A stretch of DNA of 64,000 nt from positions 992,001 to 1,056,000 of the forward strand of contig NZ_AP019373.1 of assembly GCF_004323595.1 (NCBI RefSeq), written 5' to 3'. The position numbers and the translations under genes were made by a program. This DNA is from Sulfuricystis thermophila. GTDB taxonomy: Bacteria; Pseudomonadota; Gammaproteobacteria; Burkholderiales; Rhodocyclaceae. Positions within the stretch are counted from its first letter, which is position 1. Every line of letters starts with the position of its first letter. Positions 1-64,000 of the stretch are shown piece by piece. The notes below the pieces were generated by a model, which searched no databases, was not told the DNA's origin, and saw only the letters and a program-made list of their open reading frames with translations.

Positions 1-1700
1 GCGCGTTGCAGGGCTGCTTCTGGCGACTCGTCGGGGCCGAGCTCGGCGACGCCGCAACTGAAGGTGATCAGCACTTTCTGGTTGTCATGCAGGAAGAAGT
101 GTCGCGTCAGCTCGCGTTGCACGCGTTGCATCGCCGTGACGGCCTCTTCCAGCGCGGTGTTGGGCAACAGAATGACGAATTCCTCGCCGCCGTAGCGCGC
201 CAGCGTGTCTGAGGGTCGGATGGTCGCTCCCACGACCTTGGCCAGATGCACCAGCGCGGCATCGCCGGCGGCATGCCCCAAGGCATCGTTGAGCTTCTTG
301 AAATCGTCGATGTCGAGCAAGGCAAGACAAAGCTGGCTGCCGTGGCGCCGGGCGCGCGAAACCTCGGTCTCGATCGCTTCGTCCATGCCTTTGCGGTTGA
401 GCGCGCCGGTGAGGGGATCGTGGCGCACCAGTTCGCTCGCCTGGGCGAGCTCCTGCTGCAGGCGCTGCACTTCCGCTTCGGCCGCCGCGACTTTCTGGCG
501 CATCTGCTGCAGCTCGTCGTGGGTGCGCCGGGCATCGAGCTGGGCCGCGCGTGTTGCGTTCATCACTTCGTCGAGCACCTGGGTCAGCTCGGCAATGTCG
601 CTGGCCTGGCTGATTTTTTCGGCGCAGCGCTCGAGCTTGTCGTGGTAGCTGCCGGTCGAGGCGGAAAAGTCGGCCAGCCGGTCGACGAAGCTGGCGAGCA
701 TCGCCTTGAGCTGTTCCTGGGCCTCGGTGAGGCTCTTTTTCAGCGCGCTTTGCTTGTAGATGACCTCCTTCATGCGGCGCTCGACTTCATCGAGCCGACG
801 CAGATCGAGCGGCTGGGCGACCAACTCGAGCACGGTCGCGATCTGGCCATGCAGCCAGCGGTCGTCGATCACCAGCTCGCGGATGTTGTCGATGATGAGA
901 TGCAGCAGATGGAGCAGGGCAGCGCGGATCTCGTTCTGATCTTCGGCAACGAAATGCAGCCGATAGGCGAAACGTTTCAATGCAGCGACGAGCTTCGCGA
1001 CGTCGTCGTTGCCGCGAGCGCTGCGAGCCGCGCCGGCCAATTGGCGCGCTTCGTCGAGCAGGGTGTCGTCGTCGCCGATGACGAGCGCGATCGTGGTCTC
1101 GAGGATCTGGGCGAGCAGTTCGAGCAGGTCGCGGGTCGTGTCGCCAAGCGTGGCCGGGGGGGCTGTGTCGGACAAACTCGGCGCTGGCGCACCGGCACCG
1201 CTGGGCTCGGCAGCAGCATCAAAAGTGGCGCTTTCCAGCGTGCCTGCCTGCGACCAGCTCTTCAGTAGCCCCTGGAGCCGGGTGTAGAGCAGTTCCGGCG
1301 AGGATGTGGCGCTCAGCACGTGTTCGAGCGCTTCGCGTTTGCGTGCTGGTGTGAGTTCGGCCTGGCGCATCTCCAGCCGGGTCAGCAGCTCACGGATCAA
1401 CGCGGACCAGTTGGGCGGCTCCTCCGCCGACCTGGCGAGTAATTCGTCGAGCGCGGCCTTCACCGTTTCCCAGTTTTTTTCCTCGATCGCGTTTTCGATC
1501 TGGCGCGCGAAGCGCAGCTGTTCCGGCGTCCTGCGTGGCAGGCCGGCGAGCAGTCTTTTCAGCAATTTTTCCGGGAAGGGCTCCTGGGCCGTGGTGCCAG
1601 CGATTTCATGGTAGAGCGCCCGGTAGTTGTCCGGTGTCGGTGCGATGCGCTGCTGCGCCAGCCGTTTGAGGGTTTCGCGGGCGATTTCGAAGGGCGTCAT
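1..1700 (-). CDS. Diguanylate cyclase (GGDEF), C-terminus cut by window edge
   Basis: Makes the second messenger cyclic di-GMP from two GTP. The reading frame starts at the ATG complement at 1698-1700 (MTPFEIARET) and runs off the window at base 1, giving about 566 residues. The active-site motif is GGEEF at residues 504-508, with an RPSD product-inhibition site (RxxD) five residues before it, so the enzyme is probably active and feedback-controlled. The long N-terminal part is helical and has no membrane segment that I see, so the protein is likely cytosolic; its sensory input is unknown. It lies 18 bases after the response-regulator gene on the same strand and may be co-transcribed with it. 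One copy of the 26-bp repeat falls in a linker read as GAGAPAPSL. Confidence 0.9.
   Translation of the reverse strand, partial: MTPFEIARETLKRLAQQRIAPTPDNYRALYHEIAGTTAQEPFPEKLLKRLLAGLPRRTPEQLRFARQIENAIEEKNWETVKAALDELLARSAEEPPNWSALIRELLTRLEMRQAELTPARKREALEHVLSATSSPELLYTRLQGLLKSWSQAGTLESATFDAAAEPSGAGAPAPSLSDTAPPATLGDTTRDLLELLAQILETTIALVIGDDDTLLDEARQLAGAARSARGNDDVAKLVAALKRFAYRLHFVAEDQNEIRAALLHLLHLIIDNIRELVIDDRWLHGQIATVLELVAQPLDLRRLDEVERRMKEVIYKQSALKKSLTEAQEQLKAMLASFVDRLADFSASTGSYHDKLERCAEKISQASDIAELTQVLDEVMNATRAAQLDARRTHDELQQMRQKVAAAEAEVQRLQQELAQASELVRHDPLTGALNRKGMDEAIETEVSRARRHGSQLCLALLDIDDFKKLNDALGHAAGDAALVHLAKVVGATIRPSDTLARYGGEEFVILLPNTALEEAVTAMQRVQRELTRHFFLHDNQKVLITFSCGVAELGPDESPEAALQR
1174..1199 (+). 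repeat. 26-bp dispersed repeat, copy 1
   Basis: Matches the family (AAAsTCGGCGyTGG, 4 bases, ACGGCACC) except C for A at the first base of the second block. It is antisense to the diguanylate cyclase gene and is read there as G-A-G-A-P-A-P-S. Confidence 0.85.
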
Positions 1701-1718
1701 TGCCGCAGATCCGGATGA

Positions 1719-2360
1719 TCAGTCGACGAGGCCGTGCCGCAGGCCGTAGTGGATCAGCTCGGCGGTGCTCTTGAGTCCCATTTTCTCCAGCAGGCGCGCG
1801 CGGTAGGTGCTGACCGTGGCGACGCCCAGATTCAGTTCGTCGGCGATCTGCGTCAACGGCTTGCCTTGGGCGATCATCACCAGCACCTGATATTCGCGGT
1901 CGGTGATGCGCTCGTGCGGCAGTTTCTCAGTGTCGTCGGCGATGGCTTCGGCAAGCTGCTGGGCAACGCCCGGGCTGACATATTTCTTGCCGCGCGCGAC
2001 CTGACGGATCGCGGTGACGAGCTGGTCCGGCGCGCTTTGCTTGGTTAGATAGCCGGAAGCGCCGGCTTTTAGCGCGCGCAGCGCATACTGTTCTTCGGGA
2101 TGCATGCTGAGGATCAGCACCGGTTGCTTGGGAAACTCGCGCTTGAGCTGCTTCAGTGTGTCGATGCCGTTGCGGTTGGGCATCGAGATGTCGAGCAGGA
2201 AAACATCCCATTCGTTCTGGCGGGCGATGGCGAGCGCATCGACGCCATCGTCGGCTTCGCCGGCGACGACGAGGTCTTCGGTTTCGGAGAAAATCTGCTT
2301 GAACCCCTGACGCACGATGGCATGGTCGTCGGCGATCAGGACACGGATTTTTTCTGCCAT
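1719..2360 (-). CDS. NarL/LuxR-family response regulator
   Basis: DNA-binding partner of the sensor kinase encoded just upstream. The receiver domain (about residues 5-120) has the acidic pair D11/D12, phospho-acceptor D57 in FLLDISMP and a conserved lysine in YLTKQ. The C-terminal LuxR-type helix-turn-helix follows (LTDREYQVL to VSTYRARLLEKM). Length is 213 residues, usual for the family. I chose the ATG at 2360 (MAEKIRVLIADD) because it begins one base after the kinase stop; a longer frame to 2414 would overlap the kinase. Kinase, regulator and diguanylate cyclase look like one transcription unit. Target genes cannot be read from the sequence. Confidence 0.9.
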   Translation of the reverse strand: MAEKIRVLIADDHAIVRQGFKQIFSETEDLVVAGEADDGVDALAIARQNEWDVFLLDISMPNRNGIDTLKQLKREFPKQPVLILSMHPEEQYALRALKAGASGYLTKQSAPDQLVTAIRQVARGKKYVSPGVAQQLAEAIADDTEKLPHERITDREYQVLVMIAQGKPLTQIADELNLGVATVSTYRARLLEKMGLKSTAELIHYGLRHGLVD

Positions 2361-2361
2361 T

Positions 2362-3882
2362 TCAGAACAGATCGGGCTGGATGACGGGTTCGGATTCGCC
2401 TGCGGTGACGACATCGCCGTGTCGCTCCGGCACTTTGAGGATCAGCAGCGTGCCACCTTGTTCCGCACTGGCGATGTGGAAGCTGCCGTCGAGGCTCTGC
2501 ACCCGCTCACGGATGCCGCGCAGGCCGAAGGATTTGGGCTTGTCGAGGTCGCACTCGGCGATGCCGCGACCGTTGTCGCGAATCTCGAGCACGATATTAC
2601 CGTTTTCGCGCTTCAGGCGCACGACGGCCAGCGAGGCGTGCGCATGCTTGGCAATGTTCGTCAGCGCTTCCTGGGTGATGCGGAACAGGGCCAGCGAGGT
2701 TTCGGGATCCACCTCGATGCCGTCGTCGCATTGCGCGCGGCAGGTGATGCCGGTGCTGTGCATGAAGTCTTCGGCCTGGCACTCGATCGCGGCGGCAAGT
2801 CCGAATTCCTTCAGGATCCCCGGGCGCAACTGCCGGGCGACCCGGCTGGCGGTGCTCATCGCCTGATCGAGCAGATTCTCGATCGAACGCGCCTTGTCGG
2901 CGAGCTCGGCGGGCAGCTTGCTGGCCAGGAGCGCCGCTTCGATCTTGAGACGCACGAGGATGCTGCCGAGCTCGTCATGGATGTCGCGTGCGATGCGTTC
3001 GCGCTCTTCTTCCTTCGCCGCTTCGAGGTGGAAGGAGAGGGCGGCGAGCTGGGCGCGCGATTCGCGCAGAGCGGCTTCGGTGTTCTTGGTGCGCGAGATG
3101 TCGGTCGCGATTCCGGTCCATTGCACCGTGCCGTCATCGTCACGATGGGGTAGCGAGCGCATGTCGATCCAACGCGTGCCGTCTCTGAGGCGACCTTCCC
3201 ATAACAGTGGGTTGCCTGACTGGGCGGATTCCTGGAGTGCCGCGATCAGGGTTTGCTGATCGGCGGGCTGCAGACTGGCGAAAAACCGCTCCGTAGTGCC
3301 GCGGAGTTCGTGCGGGGCGATGCCGAGCAGGCGCGTGCTGCCCTCGCTGACATAGAGGAAACGGAAACGCCCGGCCGGATCGCGTTGTAGGTTGAACACC
3401 AACCCGGGCAGATTGCCGGCCAGCGCCCGAAAGCGCGTCTCGCTGTCGTGCAGCATTTCCAGCGCGGCGCGATGATCGGCGCGCTGAGCGGCTTCGCGGA
3501 CCTCGCGCTCGACGGCGGCAGGCAGTCGTTCGAGCCGGTCGGTGAAGGCGACGTCATGCACCCCGCTGCGTAGCGCCTTCATTGCCGCGCGCTGGTCCGC
3601 GGGTTCGGCGATGACGATCAGCGGCGTTTCGAGACCGCGATCGCGTAAGGTCTTCAACGCAGCGGCCGGAGTGCAGCCAGCATGATTGAGACAATGCAAT
3701 ACCGCATCCCAGGACTGGGCACGCAAAGCCGCCCGCAACGAGGGTAACCCTACCGCCGAGGAAAATTCCGGCAGCGGACCTTCCCATTGCCAGCTATGGC
3801 GTAATTTTTCGATCTGTGCGGGCGAGTCGCACAGCACCAGAAGGTGTAAAGCGATGTCGCGGCGTGATGGAGCGGTTGTCAT
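2362..3882 (-). CDS. Cytosolic PAS sensor histidine kinase with degenerate receiver
   Basis: Two-component sensor of the HisKA_3 (NarX/DegS-like) type, 506 residues, with no membrane segment. Domains in order: a receiver-like domain (about 10-130) in which the usual phospho-Asp position is Cys64 (AVLHCLN); a PAS domain (about 145-265); the dimerisation/phospho-acceptor helix with H302 in ARDIHDELGS; and a HATPase domain with N-box RITQEALTNIAKHA and G-box DNGRGI. The degenerate receiver suggests an input or docking module rather than a phosphate-accepting one. It is followed one base later by its likely partner regulator. The signal is unknown; PAS domains of this kind may bind a small ligand or cofactor. 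Confidence 0.9.
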   Translation of the reverse strand: MTTAPSRRDIALHLLVLCDSPAQIEKLRHSWQWEGPLPEFSSAVGLPSLRAALRAQSWDAVLHCLNHAGCTPAAALKTLRDRGLETPLIVIAEPADQRAAMKALRSGVHDVAFTDRLERLPAAVEREVREAAQRADHRAALEMLHDSETRFRALAGNLPGLVFNLQRDPAGRFRFLYVSEGSTRLLGIAPHELRGTTERFFASLQPADQQTLIAALQESAQSGNPLLWEGRLRDGTRWIDMRSLPHRDDDGTVQWTGIATDISRTKNTEAALRESRAQLAALSFHLEAAKEEERERIARDIHDELGSILVRLKIEAALLASKLPAELADKARSIENLLDQAMSTASRVARQLRPGILKEFGLAAAIECQAEDFMHSTGITCRAQCDDGIEVDPETSLALFRITQEALTNIAKHAHASLAVVRLKRENGNIVLEIRDNGRGIAECDLDKPKSFGLRGIRERVQSLDGSFHIASAEQGGTLLILKVPERHGDVVTAGESEPVIQPDLF

Positions 3883-3936
3883 GGCATGGCCGGATGACCC
3901 GAATACTGGATTCTAGGATAGGCAATGCTCGCAGTT

Positions 3937-3942
3937 TATAAT
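3937..3942 (+). promoter_or_regulatory. -10 box upstream of tRNA-Thr
   Basis: A perfect TATAAT lies 18 bases before the tRNA. No good -35 hexamer is visible at 17 bp spacing. The divergent kinase gene starts at 3882, so the kinase promoter probably shares this gap. Confidence 0.5.
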
Positions 3943-3959
3943 CTGCGTTTGCAGCATGT

Positions 3960-4035
3960 GCCGGCATAGCTCAGTCGGTAGAGCAACCGCCTTGTAAGCG
4001 GTAGGTCACCAGTTCGAATCCGGTTGCCGGCACCA
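3960..4035 (+). tRNA. tRNA-Thr (TGT)
   Basis: A full cloverleaf with encoded CCA. The acceptor arms GCCGGCA/TGCCGGC pair perfectly. The anticodon stem ACCGC/GCGGT encloses loop CTTGTAA with anticodon TGT. The T-arm has one A-C mismatch (ACCAG/CCGGT). Confidence 0.95.
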
Positions 4036-4071
4036 TTTTCAATTTCCCCTGTCGAGGCACACTGTGTGCCG

Positions 4072-6249
4072 ATGAGCGCAAAAGTCCGCTTCATTCTGGC
4101 CGTGGTCATGCTGCTGCTGGTGATGACCGCACCCGTGGCCCTGACGATGGTGATTGCCCTACACGAGTTGCAGGGCGAGGAGCGTACTGCTTTTCTAGTC
4201 ATCCTCGATCGTTGGCTGCCAGTCGGCCTGATGTTCTGGATGATTGCGCTGCTGCTCGGCGTGCAGGGGCTGCGGATCGTCTTCAAACAATATGTGCGCG
4301 GCATTTCGGCGCTGGCGGAACGGCTCCGTGTGATGATCGATGCCAACCGGGCCTACCGCATCACGCCCACCGGCCCGCCGGAAGTCCATGCTCTGGCCGA
4401 AGCGGCGAATGCGCTGGCCGATGCGCGCGACGCGCTGCAGGCCGATGTCGAGTCGCGCATCGCGGCCGCCAAGGCGGCAACCGAGGAGGAAAGAAACCGG
4501 CTTGCCGCGCTGGTCGCCGATCTGCCGATGCCGGTGCTGGTCTGCAATCTCGACGGCCGTATCCTGCTCTACAACAATCATGCCCGCCTGCAGGTGCGTG
4601 CGCTGGTGCCGGATGCCCATGCCGGCGGCGGCGTGATCGGTCTGGGCCGTTCGATCTACGGGGTCTTCGACCGTTCGCTGATCGGTCATGCGTTGGAATC
4701 GTTGCAACATCGTCTGGAGCGCGCGGGTGGCCGGCCGCTTGCTCACTTCATCACGACGACGCGCGCCGGACAGCTGATTCGTGTGCAGATGGCACCCGTG
4801 CTGTCCTCTGCCGCTCACCAAGACGAGGTGGCAGAGGCGGGTGCGCAGCCCGGCATCGCCGGTTATGTGCTGGTGATGGAAAACATCACCAAGCAGCTCG
4901 AAAGCGGCGCGCACTGCGATCGCACCGTGCAGGCGCTGGCCGACGATACGCGCGCGGCGCTCGCAGGAATCCGCGCCAGTTTGCATGGTTTGCGCGGCAG
5001 CGTTGCGCTGGACGAGGTGCAAGCCATCGCCGATGCCATCGAGGACGAGATCCAGATTCTCACCGTGCGACTCAACCAGTCCGCCCAGGAGTATGCGAAT
5101 ACGCTGATCGGCCGCTGGCCGCTCGAAGACATGCTCGGCGCCGATCTGGTGACGGCGGTCGGACGACGCATCGAGAAGCGGCTTGGTCTCACGGCGAAGA
5201 TCGACGATGTGGCGGATGATCTCTGGGTTCGCGTCGATAGCTACTCGCTCACCCAGGCGATGACCTTCCTTGCCGCGAAGCTGGACGAGAGTTTCGGCGT
5301 CAGGCTGGTGCGTCTGCGGCTCGCCCGCACCGGGCGCATGGCCCAGCTGGAGCTGCATTGGGCCGGCACGGCGGTATCGACCGAAACCTTGCTCGGCTGG
5401 CAGCTCGAACCGATGACGATCGCCGGGGAAACCACACCGCTCACGTTGCGAGATGTCACCGACCGCCATGGCGGTCAGCTTTCCTGCGGCCGCAGCGCTG
5501 CGATCCAGCAATCCTTCTTCCGCATTGAGATTCCGGCCGCCGTGGCACAGGAAAGTGGTGAAGGCGCCTCGCTCATCCAGGTCGAGAGCCGGCCGGAGTT
5601 CTACGATTTCGATCTGTTCCATCGCGCCGGCGAGGATCGCACCAGCGACGACATGCCCCTTGCGGCACTCACCTACACGGTCTTCGATACCGAAACCACG
5701 GGTCTCGAGCCCTCCGCAGGTGACGAGATCATCCAGATCGGCGCGGTGCGCATCGTCAATGGACGTCTGCTGCGCCACGAGAACATCGACCAGCTCATCG
5801 ATCCGCAGCGCCCATTGCGTCCCGAAGGCATTCCGATTCACGGCATCACCGAGGAAATGGTGCGCGGTCAGCCGACCATCGCCTCCGTCCTGCCGCAGTT
5901 CCACCGCTTTTGCGAAGGAACCGTCCTGGTCGCGCACAACGCCGCCTTCGACATGCGCTTCCTGCAGCTTAAGGAAGAAAAGCTCGGGATACGCTTCACC
6001 CAGCCGGTGCTCGACACACTGCTGCTCTCAGCGGTGATCCACCCCAACCAGGAATCGCACAAGCTCGAAGCGATCGCCGAGCGGCTCGGCATCACGATCA
6101 TCGGCCGCCATACCGCGCTCGGCGATGCGATCGTCACCGCCGAGGTGTTCCTGCGCATGCTGCCGCTGTTGGCCGACAAGGGCATCCACACCCTCGGCCA
6201 GGCGCGGGCGGCGGCGGAAAAGACTTACTACGCCCGAGTGAAGTATTGA
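4072..6249 (+). CDS. Membrane PAS sensor fused to DEDDh 3'-5' exonuclease
   Basis: A 725-residue fusion. Two membrane helices (about 5-27 and 45-65) are followed by a HAMP-like linker, a PAS domain (about 145-290), and a region resembling the dimer-plus-ATPase part of a histidine kinase but without a recognisable phospho-His box. The C-terminus (about 533-725) is a DnaQ-type exonuclease: D539 and E541 in FDTETTG, D627 in HNAAFD, and H680 with D685 in HTALGD, so all DEDDh metal and catalytic residues are present. The start chosen is the ATG at 4072 (MSAKVRF); the longer frame would run into the tRNA. The exonuclease is probably cytosolic and membrane-tethered. It is not the replicative epsilon subunit, which is a short soluble protein. 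Its substrate is unknown. Confidence 0.85.
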   Translation: MSAKVRFILAVVMLLLVMTAPVALTMVIALHELQGEERTAFLVILDRWLPVGLMFWMIALLLGVQGLRIVFKQYVRGISALAERLRVMIDANRAYRITPTGPPEVHALAEAANALADARDALQADVESRIAAAKAATEEERNRLAALVADLPMPVLVCNLDGRILLYNNHARLQVRALVPDAHAGGGVIGLGRSIYGVFDRSLIGHALESLQHRLERAGGRPLAHFITTTRAGQLIRVQMAPVLSSAAHQDEVAEAGAQPGIAGYVLVMENITKQLESGAHCDRTVQALADDTRAALAGIRASLHGLRGSVALDEVQAIADAIEDEIQILTVRLNQSAQEYANTLIGRWPLEDMLGADLVTAVGRRIEKRLGLTAKIDDVADDLWVRVDSYSLTQAMTFLAAKLDESFGVRLVRLRLARTGRMAQLELHWAGTAVSTETLLGWQLEPMTIAGETTPLTLRDVTDRHGGQLSCGRSAAIQQSFFRIEIPAAVAQESGEGASLIQVESRPEFYDFDLFHRAGEDRTSDDMPLAALTYTVFDTETTGLEPSAGDEIIQIGAVRIVNGRLLRHENIDQLIDPQRPLRPEGIPIHGITEEMVRGQPTIASVLPQFHRFCEGTVLVAHNAAFDMRFLQLKEEKLGIRFTQPVLDTLLLSAVIHPNQESHKLEAIAERLGITIIGRHTALGDAIVTAEVFLRMLPLLADKGIHTLGQARAAAEKTYYARVKY

Positions 6250-6250
6250 G

Positions 6251-7336
6251 TCATTGCCCGCTGGTGGCGCGGATCGCGGCGGCGGCGCGCCGGTAGAGTT
6301 CCAGCGCCCGTGTGCGGTCACCGGCGGCTTCGGCGGCACGGGCGCGTTCCAGCAGCTGGTCGGCGTCGGTGCCATCGCCTTCGGCGTAGCTGACCGACAG
6401 CGACTGTTTTTCCGGTGCGCTGCGCTTGGCGCGGATGACCAGTGCCTTGGGCGACTTTGGCGCCTGGCCCGTGTCCTTCTGTGCCGTCCTGCCAGCGCCG
6501 ACTTTTTGCGGTTCCTGCCGGCTCTTCAGCTCGTCCCAAGCCTGCCGGTAAGCCAAGAGCGCCGCGTCGCGCTTGCCTTCGAGTTCGGCCAGCCGCGCCT
6601 TGCGCAGCAGTTCATCGACGCGGTCCGGCGCCTGAGCCGAGCGCACGGGCGGAGCAGGCGGATTTTCCGCGGCCTGGCGAGCGAGGGCGGCAAAGTTCTC
6701 GGCGCTGGTGAAGAGCTTGGCGATGTCGTAGTTGCCCTGCCGCATCGCCCAGGCGACGGCATCGTCGTCAGAGTCGTTCTTCAAGGCCGGGTTCGCGCCC
6801 GCTTCGAGCAAGCGTCGCGCCAGCTCGCCATGCCCTTCGCGCGCGGCCATCATCACCACTGTCGAGCCGTTGGTCGAACGCACATTGACCTCGGCGCCGG
6901 CGGCGAGCAGGTCTTCGACCACGCGGGCATGGCCGGCAAAAACGGCATAGTGCAATGCCGTCCAGGCGCGTTCCTTGCCCGGATTGGGGTGGGCGCCGTG
7001 GTCGAGCAGCCAGCGCAGCGCCGCCTGCTGGTTTTTCCACGCGGCGAGCATCAGCGCCGATTCACCGAAGCGGTTGGTGCGATCGATGTCGGCGCCGCGG
7101 GACAGGAACAGTTCCATCAGCGCAATGTTGCCGGTCCACGCCCCGATCATCAGTCCGGTGCCGATCAAGTGCCCTTCGAAGTTCGGATCGAGACCCTCAT
7201 CGAGCCAGGCCGCGGCCTGCTGGGTGTCGCCCAATTCGAGCCGAACGGAGAAACGCACCGGATCGGGCAGTTCCGCATGAGCGGGTAGCGCGGCGAGCAC
7301 CAGCGCCGAAAGGCAAGTCAGCAGCAGGTGTTTCAT
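6251..7336 (-). CDS. Secreted ankyrin-repeat protein with TPR-like C-terminus
   Basis: 361 residues from the ATG at 7336 (MKHLLLTC), which gives a clear signal peptide ending near ALPAHA. Ankyrin repeats fill about residues 30-190 (for example GESALMLAAWKNQQAALRWL and ALHYAVFAGHARVVEDLLAA). Two short TPR-like helical pairs follow (around DELLRKARLAELEGK and ADQLLERARAAEAAGD), separated by a basic linker that carries a copy of the 26-bp repeat (QKVGAGRTAQ). The likely role is periplasmic protein-protein contact; the partner is unknown. It converges with the exonuclease gene, with stops two bases apart, and its start faces the TonB-like gene, so 7337-7372 must hold divergent promoters. Confidence 0.8.
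   Translation of the reverse strand: MKHLLLTCLSALVLAALPAHAELPDPVRFSVRLELGDTQQAAAWLDEGLDPNFEGHLIGTGLMIGAWTGNIALMELFLSRGADIDRTNRFGESALMLAAWKNQQAALRWLLDHGAHPNPGKERAWTALHYAVFAGHARVVEDLLAAGAEVNVRSTNGSTVVMMAAREGHGELARRLLEAGANPALKNDSDDDAVAWAMRQGNYDIAKLFTSAENFAALARQAAENPPAPPVRSAQAPDRVDELLRKARLAELEGKRDAALLAYRQAWDELKSRQEPQKVGAGRTAQKDTGQAPKSPKALVIRAKRSAPEKQSLSVSYAEGDGTDADQLLERARAAEAAGDRTRALELYRRAAAAIRATSGQ
6480..6505 (-). repeat. 26-bp dispersed repeat, copy 2
   Basis: Sense to the ankyrin gene, in frame as K-V-G-A-G-R-T-A-Q. It matches the consensus everywhere except the last base and the variable block. Confidence 0.85.
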
Positions 7337-7372
7337 ACCGAGGAGTTTACTTCGCTGCGGTAGCATGCGGCG

Positions 7373-7882
7373 ATGGTGACAAAGCGATTCTTTCTGGCGC
7401 TGTTGATTAGCCTCGCACTGCATACACTCATCCTGGTACCGTTCGAGTGGTGGTGGCCGCACCGCAGCATGGCGCCTCTTCCGGTCGCGCTGGCCGTGCG
7501 TTTGCCGCCCCTGGCGCAGACGGACGCGCTGGCCACGATGGTCGATGAACCGCCGCTGCCCCCGCGTGCCGTTGCGCCAGCGCCGAGTCCGACGCCTCGC
7601 GAGCCGCCGCGCCCGTTGCGTGGCAAGGCGTTGCAATCGGCGCTGGCCGCCTTGACCCGTGAGGAGTTCTATCCCCGCGAGGCCATCGAACGGGGGCTGG
7701 AGGGCCGCGTCGTGCTGCTCCTGACGCTCGACGATTCCGGCCGTGTGGCGCGCATCGAGGTGGCGAGCTCTTCCGGCCATGCGCTGCTCGACGATGCGGC
7801 GCGCCAGGCGGCCGCGCGCATCACTCGCCTGCCTGCCGACCGCCGTCAGGTGCTGCTGCCCGTGGAGTTTCGCCTCGAATGA
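7373..7882 (+). CDS. TonB-family energy transducer (short)
   Basis: 169 residues with one N-terminal membrane anchor (about 5-25), a proline-rich periplasmic linker (about 45-85) and a TonB C-terminal fold (about 90-169; YPREAIERGLEGRVVLLLTL and ASSSGHALLDDAAR are typical). TonB couples the inner-membrane proton gradient to outer-membrane receptors. This is shorter than classical TonB (about 240 residues) and has no exbB/exbD or receptor gene beside it, so it may serve another system. The proline linker contains an antisense copy of the 26-bp repeat. It overlaps the next gene by four bases (ATGA). Confidence 0.8.
   Translation: MVTKRFFLALLISLALHTLILVPFEWWWPHRSMAPLPVALAVRLPPLAQTDALATMVDEPPLPPRAVAPAPSPTPREPPRPLRGKALQSALAALTREEFYPREAIERGLEGRVVLLLTLDDSGRVARIEVASSSGHALLDDAARQAAARITRLPADRRQVLLPVEFRLE
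7565..7590 (-). repeat. 26-bp dispersed repeat, copy 3
   Basis: Antisense within the proline-rich linker of the TonB-like gene, read as R-A-V-A-P-A-P-S-P. The first two and the last base of the consensus differ. Confidence 0.75.
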
Positions 7883-8172
7883 AGACCATCCACCTCCATG
7901 CCGCCGCACCGGAGAAGCCCGCCGTCGGCGCGCCTTGCAACGGCTGTGGCGTTTGTTGCGCGCTCTTACCGTGTCCGTTATCCCGCTTCCTGCTCGGCCA
8001 TCGGCATGGCGCCTGTCCAGCGCTCACATGGGAGGGCGCCCGTTATGTCTGTGGCCTCGTCGTCGCGCCGCGCGGACTGGCCCGCCTTTTACCGCATCGA
8101 CTCGTGCTGCGCTGGATCGGTGTCGGCGTCGGCTGCGATTGCGATGCCGAAGTCGCCGACGATGTTTTATAG
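7879..8172 (+). CDS. Small Cys-cluster protein, YkgJ/UPF0153-like
   Basis: 97 residues, with CNGCGVCC near residue 20, further cysteines at CPL, CPAL and CGL, and a C-terminal CDCD. This resembles the CxxCxxCC metal- or Fe-S-binding YkgJ family, whose function is unproven. It overlaps the TonB-like gene by four bases and ends ten bases before the ABC permease gene, so it may be translated with either neighbour. Confidence 0.7.
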   Translation: MKTIHLHAAAPEKPAVGAPCNGCGVCCALLPCPLSRFLLGHRHGACPALTWEGARYVCGLVVAPRGLARLLPHRLVLRWIGVGVGCDCDAEVADDVL

Positions 8173-8181
8173 TCGCTGGCG

Positions 8182-9159
8182 ATGCTCGCCTATCTGATCC
8201 GCCGCCTGCTCTATGCCCTGCCGATCCTGATCGGCGTCAATGTCATCACCTTCGCGCTGTTTTTCGTCGTCAATACCCCGGACGACATGGCGCGCATGCA
8301 GCTCGGCGTCAAGCGTGTCACCCCCGAGGCGATCGAGAAGTGGAAGGCCGAGCGCGGCTACGACCTGCCGCTGTTTTGGAACGCGCAAGAAACCGGTGCC
8401 GGAAAATTCACGCGCACGATCTTTTTCACCAAATCGGTGAAGATGTTCGCATTCGACTTCGGCCGCGCCGATGATGGCCGCGACATCGCGCGCGAGATCC
8501 GGCTGCGCATGGGGCCGAGCCTTGCGGTGGCGGTGCCGGTGTTCGTGCTGGGGCTCATTGCGGCGATTTCGTTCGCGCTCTTGCTCGTTTATTTTCGCGC
8601 CACCTATCTCGATTTTGCCGGCGTCGTGCTGTGCGTGGCGATGATGTCGATCTCCAGCCTCTTTTACATCATCGGCGGTCAGTGGCTGGTCTCCAAGGTC
8701 TGGCATCTGGTGCCGATCTCCGGTTACGCCGAGGGGCTGTCGGCGACGAAGTTCGTCATCCTGCCGGTGATCATCAGTGTGCTGGCGGGGCTGGGGGCAT
8801 CCTCGCGCTGGTATCGCACGATCTTTCTCGAAGAGGCGAGCAAGGATTACGTGCGTACCGCGCGCGCCAAGGGCTTGTCGGAGCGCCTGGTGCTGTTCCG
8901 TCACGTGCTGAGGAACGCCTTGATACCGATCCTCACCGGCGCGGTGGTGCTGATTCCCTCGCTGTTCATGGGTAGCCTCTTGATCGAGGCGTTCTTCGGC
9001 ATTCCCGGCCTGGGCAGCTATACGATCGATGCCATCAACGCGCAGGACTTCGCCGTGGTGCGCGCGATGGTGTTCATCGGCTCGGTGCTCTACATCGTCG
9101 GGCTGATCCTCACCGACATTTCCTACACGCTCGCCGACCCGCGCATCCGGCTGCAATGA
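8182..9159 (+). CDS. Peptide-type ABC importer permease, OppB/DppB-like
   Basis: 325 residues with about six membrane helices. The C-terminal permease signature is clear: the EAA-type loop DYVRTARAKGLSERLVLFRHVLRNAL contacts the ATPase, followed by GIPGLGSYTIDAI. It starts the three-gene transporter unit and overlaps the second permease gene by four bases (ATGA). The family imports oligopeptides, nickel or similar solutes; the substrate cannot be inferred here because no binding-protein gene is adjacent. Confidence 0.88.
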   Translation: MLAYLIRRLLYALPILIGVNVITFALFFVVNTPDDMARMQLGVKRVTPEAIEKWKAERGYDLPLFWNAQETGAGKFTRTIFFTKSVKMFAFDFGRADDGRDIAREIRLRMGPSLAVAVPVFVLGLIAAISFALLLVYFRATYLDFAGVVLCVAMMSISSLFYIIGGQWLVSKVWHLVPISGYAEGLSATKFVILPVIISVLAGLGASSRWYRTIFLEEASKDYVRTARAKGLSERLVLFRHVLRNALIPILTGAVVLIPSLFMGSLLIEAFFGIPGLGSYTIDAINAQDFAVVRAMVFIGSVLYIVGLILTDISYTLADPRIRLQ

Positions 9160-10487
9160 AGTTCGTCCTGCTTGTCTCGGATGCGCTGTTTTTCCTGCTC
9201 GTCGTGGCGGCGATCATCGGTGGGATTTGGGCGCGTCGCGTCGAGCATTTGCGGGCGAGCTGGCGGCGCGTCGGTCAAAGCCGTGTGGCGATGGCGTCAG
9301 CGACGCTGCTCCTCGCCTTCACCGTCGTTGCGCTGCTGGATTCGGTGCACTATCGCGAACGGCTGCCGGGGGAGGGGGAAAACTACGCGGTGGAGGTGCG
9401 ATCGCTCCTCGATGCGCTGCTCGGCGATCTGCGCACGCACACCGAGAAGACCTACTCGGCGCCGCTCGCCACGCACTCCTTCGCCAAGGAGACCATCGAA
9501 GGCGAGGGACGCGACTTTCCGCGCTTGAAACACGGCGGCGCGCACCTAGGCGAGGATCTCTCCCGCCATGGCCTCGATATCGCCTTGCGTGTCCTCAAAG
9601 GACTGGGGGCCGGGGTGCTCGTCTGGCTGACGCTATGGCTCGCTGGGGCCGCGTGGCGGGAAAAGACGCCGCATCTGGCCTGGGATGCCGTGTTCCTCAC
9701 CTTGCTGGCGCTTTGCCTCATTGCCGGCCCCGTTGCCGTGCTGGCACAGGGCTATCATGTGTTCGGCACCGACAAGGTGGGGCAGGACGTGCTCTATCTC
9801 ACATTGAAGAGCGTTCGCACCGGACTGTTGATCGGCACGCTCACCACCTTGATCATGCTGCCGGCGGCGGTGTTCCTCGGCATCCTCGCCGGCTATGCCG
9901 GCGGCTGGATCGACGACGTGATCCAGTATCTCTACACGACGCTCAATTCGATTCCCGGCGTGCTGCTCATCGCCGCTGCGGTATTGATGATGCAGGTGGT
10001 GATCGACACGCATCCCGAATGGTTCGCCACCAGCGCCGAACGGGCCGATGCGCGGCTCATCGCGCTGTGCGCGATCCTGGGGATCACCAGCTGGACGGGG
10101 CTGTGCCGGCTGCTGCGCGGCGAGACGCTGAAACTGCGCGAACTCGAATACGTGCAGGCGGCGCGCGCGCTGGGGGTTTCGCATCTCACCATCTTGACGC
10201 GCCACATCCTGCCGAACGTGATGCACATCGTGATGATCGCGATCGTGATGGATTTCTCGGGGCTGGTGCTCGCCGAGGCGGTGCTCTCCTATGTCGGCAT
10301 CGGCGTCGATCCGAACACGATCAGCTTCGGCACGATGATCAACACCGCGCGCATGGAGCTCGCGCGCGAGCCGATGGTCTGGTGGTCCTTGGCCGCCGCC
10401 TTCGTCTTCATGTTTGCGTTGGTGCTGGCGGCGAATCTCTTTGCCGACGTGGTGCGCGACGCCTTCGATCCGCGGGTGGCGAAATGA
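9156..10487 (+). CDS. Peptide-type ABC importer permease, OppC/DppC-like, with N-terminal extension
   Basis: 443 residues, about 100-140 longer than usual OppC proteins. The extra material is a hydrophilic segment (about residues 68-145, HYRERLPGEGE to LSRHGLDIA) and two additional helices before the conserved core (YHVFGTDKVGQDVLYLTLKS onwards). The core has the EAA loop YVQAARALGVSHLTILTRHILPN and the family end VLSYVGIGVDPNTISFG. The segment is probably periplasmic and might help replace or dock a binding protein (inference). ATGA overlaps join it to both neighbours. Confidence 0.88.
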   Translation: MKFVLLVSDALFFLLVVAAIIGGIWARRVEHLRASWRRVGQSRVAMASATLLLAFTVVALLDSVHYRERLPGEGENYAVEVRSLLDALLGDLRTHTEKTYSAPLATHSFAKETIEGEGRDFPRLKHGGAHLGEDLSRHGLDIALRVLKGLGAGVLVWLTLWLAGAAWREKTPHLAWDAVFLTLLALCLIAGPVAVLAQGYHVFGTDKVGQDVLYLTLKSVRTGLLIGTLTTLIMLPAAVFLGILAGYAGGWIDDVIQYLYTTLNSIPGVLLIAAAVLMMQVVIDTHPEWFATSAERADARLIALCAILGITSWTGLCRLLRGETLKLRELEYVQAARALGVSHLTILTRHILPNVMHIVMIAIVMDFSGLVLAEAVLSYVGIGVDPNTISFGTMINTARMELAREPMVWWSLAAAFVFMFALVLAANLFADVVRDAFDPRVAK

Positions 10488-12442
10488 CGCTGCTTTCGGT
10501 GAGCGGATTGACCATCGACATCGGTCCCGCTCGTCCGGTCGAGGGCGTCTCGTTCGAAATCGCCCACGGGGAGACTTTCGCGCTGGTCGGAGAATCCGGC
10601 TGCGGCAAGTCGCTCACTGCGCTCGCGCTGATGCGATTACTCCCCGAGGCAGCGCGCATCGCTGGCGGCAGCGTGCATTTTGCCGACATGGATCTCTTTG
10701 CGTTGCCGGAGGCCCAAATGCGCAAGGTGCGCGGCGGCCGCATCGGCATGATCTTCCAGGAGCCGGCGACCAGTCTGAATCCGGTGATGACGGTGGGCGA
10801 GCAGATCGGCGAAGCCTTGCGGCTGCATGGCGGCTCGACGGATGCAAGACGAGTCGTCGAACTGCTCACCGCGGTGGGCATTCCCGATCCCGAGCGGCGG
10901 GCCCGCGAGTATCCGTTCCAGATGTCGGGCGGCATGAAGCAACGGGCGATGATCGCGATGGCGCTGGCCGGTGAGCCCGAGCTGCTGATCGCCGATGAGC
11001 CGACCACCGCGCTCGATGTGACGATCCAGGCCCAGGTACTCGATCTGCTGGCGCAGCTATCCGAAAAGCGCGGCATGGCGATGCTTCTCATCACCCACGA
11101 TCTGGGAGTGGTGGCGAGGATGGCCGCTCGTGTCGGCGTGATGTATGCGGGCGAGCTCGTCGAGATTGCGCCACGCGCCGCTTTTTTCGCCACGCCGGCA
11201 CACCCCTATTCAAAACGGCTCTTCGCTGCCTTGCCCGACTCGGCGGCACGCCGCTCGCGACTGGCGACGATCCCCGGCAGCGTGCCGTTGCCGACCGAGC
11301 GACATGCGGGCTGCCGCTTCGTATCCCGGTGTGCGGAGGCTCTACCGCAGTGCGGCACGGTGCCGCCCCCCTGGCGCGAACCGGCGCCGGGGCATCGTGT
11401 GCGCTGTCATCTGGACGCTTTCGACGTCGGCGTGGTGAAGGGCATCGTCTCGCCGGACGACGATGCGTTGCGTAAAGTCGGCGCTGGCATCACGGCACCC
11501 GCGCACGATGAGGATGGCGAAGTTCCTTCAGCGGATGTCCTGCTCGAAGCGCGCGACATCAAGGTGCATTTCCCGATCCGGCGCGGCGTGCTGCAACGTG
11601 CCGTCGGTTGGGTGCGGGCCGTCGATGGCGTCGATTTTTGCATCGCAAGAGGACGCACGCTGGCGTTGGTCGGCGAATCGGGCTGCGGCAAGACCACGGT
11701 CGGCAAGGCGATCCTCGGCTTGCAGCCGGCGACGGCGGGAACGGTGAAGCTCGCAGGCCGGGTGTTGGATGGGCTGGCGCCCAACGAGATGCAGATGGTG
11801 TTCCAGGATCCGTTCGGCTCCCTGAATCCGCGCCTGCGTATCGATGCCATCGTCCGCGAGGGACGGCCGGAGGCCGACGTCCCGGCCTTGCTGCGCCAGG
11901 TGGGCTTGACGCCGGAGATGGTCAAGCGCTATCCGCACGAATTCTCTGGCGGGCAACGTCAGCGCATCGCGATCGCCCGCGCTTTGGCCGTCGCGCCACG
12001 ACTGTTGATCTGTGACGAGCCGACTTCGGCGCTCGACGTCTCGGTGCAGGCGCAGATCCTCAATCTGCTGCTCGATCTGCAAGCACAGCTGGGGCTCGCC
12101 TATCTCTTCATCACCCACAACATCGCTGCGGTCGGGTTCCTTGCGCATGAGGTGGCGGTGATGTATCTGGGCCGCATCGTCGAACAGGGGACGGTCGAAG
12201 AGGTGTTGGCCAACCCGCGCCATCCCTATACGCAGGCGCTCCTCGCCGCCGTGCCGAAGATCACGGGCGCCCCGGGAGAGCGGCTTTTGGTGCCGGGTGA
12301 CCCGCCCTCGCCGGCGAATCCGCCGCCGGGCTGCCATTTCCATCCGCGCTGCCCGCGCGCAACGGCGCGCTGCCATGCGGCCTATCCGGCGACTGCCGTG
12401 ATTTCGGCGACGCACTGGGTGCGCTGTTATTTTCCCGATTGA
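10484..12442 (+). CDS. Fused double ABC ATPase, OppD-OppF-like
   Basis: 652 residues holding two complete nucleotide-binding halves. Half 1 has Walker A GESGCGKS at 36-43, signature MSGGMKQR and Walker B LLIADEPT. Half 2 has Walker A GESGCGKT at 397-404, signature FSGGQRQR and Walker B LLICDEPT. Each half ends with the oligopeptide-ABC C-terminal cysteine domain (CRFVSRC and CHFHPRCPR). The start ATG at 10484 overlaps the permease stop. The linker between the halves (about 300-345) carries the 26-bp repeat (KVGAGITAP). The organisation matches YejF/GsiA-type fused ATPases. The tail overlaps the converging mltD gene by 16 bases. Confidence 0.9.
11474..11499 (+). repeat. 26-bp dispersed repeat, copy 4
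   Basis: In frame in the linker of the double ATPase, read as K-V-G-A-G-I-T-A-P. Both conserved blocks match the consensus perfectly. Confidence 0.9.
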
Positions 12443-13866
12443 GGCTTTTTCTTGGTTGGCCGGGGCTTGGCCGGCGTTTTCGTTTTCGCTCTCACGGCTG
12501 GTTTCGCGCTTTGCTTGACGGTCGCCGTGAGTTTCCTCTTGCCGCTGGCAGCCAACGTGCTGCCTTTGCGGCCCGTCGCGGCGCTTTCCTTTGGCAGCGG
12601 CGGAGGTTCGGGCAGCGCACGAGCGACGGTTTCCGCCGCCTGGCTGCCGGGTCTGGGCACCAGCAGGGTGAAGCCGGGCTTGAGCTTGATGCGGGGGGTG
12701 ATGCCATTGATTTGCCGCAGTCGCGCCTCTGAGAGCTTGAAACGGGCGGCGACCCTGGCGAGGGTGTCACCGCGCTTCAGCGCATAGGTCGTCCAGTTCG
12801 ACAGCGGCTTGTCTTCGGCCTCGTAACGTTCCAGATTGGTGACGAAGGTGCCGATCTTTTCCACGGGGAGCAGCAGTTCCTCGCCGGCATGATTGCCATC
12901 GATCACCGGGCGATGGTAAGCCGGGTTCAGGGCGACGAACTCCTCGACCGAAATGCCGGCGAGCTGCGCGGCGAGTGCGACATCGATGCGCGCCGGTTTC
13001 GGCACGCTCTCGAAATAAGGCCGGTTGGGAATCGGCGGCAGGTAGATGCCGAACAATTCCGGTTGCGCGATGATGTTTTTCAAGGCTTGCAGTTTTGGCA
13101 CGTAGTTGCGGGTCTCGGCGGGCATCGTCAGGCTTGCATAGTCGGTGGGCAGGCCCTTGGCCGCGTTTTTGGCGATCGCCCGGCCGACGGCGCCTTCGCC
13201 CCAGTTGTAGGAAGCCAGCGCCAGATGCCAGTCGCCGTGCATGTCGTAGATTTTCTGCAGGTAGGTCAAGGCCGCGTCGGTCGAGGCAATGATGTCGCGA
13301 CGTTCGTCGGCCCACCAGTCCTGGTCGAGGTTGTAGGTCTTGCCGGTCGAGGGGATGAACTGCCAGAGCCCCATCGCCCGAGCACTCGACACGGCGCGGG
13401 GGTTGAAGGCGCTCTCGACCATCGGCAACAGGGCGAGCTCGCTGGGCATGCCGCGTTTTTCGAGCTCTTCGACGATGTGGTAGAGATAGCGCCGGCCGCG
13501 CTCGAAGATACGGCGCAGCATTTCCGGGCGGTTCAGATACCAGGACTGATGTTCCGCGACGAGTGGATCGTGTAGATCCGGCATGCCGAAGCCACGCCGG
13601 ATGCGCTGCCAGAGATCGCCGGGTGGGACGGTCAGGTCGATGAGTGGCGGTGTGCCATTTTCCTGGAGCGCCTGTTTGGGCAGTGCCGACATCGGCATTC
13701 CGGCAGCGGTGGGCTCTGAACGGACGCTGGTTGCGGACTCCGGGGCAGACGGCATGACAGCGTCCATGGAGTCGGCGGTTCTGTCCCTGCTTCCTTCGGG
13801 GAGTGAGGCGCAAGCGCCGAGCTGCAGAACCAGCAGCAGAAAAGCGAGGCGCAGAATGGAATGCAT
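12427..13866 (-). CDS. mltD: Membrane-bound lytic murein transglycosylase D
   Basis: Cleaves peptidoglycan glycan strands, leaving 1,6-anhydro-muramyl ends, at the outer membrane. 479 residues. The lipoprotein signal has lipobox LGAC (C19). The SLT domain (about 130-260) has catalytic E151 in LLPMVESAFNP, then GLWQFIPSTGK and LASYNWGEGAV. One clear LysM peptidoglycan-binding domain is present (about 365-410, YALKRGDTLARVAARF), with a probable weaker one before it, and a Lys/Pro-rich tail follows. It overlaps the end of the ABC ATPase gene by 16 bases on the opposite strand. Confidence 0.93.
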   Translation of the reverse strand: MHSILRLAFLLLVLQLGACASLPEGSRDRTADSMDAVMPSAPESATSVRSEPTAAGMPMSALPKQALQENGTPPLIDLTVPPGDLWQRIRRGFGMPDLHDPLVAEHQSWYLNRPEMLRRIFERGRRYLYHIVEELEKRGMPSELALLPMVESAFNPRAVSSARAMGLWQFIPSTGKTYNLDQDWWADERRDIIASTDAALTYLQKIYDMHGDWHLALASYNWGEGAVGRAIAKNAAKGLPTDYASLTMPAETRNYVPKLQALKNIIAQPELFGIYLPPIPNRPYFESVPKPARIDVALAAQLAGISVEEFVALNPAYHRPVIDGNHAGEELLLPVEKIGTFVTNLERYEAEDKPLSNWTTYALKRGDTLARVAARFKLSEARLRQINGITPRIKLKPGFTLLVPRPGSQAAETVARALPEPPPLPKESAATGRKGSTLAASGKRKLTATVKQSAKPAVRAKTKTPAKPRPTKKKPQSGK

Positions 13867-13920
13867 GAGATGACCGCTTTGGGAAAGGGGAGAAGTTTAA
13901 CCGCTCGCGGCGTGTCAGGA

Positions 13921-13948
13921 TTTCCGCCGCTCATCGAGTCTGCGGAAA
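13921..13948. promoter_or_regulatory. Inverted repeat in the mltD-dctP divergent gap
   Basis: TTTCCGC and GCGGAAA flank 14 bases, in the 164-bp gap between divergent mltD and dctP. It could be an operator for a regulator of the TRAP genes, but no regulator gene is adjacent. The arms are only 7 bp. Confidence 0.3.
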
Positions 13949-14030
13949 ACCACAATGGTGCGCCGAGGGGTTGAATGGCTATCTTCGATACTCACAAAGC
14001 CGATCAAGACCGATTTCGAGGAGATACGGG

Positions 14031-15035
14031 ATGAAACTACGCATTTTCATGATGGGCCTCATGGCCGCCACGTTTGCCTGCACGGCATTTGCGCAGCAGC
14101 CGATCGTGATCAAGTTCAGCCACGTCGTGGCAACCGACACACCGAAGGGCAAGGGTGCCGAATTCTTCAAACAGAAGGCGGAAGAACTGACCAAAGGGCG
14201 TGTCAAGATCGAGGTCTATCCGAACAGCACGCTCTACAAGGACAAGGAGGAGATGGAGGCGCTGCAATTGGGCGCCGTGCAGATGCTGGCGCCCTCGCTC
14301 GCCAAGTTCGGCCCCTTGGGCGTCAAGGAATTCGAACTCTTCGATCTGCCGTTCATCTTCGACAATTATCAGGAACTGCACAAGGTGACCACCGGCCCGG
14401 TGGGCAAGAGCCTCCTGAAGAAGCTCGAATCCAAGGGCATCCTCGGGCTGGCTTATTGGGACAACGGCTTCAAGGTGATGAGCGCCAACAAGCCGCTGCG
14501 TATGCCGGAAGACTTCAAGGGGCTCAAGATGCGCATCCAGTCTTCGAATGTGCTCGAGGCGCAGATGCGTGCCTTGGGGGCGCTGCCGCAAAAGATGGCC
14601 TTCTCCGAGGTCTATCAGGCTTTGCAGACCGGCGTCGTGGATGGCACCGAGAACCCGCCGTCGAACCTCTACACGCAAAAGATGCATGAGGTGCAGAAGT
14701 ATGTGACGCTCTCCGACCACGGCTATCTCGGCTATGCGGTGATCGTCAACAAGAAGTTCTGGGAGAGCCTGCCCGCCGACATTCGTCAACAGCTCGAAAC
14801 AGCGATGGAGCAGGCGACGCGCTATGCCAACCAGATCGCCAAGGTTGAGAACGACCAGGCACTCGAGGCTGTCCGGAAGTCTGGCAAGAGCGAGATCATT
14901 ACGCTCACACCCGAACAGAAGAAGGCCTGGAAGAAGGCGCTCGTCAAGGTGCATGAGCAGATGGCCGACCGCATCGGCAAGGATCTCATCGAGTCTGTCT
15001 ATAAGGAAACCGGCTTCGATCCGAAGAAGCTGTGA
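14031..15035 (+). CDS. dctP: TRAP transporter solute-binding protein DctP
   Basis: Periplasmic binding protein of a tripartite sodium-driven importer for C4-dicarboxylates or similar organic acids. 334 residues from the ATG at 14031, preceded by GAGATACGGG as ribosome-binding site. The signal peptide ends near CTAFAQQ. Family features are FSHVVATDTPKGKGAEFFK, the conserved region RMPEDFKGLKMRIQSS with its ligand-binding arginine, and DGTENPPSNLY. Longer upstream starts would lack a good ribosome-binding site. The ligand is not certain; dicarboxylates are the best guess by similarity. Confidence 0.9.
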   Translation: MKLRIFMMGLMAATFACTAFAQQPIVIKFSHVVATDTPKGKGAEFFKQKAEELTKGRVKIEVYPNSTLYKDKEEMEALQLGAVQMLAPSLAKFGPLGVKEFELFDLPFIFDNYQELHKVTTGPVGKSLLKKLESKGILGLAYWDNGFKVMSANKPLRMPEDFKGLKMRIQSSNVLEAQMRALGALPQKMAFSEVYQALQTGVVDGTENPPSNLYTQKMHEVQKYVTLSDHGYLGYAVIVNKKFWESLPADIRQQLETAMEQATRYANQIAKVENDQALEAVRKSGKSEIITLTPEQKKAWKKALVKVHEQMADRIGKDLIESVYKETGFDPKKL

Positions 15036-15047
15036 AACTCACTCATT

Positions 15048-15190
15048 GAAACCCCTGCGAAACTGGCTGCGCGGGCGGTCTGCTGCGTTGCGCGGTGCTC
15101 GCTCCCTCGCCTATCTATTTGATATGTCTCGGTCGCTGCGCTCCGTGCGCCTTGCATCCCATCCCGCTCGCGGCGTTTCGCAGGGGTTTC
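15048..15190. repeat. 143-nt imperfect palindrome between dctP and dctQ
   Basis: Perfect 16-bp arms (GAAACCCCTGCGAAAC at 15048-15063, its complement at 15175-15190) enclose imperfectly complementary sequence that closes on TATC-TATTT-GATA centred near 15118. The whole fills most of the dctP-dctQ gap. The RNA would form one long hairpin; it could protect dctP mRNA or lower dctQM expression, or be a mobile palindromic unit. No second copy occurs in the window. Confidence 0.75.
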
Positions 15191-15205
15191 TCATTGACGA
15201 AAAGC

Positions 15206-15232
15206 ACACGGGGAGCGCAAAGCTCCCCGTGT
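15206..15232 (+). promoter_or_regulatory. Strong hairpin 19 bases before dctQ
   Basis: An 11-bp perfect stem, ACACGGGGAGC with its complement, and loop GCAAA. No T-run follows, so it is more likely an mRNA processing or stability element than a terminator. Confidence 0.6.
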
Positions 15233-15250
15233 CATTTGCCGGAAAAGCGC

Positions 15251-15973
15251 ATGAAGATTCTCGATCACCTGGAAGAGTGGCTGATTACCTTTCTGATGGG
15301 CGCGGCAACGACGATCATCTTTGTTGCCGTCTTGCATCGCTATGCCTCGGGTTGGCCGATCCCAGTCGTGCAGGACTGGCTGATTTCGCTCAACCTCTCC
15401 TGGGCGCAGGAGCTTTGCATCATCATGTTCGTCTGGATGGCGAAATTCGGCGCGGCCTATGGGGTGCGCACCGGCATCCATGTGGGCGTGGATGTGCTGA
15501 TCAACCGGCTGTCCGACCGGACGCGGGCCAAGTTCATCGTCTTTGGTCTGCTCGCCGGCGCGTTATTTACGGGCATCGTCGGCACGCTGGGCGCGATCTT
15601 CGTCTGGGAAAACGGCGCGCATTACGGCATTTTCAAATTTCTCGGCATCGATACCGGCGAGCTCTACGAAGGGCCGACGACCCCCGATCTCGAATGGCCG
15701 ACTTGGATCGTCTATTCGGCGATTCCGCTCGGTTCCTACCTGATGTGTTTCCGCTTCCTCCAGGTGCTGGCGAGCTTTCTGCGCAGCGGCGAGTTGCCGC
15801 ATCACGACCACGGCCATGTAGACGGCATCGACGAGTCGCATCCGCTCGCCGTCGACGCCAATCCCTATGCGATGGACGACGAACTACATCCGCACGATCT
15901 CGGCTATGAGCGGCGTCATCGGCAAGAGGGGCCGCCGAACGGCCATGAGCGTCGCCAAGGTGGGCAATCATGA
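15251..15973 (+). CDS. dctQ: TRAP transporter small permease DctQ
   Basis: Small membrane subunit that joins DctM in the inner membrane. 240 residues from the ATG at 15251 (MKILDHLEEW). About four helices are visible, with family motifs QELCIIMFVWMAKFGAAYGVR and GIHVGVDVL. The last 60 residues are hydrophilic and rich in His and Asp (HHDHGHVDGIDE), longer than in most DctQ proteins, and may bind metal or simply be a tail. It overlaps dctM by four bases. Confidence 0.88.
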   Translation: MKILDHLEEWLITFLMGAATTIIFVAVLHRYASGWPIPVVQDWLISLNLSWAQELCIIMFVWMAKFGAAYGVRTGIHVGVDVLINRLSDRTRAKFIVFGLLAGALFTGIVGTLGAIFVWENGAHYGIFKFLGIDTGELYEGPTTPDLEWPTWIVYSAIPLGSYLMCFRFLQVLASFLRSGELPHHDHGHVDGIDESHPLAVDANPYAMDDELHPHDLGYERRHRQEGPPNGHERRQGGQS

Positions 15974-17253
15974 CCGCCCTCATCATCTTCGGCCTGCTCG
16001 CCGCACTGATGCTCACCGGCATGCCGGTGTCCATCTCGCTGGGTCTCACGGTGCTGATCTTTCTCTTCGGCTTCACTCAGGTGCCGCTCGAATCGGTCGC
16101 ACTGAAGTTGTTTACCGGCATCGAGAAGTTCGAGATCATGGCGATCCCATTCTTCATCCTCGCCGGCAACTTCTTGACCCACGGGGGGGTGGCGCGCCGC
16201 ATGATTGCTTTCGCTACCGCGATGGTGGGGCATTTGCGCGGCGGCCTGGGGCTTTCGTCCGTGTTCGCCTGTGCGCTGTTCGCGGCGGTCTCCGGCTCCA
16301 GCCCGGCGACCGTGGTGGCGATCGGTTCGATCATGCTGCCGGCGATGGTCAAGGCCGGCTATCCGAAGCCGTTCGGCGTCGGTGTGGTGGCCTCCTCCGG
16401 CGGTCTGGGCATCCTGATCCCGCCCTCGATCGTCATGGTCATGTATGCGGTGACGACCAACAGTTCGATCGGCGCCCTCTTCATGGCTGGCGTGATTCCC
16501 GGCCTGCTGTTGGCGTTCTTTCTCGGCTTCACGACCTGGTATCGTGCTCGTCGCGGCGATTATCCGCGTGAACGCCGCTATTCCTGGCGCGAGCGCCTGA
16601 CCGCGCTGCGCGAGTCGATCTGGGGGCTGCTTTTGATCATCGTCGTCATCGGCGGCATCTACAGTGGCCTATTTACGCCGACCGAGGCGGCAGCGATGAG
16701 CGCCGTCTATGCCTTCGTGATCGCCGTGTTCGTTTATAAGGACCTCAGCCTGCGCGATGTGCCCAAGGTGCTGTTGAACTCGGCAAACATGAGCGCGATG
16801 CTGCTCTACATCATCACCAACGCCGTATTGTTTTCATTCATCCTCACCAACGAGCAGATTCCGCAGAGCATCGCCGCCTGGCTGCTCGACTCTGGCATCG
16901 GCACGATCGGCTTTTTGCTGGCGGTCAATATTCTGCTGCTGGTGATGGGCAACTTCATGGAGCCCTCGTCGATCATCCTCATCACTGCGCCGATACTGTT
17001 CCCCATCGCCGTCAAGCTAGGCATCGACCCGATCCATTTCGGCGTGATGATCACCGTGAACATGGAAATCGGCATGATCACGCCCCCCGTGGGCTTGAAC
17101 CTCTACGTCGCCAGCGGCATTAGCAAGATGGGCTTGACCGAGTGCACCAAGGCTGTCTGGCCATGGCTGATCACCATGCTGGTGTTCCTGGCCCTGATTA
17201 CCTATGTGCCGCAGGTGTCGATCTGGCTGCCGAAGTCATTGGGAATGATGTAG
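15970..17253 (+). CDS. dctM: TRAP transporter large permease DctM
   Basis: The sodium/solute-translocating subunit, 427 residues with about 12 membrane helices. Typical motifs are FFILAGNFLTHGGVARRMI, FAAVSGSSPATVVAIGS, GILIPPSIVMV and ITPPVGLNLYVASG. It works with DctP and DctQ, encoded just upstream. After its stop, 17254-17385 holds no gene, only a possible -10 (TAGAAT near 17326) for ndk. Confidence 0.92.
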   Translation: MTALIIFGLLAALMLTGMPVSISLGLTVLIFLFGFTQVPLESVALKLFTGIEKFEIMAIPFFILAGNFLTHGGVARRMIAFATAMVGHLRGGLGLSSVFACALFAAVSGSSPATVVAIGSIMLPAMVKAGYPKPFGVGVVASSGGLGILIPPSIVMVMYAVTTNSSIGALFMAGVIPGLLLAFFLGFTTWYRARRGDYPRERRYSWRERLTALRESIWGLLLIIVVIGGIYSGLFTPTEAAAMSAVYAFVIAVFVYKDLSLRDVPKVLLNSANMSAMLLYIITNAVLFSFILTNEQIPQSIAAWLLDSGIGTIGFLLAVNILLLVMGNFMEPSSIILITAPILFPIAVKLGIDPIHFGVMITVNMEIGMITPPVGLNLYVASGISKMGLTECTKAVWPWLITMLVFLALITYVPQVSIWLPKSLGMM

Positions 17254-17385
17254 CCTCGCACTGAACCCCGCCAGCCCGGACGAGAGCCGCGTGGTGTGCG
17301 CAGCACCCCCGTCGCCCTTTCTGCGATAGAATTCGCAGCCCTTTGTTTTGCTTATCAATCAGTTGGAAAAGAAAGGTTTTTACCA

Positions 17386-17814
17386 ATGGCCATTGAACGT
17401 ACCCTGTCGATCATCAAACCCGATGCCGTGGCGAAGAACGTGATCGGCAAGATCTATTCCCGTTTCGAGACCAACGGCCTCAAGATCGTCGCTGCCCGCA
17501 TGGCCTGGCTTTCCGAGCGCGAGGCCGCCGGTTTCTATGCCGTGCACAAGGAGCGCCCGTTCTTCAAGGATCTCGTCAAGTTCATGACCTCCGGCCCGGT
17601 GATGATCCAGGTGCTCGAAGGCGAGAATGCGATCGCCAAGAACCGTGAACTGATGGGCGCCACCGACCCGAAGAAGGCCGAGAAAGGCACCATTCGTGCC
17701 GATTTCGCCGAGAGCATCGATGCCAACGCCGTGCATGGTTCCGACGGTCCCGAGACCGCGAAGACCGAGATCGCTTATTTCTTCCCGGAACTGGACGTTT
17801 TCTCCGGCCGTTGA
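17386..17814 (+). CDS. ndk: Nucleoside-diphosphate kinase
   Basis: Transfers phosphate from ATP to nucleoside diphosphates through a phospho-histidine. 142 residues, the usual length, from the ATG at 17386 ([15 protein letters not shown]). The active-site His lies in [10 protein letters not shown]. Its stop shares one base with the rlmN start (TGATG), so translation is probably coupled. It opens the long ndk-to-der gene run. Confidence 0.95.
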
Positions 17815-18923
17815 TGACGACCAATCTGCTCGATTTCGATATCGATGGGCTGACAGCCTGGTTCGCGCAGTTGGGCGAGAAACCCTTCCGCGCCCGCCAG
17901 GTGTTGCGCTGGATGCATCGTTTCGGCGTCGACGATTTCGGGCAGATGACCGATGTGGCGAAAAGCCTGCGTGAGAAGCTGGCGGAAACGGCCGAGATTC
18001 GCGGCCCTGTCCCCGTGCGTGACAGCACGGCTGCCGATGGCACGCGCAAGTGGCTGCTGGACGTGGGGCAGGGCAATGCCGTCGAGACGGTGTTCATTCC
18101 CGAAGCCAGCCGCGGCACCCTGTGCGTGTCGACGCAGGTGGGCTGCGCGCTCGAATGCGCGTTTTGCTCGACGGGTCGGCAAGGCTTCAACCGCAATCTG
18201 ACGACGGCCGAGATCATCGGCCAGCTCTGGCACGCGAACCGCATGCTCGGCGCGGTCAAGCAGCCGGGGGTGAGCGATTCCGGAGAGCGGGTGATCAGCA
18301 ACGTCGTGCTGATGGGCATGGGCGAGCCGCTCGCCAATTACGACAATGTCGTCGCCGCCTTGCGGCTGATGTTGGATGACCATGCTTACGGCCTGTCGCG
18401 CCGGCGTGTCACCGTCTCCACCGCCGGGATGGTGCCGGCGATCGATCGGCTACGTGCGGATTGTCCGGTGGCGCTGGCGGTCTCTCTCCATGCGCCGAAC
18501 GACGCCTTGCGCGATCAACTGGTGCCACTCAACAAGAAATATCCGCTCAAAGAGCTCATGGCGGCCTGCCGGCGCTATCTGGAAAACGCGCCGCGCGATT
18601 TCATTACCTTCGAATACGTGCTGCTCGCGGGGGTGAATGATCACGCCGAGGATGCGCGCGCTTTGTTGAAACTGGTACGCGACATCCCCTGCAAGTTCAA
18701 CCTGATTCCGTTCAATCCCTTCCCGGAGTCGGGTTTTCGCAAGCCTTCCGCGGAGCACGTGCGCTGCTTCCAGGAAATCCTGATGGCTGCCGACATCGTC
18801 ACGACAGTGAGGAAAACCCGCGGTGATGAGATCGACGCGGCTTGCGGCCAGTTGGCGGGGCAGGTCAGGGACAGGACCAAACGCAGTTCGATCAAGTTAT
18901 CTCCAGAGGCACTCGTTCTATGA
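17814..18923 (+). CDS. rlmN: Dual-specificity 23S rRNA/tRNA A2 methyltransferase RlmN
   Basis: A radical-SAM enzyme that methylates A2503 of 23S rRNA and A37 of some tRNAs. 369 residues from the ATG at 17814. The Fe-S cluster motif is CALECAFC in the middle of the N-terminal half, followed by [16 protein letters not shown] and [14 protein letters not shown]-terminal conserved cysteine (AACGQL) is the methyl-carrying residue in the family. It overlaps ndk by one base and pilF by four. The ndk-rlmN-pilF-rodZ-ispG-hisS order is a familiar proteobacterial arrangement. Confidence 0.94.
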
Positions 18924-19732
18924 TCCCGATGCGCTCGTTGACGTTTCTGCTTGCCCTGGCATCCGCCCTGGCAGGCTGTGCGGGCACGTCCGCTCCGCCC
19001 AAGCAGGAGCCGCTGCCCGATCTGGAACAGCAGACGGCGAGCGGCCCGCCCGTGGCCGCCGATCCGCGCGAACGGGCGAAGGTACATACCGATCTCGGCC
19101 TCGCCTATCTGCGCGATGGCCAGTATGAAGTCGCGCTCAACGAAGCCAAGATCGCTATCGAGGCTCAGGACGGCTATGCGCCGGCCTATAACCTGAAGGG
19201 GCTCGTGCATATGGTTCTTGGCCAGAACTCGGAGGCCGAGGCGGCCTTCCGTCAGGCACTGGCACTGGCTCCAGGCAACCCCGAGATCAGCAACAACTAC
19301 GGGTGGTTCCTCTGTCAGACGGGCAGGGTCAAGGATTCATTCGCCCATTTCAACAAGGCGCTCTCCAATCCGCTCTACAAGACGCCCGCCACCGCCCTGC
19401 ACAACATGGGCGTGTGCGCGCTGATGGACAAGGACGACGTCACCGCCGAGTCCTACCTGTTCCGTGCCCTGAAGCTCGATCCGAACGATCTGCGCGCCTA
19501 TTACCTGTTGGCAGAAATCGATTACCGGCGCGGACGTTACGAAGACGCACGCGAGTGGCTGCGCAAGCTGCATGAGAAGATCGAACCGACCGCGGAAACC
19601 GTCTGGCTGTCGTTGCGTATCGACCGCAAACTCGGCGACCGCAAGAGCGAGGCGGCCAACATGGGACTCCTGCGCGGGAAATTCCGTGATTCGCCCGAAT
19701 ATCTGTTGATGATGCGCGGAGCGTTCGATTGA
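18920..19732 (+). CDS. pilF: Type IV pilus biogenesis lipoprotein PilF/PilW
   Basis: An outer-membrane lipoprotein that helps the PilQ secretin localise and assemble. 270 residues from the ATG at 18920, which forms ATGA with the rlmN stop. Lipobox LAGC is followed by TPR repeats over about residues 55-230 ([54 protein letters not shown]). It shows that the cell has, or had, type IV pili, which matters for the dispersed repeat discussed in the findings. Confidence 0.88.
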
Positions 19733-20559
19733 GCGAGTTGGAGCACAGCATCGCCGGCAGCGAAACTTCGCCGGTAGCAGCAACCCCTTCTGTCGGGGCG
19801 CAGCTGCGGGCCGCGCGCGAGGCGGCGCAACTGACCCATGACGATGTCGCCCAGACGCTGAAATTCAGCCCACGTCAGATCGCCGCCCTCGAAGCCGACG
19901 ATTACGCGGCGCTGCCCGGCGCGACGATCGTGCGCGGTTTCGTGCGCAACTACGCGCGCCTGCTGAAACTGGATGCGGCGGCTTTGTTGCAGCAGCTCGA
20001 CGCCGCCTTGCCAAGCGGGCCGGCCGAAGTGCGTCCGCCCGACAACATGGGGATTGCCAGCGAACGACATGGTTCGCGTGAATCGTCCTCGTTGCTGACT
20101 GTGTCACTGGTGCTGCTGCTGGCCGCTGCCTTGTTGGTGCTGTGGCATTTCTTCGGCCCGGCGCCACAGCGGCCTGCGACTGCGGCTGGTGGCGCCGAAT
20201 CGTCGATCGGACAAACCACCAGCCTGACGCCTGCTTCACCGTCTGCTGCGCCGGCGCCCGCTGCCACGCCTGGCGACGGTCCCGCGTTGCCGCCCGCCAA
20301 AGTGGTGAACGGTGAGGGATTGACGCCGGCTTTGCATTTCTCGTTTGCCGACCGTTCCTGGGTCGAGGTCGTCGATGCAAACAAGCAGGTGCTGCACAGC
20401 GCTGAGAATCCGCCGGGCAGCGAGCTGAATCTCACCGGTCAGCCGCCGTTTGACATCGTGATCGGCAATGCGACGAAGGTCACCCTGTCCTATGATGGCA
20501 AGCCGATCGACCTCGCTCCCTACACCCGCGCCGAAGTGGCGCGCCTGAGACTCGAATGA
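19729..20559 (+). CDS. RodZ-like helix-turn-helix membrane protein
   Basis: 276 residues. The start is a TTG overlapping the pilF stop (TTGA). A cytosolic Xre-type helix-turn-helix (about 22-90, [21 protein letters not shown]) is followed by one membrane helix (about 117-140), an Ala/Pro linker, and a periplasmic DUF4115 domain (about 195-276, [20 protein letters not shown]). RodZ links MreB filaments to the membrane in rod-shape control; the same architecture here suggests that role. It is co-translated with ispG (ATGA). Confidence 0.85.
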
Positions 20560-21791
20560 CCATGACTGCGAGCGTTCCAACGCGCCGGCCGACGCGGCAG
20601 GTCATGGTCGGCAAAGTCGGCGTTGGCGGGACGGCACCGGTGGTCGTCCAAGCGATGACCAATACCGATACCGCCGACGTCTTCGCCACCGCCCAGCAGG
20701 TTGCGGAGCTCAATCGCGCCGGTGCCGAGATCGTGCGCGTCACGGTGAATACCCGCGAGGCCGCGCTGGCGGTGCCGAAGATCAAGGAGCGGCTGGCGCA
20801 GTTACATTTCGACGTGCCGCTCGTCGGCGACTTCCATTTCAACGGCCACAAGCTCTTGGCGGAAGTGCCGGAATGCGCCGCCGCGCTCGACAAGCTGCGC
20901 ATCAATCCTGGCAACGTCGGCAAGGGGGCCAAGCGTGACGAGCAGTTCGCGCGCATGATCGAATTCGCCTGCCGATACCAAAAGCCCGTGCGCATCGGCG
21001 TCAATTGGGGCAGCCTCGATCAGGAGCTCCTCGCCCGATTGATGGACGAGAATGCCCGTCGCCCGGAACCAAAAGATGCGACGGGGCTGATGCGCGAGGC
21101 GATGGTGGCCTCTGCCCTCGAATCGGCGGCGCAGGCCGAAAAGCTGGGGCTGCCCGGCGATGCGATCGTGCTTTCCTGCAAAGTGAGTGGCGTCCAAGAC
21201 CTGATCGCGATCTACCGTGATCTTTCGGCGCGTTGCGACTATCCGCTGCATTTGGGGCTGACCGAGGCCGGCATGGGCAGCAAGGGCATCGTCGCTTCGA
21301 CGGCGGCGCTCGCCGTGCTGCTGCAGGAAGGCATCGGCGATACGATCCGCGTCTCGCTCACGCCGGAGCCGAATGAGCCGCGCACCAAGGAGGTCGTCGT
21401 CGCGCAGGAAATCCTGCAGACGATGGGACTCAGGGCCTTTACGCCGATGGTGGTCGCCTGTCCCGGTTGCGGGCGCACGAGCAGCACTTTTTTCCAGGAG
21501 CTCGCCCAGGACATCCAAAAATATGTGCGGGCGAAGATGCCGGAGTGGCGGCTCGAACACCGTGGCGTCGAGGAGATGACCGTGGCGGTAATGGGCTGCG
21601 TCGTCAATGGCCCCGGCGAGAGCAAGCACGCCAATCTCGGCATCTCGCTGCCCGGCACGGGTGAAGCGCCGGCAGCACCCGTCTATGCCGATGGCGAACG
21701 CATCACCACCTTGCGCGGCGAGAACATCGCCGCCGAATTCCGCGCCATCATCGACGCTTACGTCGAGAGAACCTACCCGAAACATTCATGA
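20556..21791 (+). CDS. ispG: 4-hydroxy-3-methylbut-2-enyl-diphosphate synthase
   Basis: Converts MEcPP to HMBPP in the non-mevalonate isoprenoid pathway using a 4Fe-4S cluster. 411 residues, the length usual in proteobacteria. Cluster cysteines lie in ACPGCGRTS and [10 protein letters not shown] near the C-terminus; the TIM-barrel start has [10 protein letters not shown]. The N-terminal conserved segment (residues 18-28) contains a sense copy of the 26-bp repeat read KVGVGGTAP, so the repeat sits in protein that is conserved in the family. It overlaps both neighbours by four bases. Confidence 0.95.
20613..20638 (+). repeat. 26-bp dispersed repeat, copy 5
   Basis: In frame in ispG as K-V-G-V-G-G-T-A-P. 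It matches perfectly at all conserved positions (y = T). Confidence 0.85.
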
Positions 21792-23083
21792 GCCAGATCC
21801 TGCAAGCCATCCGCGGCATGAACGACATCCTGCCGCCCGAATCCGAGCGCTGGGAGCGCTTCGAGGAGACCGTGCGCGATTGGCTGTTTTCCTACGGCTA
21901 TCGGCCGATCCGCATGCCGCTCGTCGAGCCCACGCCCCTCTTTGCGCGCGCGATCGGCGCGGTGACCGACATCGTCGAAAAGGAGATGTATTCCTTCACC
22001 GACGCGCTCAATGGCGAAGCGCTCACCTTGCGTCCGGAGGGCACCGCCTCTTGCGTACGCGCCGTGCTGCAGCACAATCTTCTTTACGATGGGCCGAAGC
22101 GGCTGTGGTACATGGGGCCGATGTTTCGCCACGAGCGACCGCAGAAAGGGCGTTACCGGCAGTTCCATCAGGTCGGTGTGGAAGCCCTCGGCCTGCCTGG
22201 CCCCGACATCGATGCCGAGCAGATCCTCATGTGCGCCCGGCTGTGGGACGATCTGGGGCTGGAAGGGATTCGCCTCGAAATCAACTCGCTGGGCGAGCTC
22301 GAGGAGCGCACCAGGCATCGCGCCGACCTGATCGCCTATCTCGAAAAGCACATCGAAGAGCTCGACGAGGACGGCCGGCGGCGGCTGCACACCAATCCCT
22401 TGCGCATCCTCGATACCAAGAATCCGGCCCTGCAGGAGATCGTCGAAGCGGCGCCGAAGCTGATCGACTATCTCGGCAAAGCCTCGCTCGAGCATTTCGA
22501 AGGTGTGCAGCAACTGCTCGAGGATGCCGGGGTTCCCTATCGCGTCAATCCGCGGCTGGTGCGCGGGCTGGACTACTACAATCTCACCGTGTTCGAGTGG
22601 GTGACCGACCGGCTCGGCGCGCAGGGCACGGTCTGCGCCGGTGGGCGTTACGACGGCCTGATCGCGCAGCTGGGCGGCAAGCCGGCGCCCGCCTGCGGTT
22701 TTGCGCTGGGCATCGAGCGGCTGATGGCCCTGCTCGAAGCGCAGGGCGAACTCCCCGAGGCACCCGCGGTCGATGTCTATGTCGTGCATCAGGGCGAGGC
22801 GGCACAGCGGCTGGCCTTCCGCGCCGCGGAAGCCTTGCGCGACATCGGTTGCGCGGTCATCACCCACATGGGTGGCGGCAGTTTCAAGTCACAGATGAAA
22901 CGCGCCGATGCCTCCGGTGCGCAGTTGGCGGTGATCATCGGCGAGGATGAGGCACAGAAGAACGAAGCGAGCTTGAAACCCTTACGTGTCGAGAGGGAAC
23001 AATGGCGCGTGGCTGTCGATGGACTCGCGGATGCGGTGAATGACTGGCTCTTCGGTGCGGATGAGGCAATCAACGAGGAATGA
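21788..23083 (+). CDS. hisS: Histidyl-tRNA synthetase
   Basis: A class II aminoacyl-tRNA synthetase, 431 residues. Motif 2 is [19 protein letters not shown]; the His-specific motif is [15 protein letters not shown]; motif 3 is GFALGIERL; the C-terminal anticodon-binding domain covers about 335-431. It starts at an ATG overlapping the ispG stop and ends three bases before the yfgM gene. Translation coupling with ispG is likely. Confidence 0.96.
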
Positions 23084-23086
23084 AGC

Positions 23087-23749
23087 ATGGCAACCTACGA
23101 TCTCGAAGAACAGGAACAGATTGAAGAGCTGAAGACCTGGTGGAAGATGCACGGCACGCTGGTCACCTCGGTGGTGGTCGCGTTCGCGGTCGCCGTGGTC
23201 GGCTGGCAGGTCTGGCAATGGTGGCAACGCAACGAGGCCGCCAAGGCCGCGCAGCTATTTGGCAACCTGCAGCAGGCGCTGGCGCAGCAGGATGTGAAAC
23301 GCGTGCGCCTCCTGGCCGGAGAGCTCGTCGACAAGCATGCGGGCACGGCCTATGCCGGCATGGCGGCGATGGTCGCCGGCAAGGTGCTGGCCGAGACCGG
23401 CGATCTGAAATCGGCCCAGGCCCAGTACGGTTGGGCGGCGGAACATGCGACGGATCAGGGTACACGCGATCTCGCGCGACTCAGGCAGGCCATCGTGCTC
23501 ATCGAAGAGAAATCCTTCGACGAGGCGTTGAAGCTCCTTGCCGTGCCGCCAACGCCGAATTTGATGGCACGCTTCCTGGAAGTACGCGGCGACGTGCTCG
23601 CCGCCCAAGGCAAGACTAAAGAGGCTCGCAGCGCCTATGAAGAGGCGATCAAGGCGCTCGAAGCCGACCGTCAGGCCGAGGGTCTGCCGCCCGGACCGTA
23701 TCTCGACATCCTGAAGGACAAACGCGACGCGATCGGGGTGGCCTCATGA
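23087..23749 (+). CDS. yfgM: YfgM-family ancillary translocon protein
   Basis: 220 residues: a short cytosolic N-terminus (YDLEEQEQIEELKTWWK), one membrane helix (about 26-45), then a periplasmic TPR-like domain. In Escherichia coli YfgM associates with the SecYEG translocon and the chaperone PpiD. The hisS-yfgM-bamB-der order supports the call. It overlaps bamB by four bases (ATGA). A weak antisense match to the 26-bp repeat lies in the C-terminal half. Confidence 0.88.
   Translation: MATYDLEEQEQIEELKTWWKMHGTLVTSVVVAFAVAVVGWQVWQWWQRNEAAKAAQLFGNLQQALAQQDVKRVRLLAGELVDKHAGTAYAGMAAMVAGKVLAETGDLKSAQAQYGWAAEHATDQGTRDLARLRQAIVLIEEKSFDEALKLLAVPPTPNLMARFLEVRGDVLAAQGKTKEARSAYEEAIKALEADRQAEGLPPGPYLDILKDKRDAIGVAS
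23538..23562 (-). repeat. Weak, 25-nt copy of the dispersed repeat
   Basis: Antisense in yfgM. TCGGCG and CACGGCA are present, but one base is missing from the variable block and the ends differ. It could be chance. Confidence 0.4.
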
Positions 23750-24915
23750 GGTTCTCCACACTGCTGTTGTCGTGCGCCACCGTGCTGCTGGCCGGCTGCG
23801 CCACCATCAGCGACACCGTCGATGCGTTGAATCCCTTCAGCAAGTCGGCGCCGAAGTCCAAGCCCGCGCCGCTGCCGTCCTTCCAGCCACAGGCCGAGGT
23901 CATACGCCTGTGGCAGGCGAGCATCGGCAAGGCCGGGGAATACGTACTGACGCCCGCGGTGGTCGGCGAAAGCGTCTATGCCGCAGCGCGTGACGGCACG
24001 CTGGCACGCCTCGACGACGGCCGCCAGGTCTGGCGGATCGAGACGGGCAAGGTATTCTCCGGCGGTGTCGGCGCCAGCGACCGGCTGGTGGTGGTGGGCA
24101 CGCCGAAAGGGGAGGTGCTTGCCTTCCATGCGCAAGATGGCAAGTTGGCCTGGCAGGCGCAGGTCAGTTCCGAAATCCTTGCCTCCCCGGCATTGGCAGG
24201 CGATCTCGTCGTCGTGCGCAGCAACGATGCGCGCATCTTCGCCTTCGATGCGGTCGACGGCAAGCGCCGCTGGGTGTATCAGCGACCGACCCCTGCACTG
24301 GTGTTGCGTTCCACGGCTGGCGTCGTGCTGATCGACAAGGCCATCTACGCCGGCTTCCCCGGCGGCAAACTGGTGGCCATTTCCCGCAGCAACGGTGCGG
24401 CACTGTGGGAGGCTTCCGTCGCGCTGCCGCGTGGCACGACCGAGCTCGAGCGCATCGCCGATGTCGCCAGCGATCCGGTGGTCGAAACGGATACCGTCTG
24501 TGCCGTCGCCTATCAGGGGCGACTGGCTTGTTTCGACAGCGACAACGGCCGGCAGCTCTGGGCGCGCGACATATCTTCGGTGGCCGGCCTCGACATCGGC
24601 CATCGGGCCATCGTCGTCAGCGACGAAAAGGGCGTGCTGCAGGCCTTCGATCGTACGGGCGGCGCCACGTTGTGGAAGCAGGACAAGCTGCGCCTGCGCG
24701 GTGTAGGCCGCCCGCTCGCCCTGGGCCGCAAGGTCGTGGTCGGCGATTTCGAGGGCTATCTGCACGTGCTCGCCGAGGACGACGGCAGCATCTTGGCGCG
24801 TCAGGCTACCGATGGTTCGGCGATCGCCGCCGCGCCACGACGTCTGAAGGGCTTGGATGACAGGCTGGTGGTGCAAACGAAGAATGGCAGCGTGTTGGCG
24901 TTTTCCCTGCGGTAA
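23746..24915 (+). CDS. bamB: Outer-membrane assembly lipoprotein BamB
   Basis: Part of the BAM complex that inserts beta-barrel proteins into the outer membrane. 389 residues with lipobox LLAGC at the N-terminus, then an eight-bladed beta-propeller of PQQ-like repeats (GTLARLDDGRQVWRIETG, GKLAWQAQVSSEILASPAL, GAALWEASV and others). It is directly followed by der, with no gap between stop and start. Confidence 0.93.
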   Translation: MRFSTLLLSCATVLLAGCATISDTVDALNPFSKSAPKSKPAPLPSFQPQAEVIRLWQASIGKAGEYVLTPAVVGESVYAAARDGTLARLDDGRQVWRIETGKVFSGGVGASDRLVVVGTPKGEVLAFHAQDGKLAWQAQVSSEILASPALAGDLVVVRSNDARIFAFDAVDGKRRWVYQRPTPALVLRSTAGVVLIDKAIYAGFPGGKLVAISRSNGAALWEASVALPRGTTELERIADVASDPVVETDTVCAVAYQGRLACFDSDNGRQLWARDISSVAGLDIGHRAIVVSDEKGVLQAFDRTGGATLWKQDKLRLRGVGRPLALGRKVVVGDFEGYLHVLAEDDGSILARQATDGSAIAAAPRRLKGLDDRLVVQTKNGSVLAFSLR

Positions 24916-26241
24916 ATGATTCCCACCCTTGCGCTCGTCGGGCGTCCCAACGTCGGCAAATCGACTCTGTTCAACCGTTTGACCCGATCGCGGGCGGCGC
25001 TGGTGGCCGACCAGCCGGGCCTGACACGCGACCGCCACTACGGCCATGGCCGGCTCGGCAAACGGCCCTTTCTGGTCATCGATACCGGCGGTTTCGAGCC
25101 GCAGGCGAAGGAGGGTATCGTCCATGAAATGGCGCGCCAGGCCGAGGCGGCGATCGCCGAGGCCGATGCGCTGCTGTTCATCGTCGACGTGCGCACGGGC
25201 CTCACGCCGCAGGACAAGGTGATCGCCGAGCGGCTGCGCCGTTCGGGGCGCCCTGTGTATCTGGTGGTCAACAAGGCGGAAGGCATGAATCGCGACGTCG
25301 TCGCGGCGGAATTCCACGAACTCGGCTGCGGCGAACCCTATGTCATTTCCGCCGCCCATGGCGAAGGAGTGCGTGAACTCCTGGAGCTGGTGCTGGCTCG
25401 CTTTCCCGAGGAAGGGGAACAGATTCCCGAGGAGGAAGGGCCGCGCGTGGCGATCGTCGGCCGGCCCAATGTCGGCAAGAGCACGCTCGTCAACACCCTG
25501 CTCGGCGAGGAGCGCATGATCGCCTTCGATCTGCCGGGCACGACACGCGATGCGATCGCCACGCCGTTCGAGAAGAATGGCAGGCGCTACACGCTGATCG
25601 ACACGGCGGGCCTGCGCCGCAAGGGCAAGGTGTTCGAGGCGATCGAGAAATTCTCGGTGGTGAAAACCCTGCAGGCCATCGAGGCGGCGAACGTCGTCGT
25701 GCTGATGGTCGATGCCAGCCAGGACATCTCCGACCAGGACGCGCACATCGCCGGTTTCTGCTGTGATGCCGGTCGCGCGCTGGTGTTGGCGGTGAACAAG
25801 TGGGATGCCGTCGATGCCTATCGCCGCGAGCAGGTCAAGCAGGACATCCAGCGCAAACTCAACTTCCTTGGCTTTGCACGAGTGCATTACATCTCGGCCC
25901 TCAAGGGGCAGGGCGTGGCGGGCGTGTTGCAGTCGGTCGACCGCGCCTACGCCGCGGCGATGGCCAAGCTACCCACGCCGAAACTGACGCGCGTGCTGCT
26001 CGAAGCCGTGCGCAAGCAAGCGCCGCCCCGGCATGGCAACGTGCGCCCCAAACTGCGCTATGCCCATCAGGGGGGCAGCAATCCGCCGGTCGTGGTGATC
26101 CATGGCAATGCCCTCGAACACGTGCCACCGGCCTACGTGCGCTATCTCGAGCATACTTTCGTCGAGGCGTTCAAACTGCAGGGCACGCCTTTGCGCATCC
26201 AGTTCAAGAGCAGCAAGAACCCTTACGTCGATAAAGACTGA
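24916..26241 (+). CDS. der: Ribosome-assembly GTPase Der (EngA)
   Basis: A tandem GTPase needed for maturation of the 50S subunit, 441 residues. G1 motifs GRPNVGKST occur twice (near residues 8 and 180), with DTGG and DTAG switch II motifs, NKAE and NKWD base-recognition motifs, and a C-terminal KH-like domain. The ATG follows the bamB stop directly. Downstream, 26242-26420 has no gene; it opens with a half copy of the dispersed repeat (AAAGTCGGCGCGGGC) inside a GC-rich hairpin that may end the transcript. Confidence 0.96.
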
Positions 26242-26420
26242 AAGTCGGCGCGGGCCGAAATGGGGCATCCTGCCGGGCGCCGGCTAAACTCGAAGCGTTG
26301 GCGCTGAAGCCGCCCGCAGCGGAGGGGGATCCGTCGCTGGCGGGGGCGTGGCGGATCCGGGCGGTGCCAGGACGGCACCGAATGGCTATACTGGTTCCAC
26401 TGAATGAGGAGGGAGCAGCG

Positions 26421-26750
26421 ATGACCTATGTGGTGACCGAAAACTGCATCAAATGCAAATACACGGATTGCGTCGATGTCTGCCCGGTCGATTGCTTCCG
26501 CGAAGGACCGAATTTCCTCGTCATCGATCCGGATGAGTGCATCGACTGCACCCTGTGTGTGCCGGAATGTCCGGCCGAGGCGATTTTCGCCGAGGACGAC
26601 GTACCTGACGATCAACGCGAATTCATCGCCTTGAACGCAGCGCTGGCCAAGCAGTGGCCGCCGATCGTCGAACGCAAGGCGCCACTGCCGGATGCAGACG
26701 AATGGCGCGGCAAGCCGGGCAAGAAGTCGCTGCTCGAACGCTGCGGCTGA
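26421..26750 (+). CDS. fdxA: 7Fe ferredoxin FdxA
   Basis: A small cytosolic electron carrier with one 3Fe-4S and one 4Fe-4S cluster. 109 residues from the ATG at 26421, behind GAGGAGGGAG. Cysteine pattern [18 protein letters not shown] and [12 protein letters not shown] matches the Azotobacter-type FdxA family, including the long C-terminal helix. It is transcribed alone: a terminator overlaps its stop codon. Confidence 0.93.
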
Positions 26751-26777
26751 GCGATGCTAGACTGCTCGGCCTTTTTT
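26745..26777 (+). terminator. Rho-independent terminator of fdxA
   Basis: Stem GGCTGAGC/GCTCGGCC (8 bp, one G-T), an 11-base loop, then TTTTTT. The left arm includes the fdxA stop codon. Confidence 0.65.
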
Positions 26778-26799
26778 GCCACTTGATGCCCGTATTCTG

Positions 26800-27924
26800 A
26801 TGCCCGGCAATACCTTCGGCACGCTGTTTTCCGTCACCTCTTTCGGCGAGTCGCATGGTCCGGCCATCGGTTGTGTGGTCGACGGCTGCCCCCCGGGGCT
26901 CGAACTCTCCACCGCTGATATCCAGGTCGAACTGGATCGCCGCAAGCCCGGCACCTCGCGCCATGTGACGCAACGGCGCGAAGCCGATGAAGTCGAAATT
27001 CTCTCCGGCGTCTTCGAAGGCAGGACCACCGGCACGCCGATTGCGCTGCTGATCCGCAACACCGACCAGCGCAGCAAGGACTACGGCGAGATCGCCCGGA
27101 GTTTCCGCCCCGGCCATGCCGATTACACCTATTGGCAGAAATACGGCATCCGCGACTACCGTGGCGGTGGGCGTTCCTCGGCCCGCGAGACAGCCGTGCG
27201 CGTCGCTGCCGGCGCGATCGCCAAGAAATGGCTGCGCGAACGTTACGGTGTGACGATCCGCGGCTGGATGAGCCAGTTGGGGCCGATCGAGATTCCGTTC
27301 GTCGATGCCGTGGAGATCGATCGTAATCCTTTCTTTGCGCCGAACGCTGCGATCGTGCCGGAGCTCGAGGCTTACATGGATCGACTGCGCAAGGCAGGCG
27401 ATTCGGTCGGTGCGAAGATCGAGGTCGTGGCCACCGGCGTGCCGCCGGGCTGGGGTGATCCGGTCTATGACCGGCTCGATGCACGGATCGCCTATGCGAT
27501 GATGGGTATCAATGCGGTCAAGGGGGTGGAAATCGGCGCCGGCTTCCGTAGCGTTGCCCAGCGCGGCAGCGAGCATGGCGACGAGCTGACGCCACAGGGG
27601 TTCCTCTCCAATCACGCCGGTGGCATCCTGGGCGGCATTTCCACCGGCCAGGACGTGCGCGTCTCCATCGCCATCAAGCCGACCTCGAGCATCCGTATTC
27701 CGCGCCGCTCGATCGACATCGACGGCCAGCCGGTGATGGTGTCTACCGAAGGGCGTCATGATCCCTGTGTCGGTATCCGTGCCACGCCGATCGCCGAGGC
27801 GATGCTCGCGCTGGTGCTGATCGATGCCGCTCTGCATCACCGGGCGCAGTGTGCCGATGTGCACTGTCCGACTGCCGCGATTCCCGGCCAGGCGCCACCG
27901 GCTGGACCGGACTCGGCCTGTTAG
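26800..27924 (+). CDS. aroC: Chorismate synthase
   Basis: Last step of the shikimate pathway: EPSP to chorismate, using reduced FMN. 374 residues from the ATG at 26800 ([20 protein letters not shown]), the standard N-terminus. Family signatures are [21 protein letters not shown] near the middle and [19 protein letters not shown] near the end. The start lies just past the fdxA terminator, so the promoter must be in or near 26751-26799, or transcription reads through. Confidence 0.96.
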
Positions 27925-27970
27925 AATCCGGCCCATTTCGATAACACGACAAACAGGGAAGAAAACAGCC

Positions 27971-28234
27971 ATGCACGTCGACCATCACGATCTCTACAGC
28001 GAGTTTCCGGAACTGCGCGACGCCATCGACACGCTGAAGGCCGAGAGCGGTTTCTTCGCCGCCCTTTTCGCCCGCTACAACCGCCTGACCGGCAAGGTCG
28101 AGGATCTCGAGGAGCATGACATGCCGGTTGCCGACTTCACCCTCGAAGACTTGAAGAAGGCGCGCCTCAAGCTCAAGGACGAGATCTATCAATTGCTGAT
28201 GGCTTACCGCATCGGTCAGAAACACTGCGCTTGA
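27971..28234 (+). CDS. DUF465 (YdcH/SlyX-like) small helical protein
   Basis: 87 residues from the ATG at 27971. One long helical hairpin (DTLKAESGFFAALFARYNRLTGKVEDLEEH and LEDLKKARLKLKDEIYQLL), typical of DUF465. Function unknown. A TAGAAT hexamer at 27921-27926, just at the aroC stop, may be a -10 box. The stop overlaps the TTG start of the MFS gene (TTGA). Confidence 0.8.
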   Translation: MHVDHHDLYSEFPELRDAIDTLKAESGFFAALFARYNRLTGKVEDLEEHDMPVADFTLEDLKKARLKLKDEIYQLLMAYRIGQKHCA

Positions 28235-29415
28235 CTACAGGCCAGCACGGCCAGTCACCCGAGCCAAACCGCCGGCAGCTCACGCGGCTGGCCGTTTGGT
28301 ATTTGTTTTATTTCGCCTTCGTCGGGGCGTTTGCGCCGTATTTCACACTCTATCTCCAGGACGCCGGTCTGTCGGCCAGCGAGATCGGCGTGTTGATGTC
28401 CGTTCCGCAGGTGATGCGCCTCGTGGCACCGAATCTCTGGGGATGGCTTGCCGACCACCTCGGCGTACGCGCCGCGGTGGTCAAGTTCGCCGCGTTCGGG
28501 GCACTCATCGGTTTCACTGGTTTCTTCCTGTCTCGCGATCTACTCGTGCTGTTCGCCGCGATGGCGCTCGTCTGGTTCTTCTGGAGCGCCGCATTGCCGC
28601 TCGTCGAGGCGATGACCCTCGACCGGCTCGCTGGGCAGGCCGAGCGTTACGGTAGCATCCGCTTGTGGGGTTCGATCGGTTTCATCGCCAGCGTACTCGG
28701 GCTGGGCGCACTGCTCGATCACCTGCCGATCGGCGCGGTCCTCTGGGCCTGTTTCGCGATCCTTGCCAGCGTGCTGGCCAGCGCCATGATGCTCGAAGAA
28801 ACGAAACTCGGCGTTCGTGGCACGGCACCCCCGATTGGCGCGCGCTTGCGTCGGCCTGCGGTGATGGCGCTCCTGGCCGCGTGCTTTTTCATGTCGGTCG
28901 CGCATGGCCCACTCTATGTGTTCTTCTCGATCCATCTCGTCGCGCATGGCTACGACAAGCTATCGGTCGGGATGTTCTGGTCGCTCGGCGTGATCGCCGA
29001 GATCGTCGTCTTCATGAACATGCCACGGCTGATGGGCCATGTTTCGCTGCGTGCCATCCTGCTGGCGAGTTTTGCGTTGGCCGTGCTGCGCTTCCTGCTG
29101 ATCGGCTGGGCGGCGGATCATCCCGTGGCGCTGCTGTTTGCCCAACTGCTTCATGGTGCGACCTTCGGCGCCTATCACGCTGCAGCGATGGCGGTGCTGA
29201 TCCGCTGGTTCGAACCTGCCCAGCAGGCGCGCGTCCAGGGCGTTTATGGCAGTATTTCGTTCGGTGCCGGCGGCATGGTGGGCGGCCTGCTCAGCGGCCA
29301 GGCATGGGACCCCCTCGGCGCCGGCATGACCTATACGCTCGGGGCGCTATTTGCCGCCTGCGGCTGGCTGTTGATCTGGCGTGGCTTGTCAGCGCAATCA
29401 CTCACAACGCGTTGA
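28231..29415 (+). CDS. Major facilitator transporter, nucleoside/phenylpropionate-type
   Basis: 394 residues with 12 membrane helices. The pattern YLFYFAFVGAFAPYFTLYLQDAGLSASEIG and RLWGSIGFIASVLGLGAL matches the branch containing the E. coli HcaT and NupG/XapB carriers. The substrate is unknown. The start is inferred as the TTG overlapping the preceding stop; no in-frame ATG exists before the first helix. The central cytosolic loop contains an in-frame copy of the 26-bp repeat (KLGVRGTAP). Confidence 0.82.
   Translation: MTTGQHGQSPEPNRRQLTRLAVWYLFYFAFVGAFAPYFTLYLQDAGLSASEIGVLMSVPQVMRLVAPNLWGWLADHLGVRAAVVKFAAFGALIGFTGFFLSRDLLVLFAAMALVWFFWSAALPLVEAMTLDRLAGQAERYGSIRLWGSIGFIASVLGLGALLDHLPIGAVLWACFAILASVLASAMMLEETKLGVRGTAPPIGARLRRPAVMALLAACFFMSVAHGPLYVFFSIHLVAHGYDKLSVGMFWSLGVIAEIVVFMNMPRLMGHVSLRAILLASFALAVLRFLLIGWAADHPVALLFAQLLHGATFGAYHAAAMAVLIRWFEPAQQARVQGVYGSISFGAGGMVGGLLSGQAWDPLGAGMTYTLGALFAACGWLLIWRGLSAQSLTTR
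28804..28829 (+). repeat. 26-bp dispersed repeat, copy 6
   Basis: In frame in the middle loop of the MFS carrier, read as K-L-G-V-R-G-T-A-P. One mismatch in the first block (C for G at position 14 minus one). Confidence 0.8.
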
Positions 29416-29422
29416 GGGCATG

Positions 29423-30202
29423 ATGGGCACGAAGAAACGCTTTCTGATGGCAGGGGTTTTTTCACTCCTGCTTGCTGGGTGCAGCACCGTACCGGTCACC
29501 GGCCGCTCGCAATTGCTGATGGTTTCGGAACAGCAGGAGCTCCGCATGGGGCTGACGAGCTTCAGGGAGATCCTCGAAAAGGAAAAGCTCAACACCGATC
29601 CGCTCGTCAACGAACGCGTGCAGCGCATCGGCCGCCGCATCGCCGCCGCGACCGGGCGCACGGATTACCAGTGGGAATTCAAGGTGATCGAGAACGACAA
29701 GACCGTCAACGCCTTCTGTCTGCCCGGCGGCAAGGTCGCCGTTTATACCGGCCTGCTGCCGGTGGCGCAGGACGATGCTGGTCTCGCGGCGGTGATCGCG
29801 CACGAAGTCGCCCATGCGATTGCACGCCACGGCGGGGAGCGACTCAGCCAGGAAATGGTGGTCGCTGGACTGACCGCCGCCACGGTGATGGCCACCAGCG
29901 ATTCGTCGCGCCGCGATCTCTATGCTGGTTTGCTCGGCGCAGGTGCGGCGGTCGGTTTCCTGCTCCCCTATTCACGCTTGCACGAATCCGAGGCCGACCG
30001 CATGGGGCTGATCTACATGGCCAAGGCGGGCTACGATCCGCGTGCCGCGCTCGCGTTGTGGCAGCGCATGGCGGCGCAGGCGAAAGGAAAGTCGAAGCCT
30101 CCGGAATGGCTTTCGACCCATCCGGCAGACGAAACGCGCATCAGGCAGATCGAGCGCTGGTTGCCAGAGGCTTTGAGCCATTACCATCCGGGCATGAATT
30201 GA
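29423..30202 (+). CDS. Periplasmic M48-family metalloprotease lipoprotein
   Basis: 259 residues. The lipoprotein signal (RFLMAGVFSLLLAGC) is followed by an M48 zinc protease domain with HEXXH in IAHEVAHAIARH and downstream Glu in HESEADRMGLIYM. It resembles LoiP/YcaL-type proteases that act on outer-membrane proteins. It lacks the TPR extension of BepA. Two adjacent ATGs (29420, 29423) are possible; GAGGG at 29414-29418 spaces better for the second. Confidence 0.87.
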   Translation: MGTKKRFLMAGVFSLLLAGCSTVPVTGRSQLLMVSEQQELRMGLTSFREILEKEKLNTDPLVNERVQRIGRRIAAATGRTDYQWEFKVIENDKTVNAFCLPGGKVAVYTGLLPVAQDDAGLAAVIAHEVAHAIARHGGERLSQEMVVAGLTAATVMATSDSSRRDLYAGLLGAGAAVGFLLPYSRLHESEADRMGLIYMAKAGYDPRAALALWQRMAAQAKGKSKPPEWLSTHPADETRIRQIERWLPEALSHYHPGMN

Positions 30203-30276
30203 CCTCACCGTAGGGGAGCAGTCTCGACGCTTCCATAGTGCCGTCATGCGATAATTTCTTTTTTTGGGAGACGAAC

Positions 30277-30396
30277 ATGAAGAAATTGCTTGGTTTGTTC
30301 GCCATCGCCGTATTCCTCGTCGGTTGCAACACCGTCCAGGGTATCGGCAAGGATATCGAGAAGGGTGGCGAAGCGATTCAAAGAGCCGTCAAGTAA
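30277..30396 (+). CDS. Entericidin-like small lipoprotein
   Basis: 39 residues, [17 protein letters not shown] then [14 protein letters not shown] and a basic end. The lipobox LVGC and Gly/Lys-rich short mature part match the EcnA/EcnB family of membrane-active lipoproteins. GGGAG at 30266-30270 is the ribosome-binding site, and GATAAT near 30250 may be a -10 box. It sits 14 bases before leuB. In many betaproteobacteria an entericidin gene lies within the leuC-leuD-leuB cluster; here leuC and leuD are not in the window. Confidence 0.85.
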
Positions 30397-30410
30397 TTCA
30401 AGGAAGCCTC

Positions 30411-31463
30411 ATGAAAATCCTCGTATTGCCCGGTGATGGCATCGGGCCTGAAATCACCGCCGAGACGGTGCGCGTGCTCAAGGCGCTCGACCTGAAATTC
30501 GAAATGGAAGAGGCGCTCTTGGGCGGTTGTGCCGTCGATGCGACAGGTGACCCTTATCCCGAGGCGACACGGAAGCTCGCGCGCGAGGCCGATGCCGTGC
30601 TGCTCGGCGCCGTCGGCGGGCCAAAATGGGACAGCAATCCGCGCGAACAGCGTCCTGAACGCGGTTTGCTCGGCATCCGCAAGGATCTGGGTCTATTCGC
30701 CAATTTGCGGCCGGCCGTGCTTTATCCCGAACTGGCCAACGCATCGACCCTCAAGCCGGAAATCGTGTCCGGGCTCGATATCCTGATCGTGCGTGAACTG
30801 ACGGGTGACATCTATTTCGGCCAGCCGCGCGGCATCGAAGTGCGCAATGGTGAGCGGGTCGGCTTCAACACGATGATCTATTCGGAAAGCGAAATCCGCC
30901 GCATTGCGCGGGTTGCCTTCGAGGCCGCACGCAAACGCAACAAGAAAGTGTGTTCGATCGACAAGATGAACGTGCTCGAATGCACCCAGCTCTGGCGCGA
31001 CGTGGTCACCGAGACGGCGCGCGACTATCCGGACGTCGAGTTGTCGCACATGCTCGTCGACAATGCCGCGATGCAGCTGGTGAAGAACCCCAAACAATTC
31101 GACGTGATGGTCACCGGCAACATGTTCGGCGACATTCTCTCGGACGAGGCCTCGATGCTGACGGGTTCGATCGGCATGCTGCCCTCGGCGTCGCTCGACG
31201 AAAAAAACAAGGGGCTCTACGAACCCTCCCACGGTTCGGCGCCGGACATTGCCGGCAAGGGGGTGGCCAACCCGCTGGCGACGATCCTCTCGGCAGCGAT
31301 GATGTTGCGCTATACGTTCAGTAACGAAGAAGCGGCCTGCCGGATCGAGAATGCGGTGAAGCGGGTGCTGGCCCAGGGGCTGCGCACTGCCGATATCTTC
31401 GAGCCGGGCACCCGGAAGGTCGGCACAAAGGAAATGGGCGACGCGGTACTCGCCGCGCTTTGA
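30411..31463 (+). CDS. leuB: 3-isopropylmalate dehydrogenase
   Basis: NAD-dependent oxidative decarboxylation in leucine synthesis. 350 residues from the ATG at 30411 ([15 protein letters not shown]), behind AAGGAAG. Signatures are [25 protein letters not shown], the catalytic Lys/Asp region [16 protein letters not shown] and [14 protein letters not shown]. It is followed 20 bases later by asd, so the two biosynthetic genes are probably co-transcribed. Confidence 0.96.
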
Positions 31464-31483
31464 TCGACGAGAGGACACAGATC

Positions 31484-32605
31484 ATGAAGAAGGTGGGGTT
31501 GGTGGGTTGGCGCGGCATGGTTGGCTCGGTGCTGATGAGCCGCATGCGCGAGGAGGGTGATTTCGCCCTGATCGAGCCGGTGTTTTTCACGACGTCCAAT
31601 GTCGGTGGCCAGGGGCCGGCCGAGGCCGGCGGTACGCCGCTCAAGGATGCCAAGGACATCACGGCACTGCAGCAGATGGACGTGATCATCAGCTGTCAGG
31701 GGGGCGATTACACCAAGGAAGTGTTCGCGCCCCTGCGTGCCGCGGGCTGGAAAGGCTACTGGATCGACGCTGCTTCCACCCTGCGCATGGCCGATGATGC
31801 GATCATCATTCTCGATCCGGTCAATCTAGACGTCATTAAGGCGGGTCTGGCGAAAGGCGTCAAGAATTACATCGGCGGCAACTGCACGGTCTCACTGATG
31901 CTGATGGGGCTGGGGGGCCTGTTCCATCACGATCTCGTCGAATGGGTCTCGGCGATGACCTATCAGGCGGCTTCCGGGGCCGGCGCGCAGAACATGCGCG
32001 AGCTTTTGGCGCAGATGGGTATGCTCCATGAGGCGGTGAAGGAGGAGCTCGCCGATCCGGCGTCGGCGATTCTCGACATCGACCGCAAGGTCGCCGAGAC
32101 GATGCGTGCACCTTCGTTTCCGACCAAGAACTTCCGCGGCGTGCCGCTCGCTGGCAGTGTGATCCCCTGGATCGACGTGCCGGTGGACAACGGCCAATCC
32201 AAGGAAGAATGGAAGGGCGGAGCCGAGTGCAACAAGATTCTTGGCAAGCCGCCCTTCCGCAGTCCCGGCAGCATTCCGATCGATGGCATCTGCGTACGTG
32301 TCGGCGCGATGCGCTGCCATTCGCAGGGGCTGACCATCAAACTCAAAAAGGATGTGCCGCTCGACGAACTCGCGGACATCATCGCCAAAGGCAACGATTG
32401 GGTGAAGGTGGTAGCCAACGAGCGCGAGATGACCGAGCGCGAACTGACTCCGGCGGCGGTGACCGGCACATTGACCGTGCCGGTGGGCCGCCTGCACAAA
32501 CTGGCGATGGGGCCGGAGTACCTCGGCGCTTTCACTTGCGGCGACCAGCTGCTGTGGGGCGCCGCCGAACCCCTGCGCAGGATGTTGCGAATTTTGCTCG
32601 CATAA
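31484..32605 (+). CDS. asd: Aspartate-semialdehyde dehydrogenase
   Basis: Reduces aspartyl phosphate to aspartate semialdehyde, the branch point to Lys, Met and Thr. 373 residues from the ATG at 31484, after GAGAGG. The NADP-binding start is [15 protein letters not shown]; catalytic C134 is in GGNCTVSLM. Length and sequence match the gram-negative Asd branch. leuB-asd-fimV-truA is a typical betaproteobacterial order. Homoserine dehydrogenase, which uses its product, is encoded at 60705. Confidence 0.96.
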
Positions 32606-32702
32606 AATCGTATTCGGCATATAAAGTACAAGTCGAGCTTGCGCCATTAAGTGCATGATGTTATTTTGAATACCATGCTACCTATCCCGGGCGGGGTCAA
32701 TC

Positions 32703-35513
32703 GTGAATAAATCACCCAGATCGTCGGTCCTCAAAGCGTCATTGATGGCCATGCTCCTTGCCGGTGCCTTTGGTGCACAGGGCGCCGGACTCGGGCCGTT
32801 GAGTGTCTATTCCGGAATCGGCCAGCAGTTGAATGCCGAAGTCGTTTTGAATGCAACACCCGCCGAGCTTGGATCGATGTCTGCCCGGCTTGCCTCTCCT
32901 GATGCCTTCAAGGAGGCCGGTATCGAATACATGCCGGTGCTGGCGGACCTGCAGATCGGGATCGGCAAGTCGGCGACGGGCCAGCCCGTCCTCAAGCTGA
33001 CGACGAAGCGCCCGGTCACCGAGCCCTTCTTGCATTTCCTCGTCGAGCTGAGCTGGGGTTCCGGTCGGGTGATAAGGGAATACACCTTCCTGCTCGACCC
33101 ACCGGAAATGCTCCAGGTGGCCAAACCCGCTTCGGTGGTGGCCCCCGCGGCACCAGCGACCAAGCCCCTGCCGCCCCCTGCAGTGGAAAAACCTGTGGCA
33201 CCGGCACGGCCGGTAGCGAAATCTGCTCTGCCTGCCAGCGACGAATACCATGTCAAAGCAGGGGATACGCTCAGCAAGATCGCTAGGGAAATCCGGCCCG
33301 AATCCGTCACCCTGGATCAAATGCTGGTGGCGTTGTTCGACACCAATCCCGATGCATTTGCCGGTGGAAACATGAACCGCTTGCGTGCCGGGAAGATTCT
33401 GCGCGTCCCGGCAACCGATGAGATCGCCAGGGTCGATCCAGCCACGGCGCGCAAGCTGGTGATCGAACAGACCACCGAATTCGCCGCCTATCGGCGTCGG
33501 CTCGCGGGAGCGGTGGCGGCGGCGCCGGTGGCTGCGGCCGTTCCGCCTCAGCAGATGAGCGGCACGATCAAGCCCCAGGTCGAGGACAAGACACCCACGC
33601 CACCCGTCAAGGACAAGCTGGAAGTCTCACGCACCGAACCGGCGAAACAGGCTGCCGGCGGCAGAAGCCTCGAAGAGGATCTGATCGCCCGCGACAAGGC
33701 GTTGCGTGAAGCGTCTGAACGCATCGCCTTGCTCGAAAAAAACATCGAGAACCTCAAGAAGCTGGTCGAGATCAAGAGCGAGACAGGGGCCGCACTCCAG
33801 CAGCAGAGTACGGCCACCCAACCGATTCCCGAGGCAAAACCCGCCGAGCCAGCGAAGAGTGAAGCGTCCGCGTCGAAGGTCGAGGAAGCCAAACCAGCCG
33901 CACCCGCGGAATCGCTCTCTGCGAAACCGGCTGATACTGCACCTGCGACTACGGTGCCTGCTGCCCCGGCCGACACGGCAAGCCAGCTGGCCAAACCCGC
34001 TGCTCCGCCGCCTGTCGCGAAGCAGCCGGCTCCTCCGCCGCCCGAAGCCGAACTCAGCTTCGCCGAAGAAAACCCCGCGATCGTTTATGGCGGCGGTGGT
34101 TTGATCGCCTTGCTGCTCGGCTATCTGGGTTATGCCTCCTGGCGCCGCAAAAGGGGGGCGGGCGAAAAGCAGGAGCCATTGGTTGTCGCGGCGACAACTG
34201 CAGCTGCTCCAGTCGAGGCTGCGCCGCCGCCCAGTGTTTCCGCCGGCAGCTTTGAAGGCGGCGAAATCTCGATCCAGGGCGAATTCAGTGAAGGTGGCCT
34301 GCTGACGAGCGAGGAGATCGTCGATCCGGTGGCCGAGGCCGAGGTACTGATGGCCTATGGGCGCGACCGTCAGGCCGAGGAGGTGCTGCAAGCCGGGCTT
34401 GCCAAGGACCCCAATCGGTCAGCAATTCACCTGAAACTGCTCGAGCTATATGCCAAGCAGGAGAATCTCGCTCAATTCGAGGCGGTCGCCGCGAAACTCC
34501 ACGAACTCGACAAAGGCCATGGCCCGGATTGGGAAAAGGTCGTCACCATGGCGCATTCGCTGGGTTTGTTTGGCGGCATTTTTGCCGTGGGTACAGCCGC
34601 GGCCGAGGCAGCGAAGCCTGCTGCGGCTATCGACAGGGTCGAACCCATGCCGACCGCCGAATCGGTCCAGCCCGAGCCGATCCAGCCCGAGCCTGCAGCG
34701 ATAGGAATCTCCGAAGAGGAAGCTTTGCCCCCGCAGGCATCGGAAACGGTCGCTGTGGAAGAAATGCCGTCGCTGGAGTTCGATCTCGATCTGGGCTCGC
34801 CCGCTGAGGTTGAGCAGGCAGGGAGCGAACCGAGTCAAGCTCGACTGGCCGCGGCGCCCGCCGAAGAGACCGGAGTGGCGCTCGATTTCGACTTCGACCT
34901 CGGCTCGCCTGAAGCCGAGGCGGCTGTGGTGGGCGCGGTGGAAGAAGCCGAGGCTGCCGCGAAGGAAAATCCTCCGATTCTCGACTTCGAACTGGACATC
35001 GGCTCGCCGGTCGAGGAAGTCGCCGAAACCGCGGAGAAATCCGCCCCTGTCGCTGCCGAACAACCAGTCGACATCGATTTCGATTTCGATCTGAATCCGG
35101 CGACCGATACCGAGTCTGGTCCCCCGGCCGAGCCTTCTTCCCCGGAGATGTCTGCCGTTTCGGTCCCGCTTGCGGAAACGCCCCCGAAACCCTCGCCGTT
35201 GCCCGGCATCGGTGATCTGAAGCTGAATTTCGATCTCGAGCTCGAAGAAGCGCCGACCGACAAGCTGCCCATGGGTTTCGCCCCTGGGCCGTCGATGACG
35301 GCAGAGTCGGAATCGGTTGCTGTTCCAGCCGCACCCCAGGCAGCCGAGCCCGACAATGCCGAGGCGGCCACCAAGCTGGAGCTGGCACAGGCTTATGAGG
35401 AAATGGGCGATTTGGAGGGCGCACGCGAGCTGCTGAATGAGGTCCTCAACGAAGGTTCGCCCTCCCAGCAAGCGCAAGCCAAGGCCAAGTTGGAACAGTT
35501 GAGCGCAAGCTGA
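32703..35513 (+). CDS. fimV: FimV-family peptidoglycan-binding inner-membrane protein
   Basis: 936 residues from a GTG start. A signal peptide (to about residue 28) is followed by the FimV N-terminal domain (GLGPLSVYSGIGQQLNAEVVL), a LysM domain (about 181-240, YHVKAGDTLSKIAREI), a coiled coil (about 330-360), a long Ala/Pro/Glu-rich stretch, one membrane helix (about 460-478) and a cytosolic part with TPR-like helices and a conserved FimV end domain. The cytosolic part carries five acidic repeats of the type (L/I)-x-F-D-(L/F)-D-L-G-S-P near residues 690, 727, 759, 790 and 840. FimV supports type IV pilus assembly and twitching and activates c-di-GMP/cAMP signalling in Pseudomonas. Confidence 0.92.
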   Translation: MNKSPRSSVLKASLMAMLLAGAFGAQGAGLGPLSVYSGIGQQLNAEVVLNATPAELGSMSARLASPDAFKEAGIEYMPVLADLQIGIGKSATGQPVLKLTTKRPVTEPFLHFLVELSWGSGRVIREYTFLLDPPEMLQVAKPASVVAPAAPATKPLPPPAVEKPVAPARPVAKSALPASDEYHVKAGDTLSKIAREIRPESVTLDQMLVALFDTNPDAFAGGNMNRLRAGKILRVPATDEIARVDPATARKLVIEQTTEFAAYRRRLAGAVAAAPVAAAVPPQQMSGTIKPQVEDKTPTPPVKDKLEVSRTEPAKQAAGGRSLEEDLIARDKALREASERIALLEKNIENLKKLVEIKSETGAALQQQSTATQPIPEAKPAEPAKSEASASKVEEAKPAAPAESLSAKPADTAPATTVPAAPADTASQLAKPAAPPPVAKQPAPPPPEAELSFAEENPAIVYGGGGLIALLLGYLGYASWRRKRGAGEKQEPLVVAATTAAAPVEAAPPPSVSAGSFEGGEISIQGEFSEGGLLTSEEIVDPVAEAEVLMAYGRDRQAEEVLQAGLAKDPNRSAIHLKLLELYAKQENLAQFEAVAAKLHELDKGHGPDWEKVVTMAHSLGLFGGIFAVGTAAAEAAKPAAAIDRVEPMPTAESVQPEPIQPEPAAIGISEEEALPPQASETVAVEEMPSLEFDLDLGSPAEVEQAGSEPSQARLAAAPAEETGVALDFDFDLGSPEAEAAVVGAVEEAEAAAKENPPILDFELDIGSPVEEVAETAEKSAPVAAEQPVDIDFDFDLNPATDTESGPPAEPSSPEMSAVSVPLAETPPKPSPLPGIGDLKLNFDLELEEAPTDKLPMGFAPGPSMTAESESVAVPAAPQAAEPDNAEAATKLELAQAYEEMGDLEGARELLNEVLNEGSPSQQAQAKAKLEQLSAS

Positions 35514-35562
35514 AATTTTTTCACAAGCTCAGAGAGGGTTCCGACATTGCCTGTCTGCGGAT

Positions 35563-36177
35563 ATGCCGAGACGACGCGTCATATTCCATCCCGCCTCTCT
35601 GTTGTTGGCCTGGCTGGTTTTCGCGCTGGGATTGCAGTGGTTGAGCCTTCTCTGGCTGGCTGTCGTGGCGTCAAGTTGTATTGCGCTGGCCATCGTGCTG
35701 GCCTCCAACCGTACCCGCGCGCTGCTGCGCCGCACTCGCTGGCTGCTGCTCTCGCTGCTGATACTCTACCTTTTCTTCACTCCCGGCGAATACCTGCCTG
35801 GAATGGCCGGAACGCTTGGCCTCACCCATGAAGGGCTCAGGCAAGGGGCGGAACAGATCTGCCGCCTGCTGGCGCTCTTGGCAAGTCTCGCCCTGCTGCA
35901 TCGGCAACTGGGAACGACAGGACTGCTCGTCGGGCTCTATTGGCTTCTGTCACCCTTCGTATGGCGCGAGAAGACGGTCGTCAGGCTGATGCTGGTACTC
36001 GATACGGTGGAGCGGCAACGCGCCAGGCCGTGGCGGGAATGGCTGATGCCGATAGTCATCGGCGAAAGCGAGCTTCCCGCTAGCCTGACATTGACGATGC
36101 CGCGCTTTTGCGCCATTGATCTCGCCCTGATGCTGTTCGTAGCCGGCTGCCTTTCGCTCCTGATGCGCTTCGCATGA
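35563..36177 (+). CDS. CbiQ/EcfT-like membrane protein
   Basis: 204 residues with about five membrane helices and a cytosolic EcfT-like segment ([22 protein letters not shown] and [14 protein letters not shown]). It resembles the T component of energy-coupling-factor importers, but neither an A nor an S component is encoded nearby and the paired coupling-helix motifs are not clear. Function is therefore uncertain. It overlaps truA by four bases and lies 49 bases after fimV. Confidence 0.6.
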
Positions 36178-36968
36178 GAATCGCGCTCGGTTTGGAATAC
36201 GACGGCTCCCGATTTTTGGGCTGGCAGTCGCAAGCGGGGGGCAACACGGTTCAGGATGCGCTCGAAGCCGCGCTCGCGGCAGTCGCCGGCCAGCCGGTAC
36301 GGGTCATCTGCGCCGGGCGCACCGATGCCGGGGTGCATGCGACGGCCCAGGTGGTACATTTCGATGTCGATGTTACTCGACCGCTGACGGCCTGGGTACG
36401 CGGCGCGAATGCACATTTGCCGCGAGAGGTCGCGGTGCGCTGGGCCGTGCCGGTCAGAGAGGATTTTCATGCACGCTTCGCCGCACGGTCGCGCAGCTAT
36501 CGCTATCTGCTGCTCAACCGTGGCGAGCGGCCGGGACTGCTGGCCGGCCGCGTCGGCTGGTGCCATCGGCCCTTGGATCTGTCGGCGATGCGAGTTGCCG
36601 CTGCCTGCCTGATCGGAGAACATGATTTCTCGTCTTTCCGCGCCGCGGGCTGTCAGGCGAAATCGCCAGTCAAGACCCTGTATCGTTTCGACATCGTACG
36701 GCAGGGTGATCTGGTCCTGTTCGACTGCCGTGCGAACGCGTTTGTGCATCACATGGTGCGCAATCTGGTGGGGGCGCTGGTCTATGTCGGGATGGGGAGG
36801 ATGAGCCCAGACGATTTCATGCGCCTGCTCGAAGCGCGCGATAGGCGTCTGGGTGCGCCGACTTACGCGCCCGATGGGCTGTATCTGACGGGGGTCGAAT
36901 ACGACGAGGCTTGGGCATTGCCGCAGCGGGGCCGTATCATGGCGCTTCCTTGTTTGTCCCTTGGATGA
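36174..36968 (+). CDS. truA: tRNA pseudouridine synthase A
   Basis: Converts U38-U40 in tRNA anticodon arms to pseudouridine. 264 residues. Catalytic D51 lies in [11 protein letters not shown]; further signatures are [26 protein letters not shown] and [13 protein letters not shown]. It overlaps the EcfT-like gene (ATGA) and ends four bases before the trpF start. Confidence 0.95.
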
Positions 36969-36972
36969 GCCC

Positions 36973-37620
36973 ATGCAGCGCACGCGCGTCAAGATCTGCG
37001 GTATCACGCGCAGTGAGGATCTCGCCGCCGCAGTGGCGGCAGGTGCCGATGCCGTCGGTTTCGTCTTTTACCCTCCCAGTCCACGCCATCTGCTGGTCGA
37101 AACGGCTGCCAGGCTCTCGCGGCGAGTGCCGCCATTCGTCGCTCGGGTCGGCCTGTTCGTGAATGCCGAACCGGCCAGCGTTCGCGAAACGCTCGCCCAG
37201 GTGCAGCTCGATCTGTTGCAGTTCCATGGCGACGAGGATGCCCGCTACTGCGAACAGTTTGGCCGGCCGTATCTGAAAGCGGCGCGGGTGAAGCCGGGGA
37301 TCGATCTGTTAGAATTCGCCCGCGCTTTCCCGACCGCCCAGGGATTGCTGCTCGATGCCTGGAGCACAGCCTATGGCGGAACGGGGCAAACCTTCGACTG
37401 GTCGCTGATCCCTGAAAACCTGCCGCTGCCGGTCATTCTGTCGGGCGGGCTCCACGCAGGCAATGTCGGCGATGCGCTGGTCAGGATTCGGCCTTGGGCG
37501 GTGGATGTCAGCAGCGGGGTCGAGCAGGCCAAGGGCATCAAGGATGCCGCAAAAATCGCCGCCTTCATGGCGGCAGTGAGAATGGCAGATGACGCACGAC
37601 AATTACAGTTTGCCCGATGA
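36973..37620 (+). CDS. trpF: Phosphoribosylanthranilate isomerase
   Basis: Tryptophan synthesis step 3, a TIM-barrel enzyme of 215 residues. The active-site Cys is in [11 protein letters not shown] and the Asp in [30 protein letters not shown] binds phosphate. The ATG at 36973 was chosen; an in-frame TTG at 36961 is possible. The last 32 bases overlap trpB in another frame, an unusually long overlap for this pair, suggesting tight translational coupling. Confidence 0.95.
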
Positions 37621-38794
37621 ACGGGGCCATTTCGGCAGATACGGCGGTATCTTCGTCGCCGAGACGCTGATTCCTGCACTCACCGAGCTGGCGGCGGCCT
37701 ACGAGGATGCGCGCAACGACCCCGCCTTCCGCGCCGAATTCGAGCAGGAACTGACGCATTATGTCGGCCGCCCAAGCCCGATCTACCATGCGCGGCGCTG
37801 GTCTCAGGCGCTCGGCGGCGCGCAGATCTATCTGAAGCGCGAAGATCTCAACCACACCGGCGCGCACAAGATCAACAACGGCATCGGCCAGGCGCTGCTG
37901 GCGCGCCGCATGGGCAAGCGGCGCGTCATCGCCGAGACCGGCGCAGGCATGCACGGCGTCGCGACGGCCACCGTCGCCGCACGCTATGGCATGGAATGCG
38001 TGGTTTACATGGGCTCGGAAGACGTCAAGCGCCAGTCGGCCAACGTCTATCGGATGAAAGTGCTCGGTGCGACGGTGGTGCCGGTCGAGTCCGGCTCGAA
38101 GACGCTCAAGGATGCGCTCAACGAGGCGATGCGCGACTGGGTGACGAATGTCGAGAATACCTTCTACATCATCGGCACGGTGGCCGGGCCGCATCCTTAC
38201 CCGATGATGGTGCGCGATTTCCAGTCGGTGATCGGCAAGGAGTGCATCACACAAATGTCGGCTATGGTGGGACGGCAGCCCGACCAGGTGATCGCCTGCG
38301 TCGGCGGCGGTTCCAATGCGATGGGCATCTTCTACGACTTCATTCCCAATGAAAAAGTCAAGCTGGTCGGCGTCGAAGCCGCCGGCCTGGGGATCGAGAC
38401 CGGCCGCCATGCCGCATCATTGACCGCTGGCCGCCCGGGGGTGCTGCACGGCAACCGCACCTATCTGTTGCAGGACGACAATGGCCAGATCATCGAGACG
38501 CATTCGATTTCCGCCGGCCTGGACTATCCGGGCGTCGGCCCCGAGCACGCCTGGCTCAAGGACAGCGGCCGGGCGGAGTATGTGACCGTCACGGACGAGG
38601 AAGCACTGGCCGCGTTTCACGACCTGTGTCGCTACGAGGGCATCATTCCGGCGCTGGAATCGAGCCATGCGCTCGCCTACGCGGCGCGAACCGCGCGCGG
38701 CTTGCCGAAGGACCGCATCCTGCTCGTCAATCTATCCGGCCGTGGCGACAAGGATCTGCACACCGTTGCCGAGCGCGCCGGGATAAGGTTCTGA
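37589..38794 (+). CDS. trpB: Tryptophan synthase beta chain
   Basis: PLP enzyme that joins indole and serine, in complex with TrpA. 401 residues; PLP lysine K94 in [22 protein letters not shown] phosphate-binding loop. It starts inside the end of trpF. Directly after its stop (TGA at 38792-38794) comes an ATG for an unrelated small gene, so the usual trpB-trpA adjacency is broken by a two-gene insertion. Confidence 0.97.
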
Positions 38795-39055
38795 ATGCCA
38801 ACCATTTTGCAGATGCTTGGTTGGCGGTTGTTCTTTTATGCCAATGAAGGCTGCGAGCCAATGCATGTACATGCGCGCAAGGGAGAGATGGAATGCAAAT
38901 TCTGGCTATTGCCCGACGAATACGAGATCAGACCTGCATTCGTCCGCGGCCTTGGTCCGCGCGATCTGCGCGAGATTCGTAAGTTGATCTTCGATCATTT
39001 CGATTACATTGCCGAACGTTGGCAAACTTTCCAGCAGGAGAGGGAAAATGGCTAA
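38795..39055 (+). CDS. DUF4160 protein, possible toxin-antitoxin-like partner
   Basis: 86 residues. The conserved pattern MPTILQMLGWRLFFYANEG, EPMHVHARKGEMECKFWL and LREIRKLIFDHFDYIAERW defines DUF4160, usually found next to DUF2442. The pair is often listed among putative type II toxin-antitoxin-like modules, but activity is not established. It begins right after the trpB stop and overlaps the DUF2442 gene by eight bases. Codon use looks a little more AT-rich than trpB and trpA, consistent with recent insertion into the operon. Confidence 0.8.
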   Translation: MPTILQMLGWRLFFYANEGCEPMHVHARKGEMECKFWLLPDEYEIRPAFVRGLGPRDLREIRKLIFDHFDYIAERWQTFQQERENG

Positions 39056-39305
39056 ATGGCACGAAGTCCGGGACGCACGCATCGTCGATGATGTCCTCAT
39101 GCTGAACATCGATGGCCGCCAAATGCGTTTTGCCATACGCGAGCTGTCACCGCGGCTCAAGACTGCCAGTGCCGAAAGTTTGGCAGTGTTCGAGGTTAGC
39201 CCGTCGGGTTACGGCATCCACTGGCCGTTGATCGACGAGGATCTGTCGATCGACGGTTTGTTGGGTATCCGTCATTCAGTCGATACCGAGCAGGTGGCGG
39301 CCTGA
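39048..39305 (+). CDS. DUF2442 protein, partner of DUF4160
   Basis: 85 residues ([19 protein letters not shown] onwards), with the DUF2442 pattern of a small beta-rich domain ([44 protein letters not shown]). DUF2442 proteins resemble DNA-binding or NE0471-like folds and accompany DUF4160. The stop shares a base with the trpA start (TGATG), so the pair is translationally built into the operon and must be expressed with tryptophan genes. Confidence 0.8.
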
Positions 39306-40119
39306 TGTCGCGCATTGCTGCCACATTCGCCCGGCTCGCGGCCGAAGGTCGCAAGGCGCTGATTCCCTTCATCACCGCGGGCGATCCCGAACCCGGCCTG
39401 ACACTGCCGCTGATGCACGCGCTGGTCAGCGGCGGTGCCGACATCATCGAGCTCGGTGTGCCGTTTTCCGACCCGATGGCCGACGGGCCGACGATCCAGC
39501 GCGCTTCCGAACGCGCCTTGTCGTTTGGCGTCAGCCTGCATGTCGTGCTCGGCATGGTGCATGAGTTTCGCAAACTGGACGCGAAGACGCCGATCGTGCT
39601 GATGGGCTATGCCAATCCGATCGAAGCCTATGGCCATGAGGCGTTTGCCCGCGATGCGGCGGCGGCCGGTGTCGATGGCGTGCTGACGGTCGATTATCCG
39701 CCCGAGGAGTGTGCGGGTTTCGCCGATCTGTTGCAAGGGCAGGGCATCGATCCGATCTTCCTTCTGGCGCCGACTTCCGACGCGAAACGGATCACCGAGG
39801 TCGCCGAGCTGGGCAGCGGCTACATTTATTACGTTTCGCTGAAGGGCGTGACGGGATCGGCGGCGATCGATCTCGACGAGGTTGCCCGACGCATTCCATT
39901 GATCCGCGAGAAGGTGGGCATGCCCGTGGGCGTCGGTTTCGGCATCCGCGATGCCGCATCGGCAGCACGTATCGCAGGTGTCGCCGATGCGGTGGTGATC
40001 GGCAGCCGGATCATCGAGGTGATCGAACAAGGGCCGGCGGACGCGGCGCCGGCACGGGTGACGGCTTTTTTGCACGAGGTGCGCGCCGCGATGGATGCAC
40101 CGTCAGGGGAGACGCAGGG

Positions 40120-40123
<4 letters not shown>
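39305..40123 (+). CDS. trpA: Tryptophan synthase alpha chain
   Basis: Cleaves indole-glycerol phosphate to indole, which passes through a tunnel to TrpB. 272 residues; catalytic Glu and Asp in [26 protein letters not shown] and [14 protein letters not shown] near the phosphate site. It overlaps DUF2442 by one base and accD by four. Confidence 0.96.
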
Positions 40124-40979
<856 letters not shown>

Positions 40980-40980
<1 letters not shown>

Positions 40981-42263
40981 TGTCGCCGCGCGGTCTGGCC
41001 GACTGGCTCGCCATCCTGGAAAGCCTGCATCCGAAAGGGCAGGCGGGCATCGAGCTCGGTCTCGATCGGGTACGACGCGTTTCCCAGGCGCTCGACCAGC
41101 GTCCGTTCTGCCCGGTGATCACCGTCGGCGGCACCAACGGCAAGGGTTCGACCTGTGCGCTGCTCGAGCGCATCCTGCTTTGTGCCGGCTACCGAGTCGG
41201 CGTCTATACTTCGCCGCATCTGCTTTCCTATAACGAGCGTGTGCGCATCGACGGCGTGCCGGCAGACGATGCAGCCTTCTGCGCGGCATTTACGCGCGTC
41301 GAGGCGGCGCGGCGCGGGGTGCCGCTCACCTATTTCGAATTCGGCACGCTGGCCGCCTGGGAGATGTTCGCGGCCGCCCGCCCTGATGCCATCATCCTCG
41401 AAGTGGGCCTGGGGGGGCGGCTCGACGCGACGAACATCTACGATGCCGACTGCGCGGTCGTCACCAGCATCGAGCTCGATCACACCGACTATCTCGGCCC
41501 GACCCGCGATCACATCGGTCGCGAGAAAGCCGGCATTGGCCGTCCTGGTCGACCGCTGATCTGTGGCGATGCGGATCCGCCGACTGGGTTCATCGAGGCG
41601 TGCCGTACCGCCAGCGCCGAGTTTCGCTGCCTCGGTCGCGATTTCGGTTATCTGCGTCAAGAAAACCAGTGGCAATTCTGGAACCTCACGGGGCGGCGGC
41701 TTGGTGGTCTGGCCCATCCTGCCTTGCGCGGCGAATGCCAGTTGAGCAACGCAGCTTGCGCGATCGCCGCGCTCGATGCGCTGCATGAGCGCTTGCCGGT
41801 TACCGCCCAAGACATCCGCCGCGGCCTGGCGGAGGTCGAGCTGGCAGGACGCTGCCAAGTGCTGCCGGGAAGGCCGCAGATCGTCCTCGATGTCGCCCAT
41901 AATCCCCAGGCGGCAGCGGAGCTTGCACGCAACCTCGGCAACATGGGATATGCCCGTACGACCTGGGCCGTCTTCGGCATGATGGCCGACAAGGATATTG
42001 CCGGCGTAGTCGAGGCGATGCGTCACCGGGTCGATCGCTGGCTGCCCTGCGACCTGCCGGCGCCGCGCGCGGCGTCTGCGGCGCAGTTGGCCGGAATCAT
42101 CGAAAAAGTCGGCGCTGATGGCACGGCACCGAACTTCGTTTCTCCCGAGACAGCGTTGCGCCATGCACAGGAGAACGCAGAAGCCGATGATAGAATTTTG
42201 ATCTTCGGATCATTCCTGACGGTGGCGGGGGTGATGCGTTCCCTGAATCGCAGCGGTGGCTGA
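40980..42263 (+). CDS. folC: Dihydrofolate/folylpolyglutamate synthase
   Basis: Makes dihydrofolate from dihydropteroate and adds glutamates. 427 residues; ATP loop GGTNGKGSTCALLER; GLGGRLDATNIYD; SIELDHTDYLGPTRDHIGREKAGI; C-terminal ligase domain with VLDVAHNPQAA. It overlaps accD by one base. It carries two copies of the 26-bp repeat, one antisense (41599-41624) and one sense (42105-42130, EKVGADGTAPN), 480 bases apart. Confidence 0.95.
41599..41624 (-). repeat. 26-bp dispersed repeat, copy 7
   Basis: Antisense in folC, read C-R-T-A-S-A-E-F, the only coding copy in that frame. Only the final base and the variable block differ from consensus. Confidence 0.85.
42105..42130 (+). repeat. 26-bp dispersed repeat, copy 8
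   Basis: In frame in folC as K-V-G-A-D-G-T-A-P. One mismatch (A at position 14). Confidence 0.85.
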
Positions 42264-42264
42264 G

Positions 42265-42948
42265 ATGGCGCAAGAGAACAGAGAGTCAGGTCCACAGGTG
42301 CAGCCGGACGAGATCACGCTGCTCAAGAAGCGTGCCCGTCGGCGCCTGGTCGGCGCCGTGGCGGTGGCGCTGTTCGCGGCCATCGTGTTGCCGATGGTGA
42401 TGGATCATCAGCCGGCGCCGCCGATCAAGGATCTCCAGGTGCGCATCCCGAGCCCGGACGAGGGCGCCGACCGGAAAGCGGCCGGCACGGAAAAACCCAT
42501 CGCCAGGACGGAAGCCAAGCCCATCGCCAAGCCAGAGCCGAAATCGGAAGTGAAACCCACTGCGGGATCGGAAGACAAGGCGGAAGCGAAACCCGAAAAC
42601 GGCAACAAGCCGGAAGCCAAAGCCGAGAACAAACCAGTGACAGCCCCTGCTGCCGCCGAACCGAAGCCGCCCGCCAAAACAGAGTCCAAGGCCGAAGGAA
42701 AATTCTCAGCCAGCGGGGAGTCGTGGGAAGTTCAGCTGGGCGCCTATGCCGAGACGGGGCGAGTCAAGAATCTGCTGGCAAAGCTCAAGGAACTGGGGTT
42801 GCCGGCCTATACCGAGAAGGTCGATACCCCGAACGGCGCACGCACCCGTGTGCGGGCGGGGCCCTTTCCCAGCCAGGAGGCTGCCGAGAAGGCGAGGGCA
42901 CGCATCAAGACGATCGGTGTCGATGGCCCGGTGGCCAAAAAATCGTGA
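42265..42948 (+). CDS. DedD-like SPOR-domain cell-division protein
   Basis: 227 residues from the ATG at 42265, just after the folC stop (a GTG at 42256 is also in frame). Cytosolic start, one membrane helix (about 32-52), a long Lys/Glu/Pro/Ala linker with repeated K-P-E/A-K motifs, and a C-terminal SPOR domain (about 150-227, WEVQLGAYAETGRVKNLLAKLKELG) that binds septal peptidoglycan lacking stem peptides. Position between folC and cvpA matches DedD. Confidence 0.85.
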   Translation: MAQENRESGPQVQPDEITLLKKRARRRLVGAVAVALFAAIVLPMVMDHQPAPPIKDLQVRIPSPDEGADRKAAGTEKPIARTEAKPIAKPEPKSEVKPTAGSEDKAEAKPENGNKPEAKAENKPVTAPAAAEPKPPAKTESKAEGKFSASGESWEVQLGAYAETGRVKNLLAKLKELGLPAYTEKVDTPNGARTRVRAGPFPSQEAAEKARARIKTIGVDGPVAKKS

Positions 42949-42963
42949 GATCGAATTCCGTCG

Positions 42964-43455
42964 ATGACAGCGTTCGATTATTGCGTGCTGACAGTCGTCG
43001 CCGTCTCCCTGCTGTTGGGCATCACTCGGGGCCTGATCAGCGAGATTCTCGCGTTGTTGGCCTGGGTGGTGGCCTTCTTTGCGGCGCGGCTCTGGGCGCA
43101 GCCGGTAGGGGATCATCTGCTCGCGGAACTATCGGATCCGCTCTGGAGACCCCTGGCAGGTTTCGTTACCGTCTTCATCGCCGTGCTGATCGCGTTCGCG
43201 TTGTTGCGCTGGTTGATCGGCCTCTTGCTCAAGGCTACCGGTTTGCAGCCCTTGGATCGGATGTTGGGGGCCGTATTCGGCGCCTTGCGTGGTGTTGCGA
43301 TCATGCTGATACTGGTGCTGTTGGCGGGCCTGACGCCTTTGCCGCAGCAGTCCTGGTGGCGACAGGCGATGTTCGCGCCACCGCTGGAGACGGGGGCGCT
43401 GGCGGCCAAGCCCTGGCTGCCGACGGAGCTGGCGAAACGAATCCATTACCGATAG
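42964..43455 (+). CDS. cvpA: CvpA family membrane protein
   Basis: 163 residues with four membrane helices (TAFDYCVLTVVAVSLLLGITRGLISEI at the start). CvpA is linked to colicin V production and, in other species, bile and envelope stress tolerance; its molecular job is unknown. Located between the SPOR gene and purF, as in many proteobacteria. Confidence 0.9.
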   Translation: MTAFDYCVLTVVAVSLLLGITRGLISEILALLAWVVAFFAARLWAQPVGDHLLAELSDPLWRPLAGFVTVFIAVLIAFALLRWLIGLLLKATGLQPLDRMLGAVFGALRGVAIMLILVLLAGLTPLPQQSWWRQAMFAPPLETGALAAKPWLPTELAKRIHYR

Positions 43456-43464
43456 GGTGAAACG

Positions 43465-44985
43465 ATGTGCGGCATTCTCGGCGTAGTCGCGACCACGCCA
43501 GTCAATCAGTTGCTCTATGACGGCTTGCAGGTGCTGCAGCACCGCGGCCAGGATGCAGCCGGCATCGCCACGGCAGAGGGCGGGCGGTTCCATATGCACA
43601 AGGGACCGGGGCTGGTGCGTGACGTGTTCCGCACGCGCAACATGCGCGATCTGACCGGCAACTGGGGTATCGCCCACTGCCGCTATCCGACCGCGGGCTC
43701 GGCCTACAACGCCGCCGAATCGCAGCCGTTCTACGTCAATTCGCCGTTCGGCCTGATGCTCGCCCACAACGGCAACTTGACCAATGCCGAGCAGTTGAAG
43801 CGCGACATGTTCCTGCAGGATCTGCGCCACATCAATACCAACTCGGATTCCGAGGTGCTGCTCAACGTCCTCGCGCACGAAATGCAGGCGGCGACGACGA
43901 AATACCAGGTCGATGCCGAAACCATTTTCAAGGCAGTGGCCGGCACGCACAAACGCGTGCGTGGCGCCTACGCAGTGGTGGCGATGATCGCCGGCTACGG
44001 TCTGCTGGCCTTCCGCGATCCCTATGGCATCCGTCCGCTGGTGATCGGCAAAAACGAAACCCCTGCCGGCACAGAATACTTGGTAGCCTCCGAAAGCGTC
44101 GCCCTCGATACGCTCGGCTTCAAATTCCTGCGCGATGTCGAGCCGGGCGAAGCGGTGTTGATCGACACGCGCGGGCAGTTCCTCAGTCGGCAGTGCGCGG
44201 AAAAGACCATTCATGCGCCCTGCATGTTCGAATACGTCTATCTGGCGCGGCCGGATTCGCTGATCGACGGCGTGTCGGTCTATGCAGCGCGTGTCAATAT
44301 GGGCGTCTCGCTGGCCGACAAGATTCGCCACACGATGCCGCATCTGGCGATCGACACGGTGATCCCGATTCCCGATTCGAGCCGGCCGGCGGCGCTCGAG
44401 CTGGCGACACGGCTGGGCGTCCCTTACCGCGAGGGCTTCGTCAAGAATCGCTATATCGGCCGTACTTTCATCATGCCGGGTCAGGCGACGCGCAAGAAAT
44501 CGGTGCGCCAGAAGCTCAATGCCATCGCTTCGGAATTCCGCGGCAAGAACGTGTTGCTGGTCGATGATTCGATCGTGCGCGGCACCACCAGCCGGGAGAT
44601 CATCATGATGGCGCGCGAGGCGGGCGCAAAGAAGGTCTATTTCGCCTCGGCCAGCCCACCGGTGCGATTCGCCAACGTCTATGGCATCGACATGCCGTCG
44701 CGCGCCGAATTGATCGCCGCTTACCGCAACGACGAGGAAATCCGCCAGGAAATCGGCGCCGATGCGCTGATCTACCAGGATCTCGACGCGCTGCGCGAAG
44801 CCGTGCGTTCGTTGAATCCGGCGCTCACCCAGTTCGACTGCTCCTGCTTCGACGGCCATTACATCACCGGCGATGTCAGCAGCGAATACCTCGACAGCAT
44901 CGAGGCGGCGCGCGGCCACCCGGCGCGCGACGAGGGGGGTGGCAGTCAGCTCGATCTCAACCTCGTTTCTCCACCAAGCGAATGA
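43465..44985 (+). CDS. purF: Amidophosphoribosyltransferase
   Basis: Commits PRPP to purine synthesis using glutamine. 506 residues. Cys2 (MCGILGVV), exposed after Met removal, is the glutaminase nucleophile; RYPTAGSA and HNGNLTNA complete that domain. The PRPP loop is [14 protein letters not shown]. It overlaps metZ by four bases. Confidence 0.97.
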
Positions 44986-46163
44986 GCGACGCCGCCTCTT
45001 ACCGTTTCGAGACCCTGGCGATCCGCACCGGCCAGGAACGCAGCCAGTTCGGCGAGCATTCCGAAGCGCTGTATCTCACTTCCAGCTTCGTGTTCTCCAG
45101 CGCCGCCGAAGCGGCGGCGCTGTTTTCCGGCGAGCGGGAAGGGTTCATCTATTCGCGTTTTACCAATCCGACCGTCACGCTGTTCCAGGAGCGCCTCGCC
45201 GCGCTGGAAGGCGCCGAGGCCTGCATCGCGACGGCAAGCGGCATGGCGGCGATCCTCGCCACCGCCATGGCGTTGCTGCAGAATGGTGATCACATCGTCG
45301 CGGCGCGTGGCATCTTCGGCGCCACGCAGACCTTGTTCGGCAACATCCTATCGAAATTCGGTGTCACGACGAGTTTCGTGTCCGGTTGCGATCCGGAGGA
45401 TTTCAGGAAGGCGTGCCAGCCGAATACCAGAATCGTATTCATCGAGACACCTTCCAATCCCCTCACCGAGGTGCATGACATCGCGGCGCTGGCGACCTTG
45501 GCGCACGAGGCGGGCGCGCTGCTGGTGGTCGACAACTGCTTCTGTACTCCGGCCCTGCAGCGGCCGATCGAATTCGGCGCCGATCTGGTGATCCATTCCG
45601 CAACCAAGCATCTCGACGGTCAGGGCAGGGTGCTCGGCGGGGCGATCTGTGGGCCGAAGGCGCTGATCGAGGAGATCTTCAAATTCATGCGCACCGCCGG
45701 CCCGACCCTTTCGCCGTTCAATGCCTGGGTGATCCTGAAGGGGCTCGAGACCTTGAAACTCCGCGTCGAGGCGCAGTCTGCGAACGCTTTGGAACTGGCG
45801 CGGCGCCTGGAAGCGCACCCCGCGATCGAGCGCGTGTTCTATCCCGGTTTGCCCTCTCATCCGCAGCACGCGCTGGCCATGCGTCAGCAGTCGGCGGGCG
45901 GGGCGATCGTTTCCTTCGAGGTCAAGGGCGGCAGAGAGGCGGCCTGGCGCGTCATCGATCATTGCCGGCTGCTGTCGATCACCGCCAATCTCGGTGATGT
46001 GAAAACCACGATCACCCATCCGGCGACCACCACGCATGGCCGGCTCGCCCCCGAGGCGCGCGCCGCAGCCGGAATCACCGAGGGACTGGTGCGCGTCGCC
46101 GTCGGCCTCGAGGCCGTCGATGACATCGAAGGCGATCTGCTGCGCGGCTTGAGCCCAGGCTGA
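44982..46163 (+). CDS. metZ: O-succinylhomoserine sulfhydrylase
   Basis: PLP enzyme that makes homocysteine directly from O-succinylhomoserine and sulfide in methionine synthesis. 393 residues; PLP lysine K209 in [26 protein letters not shown] and YSRFTNPTV near the start. MetZ rather than MetB is typical of betaproteobacteria and Pseudomonas after purF. Downstream, a shortened copy of the 26-bp repeat lies in a terminator-like hairpin. Confidence 0.93.
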
Positions 46164-46187
46164 GGACTTGCAAGCAGACACAGCATG

Positions 46188-46231
46188 CCGTGCCGTCAGC
46201 GCCGACTTTTCATCAGCCCGGGCACGGTTTT
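46188..46231 (+). terminator. Possible terminator after metZ
   Basis: CCGTGCC and GGCACGG arms (7 bp, loop of 26) followed by TTTT. The left arm is part of the shortened dispersed repeat. Confidence 0.35.
46189..46209 (-). repeat. Shortened (21-bp) copy of the dispersed repeat
   Basis: AAAGTCGGCGCTG runs directly into ACGGCACG: five bases around the variable block are missing, and the last base differs. Intergenic between metZ and the DUF2863 gene. Confidence 0.7.
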
Positions 46232-46290
46232 CGAACTGATAAAATTTACTGACCAGTGCAGCCTTCGCTGCGAAACATTCTCCGCTCGCC

Positions 46291-47472
46291 ATGAAACGCT
46301 CCCGCTTTGCCCGCCGCACCAAGCAAACCCCTGATACCGAGGCGCTGATCCACTACGCCACGCAATTGAGCCTGTCGGGCAGCCGGCTGGAGGATGCCTA
46401 CTGGGAGCACCGTCTGCAGGGCGTCATCGATCGCCTGTTGCGCGGGCAAGATGAGGCGGCCCTGAATGCCGCCCTCGATCACCTGTATGGCAGCGGCGGG
46501 CGCGCATACGATGAATTGGCCGACCTGGTGGAAAGTTGTGCCGAATCGCATCACCATCCGCTGGCCGGCAGTGGTGCGGGTCAGGACGTGTTGCTTTTCG
46601 CCGCGCCGGTGCTGGCCTGGTCGCGCTATGCGATTCCTGCGGGGACGATCAACGCCGAGCTGCTGGCGACGCTGCGTGTCCAGCTGCAGGCCCATGTCTT
46701 TGCCGCCGAGGTGCGTTTCGGGCTGGCGGATTTCATGTTCAGTCCCGATCAGTTGCCGCAAAGCTATTGCGAGACGGCCGCGCTGAGGGAAAAGCTCGCC
46801 AAGGCCGCGCTGCATGGCCGCGACACCCGGCTCGATCCGGCGCAGATGCCCGAAACGATGAATTTCCTCTCCGACACCCGCTATCTGATCGGCGTCGTCT
46901 GTGCAGCCGCGGGTGCGCCACTGTTTCGCTGGCAGGAGGAAGATGGCAGTCGTAACGAAGCGCTCAAACAATGGCGCAACCAGGGTGGCGAGGTGCTGCG
47001 GAGCCTGCTGCCGGCCTGCGCGTTCGATGCGCTGCTGCCGCAATCCTTCCATGCCGCGATCCGCGAAGCCGACCGCGCTTCCCGTCCCTATTCGTTGCGC
47101 TCGGCGGTCGCTTTCCTGCAGACGACACTAAACGTTCCGGCGGCCAACCTGCGCGCGGTCGTGGCGCCGTATTACGACCGCCAGCTCGAAGAATACCGGG
47201 TGGGTTTCACCCTGGGCGAGGCGACCGAGGTGATTCACGGCGTGGTCTGGCCCCTGCTCGAACACGAGGACGAGGCTGCCGATCTGCCAGGACAGATCGA
47301 GGCCGTGCTGCGCGAGGCGGGGGTTCGCGAGGTGCTGGTGCTCGACCATCGCTTTCCGCTCGAATACTGCGACGATTGTGGCGCACCGCTGTATCCGAAT
47401 CCCGAGGGCGAGCCGGTGCATGCCGAATTGCCCGAGCCGGAAGAGGAAGCCATGCCGCGCCATCTCCATTGA
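46291..47472 (+). CDS. DUF2863 family protein
   Basis: 393 residues, no signal peptide or membrane segment. It matches the betaproteobacterial DUF2863 family from memory ([21 protein letters not shown] near the start, [17 protein letters not shown] in the middle, [24 protein letters not shown] near the end). The C-terminal CDDCGAPLY looks like a degenerate zinc-ribbon half. Function unknown. The stop overlaps the recR start by one base. Confidence 0.75.
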
Positions 47473-48068
47473 TGGCCATGCCGTCTGCGCTGGATGAACT
47501 GGTCGCGGCGCTGCGCTGCCTGCCCGGCGTGGGGCCGAAATCTGCCCAGCGCATGGCTTATCACCTGCTGCAACATGAGCGGCGCGGTGCCGAGCGCCTC
47601 GCTGCTGCCCTGACGCGAGCCTTGCAAACCCTGCACCCCTGTGCTCGCTGCAACAATTTCACCGAAGCCGAGATTTGCGAGCGCTGCCTCTCGCCGCAGC
47701 GCGATCCCACGCAGCTGTGCGTCGTCGAGATGCCCGCCGACGTCAATGTCGTCGAACAAAGTCAGGCCTACCGGGGGCTGTATTACGTGCTGATGGGTCG
47801 GCTTTCGCCGCTCGACGGCGTCGGTCCGCGGGAACTCGCTTTCGACCGTCTGCTGGCGCGGGCCAGCGACGGCGTGGTGAAGGAGGTGATCCTCGCCACC
47901 AATCTCACCCATGAGGGTGAGGTGACGGCGCACTACCTCGCCGAGATGCTCCACGCGCGGGGAATCAAGGTCAGTCGTCTCGCCCGCGGCCTGCCGCTGG
48001 GCAGCGAGATCGAGTATGCAGACGCCGCCAGTGTGGCGCAGGCCCTCTTGGATCGCCGCGATTATTGA
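47472..48068 (+). CDS. recR: Recombination protein RecR
   Basis: Works with RecF and RecO to load RecA on gapped DNA. 198 residues from the ATG at 47472 (an ATG at 47478 is also possible). N-terminal helix-hairpin-helix ([19 protein letters not shown]), Cys4 zinc finger [16 protein letters not shown], and Toprim domain ([14 protein letters not shown]). In most bacteria recR follows dnaX and ybaB; here it follows DUF2863 instead. Confidence 0.95.
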
Positions 48069-48116
48069 ATCTACCCCAAGCCAAACGAGGGGCTAGGAAT
48101 TGCCTCCGGGCTTGAG

Positions 48117-48122
48117 TACAAT
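48117..48122 (+). promoter_or_regulatory. Possible -10 box of petABC
   Basis: TACAAT 42 bases before petA; no good -35 at the right distance (TTGCCT is only 11 bases upstream). Confidence 0.35.
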
Positions 48123-48164
48123 TATTGGGTTTTTGTGTTTGCCTGAACATGATAGGAAGCCACC

Positions 48165-48761
48165 ATGAGTTGTGACGATAAAGTGGATTGTGGCAGGCGT
48201 CGCCTGCTGGTCGCCACGTCGGTTGCCGGCGGCGTGGCGGGTGTGGCTGCAGTGGTGCCATTCGTCGGTTCGCTGGCGCCGTCCGAGCGTGCCAAATCTG
48301 CTGGCGCGCCGGTCGAGGTCGATATCAGCAAGCTGCAGCCAGGTGAAATGATGACCGTCGAGTGGCGCGGCAAACCAGTATGGATTATCCATCGCACCAA
48401 GGAAATGCTCGACAACCTGTCGAAGCACGACGACAAATTGGCCGATCCGAAATCCGAGCGTCGCCAGCAGCCGGACTATGCGAAGAACGAATATCGTTCG
48501 ATCAAGCCGGAATATCTGGTCGCCATCGGCATCTGCACTCATCTGGGCTGTTCGCCGTCCGAGAAGTTCAAGACCGGCGCCGAGTCGGGGATCGATGCCG
48601 ATTGGCCGGGGGGCTTCCTGTGTCCCTGTCATGGTTCGACATTCGATCTCGCTGGTCGTGTTTACAAGAACAAACCGGCACCGGACAACCTGGAGATTCC
48701 GCCGCACTATTACCTGTCTGACGCCAAGATCTTGATTGGCGAAGAAAAGAAGGGGGCTTAA
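48165..48761 (+). CDS. petA: Cytochrome bc1 Rieske iron-sulfur subunit
   Basis: Carries the 2Fe-2S cluster that takes electrons from ubiquinol. 198 residues with a twin-arginine-type N-terminus (CGRRRLLVATSVAGG) that also anchors the protein. Cluster ligands are in CTHLGCSP and CPCHGSTFD, with the disulfide cysteines in the same loops. First gene of petABC; AGGAAG precedes the ATG. Confidence 0.96.
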   Translation: MSCDDKVDCGRRRLLVATSVAGGVAGVAAVVPFVGSLAPSERAKSAGAPVEVDISKLQPGEMMTVEWRGKPVWIIHRTKEMLDNLSKHDDKLADPKSERRQQPDYAKNEYRSIKPEYLVAIGICTHLGCSPSEKFKTGAESGIDADWPGGFLCPCHGSTFDLAGRVYKNKPAPDNLEIPPHYYLSDAKILIGEEKKGA

Positions 48762-48764
48762 GCC

Positions 48765-50063
48765 ATGGCTGGCGCCAACGTCGAAAAGTACAAATCCGAT
48801 GGCACGACCACCGGCAACCTGCTGGAATGGCTCGATGCCCGTTTTCCGCTGATGTCGTTGTGGAACGACCATCTGGCCAGGTATTACGCCCCGAAGAATT
48901 TCAACTTCTGGTATTTCTTCGGTTCTCTGGCGCTGCTGGTGCTGGTGCTGCAAATCCTCACCGGCGTGTTCCTGGTCATGCATTACAAGCCGGATGCCTC
49001 GCTCAATGCTTCCGGGGTCCCTGTGGCGTTCGCCAGTGTCGAATACATCATGCGCGACGTTCCCTGGGGCTGGCTGATCCGCTACATGCATTCCACCGGT
49101 GCGTCGGCATTCTTCATCGTCGTCTATCTGCACATGTTCCGTGGCATGCTTTATGGTTCTTACCGCAATCCGCGTGAGCTGGTGTGGATCGTCGGCGTGG
49201 TGATCTTCCTCGTGCTGATGGCGACCGCCTTCATGGGTTACCTGCTGCCGTGGGGTCAGATGTCCTACTGGGGAGCACAGGTGATCCTGAATCTGTTCAC
49301 CGCCATCCCGCTGATCGGCCCAGATCTCGGCGTGTGGATCCGTGGTGATTACGTCGTCGGCGATGCGACGCTGAACCGCCTGTTCTCGCTCCACTATCTG
49401 TTGCCGGTGCTGATCCTGCCCGCGCTGGTCGCGGTGCACCTGATTGCGTTGCACGAGGTGGGCTCGAACAATCCGGACGGCATCGAGATCAAAAAGAAAA
49501 AGGACGAAACCGGCAAGCCGCTCGACGGCATCCCGTTCCATCCGTATTACACCGTGAAGGACATCGTCGGTGTGGTCGCTTTCCTGATGGTGTTCTCGGT
49601 AGTGGTGTTCTTCATGCCCGAAGGCGGTGGCTATTTCCTCGAGGCGAACAACTTCTTCCCCGCCGATCCGCTGGTGACGCCGCCCCATATCGCGCCGGTC
49701 TGGTATTTCGGTCCGTTCTATTCGATCTTGCGGGCCAATACGGTGAATTTTTTCTGGATCGATGCGAAGCTCTGGGGGGTCATTTTCATGGGGCTGGGGG
49801 TGTTGATCTTCGCCTTCCTGCCCTGGCTGGATCGCAGCCCGGTGAAGTCGATCCGCTATCGTGGGCCTCTCTACAAGGGCGCGCTGACGATCTTCGTGAT
49901 CAGCTTCGTGATCCTCGGCTATCTGGGCATGCTGGCACCGACCCCGGGTCGCACCCTGGTCGCACAAATCTGCACGATTCTCTATTTTGCTTTCTTCCTG
50001 CTGATGCCGATCTACACGTCGCTGGACAAGTGCAAGCCGGAACCGGAAAGGGTGACGAAATAA
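48765..50063 (+). CDS. petB: Cytochrome b of the bc1 complex
   Basis: The quinol-oxidising membrane subunit with two b hemes. 432 residues with eight helices; heme-binding His in MHSTGASAFFIVVYLHMFRG and LPVLILPALVAVHLIALHEVG; quinol-site PPHIAPVWYF as the PEWY-region equivalent (here PPHIAPVWY). A hydrophilic KKKKDETGKPLDG loop follows helix D. Stop and petC start share one base (TAATG). Confidence 0.95.
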   Translation: MAGANVEKYKSDGTTTGNLLEWLDARFPLMSLWNDHLARYYAPKNFNFWYFFGSLALLVLVLQILTGVFLVMHYKPDASLNASGVPVAFASVEYIMRDVPWGWLIRYMHSTGASAFFIVVYLHMFRGMLYGSYRNPRELVWIVGVVIFLVLMATAFMGYLLPWGQMSYWGAQVILNLFTAIPLIGPDLGVWIRGDYVVGDATLNRLFSLHYLLPVLILPALVAVHLIALHEVGSNNPDGIEIKKKKDETGKPLDGIPFHPYYTVKDIVGVVAFLMVFSVVVFFMPEGGGYFLEANNFFPADPLVTPPHIAPVWYFGPFYSILRANTVNFFWIDAKLWGVIFMGLGVLIFAFLPWLDRSPVKSIRYRGPLYKGALTIFVISFVILGYLGMLAPTPGRTLVAQICTILYFAFFLLMPIYTSLDKCKPEPERVTK

Positions 50064-50773
50064 TGAAAAAACTATTGATCGCTCTGTTGTGTGCGCCGTT
50101 GCTGGCCTTTGCCAGCGGGGAGGCGCTTCACCTCGACAAGGCGCCGGATCGCAGTCGTGATCTGCCCGCGCTGCAAAATGGGGCCAAGGTGTTCGTCAAT
50201 TACTGCCTGAACTGCCATTCGGCATCCTACATGCGCTACAACCGCTTGCGCGACATCGGCCTCACCGAGCAGCAGATCAAAGACAACCTCCTGTTTACGC
50301 AAGAAAAGGTTGGTGAGCTGATGACGATCGCGATGCGCCGTGCCGAAGCCAAGCAATGGTTCGGCGCCGCGCCTCCCGATCTGACGGTGATCGCCCGGGC
50401 GCGCGCTTCCGAGTTCGGTTCCGGCGCCGACTGGCTTTACACTTATCTGCGCAGCTTCTATCGTGACGACAGCCGGCCGAGCGGTTGGAACAATGTGCTC
50501 TTTTCCAATGTTGCAATGCCGCATGTGTTGTGGGAGTTGCAGGGCGAGCAGGTTCTCGGTCCCGATCATAAGCTGACGCTCGCCAAACCTGGCTTGATGA
50601 AGCCGGAAGAATACGACGCGATGGTTGCCGATTTGGTTGGTTTCCTGAACTATATGGGGGAACCCATGCAGAACTATCGCAAGGAGTTGGGCGTCGTCGT
50701 GCTGATCGCGCTGGCTATCCTGTTCGTCTTGGCCTATGCCCTGAAACGTGAGTACTGGAAAGACGTCCATTAA
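50063..50773 (+). CDS. petC: Cytochrome c1 of the bc1 complex
   Basis: 236 residues: signal peptide (MKKLLIALLCAPLLAFASG), heme c motif CLNCHSASYMRYNRL, axial Met probably in NVAMPHVL, and a C-terminal membrane anchor (VVVLIALAILFVLAYAL). Passes electrons from the Rieske centre to soluble cytochrome c. The start is the ATG at 50063. Confidence 0.95.
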   Translation: MKKLLIALLCAPLLAFASGEALHLDKAPDRSRDLPALQNGAKVFVNYCLNCHSASYMRYNRLRDIGLTEQQIKDNLLFTQEKVGELMTIAMRRAEAKQWFGAAPPDLTVIARARASEFGSGADWLYTYLRSFYRDDSRPSGWNNVLFSNVAMPHVLWELQGEQVLGPDHKLTLAKPGLMKPEEYDAMVADLVGFLNYMGEPMQNYRKELGVVVLIALAILFVLAYALKREYWKDVH

Positions 50774-50866
50774 CAGAACGATAATCCTGCCATGGGACAC
50801 CGAGACATGAATCCACCCGTGCGTCGAGTGGTACGTGATTCCGATTATTCGTGGGGTACGAGCGCC

Positions 50867-51466
50867 ATGATGAATCTGTATTCGGGCACCACCTGCCCGT
50901 ATAGCCATCGCTGTCGTATCGTTCTCTACGAGAAACAGATGGACTTTCAGGTCATCGACGTCGATCTGTTCAACAAACCGGAAGACATTGCCGTCATCAA
51001 TCCTTACAACCGTGTGCCGGTGCTGGTGGATCGTGACCTGGTCCTCTATGAGGCGAACATCATCAACGAATACATCGATGAACGCTTTCCGCATCCGCAG
51101 CTGATGCCGCCGGATCCGCAGACGCGCGCCAAGGCGCGCCAGCTGCTCCACACGATGGAGCAGGAACTGTTCGGCCAACACATCGATGCACTCGAACGCA
51201 ACTTGAAATCGGCCGACAAGGCGCGGGCGCACATCCGTGACCGGCTCGTCGAACTGGTTCCCTTGTTCGCCAAGCAGAAGTACCTCCTGGGCGATGACTT
51301 CTCGATGCTCGACGTGGCGATCGCCCCATTGCTTTGGCGTTTGGAGCATTACGGTATCGAACTGCCGAAGTCGGCCGCGCCGGTGCTCAAATACGCTGAG
51401 AGGATATTTGCTCGCCAAGGCTTCATCGATGCCCTGACGCCATCGGAAAAGGTGATGCGGCGCTAA
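50867..51466 (+). CDS. sspA: Stringent starvation protein A
   Basis: A glutathione-transferase-fold protein that binds RNA polymerase under starvation. 199 residues from the ATG at 50867 (MMNLYSGTTCPYSHRCRIVL), matching the family start; a longer frame begins upstream at 50792. The thioredoxin-like N-domain (TCPYSHRC, NPYNRVPVLVDRDLVLYEANIINEYIDERFPHP in part) precedes the helical C-domain. petABC-sspA-sspB is a common order in betaproteobacteria. Confidence 0.93.
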   Translation: MMNLYSGTTCPYSHRCRIVLYEKQMDFQVIDVDLFNKPEDIAVINPYNRVPVLVDRDLVLYEANIINEYIDERFPHPQLMPPDPQTRAKARQLLHTMEQELFGQHIDALERNLKSADKARAHIRDRLVELVPLFAKQKYLLGDDFSMLDVAIAPLLWRLEHYGIELPKSAAPVLKYAERIFARQGFIDALTPSEKVMRR

Positions 51467-51489
51467 AAAGCAGCTGTTTCGGTAGCGCC
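51459..51489 (+). terminator. Hairpin at the sspA stop, possible weak terminator
   Basis: GGCGCTA (holding part of the sspA stop) pairs with TAGCGCC at 51483-51489, with an inner stem around AAGCAGCTGTTT, then TCTTTCTTTT. It could lower sspB expression relative to sspA. Confidence 0.4.
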
Positions 51490-51503
51490 TCTTTCTTTTG
51501 CAA

Positions 51504-51938
51504 ATGTCTTCGACCAAGCCATACCTGATCCGTGCCATTTATGAGTGGTGCGTCGATAACGGCCACACCCCCTACCTCGTGGTCCAGGTGGATGCGCATA
51601 CCCGCGTCCCGCGTGAATATGTCCGCGACGGGCAGATCGTGCTCAACATCAGTCCGGAGGCAACCCATCAACTGATGATGGGCAACGACGAGATCAGCTT
51701 TCAGACACGCTTTGGCGGTGCGCCCTTTCAGGTCAGTGTGCCGGTGGCCGCGGTTGCGGCGATCTATGCACGCGAAAATGGCCAAGGCATGGCCTTCGAG
51801 GTGACGGCGGAGGAGGCATCCGCAACTGAGGGAAAAGTCGGCGCTGGCGAGACGGCACCCGAAGCCACTGAACCTGCAGTCGAACGAGCGGTAGAGCACG
51901 CCACGAAGCGTAGCGTCCATCTGACCCGGGTCAAATGA
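51504..51938 (+). CDS. sspB: ClpXP adaptor SspB
   Basis: Delivers ssrA-tagged proteins to the ClpXP protease. 144 residues from the ATG at 51504. The folded domain (about 3-105) has LIRAIYEWCVDNGHTPYLVVQVD and NISPEATHQLMMGNDEISF. The acidic flexible tail ends in LTRVK, like the ClpX-binding tail of E. coli SspB. The tail contains a perfect sense copy of the 26-bp repeat (KVGAGETAP). Confidence 0.95.
   Translation: MSSTKPYLIRAIYEWCVDNGHTPYLVVQVDAHTRVPREYVRDGQIVLNISPEATHQLMMGNDEISFQTRFGGAPFQVSVPVAAVAAIYARENGQGMAFEVTAEEASATEGKVGAGETAPEATEPAVERAVEHATKRSVHLTRVK
51834..51859 (+). repeat. 26-bp dispersed repeat, copy 9 (reference copy)
   Basis: In frame in the flexible tail of sspB as K-V-G-A-G-E-T-A-P. 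It matches the consensus at every conserved position. Confidence 0.9.
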
Positions 51939-51959
51939 CTGCAGGCGCGCAGAAGATAT

Positions 51960-52035
51960 TGGCGCCCAAGTCAGGAATCGAACCTGAGACCTACCGCTTA
52001 GGAGGCGGTCGCTCTATCCACTGAGCTACGAGGGC
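51960..52035 (-). tRNA. tRNA-Arg (CCT)
   Basis: Cloverleaf with encoded CCA. The anticodon stem ACCGC/GCGGT encloses CTCCTAA (anticodon CCT). T-stem TCAGG/CCTGA is perfect. The acceptor stem GCCCTCG/CTTGGGC has two adjacent pyrimidine mismatches (pairs 5-68 and 6-67), which is odd. Confidence 0.88.
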
Positions 52036-52048
52036 GAGGCGGCGCATT

Positions 52049-52918
52049 TTAGTCGTTCGTCGCCGGCTTGTCCTCATCGTCGGCAGGCTTGGGTAAGTCG
52101 AGACCAAGCTTGTGCATCAGGGTCTCGTGACTGATATGCAGCAGCTCTTCGATGGCCTTGTAGTCGTCGGGGAGTGCCGCATCGTCCCAGCCGTTTGCCG
52201 AATGGCGCGCCAGATCGACCGCCAGCTTGACGTTGCGGACCCGCGGGTGCTCGGCATTTTGTGGGTCCATCAAGGTGATCAGCAGTTGCGGTAGATGCCA
52301 GCGCTGCGCCAGAGCCTGCTTGATCTGCCAGAGCGGCACGCCATACACCTCCGTTTGCACCGCCACGGAACGCAAGGTGCGGTCGGCTTTCTGGCGATCG
52401 GCGACCTGCAAAGCCAACCCCGGAGCGAAGCACCACATGAGGATTTCTGCAAAGTCATACAGCAGTGTCGCGACGGTGATCTCGTCGACATCGAGGTCAT
52501 GACGATGGATCGCCCAGTCGCGCGCCCAATGGGCAGCCTTGCGCGCGCGGGCGATGACTTTCAGCAGGCCGAGCAGGGCGCGCGGATGTCCCTTGAGATG
52601 CTCTTCGACCGTCGGCAGATTCTCGAAGTCATTGAAGAAGGGTTCCATGCCGAGCATCATCAGCGAGCGCTCGATGGTGGTGATGTCGGTCAGGCGATTC
52701 TTGCTGCGCTTGGCTTCGATGTAGGCGAGCACGCGCAGCGTCATCATCGGATCCTGCAGGATCACCGCGGAGATCGTGCGGGCATTCGCTTTATGGGCGT
52801 GCTCGCGTAAGGCCGCGAGCTGTTGCTCGGTATGGCGCAGGACGGGAATCGGCGCGGCGCTGAAATAGGCGACCCAGCCCTCGAGATCGAGTCCTGCGGA
52901 ATTGGATTGGCCATTCAT
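52049..52918 (-). CDS. HDOD-domain signalling protein
   Basis: 289 residues from the ATG at 52918 (starts at 52927 or 52954 are possible). An HDOD domain covers about residues 15-215: PIPVLRHTEQQLAALREHA, ISAVILQDPMMTLRVLAYI, TTIERSLMMLGMEPFF and TVATLLYDFAEILMWCF. HDOD is an HD-like fold without nuclease activity, often found with c-di-GMP or chemotaxis regulation. The C-terminal 70 residues are helical with an acidic end. It faces the rpsF operon, and 52919-53091 holds the divergent promoters. Confidence 0.85.
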   Translation of the reverse strand: MNGQSNSAGLDLEGWVAYFSAAPIPVLRHTEQQLAALREHAHKANARTISAVILQDPMMTLRVLAYIEAKRSKNRLTDITTIERSLMMLGMEPFFNDFENLPTVEEHLKGHPRALLGLLKVIARARKAAHWARDWAIHRHDLDVDEITVATLLYDFAEILMWCFAPGLALQVADRQKADRTLRSVAVQTEVYGVPLWQIKQALAQRWHLPQLLITLMDPQNAEHPRVRNVKLAVDLARHSANGWDDAALPDDYKAIEELLHISHETLMHKLGLDLPKPADDEDKPATND

Positions 52919-52990
52919 GACGCGCATTATCGGCGCGATCGAAGGTTGCGGCAAAATCAGATTACGCGTGCTGCGCCAGAGGAAATCGCC

Positions 52991-53019
52991 TTGTATTTTC
53001 AGCGGCCTCCGGATAGAAT
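52991..53019 (+). promoter_or_regulatory. Sigma70 promoter of the rpsF-priB-rpsR-rplI operon
   Basis: -35 TTGTAT (52991-52996), 17-bp spacer, -10 TAGAAT (53014-53019). It lies 72 bases before rpsF, leaving a leader of about 65 bases. Confidence 0.7.
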
Positions 53020-53091
53020 ACGCGCCCTTTCAATCCTTGCTCCACTCGTAGCGCATGCGAGGGGGCTCAACCCGATCCAAAAGGAGAGTTC

Positions 53092-53481
53092 ATGCGACAT
53101 TACGAAATCGTTTTCATCGTGCACCCGGACCAGTCCGATCAGGTGCCGGCCATGATCGAACGTTACAAAGCGCTCGTCACCGGTGCGGGCGGTGCGATCC
53201 ACCGGCTCGAAGATTGGGGACGCCGCCAGCTGGCATATCCGATCCAGAAGATGCACAAGGCTCATTACGTTCTGATGAACATCGAGTGCGGCATCGACAC
53301 CCTGGCGGAACTGGAAAACGCCTTCAAGTTCAATGATGCCGTGTTGCGGCATCTGACGGTCAAGATGGACCATGCCGAGACCGCGCCTTCGCCGATGATG
53401 AAGGAGGAAAAGGCGCGATCGCTGACCGCATCCGGGCAGGAGGACGAGAAGCCCGCCGAGGAGGCCGCGGCAGCCGAGTGA
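53092..53481 (+). CDS. rpsF: 30S ribosomal protein S6
   Basis: 129 residues with the S6 fold ([34 protein letters not shown]). The C-terminal tail is long and Glu/Ala-rich, ending EEAAAAE, a site that RimK glutamylates in some bacteria. AAGGAGA precedes the start. First gene of the operon. Confidence 0.96.
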
Positions 53482-53500
53482 ATTCGCAAGCGGCGCGGCC

Positions 53501-53806
53501 GTGCGGGCGAATCACACAGAGTTGGCAGGCGCTCTGCAGGAATGTGGCCCACTGCGCCACACCCCGGCTGGCATTCCGGTCATCGAATTCTTGATCGCCC
53601 ACGACTCGGAGCAGCTCGAAGCCGGAAACCTTCGCCGTGTCGCCTGCGAAATCGCCTGTGTGGCCCTGGGCACGACGGCCTTGTTGATCAAGGAAGCGGC
53701 CCCCGGTAGCGCGCTCAAGGCAAGCGGATTCCTGGCTTCCCGCAGCCTGAAGCGGAAGACCCCGGTTCTCCATGTGACCCAAGTCGAATTCATTGAAAAA
53801 TTTTGA
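53501..53806 (+). CDS. priB: Primosomal replication protein N (PriB)
   Basis: An OB-fold single-strand DNA protein that helps PriA restart forks. 101 residues from a GTG at 53501; LRHTPAGIPVIEFLIAHDS is the family signature. The true start is uncertain because no ATG is nearby. Located between rpsF and rpsR, as in many betaproteobacteria. Confidence 0.9.
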   Translation: MRANHTELAGALQECGPLRHTPAGIPVIEFLIAHDSEQLEAGNLRRVACEIACVALGTTALLIKEAAPGSALKASGFLASRSLKRKTPVLHVTQVEFIEKF

Positions 53807-53821
53807 GAAGGGATAGCGAAA

Positions 53822-54094
53822 ATGGCTTTCAAACCCAGCAGCAAAAAGAAGGATGATCGCAGCAAGAGCCGCAATCTGTTCAAGCGGCGCAAGTTCTGCC
53901 GTTTCTCCGCCGAGAAGATTCCTTATGTCGATTACAAGGACGTCGATCTGCTGAAGGATTTCATCACCGAGACCGGCAAGGTGATGCCGGCGCGTATTAC
54001 CGGTACCAAGAGCCGGTATCAGCGTCAGCTGTCAACTGCCATCAAGCGGGCTCGCTTCCTGGCGTTGCTGCCCTACACCGACCTGCACAAATAA
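53822..54094 (+). CDS. rpsR: 30S ribosomal protein S18
   Basis: 90 residues with the S18 core ([49 protein letters not shown]). It binds next to S6 on the 30S platform. Ribosome-binding site GAAGGGA. The N-terminus has a Lys/Ser-rich extension. Confidence 0.97.
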
Positions 54095-54109
54095 GCGAGG
54101 AGGCAAACC

Positions 54110-54559
54110 ATGCAAGTGATTCTGATGGACAAGGTGGCGAACCTCGGCAATCTGGGCGATGTCGTCAAGGTCAAGGAAGGCTATGCGCGCAATTATCTGA
54201 TCCCCAAGGGCTTCGCGAAACGCGCGACCCCTGAAAACATCAAGGTCTTCGAGGCGCGCCGTGCCGAGCTCGAAAAGCTCGCCGCCGAGAAACTTGCCGC
54301 AGCCCAGGCCATTGCCGCGAAGCTCGAAGGGCTGCGTGTCGAGGTTGCTCGCAAGGCCGGGGTCGATGGCCGTCTGTTCGGGTCGGTGACGACGATCGAC
54401 GTCGTCGATGCGCTCGCCGCACAAGGCATCGTCATCGAGAAAAGTGCCGTGCGTATGCCGATGGGCCCGATCAAGGCGCTGGGCGAAACGGTTCTGGAAA
54501 TCGCCCCGCATGCCGATGTCGTCGCCAGTGTGACCGTCGCGGTCGTCGCCGAACAATAA
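54110..54559 (+). CDS. rplI: 50S ribosomal protein L9
   Basis: 149 residues; standard start [22 protein letters not shown], long connecting helix, C-terminal domain with [19 protein letters not shown]. Last gene of the operon; a strong terminator follows. Confidence 0.97.
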
Positions 54560-54577
54560 GCACCCTTTGTCGTGCCG

Positions 54578-54604
54578 AAAGAGCCGCCAACGAGGCGGCT
54601 CTTT
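54578..54604 (+). terminator. Rho-independent terminator after rplI
   Basis: An 11-bp perfect stem, AAAGAGCCGCC with its complement GGCGGCTCTTT, and loop AACGA. The A and T runs make it usable in both directions. Confidence 0.85.
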
Positions 54605-54742
54605 CACGTTTACCCGCAATCGCGGCACATGCACAGGCAATCCACAACTTGTGCACCGAAGAGGCTGCTCATTTCCACAACTTGTTCTCTCCCCAATGGA
54701 GATCGTCGCGAGTAGACTTTGCCGGTCGGAGGATAACGAAAC

Positions 54743-56149
54743 ATGGCCCAAACCCAAACGGGACAATCTTATCTGCAAGGGGTTGCGTCCGATCCGCAAA
54801 TCGCCGCTCTGAAACTGCCGCCGCATTCGATCGAGGCCGAACAGTCTTTGCTCGGCGGGCTGCTGCTCGACAACAGCGCCTGGGACCGAATCGCCGATAT
54901 CGTCTCCGAGGCCGATTTCTACCGGGACGATCACCGCCGCATCTTCGCCCACATCCGCAAGCTGATCGAAACCGGTCGGCCGGCGGACGTGGTGACCGTC
55001 TATGAATCGATCGAGCATGCCAACCAGGTCGAACAGACCGGTGGACTCGCCTATCTGGGCGAGATCGCGAATGCCACTCCTTCGGCCGCCAACATCCGTC
55101 GCTATGCCGAAATCGTGCGTGAGCGGGCGATCCTGCGCAAGCTGGTATCCGTCGGCGACGAAATCGCCGCCTCGGCGCTGAATCCCGCCGGACGGGATGT
55201 CAAGACCCTGCTGGACCAGGCGGAGCAGAAAGTTTTCGAGATCGCCGAGGCGGGCAACCGTGTCGGTCAGGGATTCCAAGCCATCACACCCTTGCTGGGC
55301 GAGGTGGTCGATCGCATCGAAAAACTCTACAACCGCGAGAATCCTTCCGACATCACCGGGTTGCCAACCGGCTTTCACGATCTCGACCGCATCACCTCCG
55401 GACTCCAGCCTGGTGACATGATCGTCGTCGCCGGCCGTCCCTCGATGGGCAAGACCGCGTTCGCGCTGAACATCGCCGAACATGTCGGGATGGAGCTGCG
55501 TCAGCCCGTGGCGATCTTCAGCCTGGAAATGTCCGGGCCGCAATTGGCGATGCGTTTTCTCTCTTCGGCCGGGCGCCTCGATCAGACGAAGATCCGCACC
55601 GGCAAGCTTTCCGACGAGGATTGGGAAAAGATGACGGTGGCGCTCGGCAAGCTGCACGATGCGCCGATCCACATCGACGAGACCGGCGCGATCAACGCTT
55701 CCGACCTGCGGGCCCGCGCGCGTCGTCTGCATCGCCAGTTCGGCCGTCTCGGTCTGATCGTGATCGACTACCTGCAATTGATGACCTCGATCCGCGACAA
55801 CGAGAACCGCGCCACGGAAATCTCTGAGATCTCGCGCTCGATCAAGGCGCTGGCGAAAGAGTTGCAGGTGCCGGTGATCGCCCTCTCGCAGCTGTCGCGC
55901 AAGGTCGAGGAGCGCAACGACAAGCGTCCCTTGATGTCAGATCTGCGCGAATCGGGCGCCATCGAGCAGGATGCCGACATCATCCTGATGATGTACCGCG
56001 AGGAATACTACAAGCCGGACACGACCGAGAAGGGCGTCGCCGAAGTGATCATCGGCAAGCACCGCAACGGCCCGACCGGCGTCGTCAAGCTCACCTTCCT
56101 GGGTGAATACACCCGCTTCGAAAACTTCGCTGCACCTGGTTCCTACTGA
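54743..56149 (+). CDS. dnaB: Replicative DNA helicase
   Basis: Unwinds DNA at the fork as a hexamer. 468 residues: N-terminal domain (PPHSIEAEQSLLGGLLLDN), linker helix, RecA-like motor with Walker A GRPSMGKTAFAL, Walker B LIVIDYLQLM and arginine finger region. No intein. The gap 54605-54742 holds its own promoter region. Within three bases of the stop a copy of the 26-bp repeat begins. Confidence 0.97.
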   Translation: MAQTQTGQSYLQGVASDPQIAALKLPPHSIEAEQSLLGGLLLDNSAWDRIADIVSEADFYRDDHRRIFAHIRKLIETGRPADVVTVYESIEHANQVEQTGGLAYLGEIANATPSAANIRRYAEIVRERAILRKLVSVGDEIAASALNPAGRDVKTLLDQAEQKVFEIAEAGNRVGQGFQAITPLLGEVVDRIEKLYNRENPSDITGLPTGFHDLDRITSGLQPGDMIVVAGRPSMGKTAFALNIAEHVGMELRQPVAIFSLEMSGPQLAMRFLSSAGRLDQTKIRTGKLSDEDWEKMTVALGKLHDAPIHIDETGAINASDLRARARRLHRQFGRLGLIVIDYLQLMTSIRDNENRATEISEISRSIKALAKELQVPVIALSQLSRKVEERNDKRPLMSDLRESGAIEQDADIILMMYREEYYKPDTTEKGVAEVIIGKHRNGPTGVVKLTFLGEYTRFENFAAPGSY

Positions 56150-56151
56150 AT

Positions 56152-56177
56152 GAAATCGGCGCTGGTGGAACGGCACT
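56152..56177 (+). repeat. 26-bp dispersed repeat, copy 10
   Basis: Intergenic, two bases after the dnaB stop. Mismatches at the ends (first and last base) and A at position 4. Confidence 0.75.
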
Positions 56178-56187
56178 TTTACGACGG

Positions 56188-57627
56188 TTACAGCACCTCG
56201 GCGGCGTGATCGGCTAGCCGTGAGCGCTCGCCGCGCTGCAGGGTGATATGGCCGGCGTGCGGCCAACCCTTGAAGCGATCGACGACGTAGGTGAGACCCG
56301 AAGACCCCTCGGTGAGATACGGTGTGTCGATCTGCGCGATGTTGCCAAGACAGACCACCTTGGTGCCAGGACCGGCACGCGTGATCAGCGTCTTCATCTG
56401 CTTCGGCGTCAGGTTCTGGGCTTCGTCGATGATCAGGAACTTGTTGAGGAAGGTGCGGCCGCGCATGAAGTTCAGCGACTTGATCTTGATGCGGCTACGG
56501 ATCAGGTCCATCGTCGCGGCGCGCCCCCAATCGCCCGAGTAATTGCCTTTGTCGCCATCGTCGAGCGGTTTGTTGAGCACGTCGAGGTTGTCTTCGAGCG
56601 CGCCCATCCACGGCGTCATCTTTTCCTCCTCGGTGCCGGGCAAAAAGCCGATGTCCTCGCCGACCGGCACGGTGACGCGCGTGATGATGATCTCGGAGAA
56701 GCGCTTCTGCTCCAGCGTCTGTGTCAGCGCCGCGGCGAGCGTGAGCAGCGTCTTGCCGGTGCCGGCCTGACCGAGCAGCGTGACGAAGTCGATGTCCGGA
56801 TGCATCAACAGGTTCAGCGCGAAATTCTGCTCGCGGTTCCGGGCCGTGATGCCCCAGACGGCATTCTTGCCATGCGAATAGTCGATCAGGGTTTCCAGCT
56901 CCACCGTCTTGCCGGCGTGCGCACGGACCCAGGCCTGCAAGGGTTGCGGGCCTTCCTGCCAGACGAATTCGTTGATCAGCAGATCGGCGCACAGCGGCCC
57001 GCTGATACGGTAGTAGGTGCGGCCATCCTTTTTCCACGATTCCAGTCCCTGCGCGTGGCTTTCCCAGAAGTCGGCAGGCAATTCGAGGCTGCCGGTGTAG
57101 AGCAGGTCAGTGTCTTCGAGTACCTTGTCGTTGAAATAGTCTTGCGCTTCTAGACCCAGGGCGCGGGCCTTGATGCGCATGTTGATGTCCTTGGTGACGA
57201 GGATCACCGGCCGTTTCGGATGCTTCTGGCGCAGGTGTAGCGCGACGGCGATGATCTGGTTGTCGGCACGCGAGGTCGGCAGCGAAGCTGGCAGGAGACC
57301 GTTGATCGCCTCGGTCTGCAAAAACAGCCGGCCGCTCGCCAGGCCACGCGACGGCGCGGCGAGGTCGATGCCTTCCTGGATGTCTTCCTCGCTGCCGGTG
57401 ACGATCTCATCCAGCATGCGGCTTGCCTGCCGCGCGTTGCGCGCCACTTCCGACATGCCCTTCTTGTTGGCGTCGAGCTCTTCCAGCGTCATCATCGGCA
57501 CGAACAGGTCGTGCTCCTCGAAGCGGAACAGACAGGTCGGATCGTGCATCAAGACGTTGGTGTCGAGCACGAACAATTTGGTGGGTTTGCTGGATTTGGC
57601 ATGCTTGGCGGTGCGTTTGGCGTTCAT
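56188..57627 (-). CDS. PIN-PhoH fusion protein (YlaK type)
   Basis: 479 residues: N-terminal PIN nuclease domain (about 15-150, LFVLDTNVLMHDP with metal-binding Asp) and C-terminal PhoH ATPase (about 235-479; Walker A GQAGTGKT, Walker B FLIIDEAQN). PhoH2-type proteins couple RNA unwinding to cleavage. Last gene of a four-gene minus-strand group, after PrxQ. Confidence 0.88.
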   Translation of the reverse strand: MNAKRTAKHAKSSKPTKLFVLDTNVLMHDPTCLFRFEEHDLFVPMMTLEELDANKKGMSEVARNARQASRMLDEIVTGSEEDIQEGIDLAAPSRGLASGRLFLQTEAINGLLPASLPTSRADNQIIAVALHLRQKHPKRPVILVTKDINMRIKARALGLEAQDYFNDKVLEDTDLLYTGSLELPADFWESHAQGLESWKKDGRTYYRISGPLCADLLINEFVWQEGPQPLQAWVRAHAGKTVELETLIDYSHGKNAVWGITARNREQNFALNLLMHPDIDFVTLLGQAGTGKTLLTLAAALTQTLEQKRFSEIIITRVTVPVGEDIGFLPGTEEEKMTPWMGALEDNLDVLNKPLDDGDKGNYSGDWGRAATMDLIRSRIKIKSLNFMRGRTFLNKFLIIDEAQNLTPKQMKTLITRAGPGTKVVCLGNIAQIDTPYLTEGSSGLTYVVDRFKGWPHAGHITLQRGERSRLADHAAEVL

Positions 57628-57654
57628 CGGTTCTCGGGGCGGGGGGTGGCGAGG

Positions 57655-58137
57655 TCAGAGGGATTTCACGGCGTCGAGCACGTCGGCCGCGTGGCCATCC
57701 GCCTTCACGCCGCGCCATTCGCGTGCCAGGCGGCCGGCGGGATCGATCAGGAAGGTGCTGCGTTCGATGCCACGCACCTGTTTGCCGTAGAGATTTTTCA
57801 TTTTGATGACGCCGAACAGACGGCAGGCCGTCTCGTCGGCATCGCAAAGCAGCTCGAAAGGCAGGCCGAGCTTGGCCTTGAAGTTTTCATGCGACTTCAG
57901 GCTGTCGCGGGAGACGCCCCAGACCGTGGCGCCCAGCGCGACGAAGGCATCGTGGAGGTCGCGGAACTGGCCGGCCTCGGTGGTGCAGCCCGGCGTGCTG
58001 TCCTTTGGATAGAAATAGAGCACGACGGCTCGACCGCGCAGTGCGGAGAGCTGGAAAGTCTGCCCTCCGGTGGCCGGCAGGGAAAAGTCGGGCACGGTCT
58101 GGCCGACGTGCGGCACTGAGACGGAAGCCTCATTCAT
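57655..58137 (-). CDS. bcp: Thioredoxin-dependent thiol peroxidase (PrxQ/Bcp)
   Basis: Reduces hydroperoxides in the cytosol. 160 residues from the ATG at 58137, overlapping the preceding stop. Peroxidatic C51 lies in DSTPGCTTEAGQF. The resolving Cys five residues on (as in E. coli Bcp) is missing, Gly instead. Two later cysteines (ELLCDADETACRLF) could serve, as in PrxQ proteins that use a more distant resolving Cys. Confidence 0.92.
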   Translation of the reverse strand: MNEASVSVPHVGQTVPDFSLPATGGQTFQLSALRGRAVVLYFYPKDSTPGCTTEAGQFRDLHDAFVALGATVWGVSRDSLKSHENFKAKLGLPFELLCDADETACRLFGVIKMKNLYGKQVRGIERSTFLIDPAGRLAREWRGVKADGHAADVLDAVKSL

Positions 58138-58952
58138 TGCGGAGTTCTCCATTCAGAGAGGAATTCATCCCCTTGCAGCAGCACGGGGCGGGAATGGCCG
58201 GGGACCGTGCCGAAGATGATTTCATGGCGCGGCAACTGATCGATGACGAATCCAGCAGCGAATACGTCGAGTGAAACGATCCGATAGCCTTGGCTGCGCC
58301 AGCCGGCGAGCAGACGCTGGAAATGCTGCGGCGCCTTCCCGAGTGCCCGGCTGGCCGTGAGGTTGAAGACATGGCCGAAGCGTGGTGGTTGTGCGGTCAG
58401 CGCCAGCAGGGCATCGACTGCGTCCGCCATTCCCTTGCCTGAGGCGACGGCCAGTTCGTCGAAAGTCGGCAGGGTGACCGGGATTTGTGGACAGCGCACG
58501 ATCTCGCCATTCCAGACGGGAATGAAGGGGTGACGCCCGCGGGTGTCGCTGGCCCGGGCGAAACCGAGGCGCTGTGTCAGGCGCAGGGCGTGCGGATTTC
58601 CCTGCCAGCCGGGCGCCGCCGTCAATTGCGGCGCACAGCCGAAGGTTTTCTCGAACGCCGCTCGGGCTTGGGCGAACTGCTCGCTTACCCAGACGGCCGG
58701 CGCCGCAGCGGCCCGTTTGAGCCACTGGCTCGGCTGCCAGCCGAAAATGCCGGTATCGAAGCCGGCGGCGGGCACCTGTTCGAGTAGGCTGCGGGCATGG
58801 CGCGCGGGTGAGCGACCGAGCCAGTCATTACTCAATCCGAACAGAAAGCTCGCGCCGGCTTCCTGGCTTTGTAACAGAGCGATGAGTGCCGGCAGCGTGG
58901 CGCAGGCGCGATAGCCGGGAACCTCGATGCGCAGCGCGATCGTGGGTTTCAT
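58134..58952 (-). CDS. ArnD-like polysaccharide deacetylase homologue, catalytic residues lost
   Basis: 272 residues aligning along its length with ArnD (NodB-fold) deformylases: TIALRIEVPGYRA, FLFGLSNDWLGRS, GFDTGIFGWQPSQW, LTAAPGWQGNPHAL, DTRGRHPFIPV and CPQIPVTLPTFDE. In ArnD the first motif holds catalytic and metal-binding Asp, and the GxFGW region holds metal-binding His. Here these are E-V-P-G and T-G-I-F-G, so zinc and catalysis are probably lost. It may be a carrier-lipid-binding or structural homologue (inference). It overlaps both neighbours by four bases. Confidence 0.75.
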   Translation of the reverse strand: MKPTIALRIEVPGYRACATLPALIALLQSQEAGASFLFGLSNDWLGRSPARHARSLLEQVPAAGFDTGIFGWQPSQWLKRAAAAPAVWVSEQFAQARAAFEKTFGCAPQLTAAPGWQGNPHALRLTQRLGFARASDTRGRHPFIPVWNGEIVRCPQIPVTLPTFDELAVASGKGMADAVDALLALTAQPPRFGHVFNLTASRALGKAPQHFQRLLAGWRSQGYRIVSLDVFAAGFVIDQLPRHEIIFGTVPGHSRPVLLQGDEFLSEWRTPQ

Positions 58953-59332
58953 GCCGGGTCTTTTTCAAGGATCAGCGCGGCCAGGGGCAGACGTCCTTCG
59001 CCGACCAGGATGTTGTAGGTGCGGCAGGCGGCCGCCGTGTCCATGATCTCGAAACCGCGGCCGGCTTCGACCAGCGGACGCAACAGTTCGGGTGCCGGGA
59101 AGCGCTGACGGCGGCCGGTACCGAGCAGCACCACATCGCAGGAAAAGGCAGCGAGGTGCACGACATGCTCGATGCTCAGACCGGCATAGGCATCGGGGCC
59201 CCATTGCTCGTCGAGGCGATCGGGCAGGAGCAGCAGGCTGCGCGTCAGCACACGGCCGCCTACCGCAATGAAATCACTGGCGTAAGCAGTGACGATGTTG
59301 TCGTTGCCGTGGGGATCGGGTTGAAGCTTCAA
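58949..59332 (-). CDS. Mth938-like (DUF498/NDUFAF3-type) protein
   Basis: 127 residues from a TTG start; no ATG is in frame near the N-terminus. The pattern NDNIVTAYASDFIAVGGRVLTRSLLLLP, LLGTGRRQRFP and EIMDTAAACRTYNILVGEGR matches the Mth938 fold, related to NDUFAF3 of mitochondrial complex I assembly. The bacterial role is unknown. First gene of the minus-strand group; 59333-59443 holds its promoter and that of alaA. Confidence 0.82.
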   Translation of the reverse strand: MKLQPDPHGNDNIVTAYASDFIAVGGRVLTRSLLLLPDRLDEQWGPDAYAGLSIEHVVHLAAFSCDVVLLGTGRRQRFPAPELLRPLVEAGRGFEIMDTAAACRTYNILVGEGRLPLAALILEKDPA

Positions 59333-59443
59333 GGCGGGTCTGTGGGCAAAGCTGCGTGCGGCCGCGGCATGCTTGCGATTGCCGCAGGGCGGGTCATTCG
59401 GTAGGATTATAACCTTTCGTTTTTTTCGTCCTCACTAGCCGTC

Positions 59444-60670
59444 ATGCAGCCCATCCTCAAATCCACCAAGCTTGCCAATGTTTGTTACGACATCCGCGGT
59501 CCGGTGTTGGCACGGGCCCGGCAGATGGAAGAGGAGGGGCACCGCGTCATCAAGCTCAACATCGGCAACCCGGCTGCCTTCGGTTTCGAAGCGCCGGAGG
59601 AGATCGTCGTCGACGTGATCCGCAACATCCGCGATGCCTCGGGCTACTCGGATTCGAAGGGCCTGTTTTCGGCGCGCAAGGCGGTGATGCATTACAGCCA
59701 GCAGAAGAAGATCCCCGGGGTGACGATCGACGACATCACACTCGGCAACGGTGTCTCGGAACTGATCGTGATGGCGATGCAGGGGCTGCTCAACAACGGT
59801 GACGAAGTGCTGGTGCCGGCGCCGGACTATCCGCTGTGGACCGCCGCGGTGAGTCTCTCCGGCGGCACGCCACGTCATTACCTGTGCGACGAAGGCGCCG
59901 GCTGGCTGCCGGATCTCGCCGACATTCGCGCCAAGATCACACCCGCAACACGTGCGATCGTGGTCATCAACCCGAACAATCCGACCGGTGCGCTGTATCC
60001 CGACGACCTGCTGCAAGGGATCGTCGACATCGCCCGGCAGCACGAATTGATCGTCTTCGCCGACGAGATCTATGACAAGGTGCTCTATGACGGCCGCAAA
60101 CACACGTCGATCGCCAGCCTCGCCGACGACGTGCTGTTCATCACCTTCAACGGTCTGTCGAAGAACTATCGCGCCTGCGGCTTCCGCGCCGGCTGGATGA
60201 TCGTCTCCGGTGAAAAGCGCCATGCCCAGGATTACATCGAGGGGCTGAACATCCTCGCCTCGATGCGGCTATGCTCGAACGTGCCGGGCCAGCATGCGAT
60301 CCAGACCGCGCTGGGCGGCTATCAGAGCATCGAGGACCTGGTCGCGCCGCAGGGACGCTTGTGCAAGCAGCGCGATCTCGCCTGGGAGTTGCTGTCGAAT
60401 ATTCCCGGCGTCTCCTGCGTGCGGCCGCAGGCGGCGCTGTATTGTTTCCCGCGGCTGGATCCGAAGATGTATCCGATCGACAATGACCAGCAGTTCATCC
60501 TCGAACTGCTCGAAGAGGAAAAAGTCCTGCTGGTGCAGGGCAGCGGCTTCAACTGGCCGACCCCGGACCATTTCCGCGTCGTGTTCCTGCCCAACGTCGA
60601 TGATCTCGCCGAGGCGATCGGCCGCATCGCCCGGTTCCTGGAAATGTATCGCAAGCGTCACGGCACCTGA
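59444..60670 (+). CDS. alaA: Alanine-synthesising aminotransferase AlaA
   Basis: Transfers amino groups from glutamate to pyruvate. 408 residues; close to E. coli AlaA in length and sequence (KSTKLANVCYDIRGPVL, LNIGNPAAFGF). PLP lysine K240 in GLSKNYRACGFRAGW. alaA followed by hom and thrC is a conserved betaproteobacterial order. Confidence 0.93.
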   Translation: MQPILKSTKLANVCYDIRGPVLARARQMEEEGHRVIKLNIGNPAAFGFEAPEEIVVDVIRNIRDASGYSDSKGLFSARKAVMHYSQQKKIPGVTIDDITLGNGVSELIVMAMQGLLNNGDEVLVPAPDYPLWTAAVSLSGGTPRHYLCDEGAGWLPDLADIRAKITPATRAIVVINPNNPTGALYPDDLLQGIVDIARQHELIVFADEIYDKVLYDGRKHTSIASLADDVLFITFNGLSKNYRACGFRAGWMIVSGEKRHAQDYIEGLNILASMRLCSNVPGQHAIQTALGGYQSIEDLVAPQGRLCKQRDLAWELLSNIPGVSCVRPQAALYCFPRLDPKMYPIDNDQQFILELLEEEKVLLVQGSGFNWPTPDHFRVVFLPNVDDLAEAIGRIARFLEMYRKRHGT

Positions 60671-60704
60671 TTTTTCTCGTTTCTGATTCTTCGACCCAAC
60701 ATCC

Positions 60705-62027
60705 ATGAAACCCATCCAAGTTGGACTGCTCGGCATCGGCACCGTCGGCGGCGGCACATTTACCGTCCTGGCCCGCAACGAAGCCGAAATCACCCGACGT
60801 GCCGGAAGGCCGATCCGCATCGTCCAGGTCGCGGACAAGAACCTGGAATTGGCCCGGCGTGTCACCGGCGGGAAGGTCGCTTTGACCGACGATGCCTTCG
60901 CGGTCGTAACCAATCCCGAGATCGACATCGTCGTCGAGCTGATCGGCGGCTACGGCATCGCCAAGGAGCTGGTGCTGAAGGCGATCGAGAACGGCAAGCA
61001 TGTGGTGACCGCCAACAAGGCGCTGTTGGCCGTGCATGGCAACGAGATCTTCGCCGCCGCACAGCGGAAAGGCGTGATGATCGGCTTCGAGGCGGCGGTC
61101 GCCGGCGGTATCCCGATCATCAAGGCGCTGCGCGAGGGCTTGACCGCCAACCGCATCGAGTGGATCGCCGGCATCATCAATGGCACGACCAATTTCATCC
61201 TCTCCGAGATGCGCAACAAGGGTCTGCCCTTCGACGTGGTGCTCAAGGAAGCCCAGCGGCTGGGTTACGCCGAGGCCGATCCGACCTTCGACATCGAGGG
61301 CATCGACGCGGCCCACAAGCTGACGATCATGGCGGCGATCGCCTTCGGCATCCCGATGCAGTTCGACAAAGCCTATGTCGAAGGCATCAGCAAGCTGCAG
61401 GCGGAAGACATCCGCTATGCCGAGCAGCTCGGCTATCGCATCAAGCTGTTGGGCATCACCAAACGCCGCAAGCTCGATGGCCGGACCGCCATCGAACTGC
61501 GTGTGCACCCGACGCTGATCCCGGCCAAACGGCTGCTCGCCAACGTCGAGGGCGCGATGAACGCGGTGCTGGTGCAGGGCGACGCGGTCGGCGCGACGCT
61601 CTATTACGGCAAGGGCGCCGGCGCCGAGCCGACCGCTTCGGCGGTGATCGCCGATCTCGTCGATGTCACGCGCATGGCGACGGCCGATCCGGAAAACCGC
61701 GTGCCGCATCTCGCCTTCCAGCCCGATGCGGTGGCCGATCTGCCGATCCTGCCGATGGCCGAGGTGGAAAGCGGCTATTACCTGCGCATGCGCGTGGAGG
61801 ACAAGCCGGGCGTGCTCGCCGACATCACGCGCATCCTCGCCGATGAGCAGATCTCGATCGATGCGATGGTGCAGCGCGAGCCCGCCGAGGGCGAGCAGCA
61901 GACCGACATCATCATCCTGACGCACGTCGTGCGCGAAAAGCAAGTCGACGCCGCGATCGCGAAGATCGAGGCACTGCCGGTGGTGAGCGGCAAGATCGTG
62001 CGCCTGCGGCTCGAAGAGCTGAGCTGA
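60705..62027 (+). CDS. hom: Homoserine dehydrogenase
   Basis: Reduces aspartate semialdehyde to homoserine for Thr and Met. 440 residues; NAD(P)-binding LLGIGTVGGGTF; ANKALLAVHG; GIINGTTNFILSEM; catalytic region EADPTFDIEGIDAAHKL. A C-terminal ACT domain (YYLRMRVEDKPGVLADITRIL) implies feedback control by threonine. It works between asd (31484) and thrC/metZ. Confidence 0.97.
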   Translation: MKPIQVGLLGIGTVGGGTFTVLARNEAEITRRAGRPIRIVQVADKNLELARRVTGGKVALTDDAFAVVTNPEIDIVVELIGGYGIAKELVLKAIENGKHVVTANKALLAVHGNEIFAAAQRKGVMIGFEAAVAGGIPIIKALREGLTANRIEWIAGIINGTTNFILSEMRNKGLPFDVVLKEAQRLGYAEADPTFDIEGIDAAHKLTIMAAIAFGIPMQFDKAYVEGISKLQAEDIRYAEQLGYRIKLLGITKRRKLDGRTAIELRVHPTLIPAKRLLANVEGAMNAVLVQGDAVGATLYYGKGAGAEPTASAVIADLVDVTRMATADPENRVPHLAFQPDAVADLPILPMAEVESGYYLRMRVEDKPGVLADITRILADEQISIDAMVQREPAEGEQQTDIIILTHVVREKQVDAAIAKIEALPVVSGKIVRLRLEELS

Positions 62028-62038
62028 AACGCCACACG

Positions 62039-63151
62039 ATGCTGGTCTGGCTGGGCGTCTGTGCCATCGTGGCCTTTCTGGCCGCATTGGCTGCGACGCT
62101 GGGTGCCGTGTCAGCAGCGCCGACTTTCCACATCGCTTTCGCAGTGGGCGCCTTGCCGCTGATCTTCGGCGCGATCGGCCACTTCGTGCCGGTGCTGACA
62201 AGAAGCCGCGCTCCCGCGCCGGTGATCCATTACCTGCCGCTCGTCGTACAGGCGGCGGGGATCCTCGTCCCGCCGGCACTGGCGGGATGGTTGCCGTACT
62301 GGACGCTGCATCTTTCCGCGACGGTCGATGCGGCTGCCGCGCTGCTGCTGTTATTCTGGATTTCCCGCCGGCTGCGGGCAGCGCTCGGCGCGCCGCATCC
62401 GGGTGCGCATTGGTATGGCGCGGCGCTGCTGTGCCTCTTCTTCGCCGTCAGTCTGGTGCCGGTCTGGCTGGCGGTGCCGGAGTTGCGCGCGGCGCTGCGC
62501 CTTTTCCACCTGCATCTCAATACGCTCGGTTTCATCGGTCTGGCGGCGCTCGGCACGCTGCCGGTGTTGTTGCCGACCGCGCTGCGGCAGCCTGAGCCGA
62601 CGGCGGCCACGCGCTTGCGTATCGACCTCTTGCCGGCGCTCGTCGGGGTCGTGCTGGTCGCGGCCGGAGCGGCGACGGGCTTCTGGCTGGCCGTGCCTGG
62701 CGCCCTGCTGCTTTTCTGGGTGGTTGGGCGAGATCTTCGGGCCTGGTGGCGTGCCTACGGGCGCAAACTCGGCGCTGGCGAGACGGCACCTCTGCTGATC
62801 GCAAGCGTGGGATTCCTGTTACTCCTCGTCGTCGGCCTCGCGCATGGCGTGGGCTGGATCGCGGCTCGGCCGGCGCTTTCCGGCTATGTCGCGCTGTTTC
62901 TGCTGCCGCTCGTCAGCGGCGCGCTCGCGCAACTGCTGCCGGTCTGGCGTTATCCCGGGGCGGATTCACCGGCGCGTCAGGCGTTGCTGCACCGCCTGAC
63001 CCGGGGTGGGCCTGTCCGGGCAGCGCTGTTCTTCGTTGCCGGACTGGCATTGCTGTTCGACCTACCCTTTGCAGGAGTTCCGGCGGCACTGGCGCTCGCC
63101 GACTTCGTCCTGCGCCTGATGGCCGCACTCTATAATCCGCGCCAGTCCTGA
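62039..63151 (+). CDS. Polytopic membrane protein of unknown function between hom and thrC
   Basis: 370 residues with about ten membrane helices. Several His lie near helix ends: FHIAFAVGALPLIFGAIGHFVP, LFHLHLNTLGFIGLAALGT and GLAHGVGWIAA. This recalls NnrS- or cytochrome-oxidase-like heme-binding helices, but I cannot name the family. It starts 11 bases after hom. It carries two repeat copies, one antisense near the N-terminus (62102-62127) and one sense in a loop (62765-62790, RKLGAGETAP). Confidence 0.75.
   Translation: MLVWLGVCAIVAFLAALAATLGAVSAAPTFHIAFAVGALPLIFGAIGHFVPVLTRSRAPAPVIHYLPLVVQAAGILVPPALAGWLPYWTLHLSATVDAAAALLLLFWISRRLRAALGAPHPGAHWYGAALLCLFFAVSLVPVWLAVPELRAALRLFHLHLNTLGFIGLAALGTLPVLLPTALRQPEPTAATRLRIDLLPALVGVVLVAAGAATGFWLAVPGALLLFWVVGRDLRAWWRAYGRKLGAGETAPLLIASVGFLLLLVVGLAHGVGWIAARPALSGYVALFLLPLVSGALAQLLPVWRYPGADSPARQALLHRLTRGGPVRAALFFVAGLALLFDLPFAGVPAALALADFVLRLMAALYNPRQS
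62102..62127 (-). repeat. 26-bp dispersed repeat, copy 11
   Basis: Antisense in the membrane protein gene, read G-A-V-S-A-A-P-T-F across a helix end. One mismatch in the first block (position 14); the second block is perfect. Confidence 0.85.
62765..62790 (+). repeat. 26-bp dispersed repeat, copy 12
   Basis: In frame in a loop of the same protein as K-L-G-A-G-E-T-A-P. It differs from the sspB copy by one base only (C for G at position 4). Confidence 0.9.
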
Positions 63152-63166
63152 TCTCTTCGCCCCGCC

Positions 63167-64000
63167 ATGAAATACATCTCCACACGCGGCCATGCCACGC
63201 CGCAAGCCTTCTGCGACATCCTGCTCGGTGGTCTGGCGCCCGACGGCGGCCTCTATCTGCCCGAGAGTTATCCGCAGGTTTCCCGCGCCGAGCTCGCCGA
63301 ATGGCGCGAGCTCCCCTATCCGGCGTTGGCGCTGAAGATCTTTTTGAAGTTCATCGACGACATTCCGGCCTGCGATCTGAAAGGCATCGTCGATCGCACC
63401 TACACCGCGCGCACCTACCCCTATTGCCGCCCAGGCCGCGATGCCTCTGACATCACGCCGCTCACCACGCTGGAACCCGGCTTTCACCTGCTGGAGCTGT
63501 CGAACGGACCGACGCTCGCCTTCAAGGACATGGCGATGCAGCTCTTGGGCAACCTGTTCGAATATGTGCTCGAGAAGCGCGGCGAGGCGATCAACATCCT
63601 GGGCGCCACTTCCGGCGACACCGGCTCGGCGGCCGAATATGCGATGCGCGGCAAGAAGAACGTGCGCGTCTTCATGCTCTCGCCCCACGGCAAGATGTCG
63701 GCCTTCCAGCGCGCGCAGATGTATTCGCTGCAGGATGAGAACATCATCAACATCGCCATCCGTGGCATGTTCGACGACTGCCAGGACATCGTCAAGCAGG
63801 TCGCCAACGATGCCGCCTTCAAGGCGAAATACAAGATCGGCGCGGTGAATTCGATCAACTGGGCACGCGTGTTGGCGCAGATCGTCTATTACTTCAAGGG
63901 CTATTTCGCGGCAACACAAAGCAACGACGAGGAAGTCGCCTTCGCCGTGCCATCCGGCAACTTCGGCAACATCTGCGCCGGGCACATCGCGCGCATGATG
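63167..64000 (+). CDS. thrC: Threonine synthase, C-terminus cut by window edge
   Basis: PLP enzyme that makes threonine from phosphohomoserine. 278 residues are visible from the ATG at 63167 (MKYISTRGHATPQAF). PLP lysine K120 is in LAFKDMAMQLLGN; GATSGDTGSAAEYAMRG and VPSGNFGNICAGH follow. The sequence fits the long bacterial class. Runs off the right edge. Confidence 0.95.
   Translation, partial: MKYISTRGHATPQAFCDILLGGLAPDGGLYLPESYPQVSRAELAEWRELPYPALALKIFLKFIDDIPACDLKGIVDRTYTARTYPYCRPGRDASDITPLTTLEPGFHLLELSNGPTLAFKDMAMQLLGNLFEYVLEKRGEAINILGATSGDTGSAAEYAMRGKKNVRVFMLSPHGKMSAFQRAQMYSLQDENIINIAIRGMFDDCQDIVKQVANDAAFKAKYKIGAVNSINWARVLAQIVYYFKGYFAATQSNDEEVAFAVPSGNFGNICAGHIARMM

Follow-up and report, generated by a model that had tools for sequence, protein, structure and literature searches.

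A 25-bp bipartite repeat of Sulfuricystis thermophila as a putative DNA uptake sequence

Introduction

The 2.74-Mb genome of Sulfuricystis thermophila carries 509 copies of a 25-bp asymmetric bipartite motif, AAA[G/C]TCGGCGCTGG[C/T][G/A][G/A]nACGGCAC, which we propose, with a probability of about 0.6, to be a putative DNA uptake sequence. It would add a third bacterial family to Neisseriaceae and Pasteurellaceae, the only two from which such sequences are stated to be known (PMC12616744). In our literature searches, none was reported in Rhodocyclaceae among the matches listed (titles and abstract starts), while queries on uptake in Rhodocyclaceae, or in Rhodocyclales and Sulfuritalea, gave no papers, nor did a query on ComEA. 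Below, "the window" designates the whole stretch of 64,000 nucleotides that was analysed and in which a preliminary description had reported 13 copies, plus a weak one, of a 26-bp repeat.

Form and abundance of the motif

All 14 places reported in the window do hold a copy: 14 matches were counted at ≤3 mismatches, while 100 dinucleotide-shuffled versions of the window gave none. Perfect matches to the 25-mer are found at 6481..6505 (minus strand, ankyrin-repeat gene), 11474..11498 (plus, peptide ABC transporter ATPase gene), 20613..20637 (plus, start of ispG), 41600..41624 (minus, folC), 51834..51858 (plus, sspB) and 62765..62789 (plus, gene 62039-63151, without family match). The latter gene contains a further copy at 62103..62127 (minus, 1 mismatch), as does folC at 42105..42129 (plus, 1 mismatch), and single mismatches are also present in the plus-strand copies at 1174..1198, in a GGDEF-domain gene of the opposite strand, and at 28804..28828, in an MFS transporter gene. 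Two mismatches were counted in the copies at 7566..7590 (minus, TonB C-terminal domain gene on the opposite strand), 56152..56176 (plus, intergenic, between converging genes) and 46185..46209 (minus, intergenic, 21 bp past a stop codon), the last of which had been called shortened and is actually full length (46184-46209). The copy noted as weak at 23538 was correctly placed; it lies on the minus strand (23538..23562) with 2 mismatches to the 25-mer, in a gene (23087-23749) without NCBIfam match at 1e-10. Using the trimmed 25-mer and ≤4 mismatches, 16 copies are detected, the two additional ones being weak plus-strand copies with 4 mismatches at 4302..4326, in an exonuclease-domain gene (4066-6249), and at 38254..38278, in a gene at 37589-38794.

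Two features of the initial motif had to be revised. Its length is 25 bp, since the 26th base has almost no information, and the four middle bases, thought to vary freely, favor C/T, G/A, G/A and then, more weakly, G. Beyond the 25 bp, hardly any sequence is common to the copies.

Genome-wide, the pattern is found 254 times on the plus and 255 times on the minus strand (~1 copy per 5.4 kb), with no match to the reversed pattern on either strand. A codon-aware control bears out the statement that chance does not explain these numbers: in an 864-kb sample, 182 copies were counted at ≤3 mismatches versus 14-21 in 10 synonymous-codon shuffles leaving the encoded peptides unchanged. Hundreds of copies far above chance, in either orientation, are a trait of uptake sequences.

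The copies are found both in genes and in intergenic regions. Out of 189 copies, 128 are wholly within genes, in both orientations and in all six frames, and density is ~3 times higher between genes (0.503 per kb vs 0.166 per kb in genes). No bias of copy position along genes was detected.

Taxonomic range and dialects

The motif is carried by genera of one family, Rhodocyclaceae according to most named records, in which 29 of 199 genomes contain 92 or more matches to a relaxed pattern. Within the order, the motif is frequent only in genomes of that family (386 genomes sampled outside it). Genera differ in the spelling of the motif, which exists as dialects: the core GGCGCTGG is the consensus of g1, g46 and g64 and is also found in copies of g2, g9 and g38, while g45 has GACGCTGG, g66 a AGCCGTGG-like core and g11 an AGTCCC-like core. 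Among motif-poor genomes, de novo words were examined and rejected. Those inspected in G057 and G065 (in the latter, words other than the top one) were clustered in one stretch, as were 7 of 8 occurrences in G023, and the G026 word was rare (5 occurrences). For G023, motif refinement drifted to a periodic signal and was dropped; the dialect of this genome is based on 6 sites.

Origin of the copies

Alignments of coding sites point to substitution, not insertion, as the origin of coding copies, another trait of uptake sequences: 256 of 275 alignments, covering 32 of 39 coding sites, are ungapped; the 19 gapped ones include a site gapped in 7 of 7 alignments. Of the 48 unique aligned places, 26 are shared. 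A conservation of 0.90, above that of the flanks, held for 50 shared entries only and was lost over all 48 places (0.750 for sites vs 0.742 for flanks); conservation above flanks is hence not claimed.

Copy-free stretches amount to 3 of 40 sampled, two of them prophage, and phage contigs elsewhere carry copies of the motif. The neisserial DNA uptake sequences (DUS) are said to be missing from genes of recent acquisition (excerpt of PMC2397512).

Pilus and competence genes

The preliminary description had argued that type IV pilus genes in the window fit uptake. Such genes are present, namely pilW and fimV (14 of the 63 called genes were scanned); the argument itself is weak because both are accessory, no pilin was found in the window by a prepilin-motif scan, and each of the 32 genomes examined, including those poor in the motif, has pilins and ComEC. 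With DprA found in 25 of 26 genomes, none of these three components distinguishes motif-bearing from motif-poor genomes. A ComEA match above the model cut-off was obtained for 1 of 15 carriers (below it in the other 14) versus 5 of 11 motif-poor genomes; in S. thermophila itself, the weak match is an 832-aa ORF.

No candidate receptor tracking the motif was found. Across 38 genomes, an MshA-like pilin was rejected, with close matches (51-57% identity) in the motif-poor G031, G053, G062 and G013, and best matches of only E 1e-6 to 1e-10 in the carriers G046, G101, G159 and G080. FimT as a required receptor was likewise discarded, no GspH match being found in two carriers with draft genomes, G138 and G045. 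Among the 25 matches to solved structures listed for the PilE-like pilin, no chain is named ComP. PilE-like and FimT-like minor pilins may be regarded as receptor candidates only by analogy.

Discussion

Distribution, dialects and substitution origin are best read as those of a DNA-uptake-type signal, as one of the two suggestions of the preliminary description had it. This reading is also supported by the even spacing of the copies, their lack of replichore polarity, their absence from the two prophage stretches, and the occurrence of pilins, ComEC and DprA. Counting against it are ComEA matches mostly below cut-off in carriers, the failure to find a receptor that tracks the motif, the copies in phage contigs, sites conserved no better than their flanks, the 19 gapped alignments and a density lower than that of known uptake sequences. 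The motif would be bound by a type IV pilus protein exposed at the surface, DNA carrying it would be preferentially taken up and recombined, and this bias would let copies accumulate; joint changes of receptor and motif would then give rise to dialects.

The other possibility, a binding site for an intracellular protein organising, repairing or recombining the chromosome, is less favored and in our opinion unlikely, because the copies show neither replichore polarity (87 leading, 102 lagging, p 0.31) nor a trend along the chromosome, unlike KOPS, Chi and MatS. Moreover, the ~35 bits of information in the motif exceed what such a site needs in 2.7 Mb, although this value is derived from copies chosen by similarity. 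Such a site would nevertheless agree with the spread of copies over the sampled chromosome at a spacing more even than random (CV 0.70 vs 0.89 for randomly placed copies, with none of 2000 placements reaching so low a value), with the lack of the motif in the two prophage stretches of the genome, and with ComEA being above cut-off in a single carrier out of 15.

Far less probable is a mobile or REP-like repeat that spreads by self-copying. In its favor are a hairpin module of 54 bp that incorporates the motif, found as 15 units at ≤1 mismatch within the 864-kb sample as well as in records of the same genus, and the 18 gapped places among the 48 aligned, which bear on an insertion origin of intergenic copies. 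Against it stand the ungapped alignments of coding copies and the near absence of common sequence outside the 25 bp, and the three single-motif forms that were folded did not exceed their shuffles (z -0.31 to -1.04). The reading to which we give the least credence is an RNA element marking gene ends, such as a transcription terminator: among the 44 intergenic copies flanked by a neighbour on each side, 27 are no more than 30 bp from the 3' end of a gene, 21 of these in opposite orientation, but most copies are wholly genic in both orientations, and T content after the motif is 0.18 at those ends versus 0.16 for copies overlapping genes.

Returning to the putative uptake sequence, we see roughly even chances that it reflects a third origin of self-DNA labelling for natural transformation, in Betaproteobacteria (Rhodocyclaceae). 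The label would then be a long motif in two parts, its core spelled in at least four ways depending on the genus, and import might include a periplasmic step that lacks a recognisable ComEA; label copies that other genera have in their efflux and methylase genes would trace gene export from the Rhodocyclaceae. If so, a scattered tag could let cells recognise and import DNA of their own kind, and this third case with dialects would allow comparing how DNA self-recognition evolves. It would also guide the receptor search and provide a watermark of genes passing from Rhodocyclaceae to other bacteria.

Comparison with known systems

With REP/REPIN elements, the motif has in common its dispersal and its presence in a genus hairpin module; it differs in single copies that fold no better than shuffles and are mostly genic, in every frame, in line with the earlier remark that it is not a REP hairpin. 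DUS resemble it in their hundreds of copies on both strands, genic and intergenic, and in their genus-level dialects, and the 7-mer GACGGCA is common to the motif and AT-DUS. However, DUS are 10-12 bp long, whereas the motif has 25 bp, is bipartite and has no simple inverted pairs, because the only two pairs of copies <200 bp apart in the sample are both direct, although there is a hairpin module in which one arm is altered. DUS and the uptake signal sequences (USS) of Pasteurellaceae are both denser than the motif, and USS have AT-rich flanking segments that the motif lacks. Regarding sequence, the motif is neither the Neisseria DUS nor the Haemophilus USS, as had been stated, insofar as excerpts of the sources describe them: the CTG core kept by all DUS dialects (PMC3630211) is not conserved at the corresponding place, and the sequence differs from the Haemophilus/Pasteurellaceae USS core AAGTGCGGT (PMC5217627). 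While its hosts belong to another class of bacteria, the motif shares with USS a long form, in which a core is joined by a further conserved block, and coding copies arising by substitution and not insertion (for Haemophilus USS, excerpt of PMC1626085).

Copy number and consensus

The motif is real, dense and dialect-forming. Its recurrence in the window, on which the preliminary description was built, is borne out: at ≤3 mismatches the two-block pattern matches there 14 times, versus 0 in 100 shuffles, and a trimmed 25-mer gives 16 at ≤4. The whole genome (one contig, 2,737,315 bases) holds 509 copies, split 254/255 between the strands, and 0 matches to the reversed pattern. Over an 864-kb sample of it (the window plus 40 stretches, each 20 kb long), copies at ≤3 mismatches number 182, as opposed to 14-21 in 10 synonymous-codon shuffles, a control of the kind proposed earlier. 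Within this sample, motif and reversed pattern give 163 versus 0 matches at ≤3 mismatches and 22 versus 4 at exactly 4. From this sample, the 185 copies at ≤4 mismatches with full flanks yield the consensus AAA[G/C]TCGGCGCTGG[C/T][G/A][G/A]nACGGCAC, with hardly any signal beyond the 25 bp and a summed information of ~35 bits, a value inflated because copies were picked by similarity.

Sulfuricystis thermophila also contains a 54-bp hairpin module in which the motif faces an altered inverted arm. Fifteen units occur at ≤1 mismatch in 864 kb, some in tandem (stretches L154, L157, L160, L162, L165, L172, L175, L176, L180 and L186), and the module is present in the same genus (L032, L245, L246 and L248). 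Seven of the 15 units are set in genes by our gene caller, a call that may be wrong.

Distribution and dialects

Among 199 family genomes, 22 genomes from 7 of 68 genera carry between 72 and 645 copies; 21 were counted in G023, and no more than 13 (down to 0) in any other. Outside the family, a nearly equal pattern searched within the order gave ≤8 copies in 386 genomes; G279, from another family, has 7 motif copies, two of them exact. A relaxed pattern, which is no blind prediction because it was prompted by matches with altered cores, raises the carriers to 29 of the 199 genomes and 10 genera (≥92 copies each; others ≤17; reversed controls ≤6 per genome). It brings in genomes of genera g66, g11 and g23, but G179, G155 and G084, also from these genera, have only 8, 9 and 1 copies, respectively. 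The search in related species proposed earlier found the motif in other genera, with a differing core and end block; the genus consensus forms, which vary in these two parts, are built on 182 sites for g1, 34 for g46, 34 for g66 (control 1), 27 for g64, 21 for g11, 10 for g45 and 6 for g23. In a midpoint-rooted six-gene tree, made without the g66 and g11 genomes, G065 lies near carriers although it has only 2 copies, with poor support (51 for its place, 44 for that of G023). Among the matches listed, the named records that carry an exact copy belong mostly to Rhodocyclaceae, Sulfuritalea, Sulfurisoma or Rugosibacter; others stand under broader names, and Tepidicella xavieri and one record labelled Gammaproteobacteria appear once each. 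Genome G101 has a second over-represented word, AAGAAGCCTGT (stretches L296-L300, L224 and L255-L258).

Placement along the chromosome

According to a simple purpose-made gene caller, 128 of 189 sample copies lie in genes, 14 cross a gene edge and 47 are intergenic, i.e., 0.503 per kb between genes versus 0.166 within them. As for phase, all six frames are occupied, but unequally (45, 4 and 23 copies in the gene direction; 2, 38 and 16 against it). With the terminus set by GC skew, no strand preference by replichore was seen (87 leading versus 102 lagging copies, p 0.31), nor any trend of density with distance from base 1. Spacing is evener than random (CV 0.70 versus 0.89; as low in 0 of 2000 random placements). 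Of the 40 sampled stretches, 3 are copy-free: two are prophages, whose 10 scanned proteins all have PHROG matches and include terminase, portal, primase and annealing proteins, and the third, judged from ORF starts, presumably encodes RNA polymerase, an elongation factor and ribosomal proteins. Intergenic copies tend to sit close to gene 3' ends, most of them in the opposite orientation: among 44 with both neighbours, 21 within 30 bp of a gene 3' end are opposite in orientation and 6 the same. T content 3' of the motif is 0.18 at gene 3' ends, 0.16 in gene-overlapping copies and 0.32 in same-orientation copies (n = 7).

Origin and conservation of copies

Encoded segments around copies from ten carriers and 20 kb of the window were aligned with ten relatives that are motif-poor or, for G023, use another dialect. 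For the 32 of 39 coding sites amenable to this test, 256 of 275 alignments, non-independent because carriers have sites in common, are ungapped at the site and 19 gapped, one site being gapped in 7/7. A passage of PMC1626085 describes the same outcome for a like test on Haemophilus USS.

Site identity is 0.90 versus 0.77 in flanks over 50 shared entries, a mean leaving out 4 ungapped absences (0.65 versus 0.75) and 21 gapped entries. One rule over all 75 entries gives 0.791 versus 0.753, a difference reached by 11/5000 random-window resamples, although most shared sites figure twice among the entries. Over 48 unique places, site and flank are at 0.750 and 0.742 (site higher in 26); a copy persists at 26 of these places, whereas at the other 22 it is lost, has moved or is unalignable. 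We therefore make no claim of conservation above the surroundings. In 9 of 25 non-shared entries a partner copy lies within 40 columns, 4 of these on the opposite strand. Named loci are biased toward sharing because they were chosen for carrying the motif.

Stray copies and viral contigs

Fifteen stretches around copies in low-copy genomes were inspected, with 10 of their genes scanned. Copies lie in HlyD-family genes adjoining an RND pump gene (one such stretch also having a transposase), in DNA methylase, primase-like and ABC transporter genes, and beside a restriction-type helicase gene. We read them as imports from carriers. Copies common to HlyD-type genes beside a pump gene (L314, L323, L325 and L322; confirmed by Pfam in L314 and L325 only) suggest recent transfer of an efflux cluster. 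G083 and G129, of one genus, and G018 have a copy ending GAGACGGCGGT in such a gene, and a gene in the corresponding position of G279 holds one that resembles it, GAGACGGCAGT.

Viral contigs have exact matches in at least 120 stretches, and absence from phages is therefore not general. Extra copies are half as dense there as in the genome's own pieces (0.74 versus 1.53 per 10 kb). In L390 and L427, which we take from their ORF starts to be phage DNA, most copies lie between genes. In viral contig L408, a 316-bp unit is repeated 4.7 times in tandem (L408:629-2238), with five exact motif copies inside and just past this repeat; the unit presumably resembles integron attC sites.

Competence machinery and the proposed function of the motif

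Pilins and ComEC are found in 32/32 genomes and DprA in 25/26, the exception being carrier G001, and none of them separates carriers from other genomes in these sets. ComEA exceeds the model cut-off in 1/15 carriers versus 5/11 others. The weak match of the genome under study sits in an 832-aa ORF, which looks to us like Tex, and a looser pattern revealed no small ComEA-type protein in the part of this genome searched. An MshA-like pilin, considered as receptor, does not track the motif, and genera poor in the motif contain relatives of the PilE-like pilin. At L241:8256-12763, pilin-like genes adjoin ORFs presumably for a pilus ATPase and a platform protein, in a locus that we take to resemble that of the MSHA pilus.

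Nothing weighs more heavily against ordinary competence than the scarcity of ComEA in carriers. The uptake-type signal proposed earlier stands as the best explanation of the motif, with a probability of roughly 0.62. Its main rival, also raised in the preliminary description, would make the motif the site of a chromosome-binding protein, which we consider unlikely.

Comparison with known uptake sequences

Among the matches listed in a literature search, no report of uptake sequences in Rhodocyclaceae was found. The Neisseria DUS contains GACGGCA, a word that it has in common with the motif. The CTG core, described as conserved across all DUS dialects in a passage of PMC3630211, is a DUS feature that the motif lacks, and the motif differs from the Pasteurellaceae USS core as well, in agreement with the earlier remark that it is neither. 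Sharing GACGGCA with both cores missing hence places it, as a candidate uptake sequence, outside the two classes; by analogy, it may work like DUS and USS while being a member of neither.
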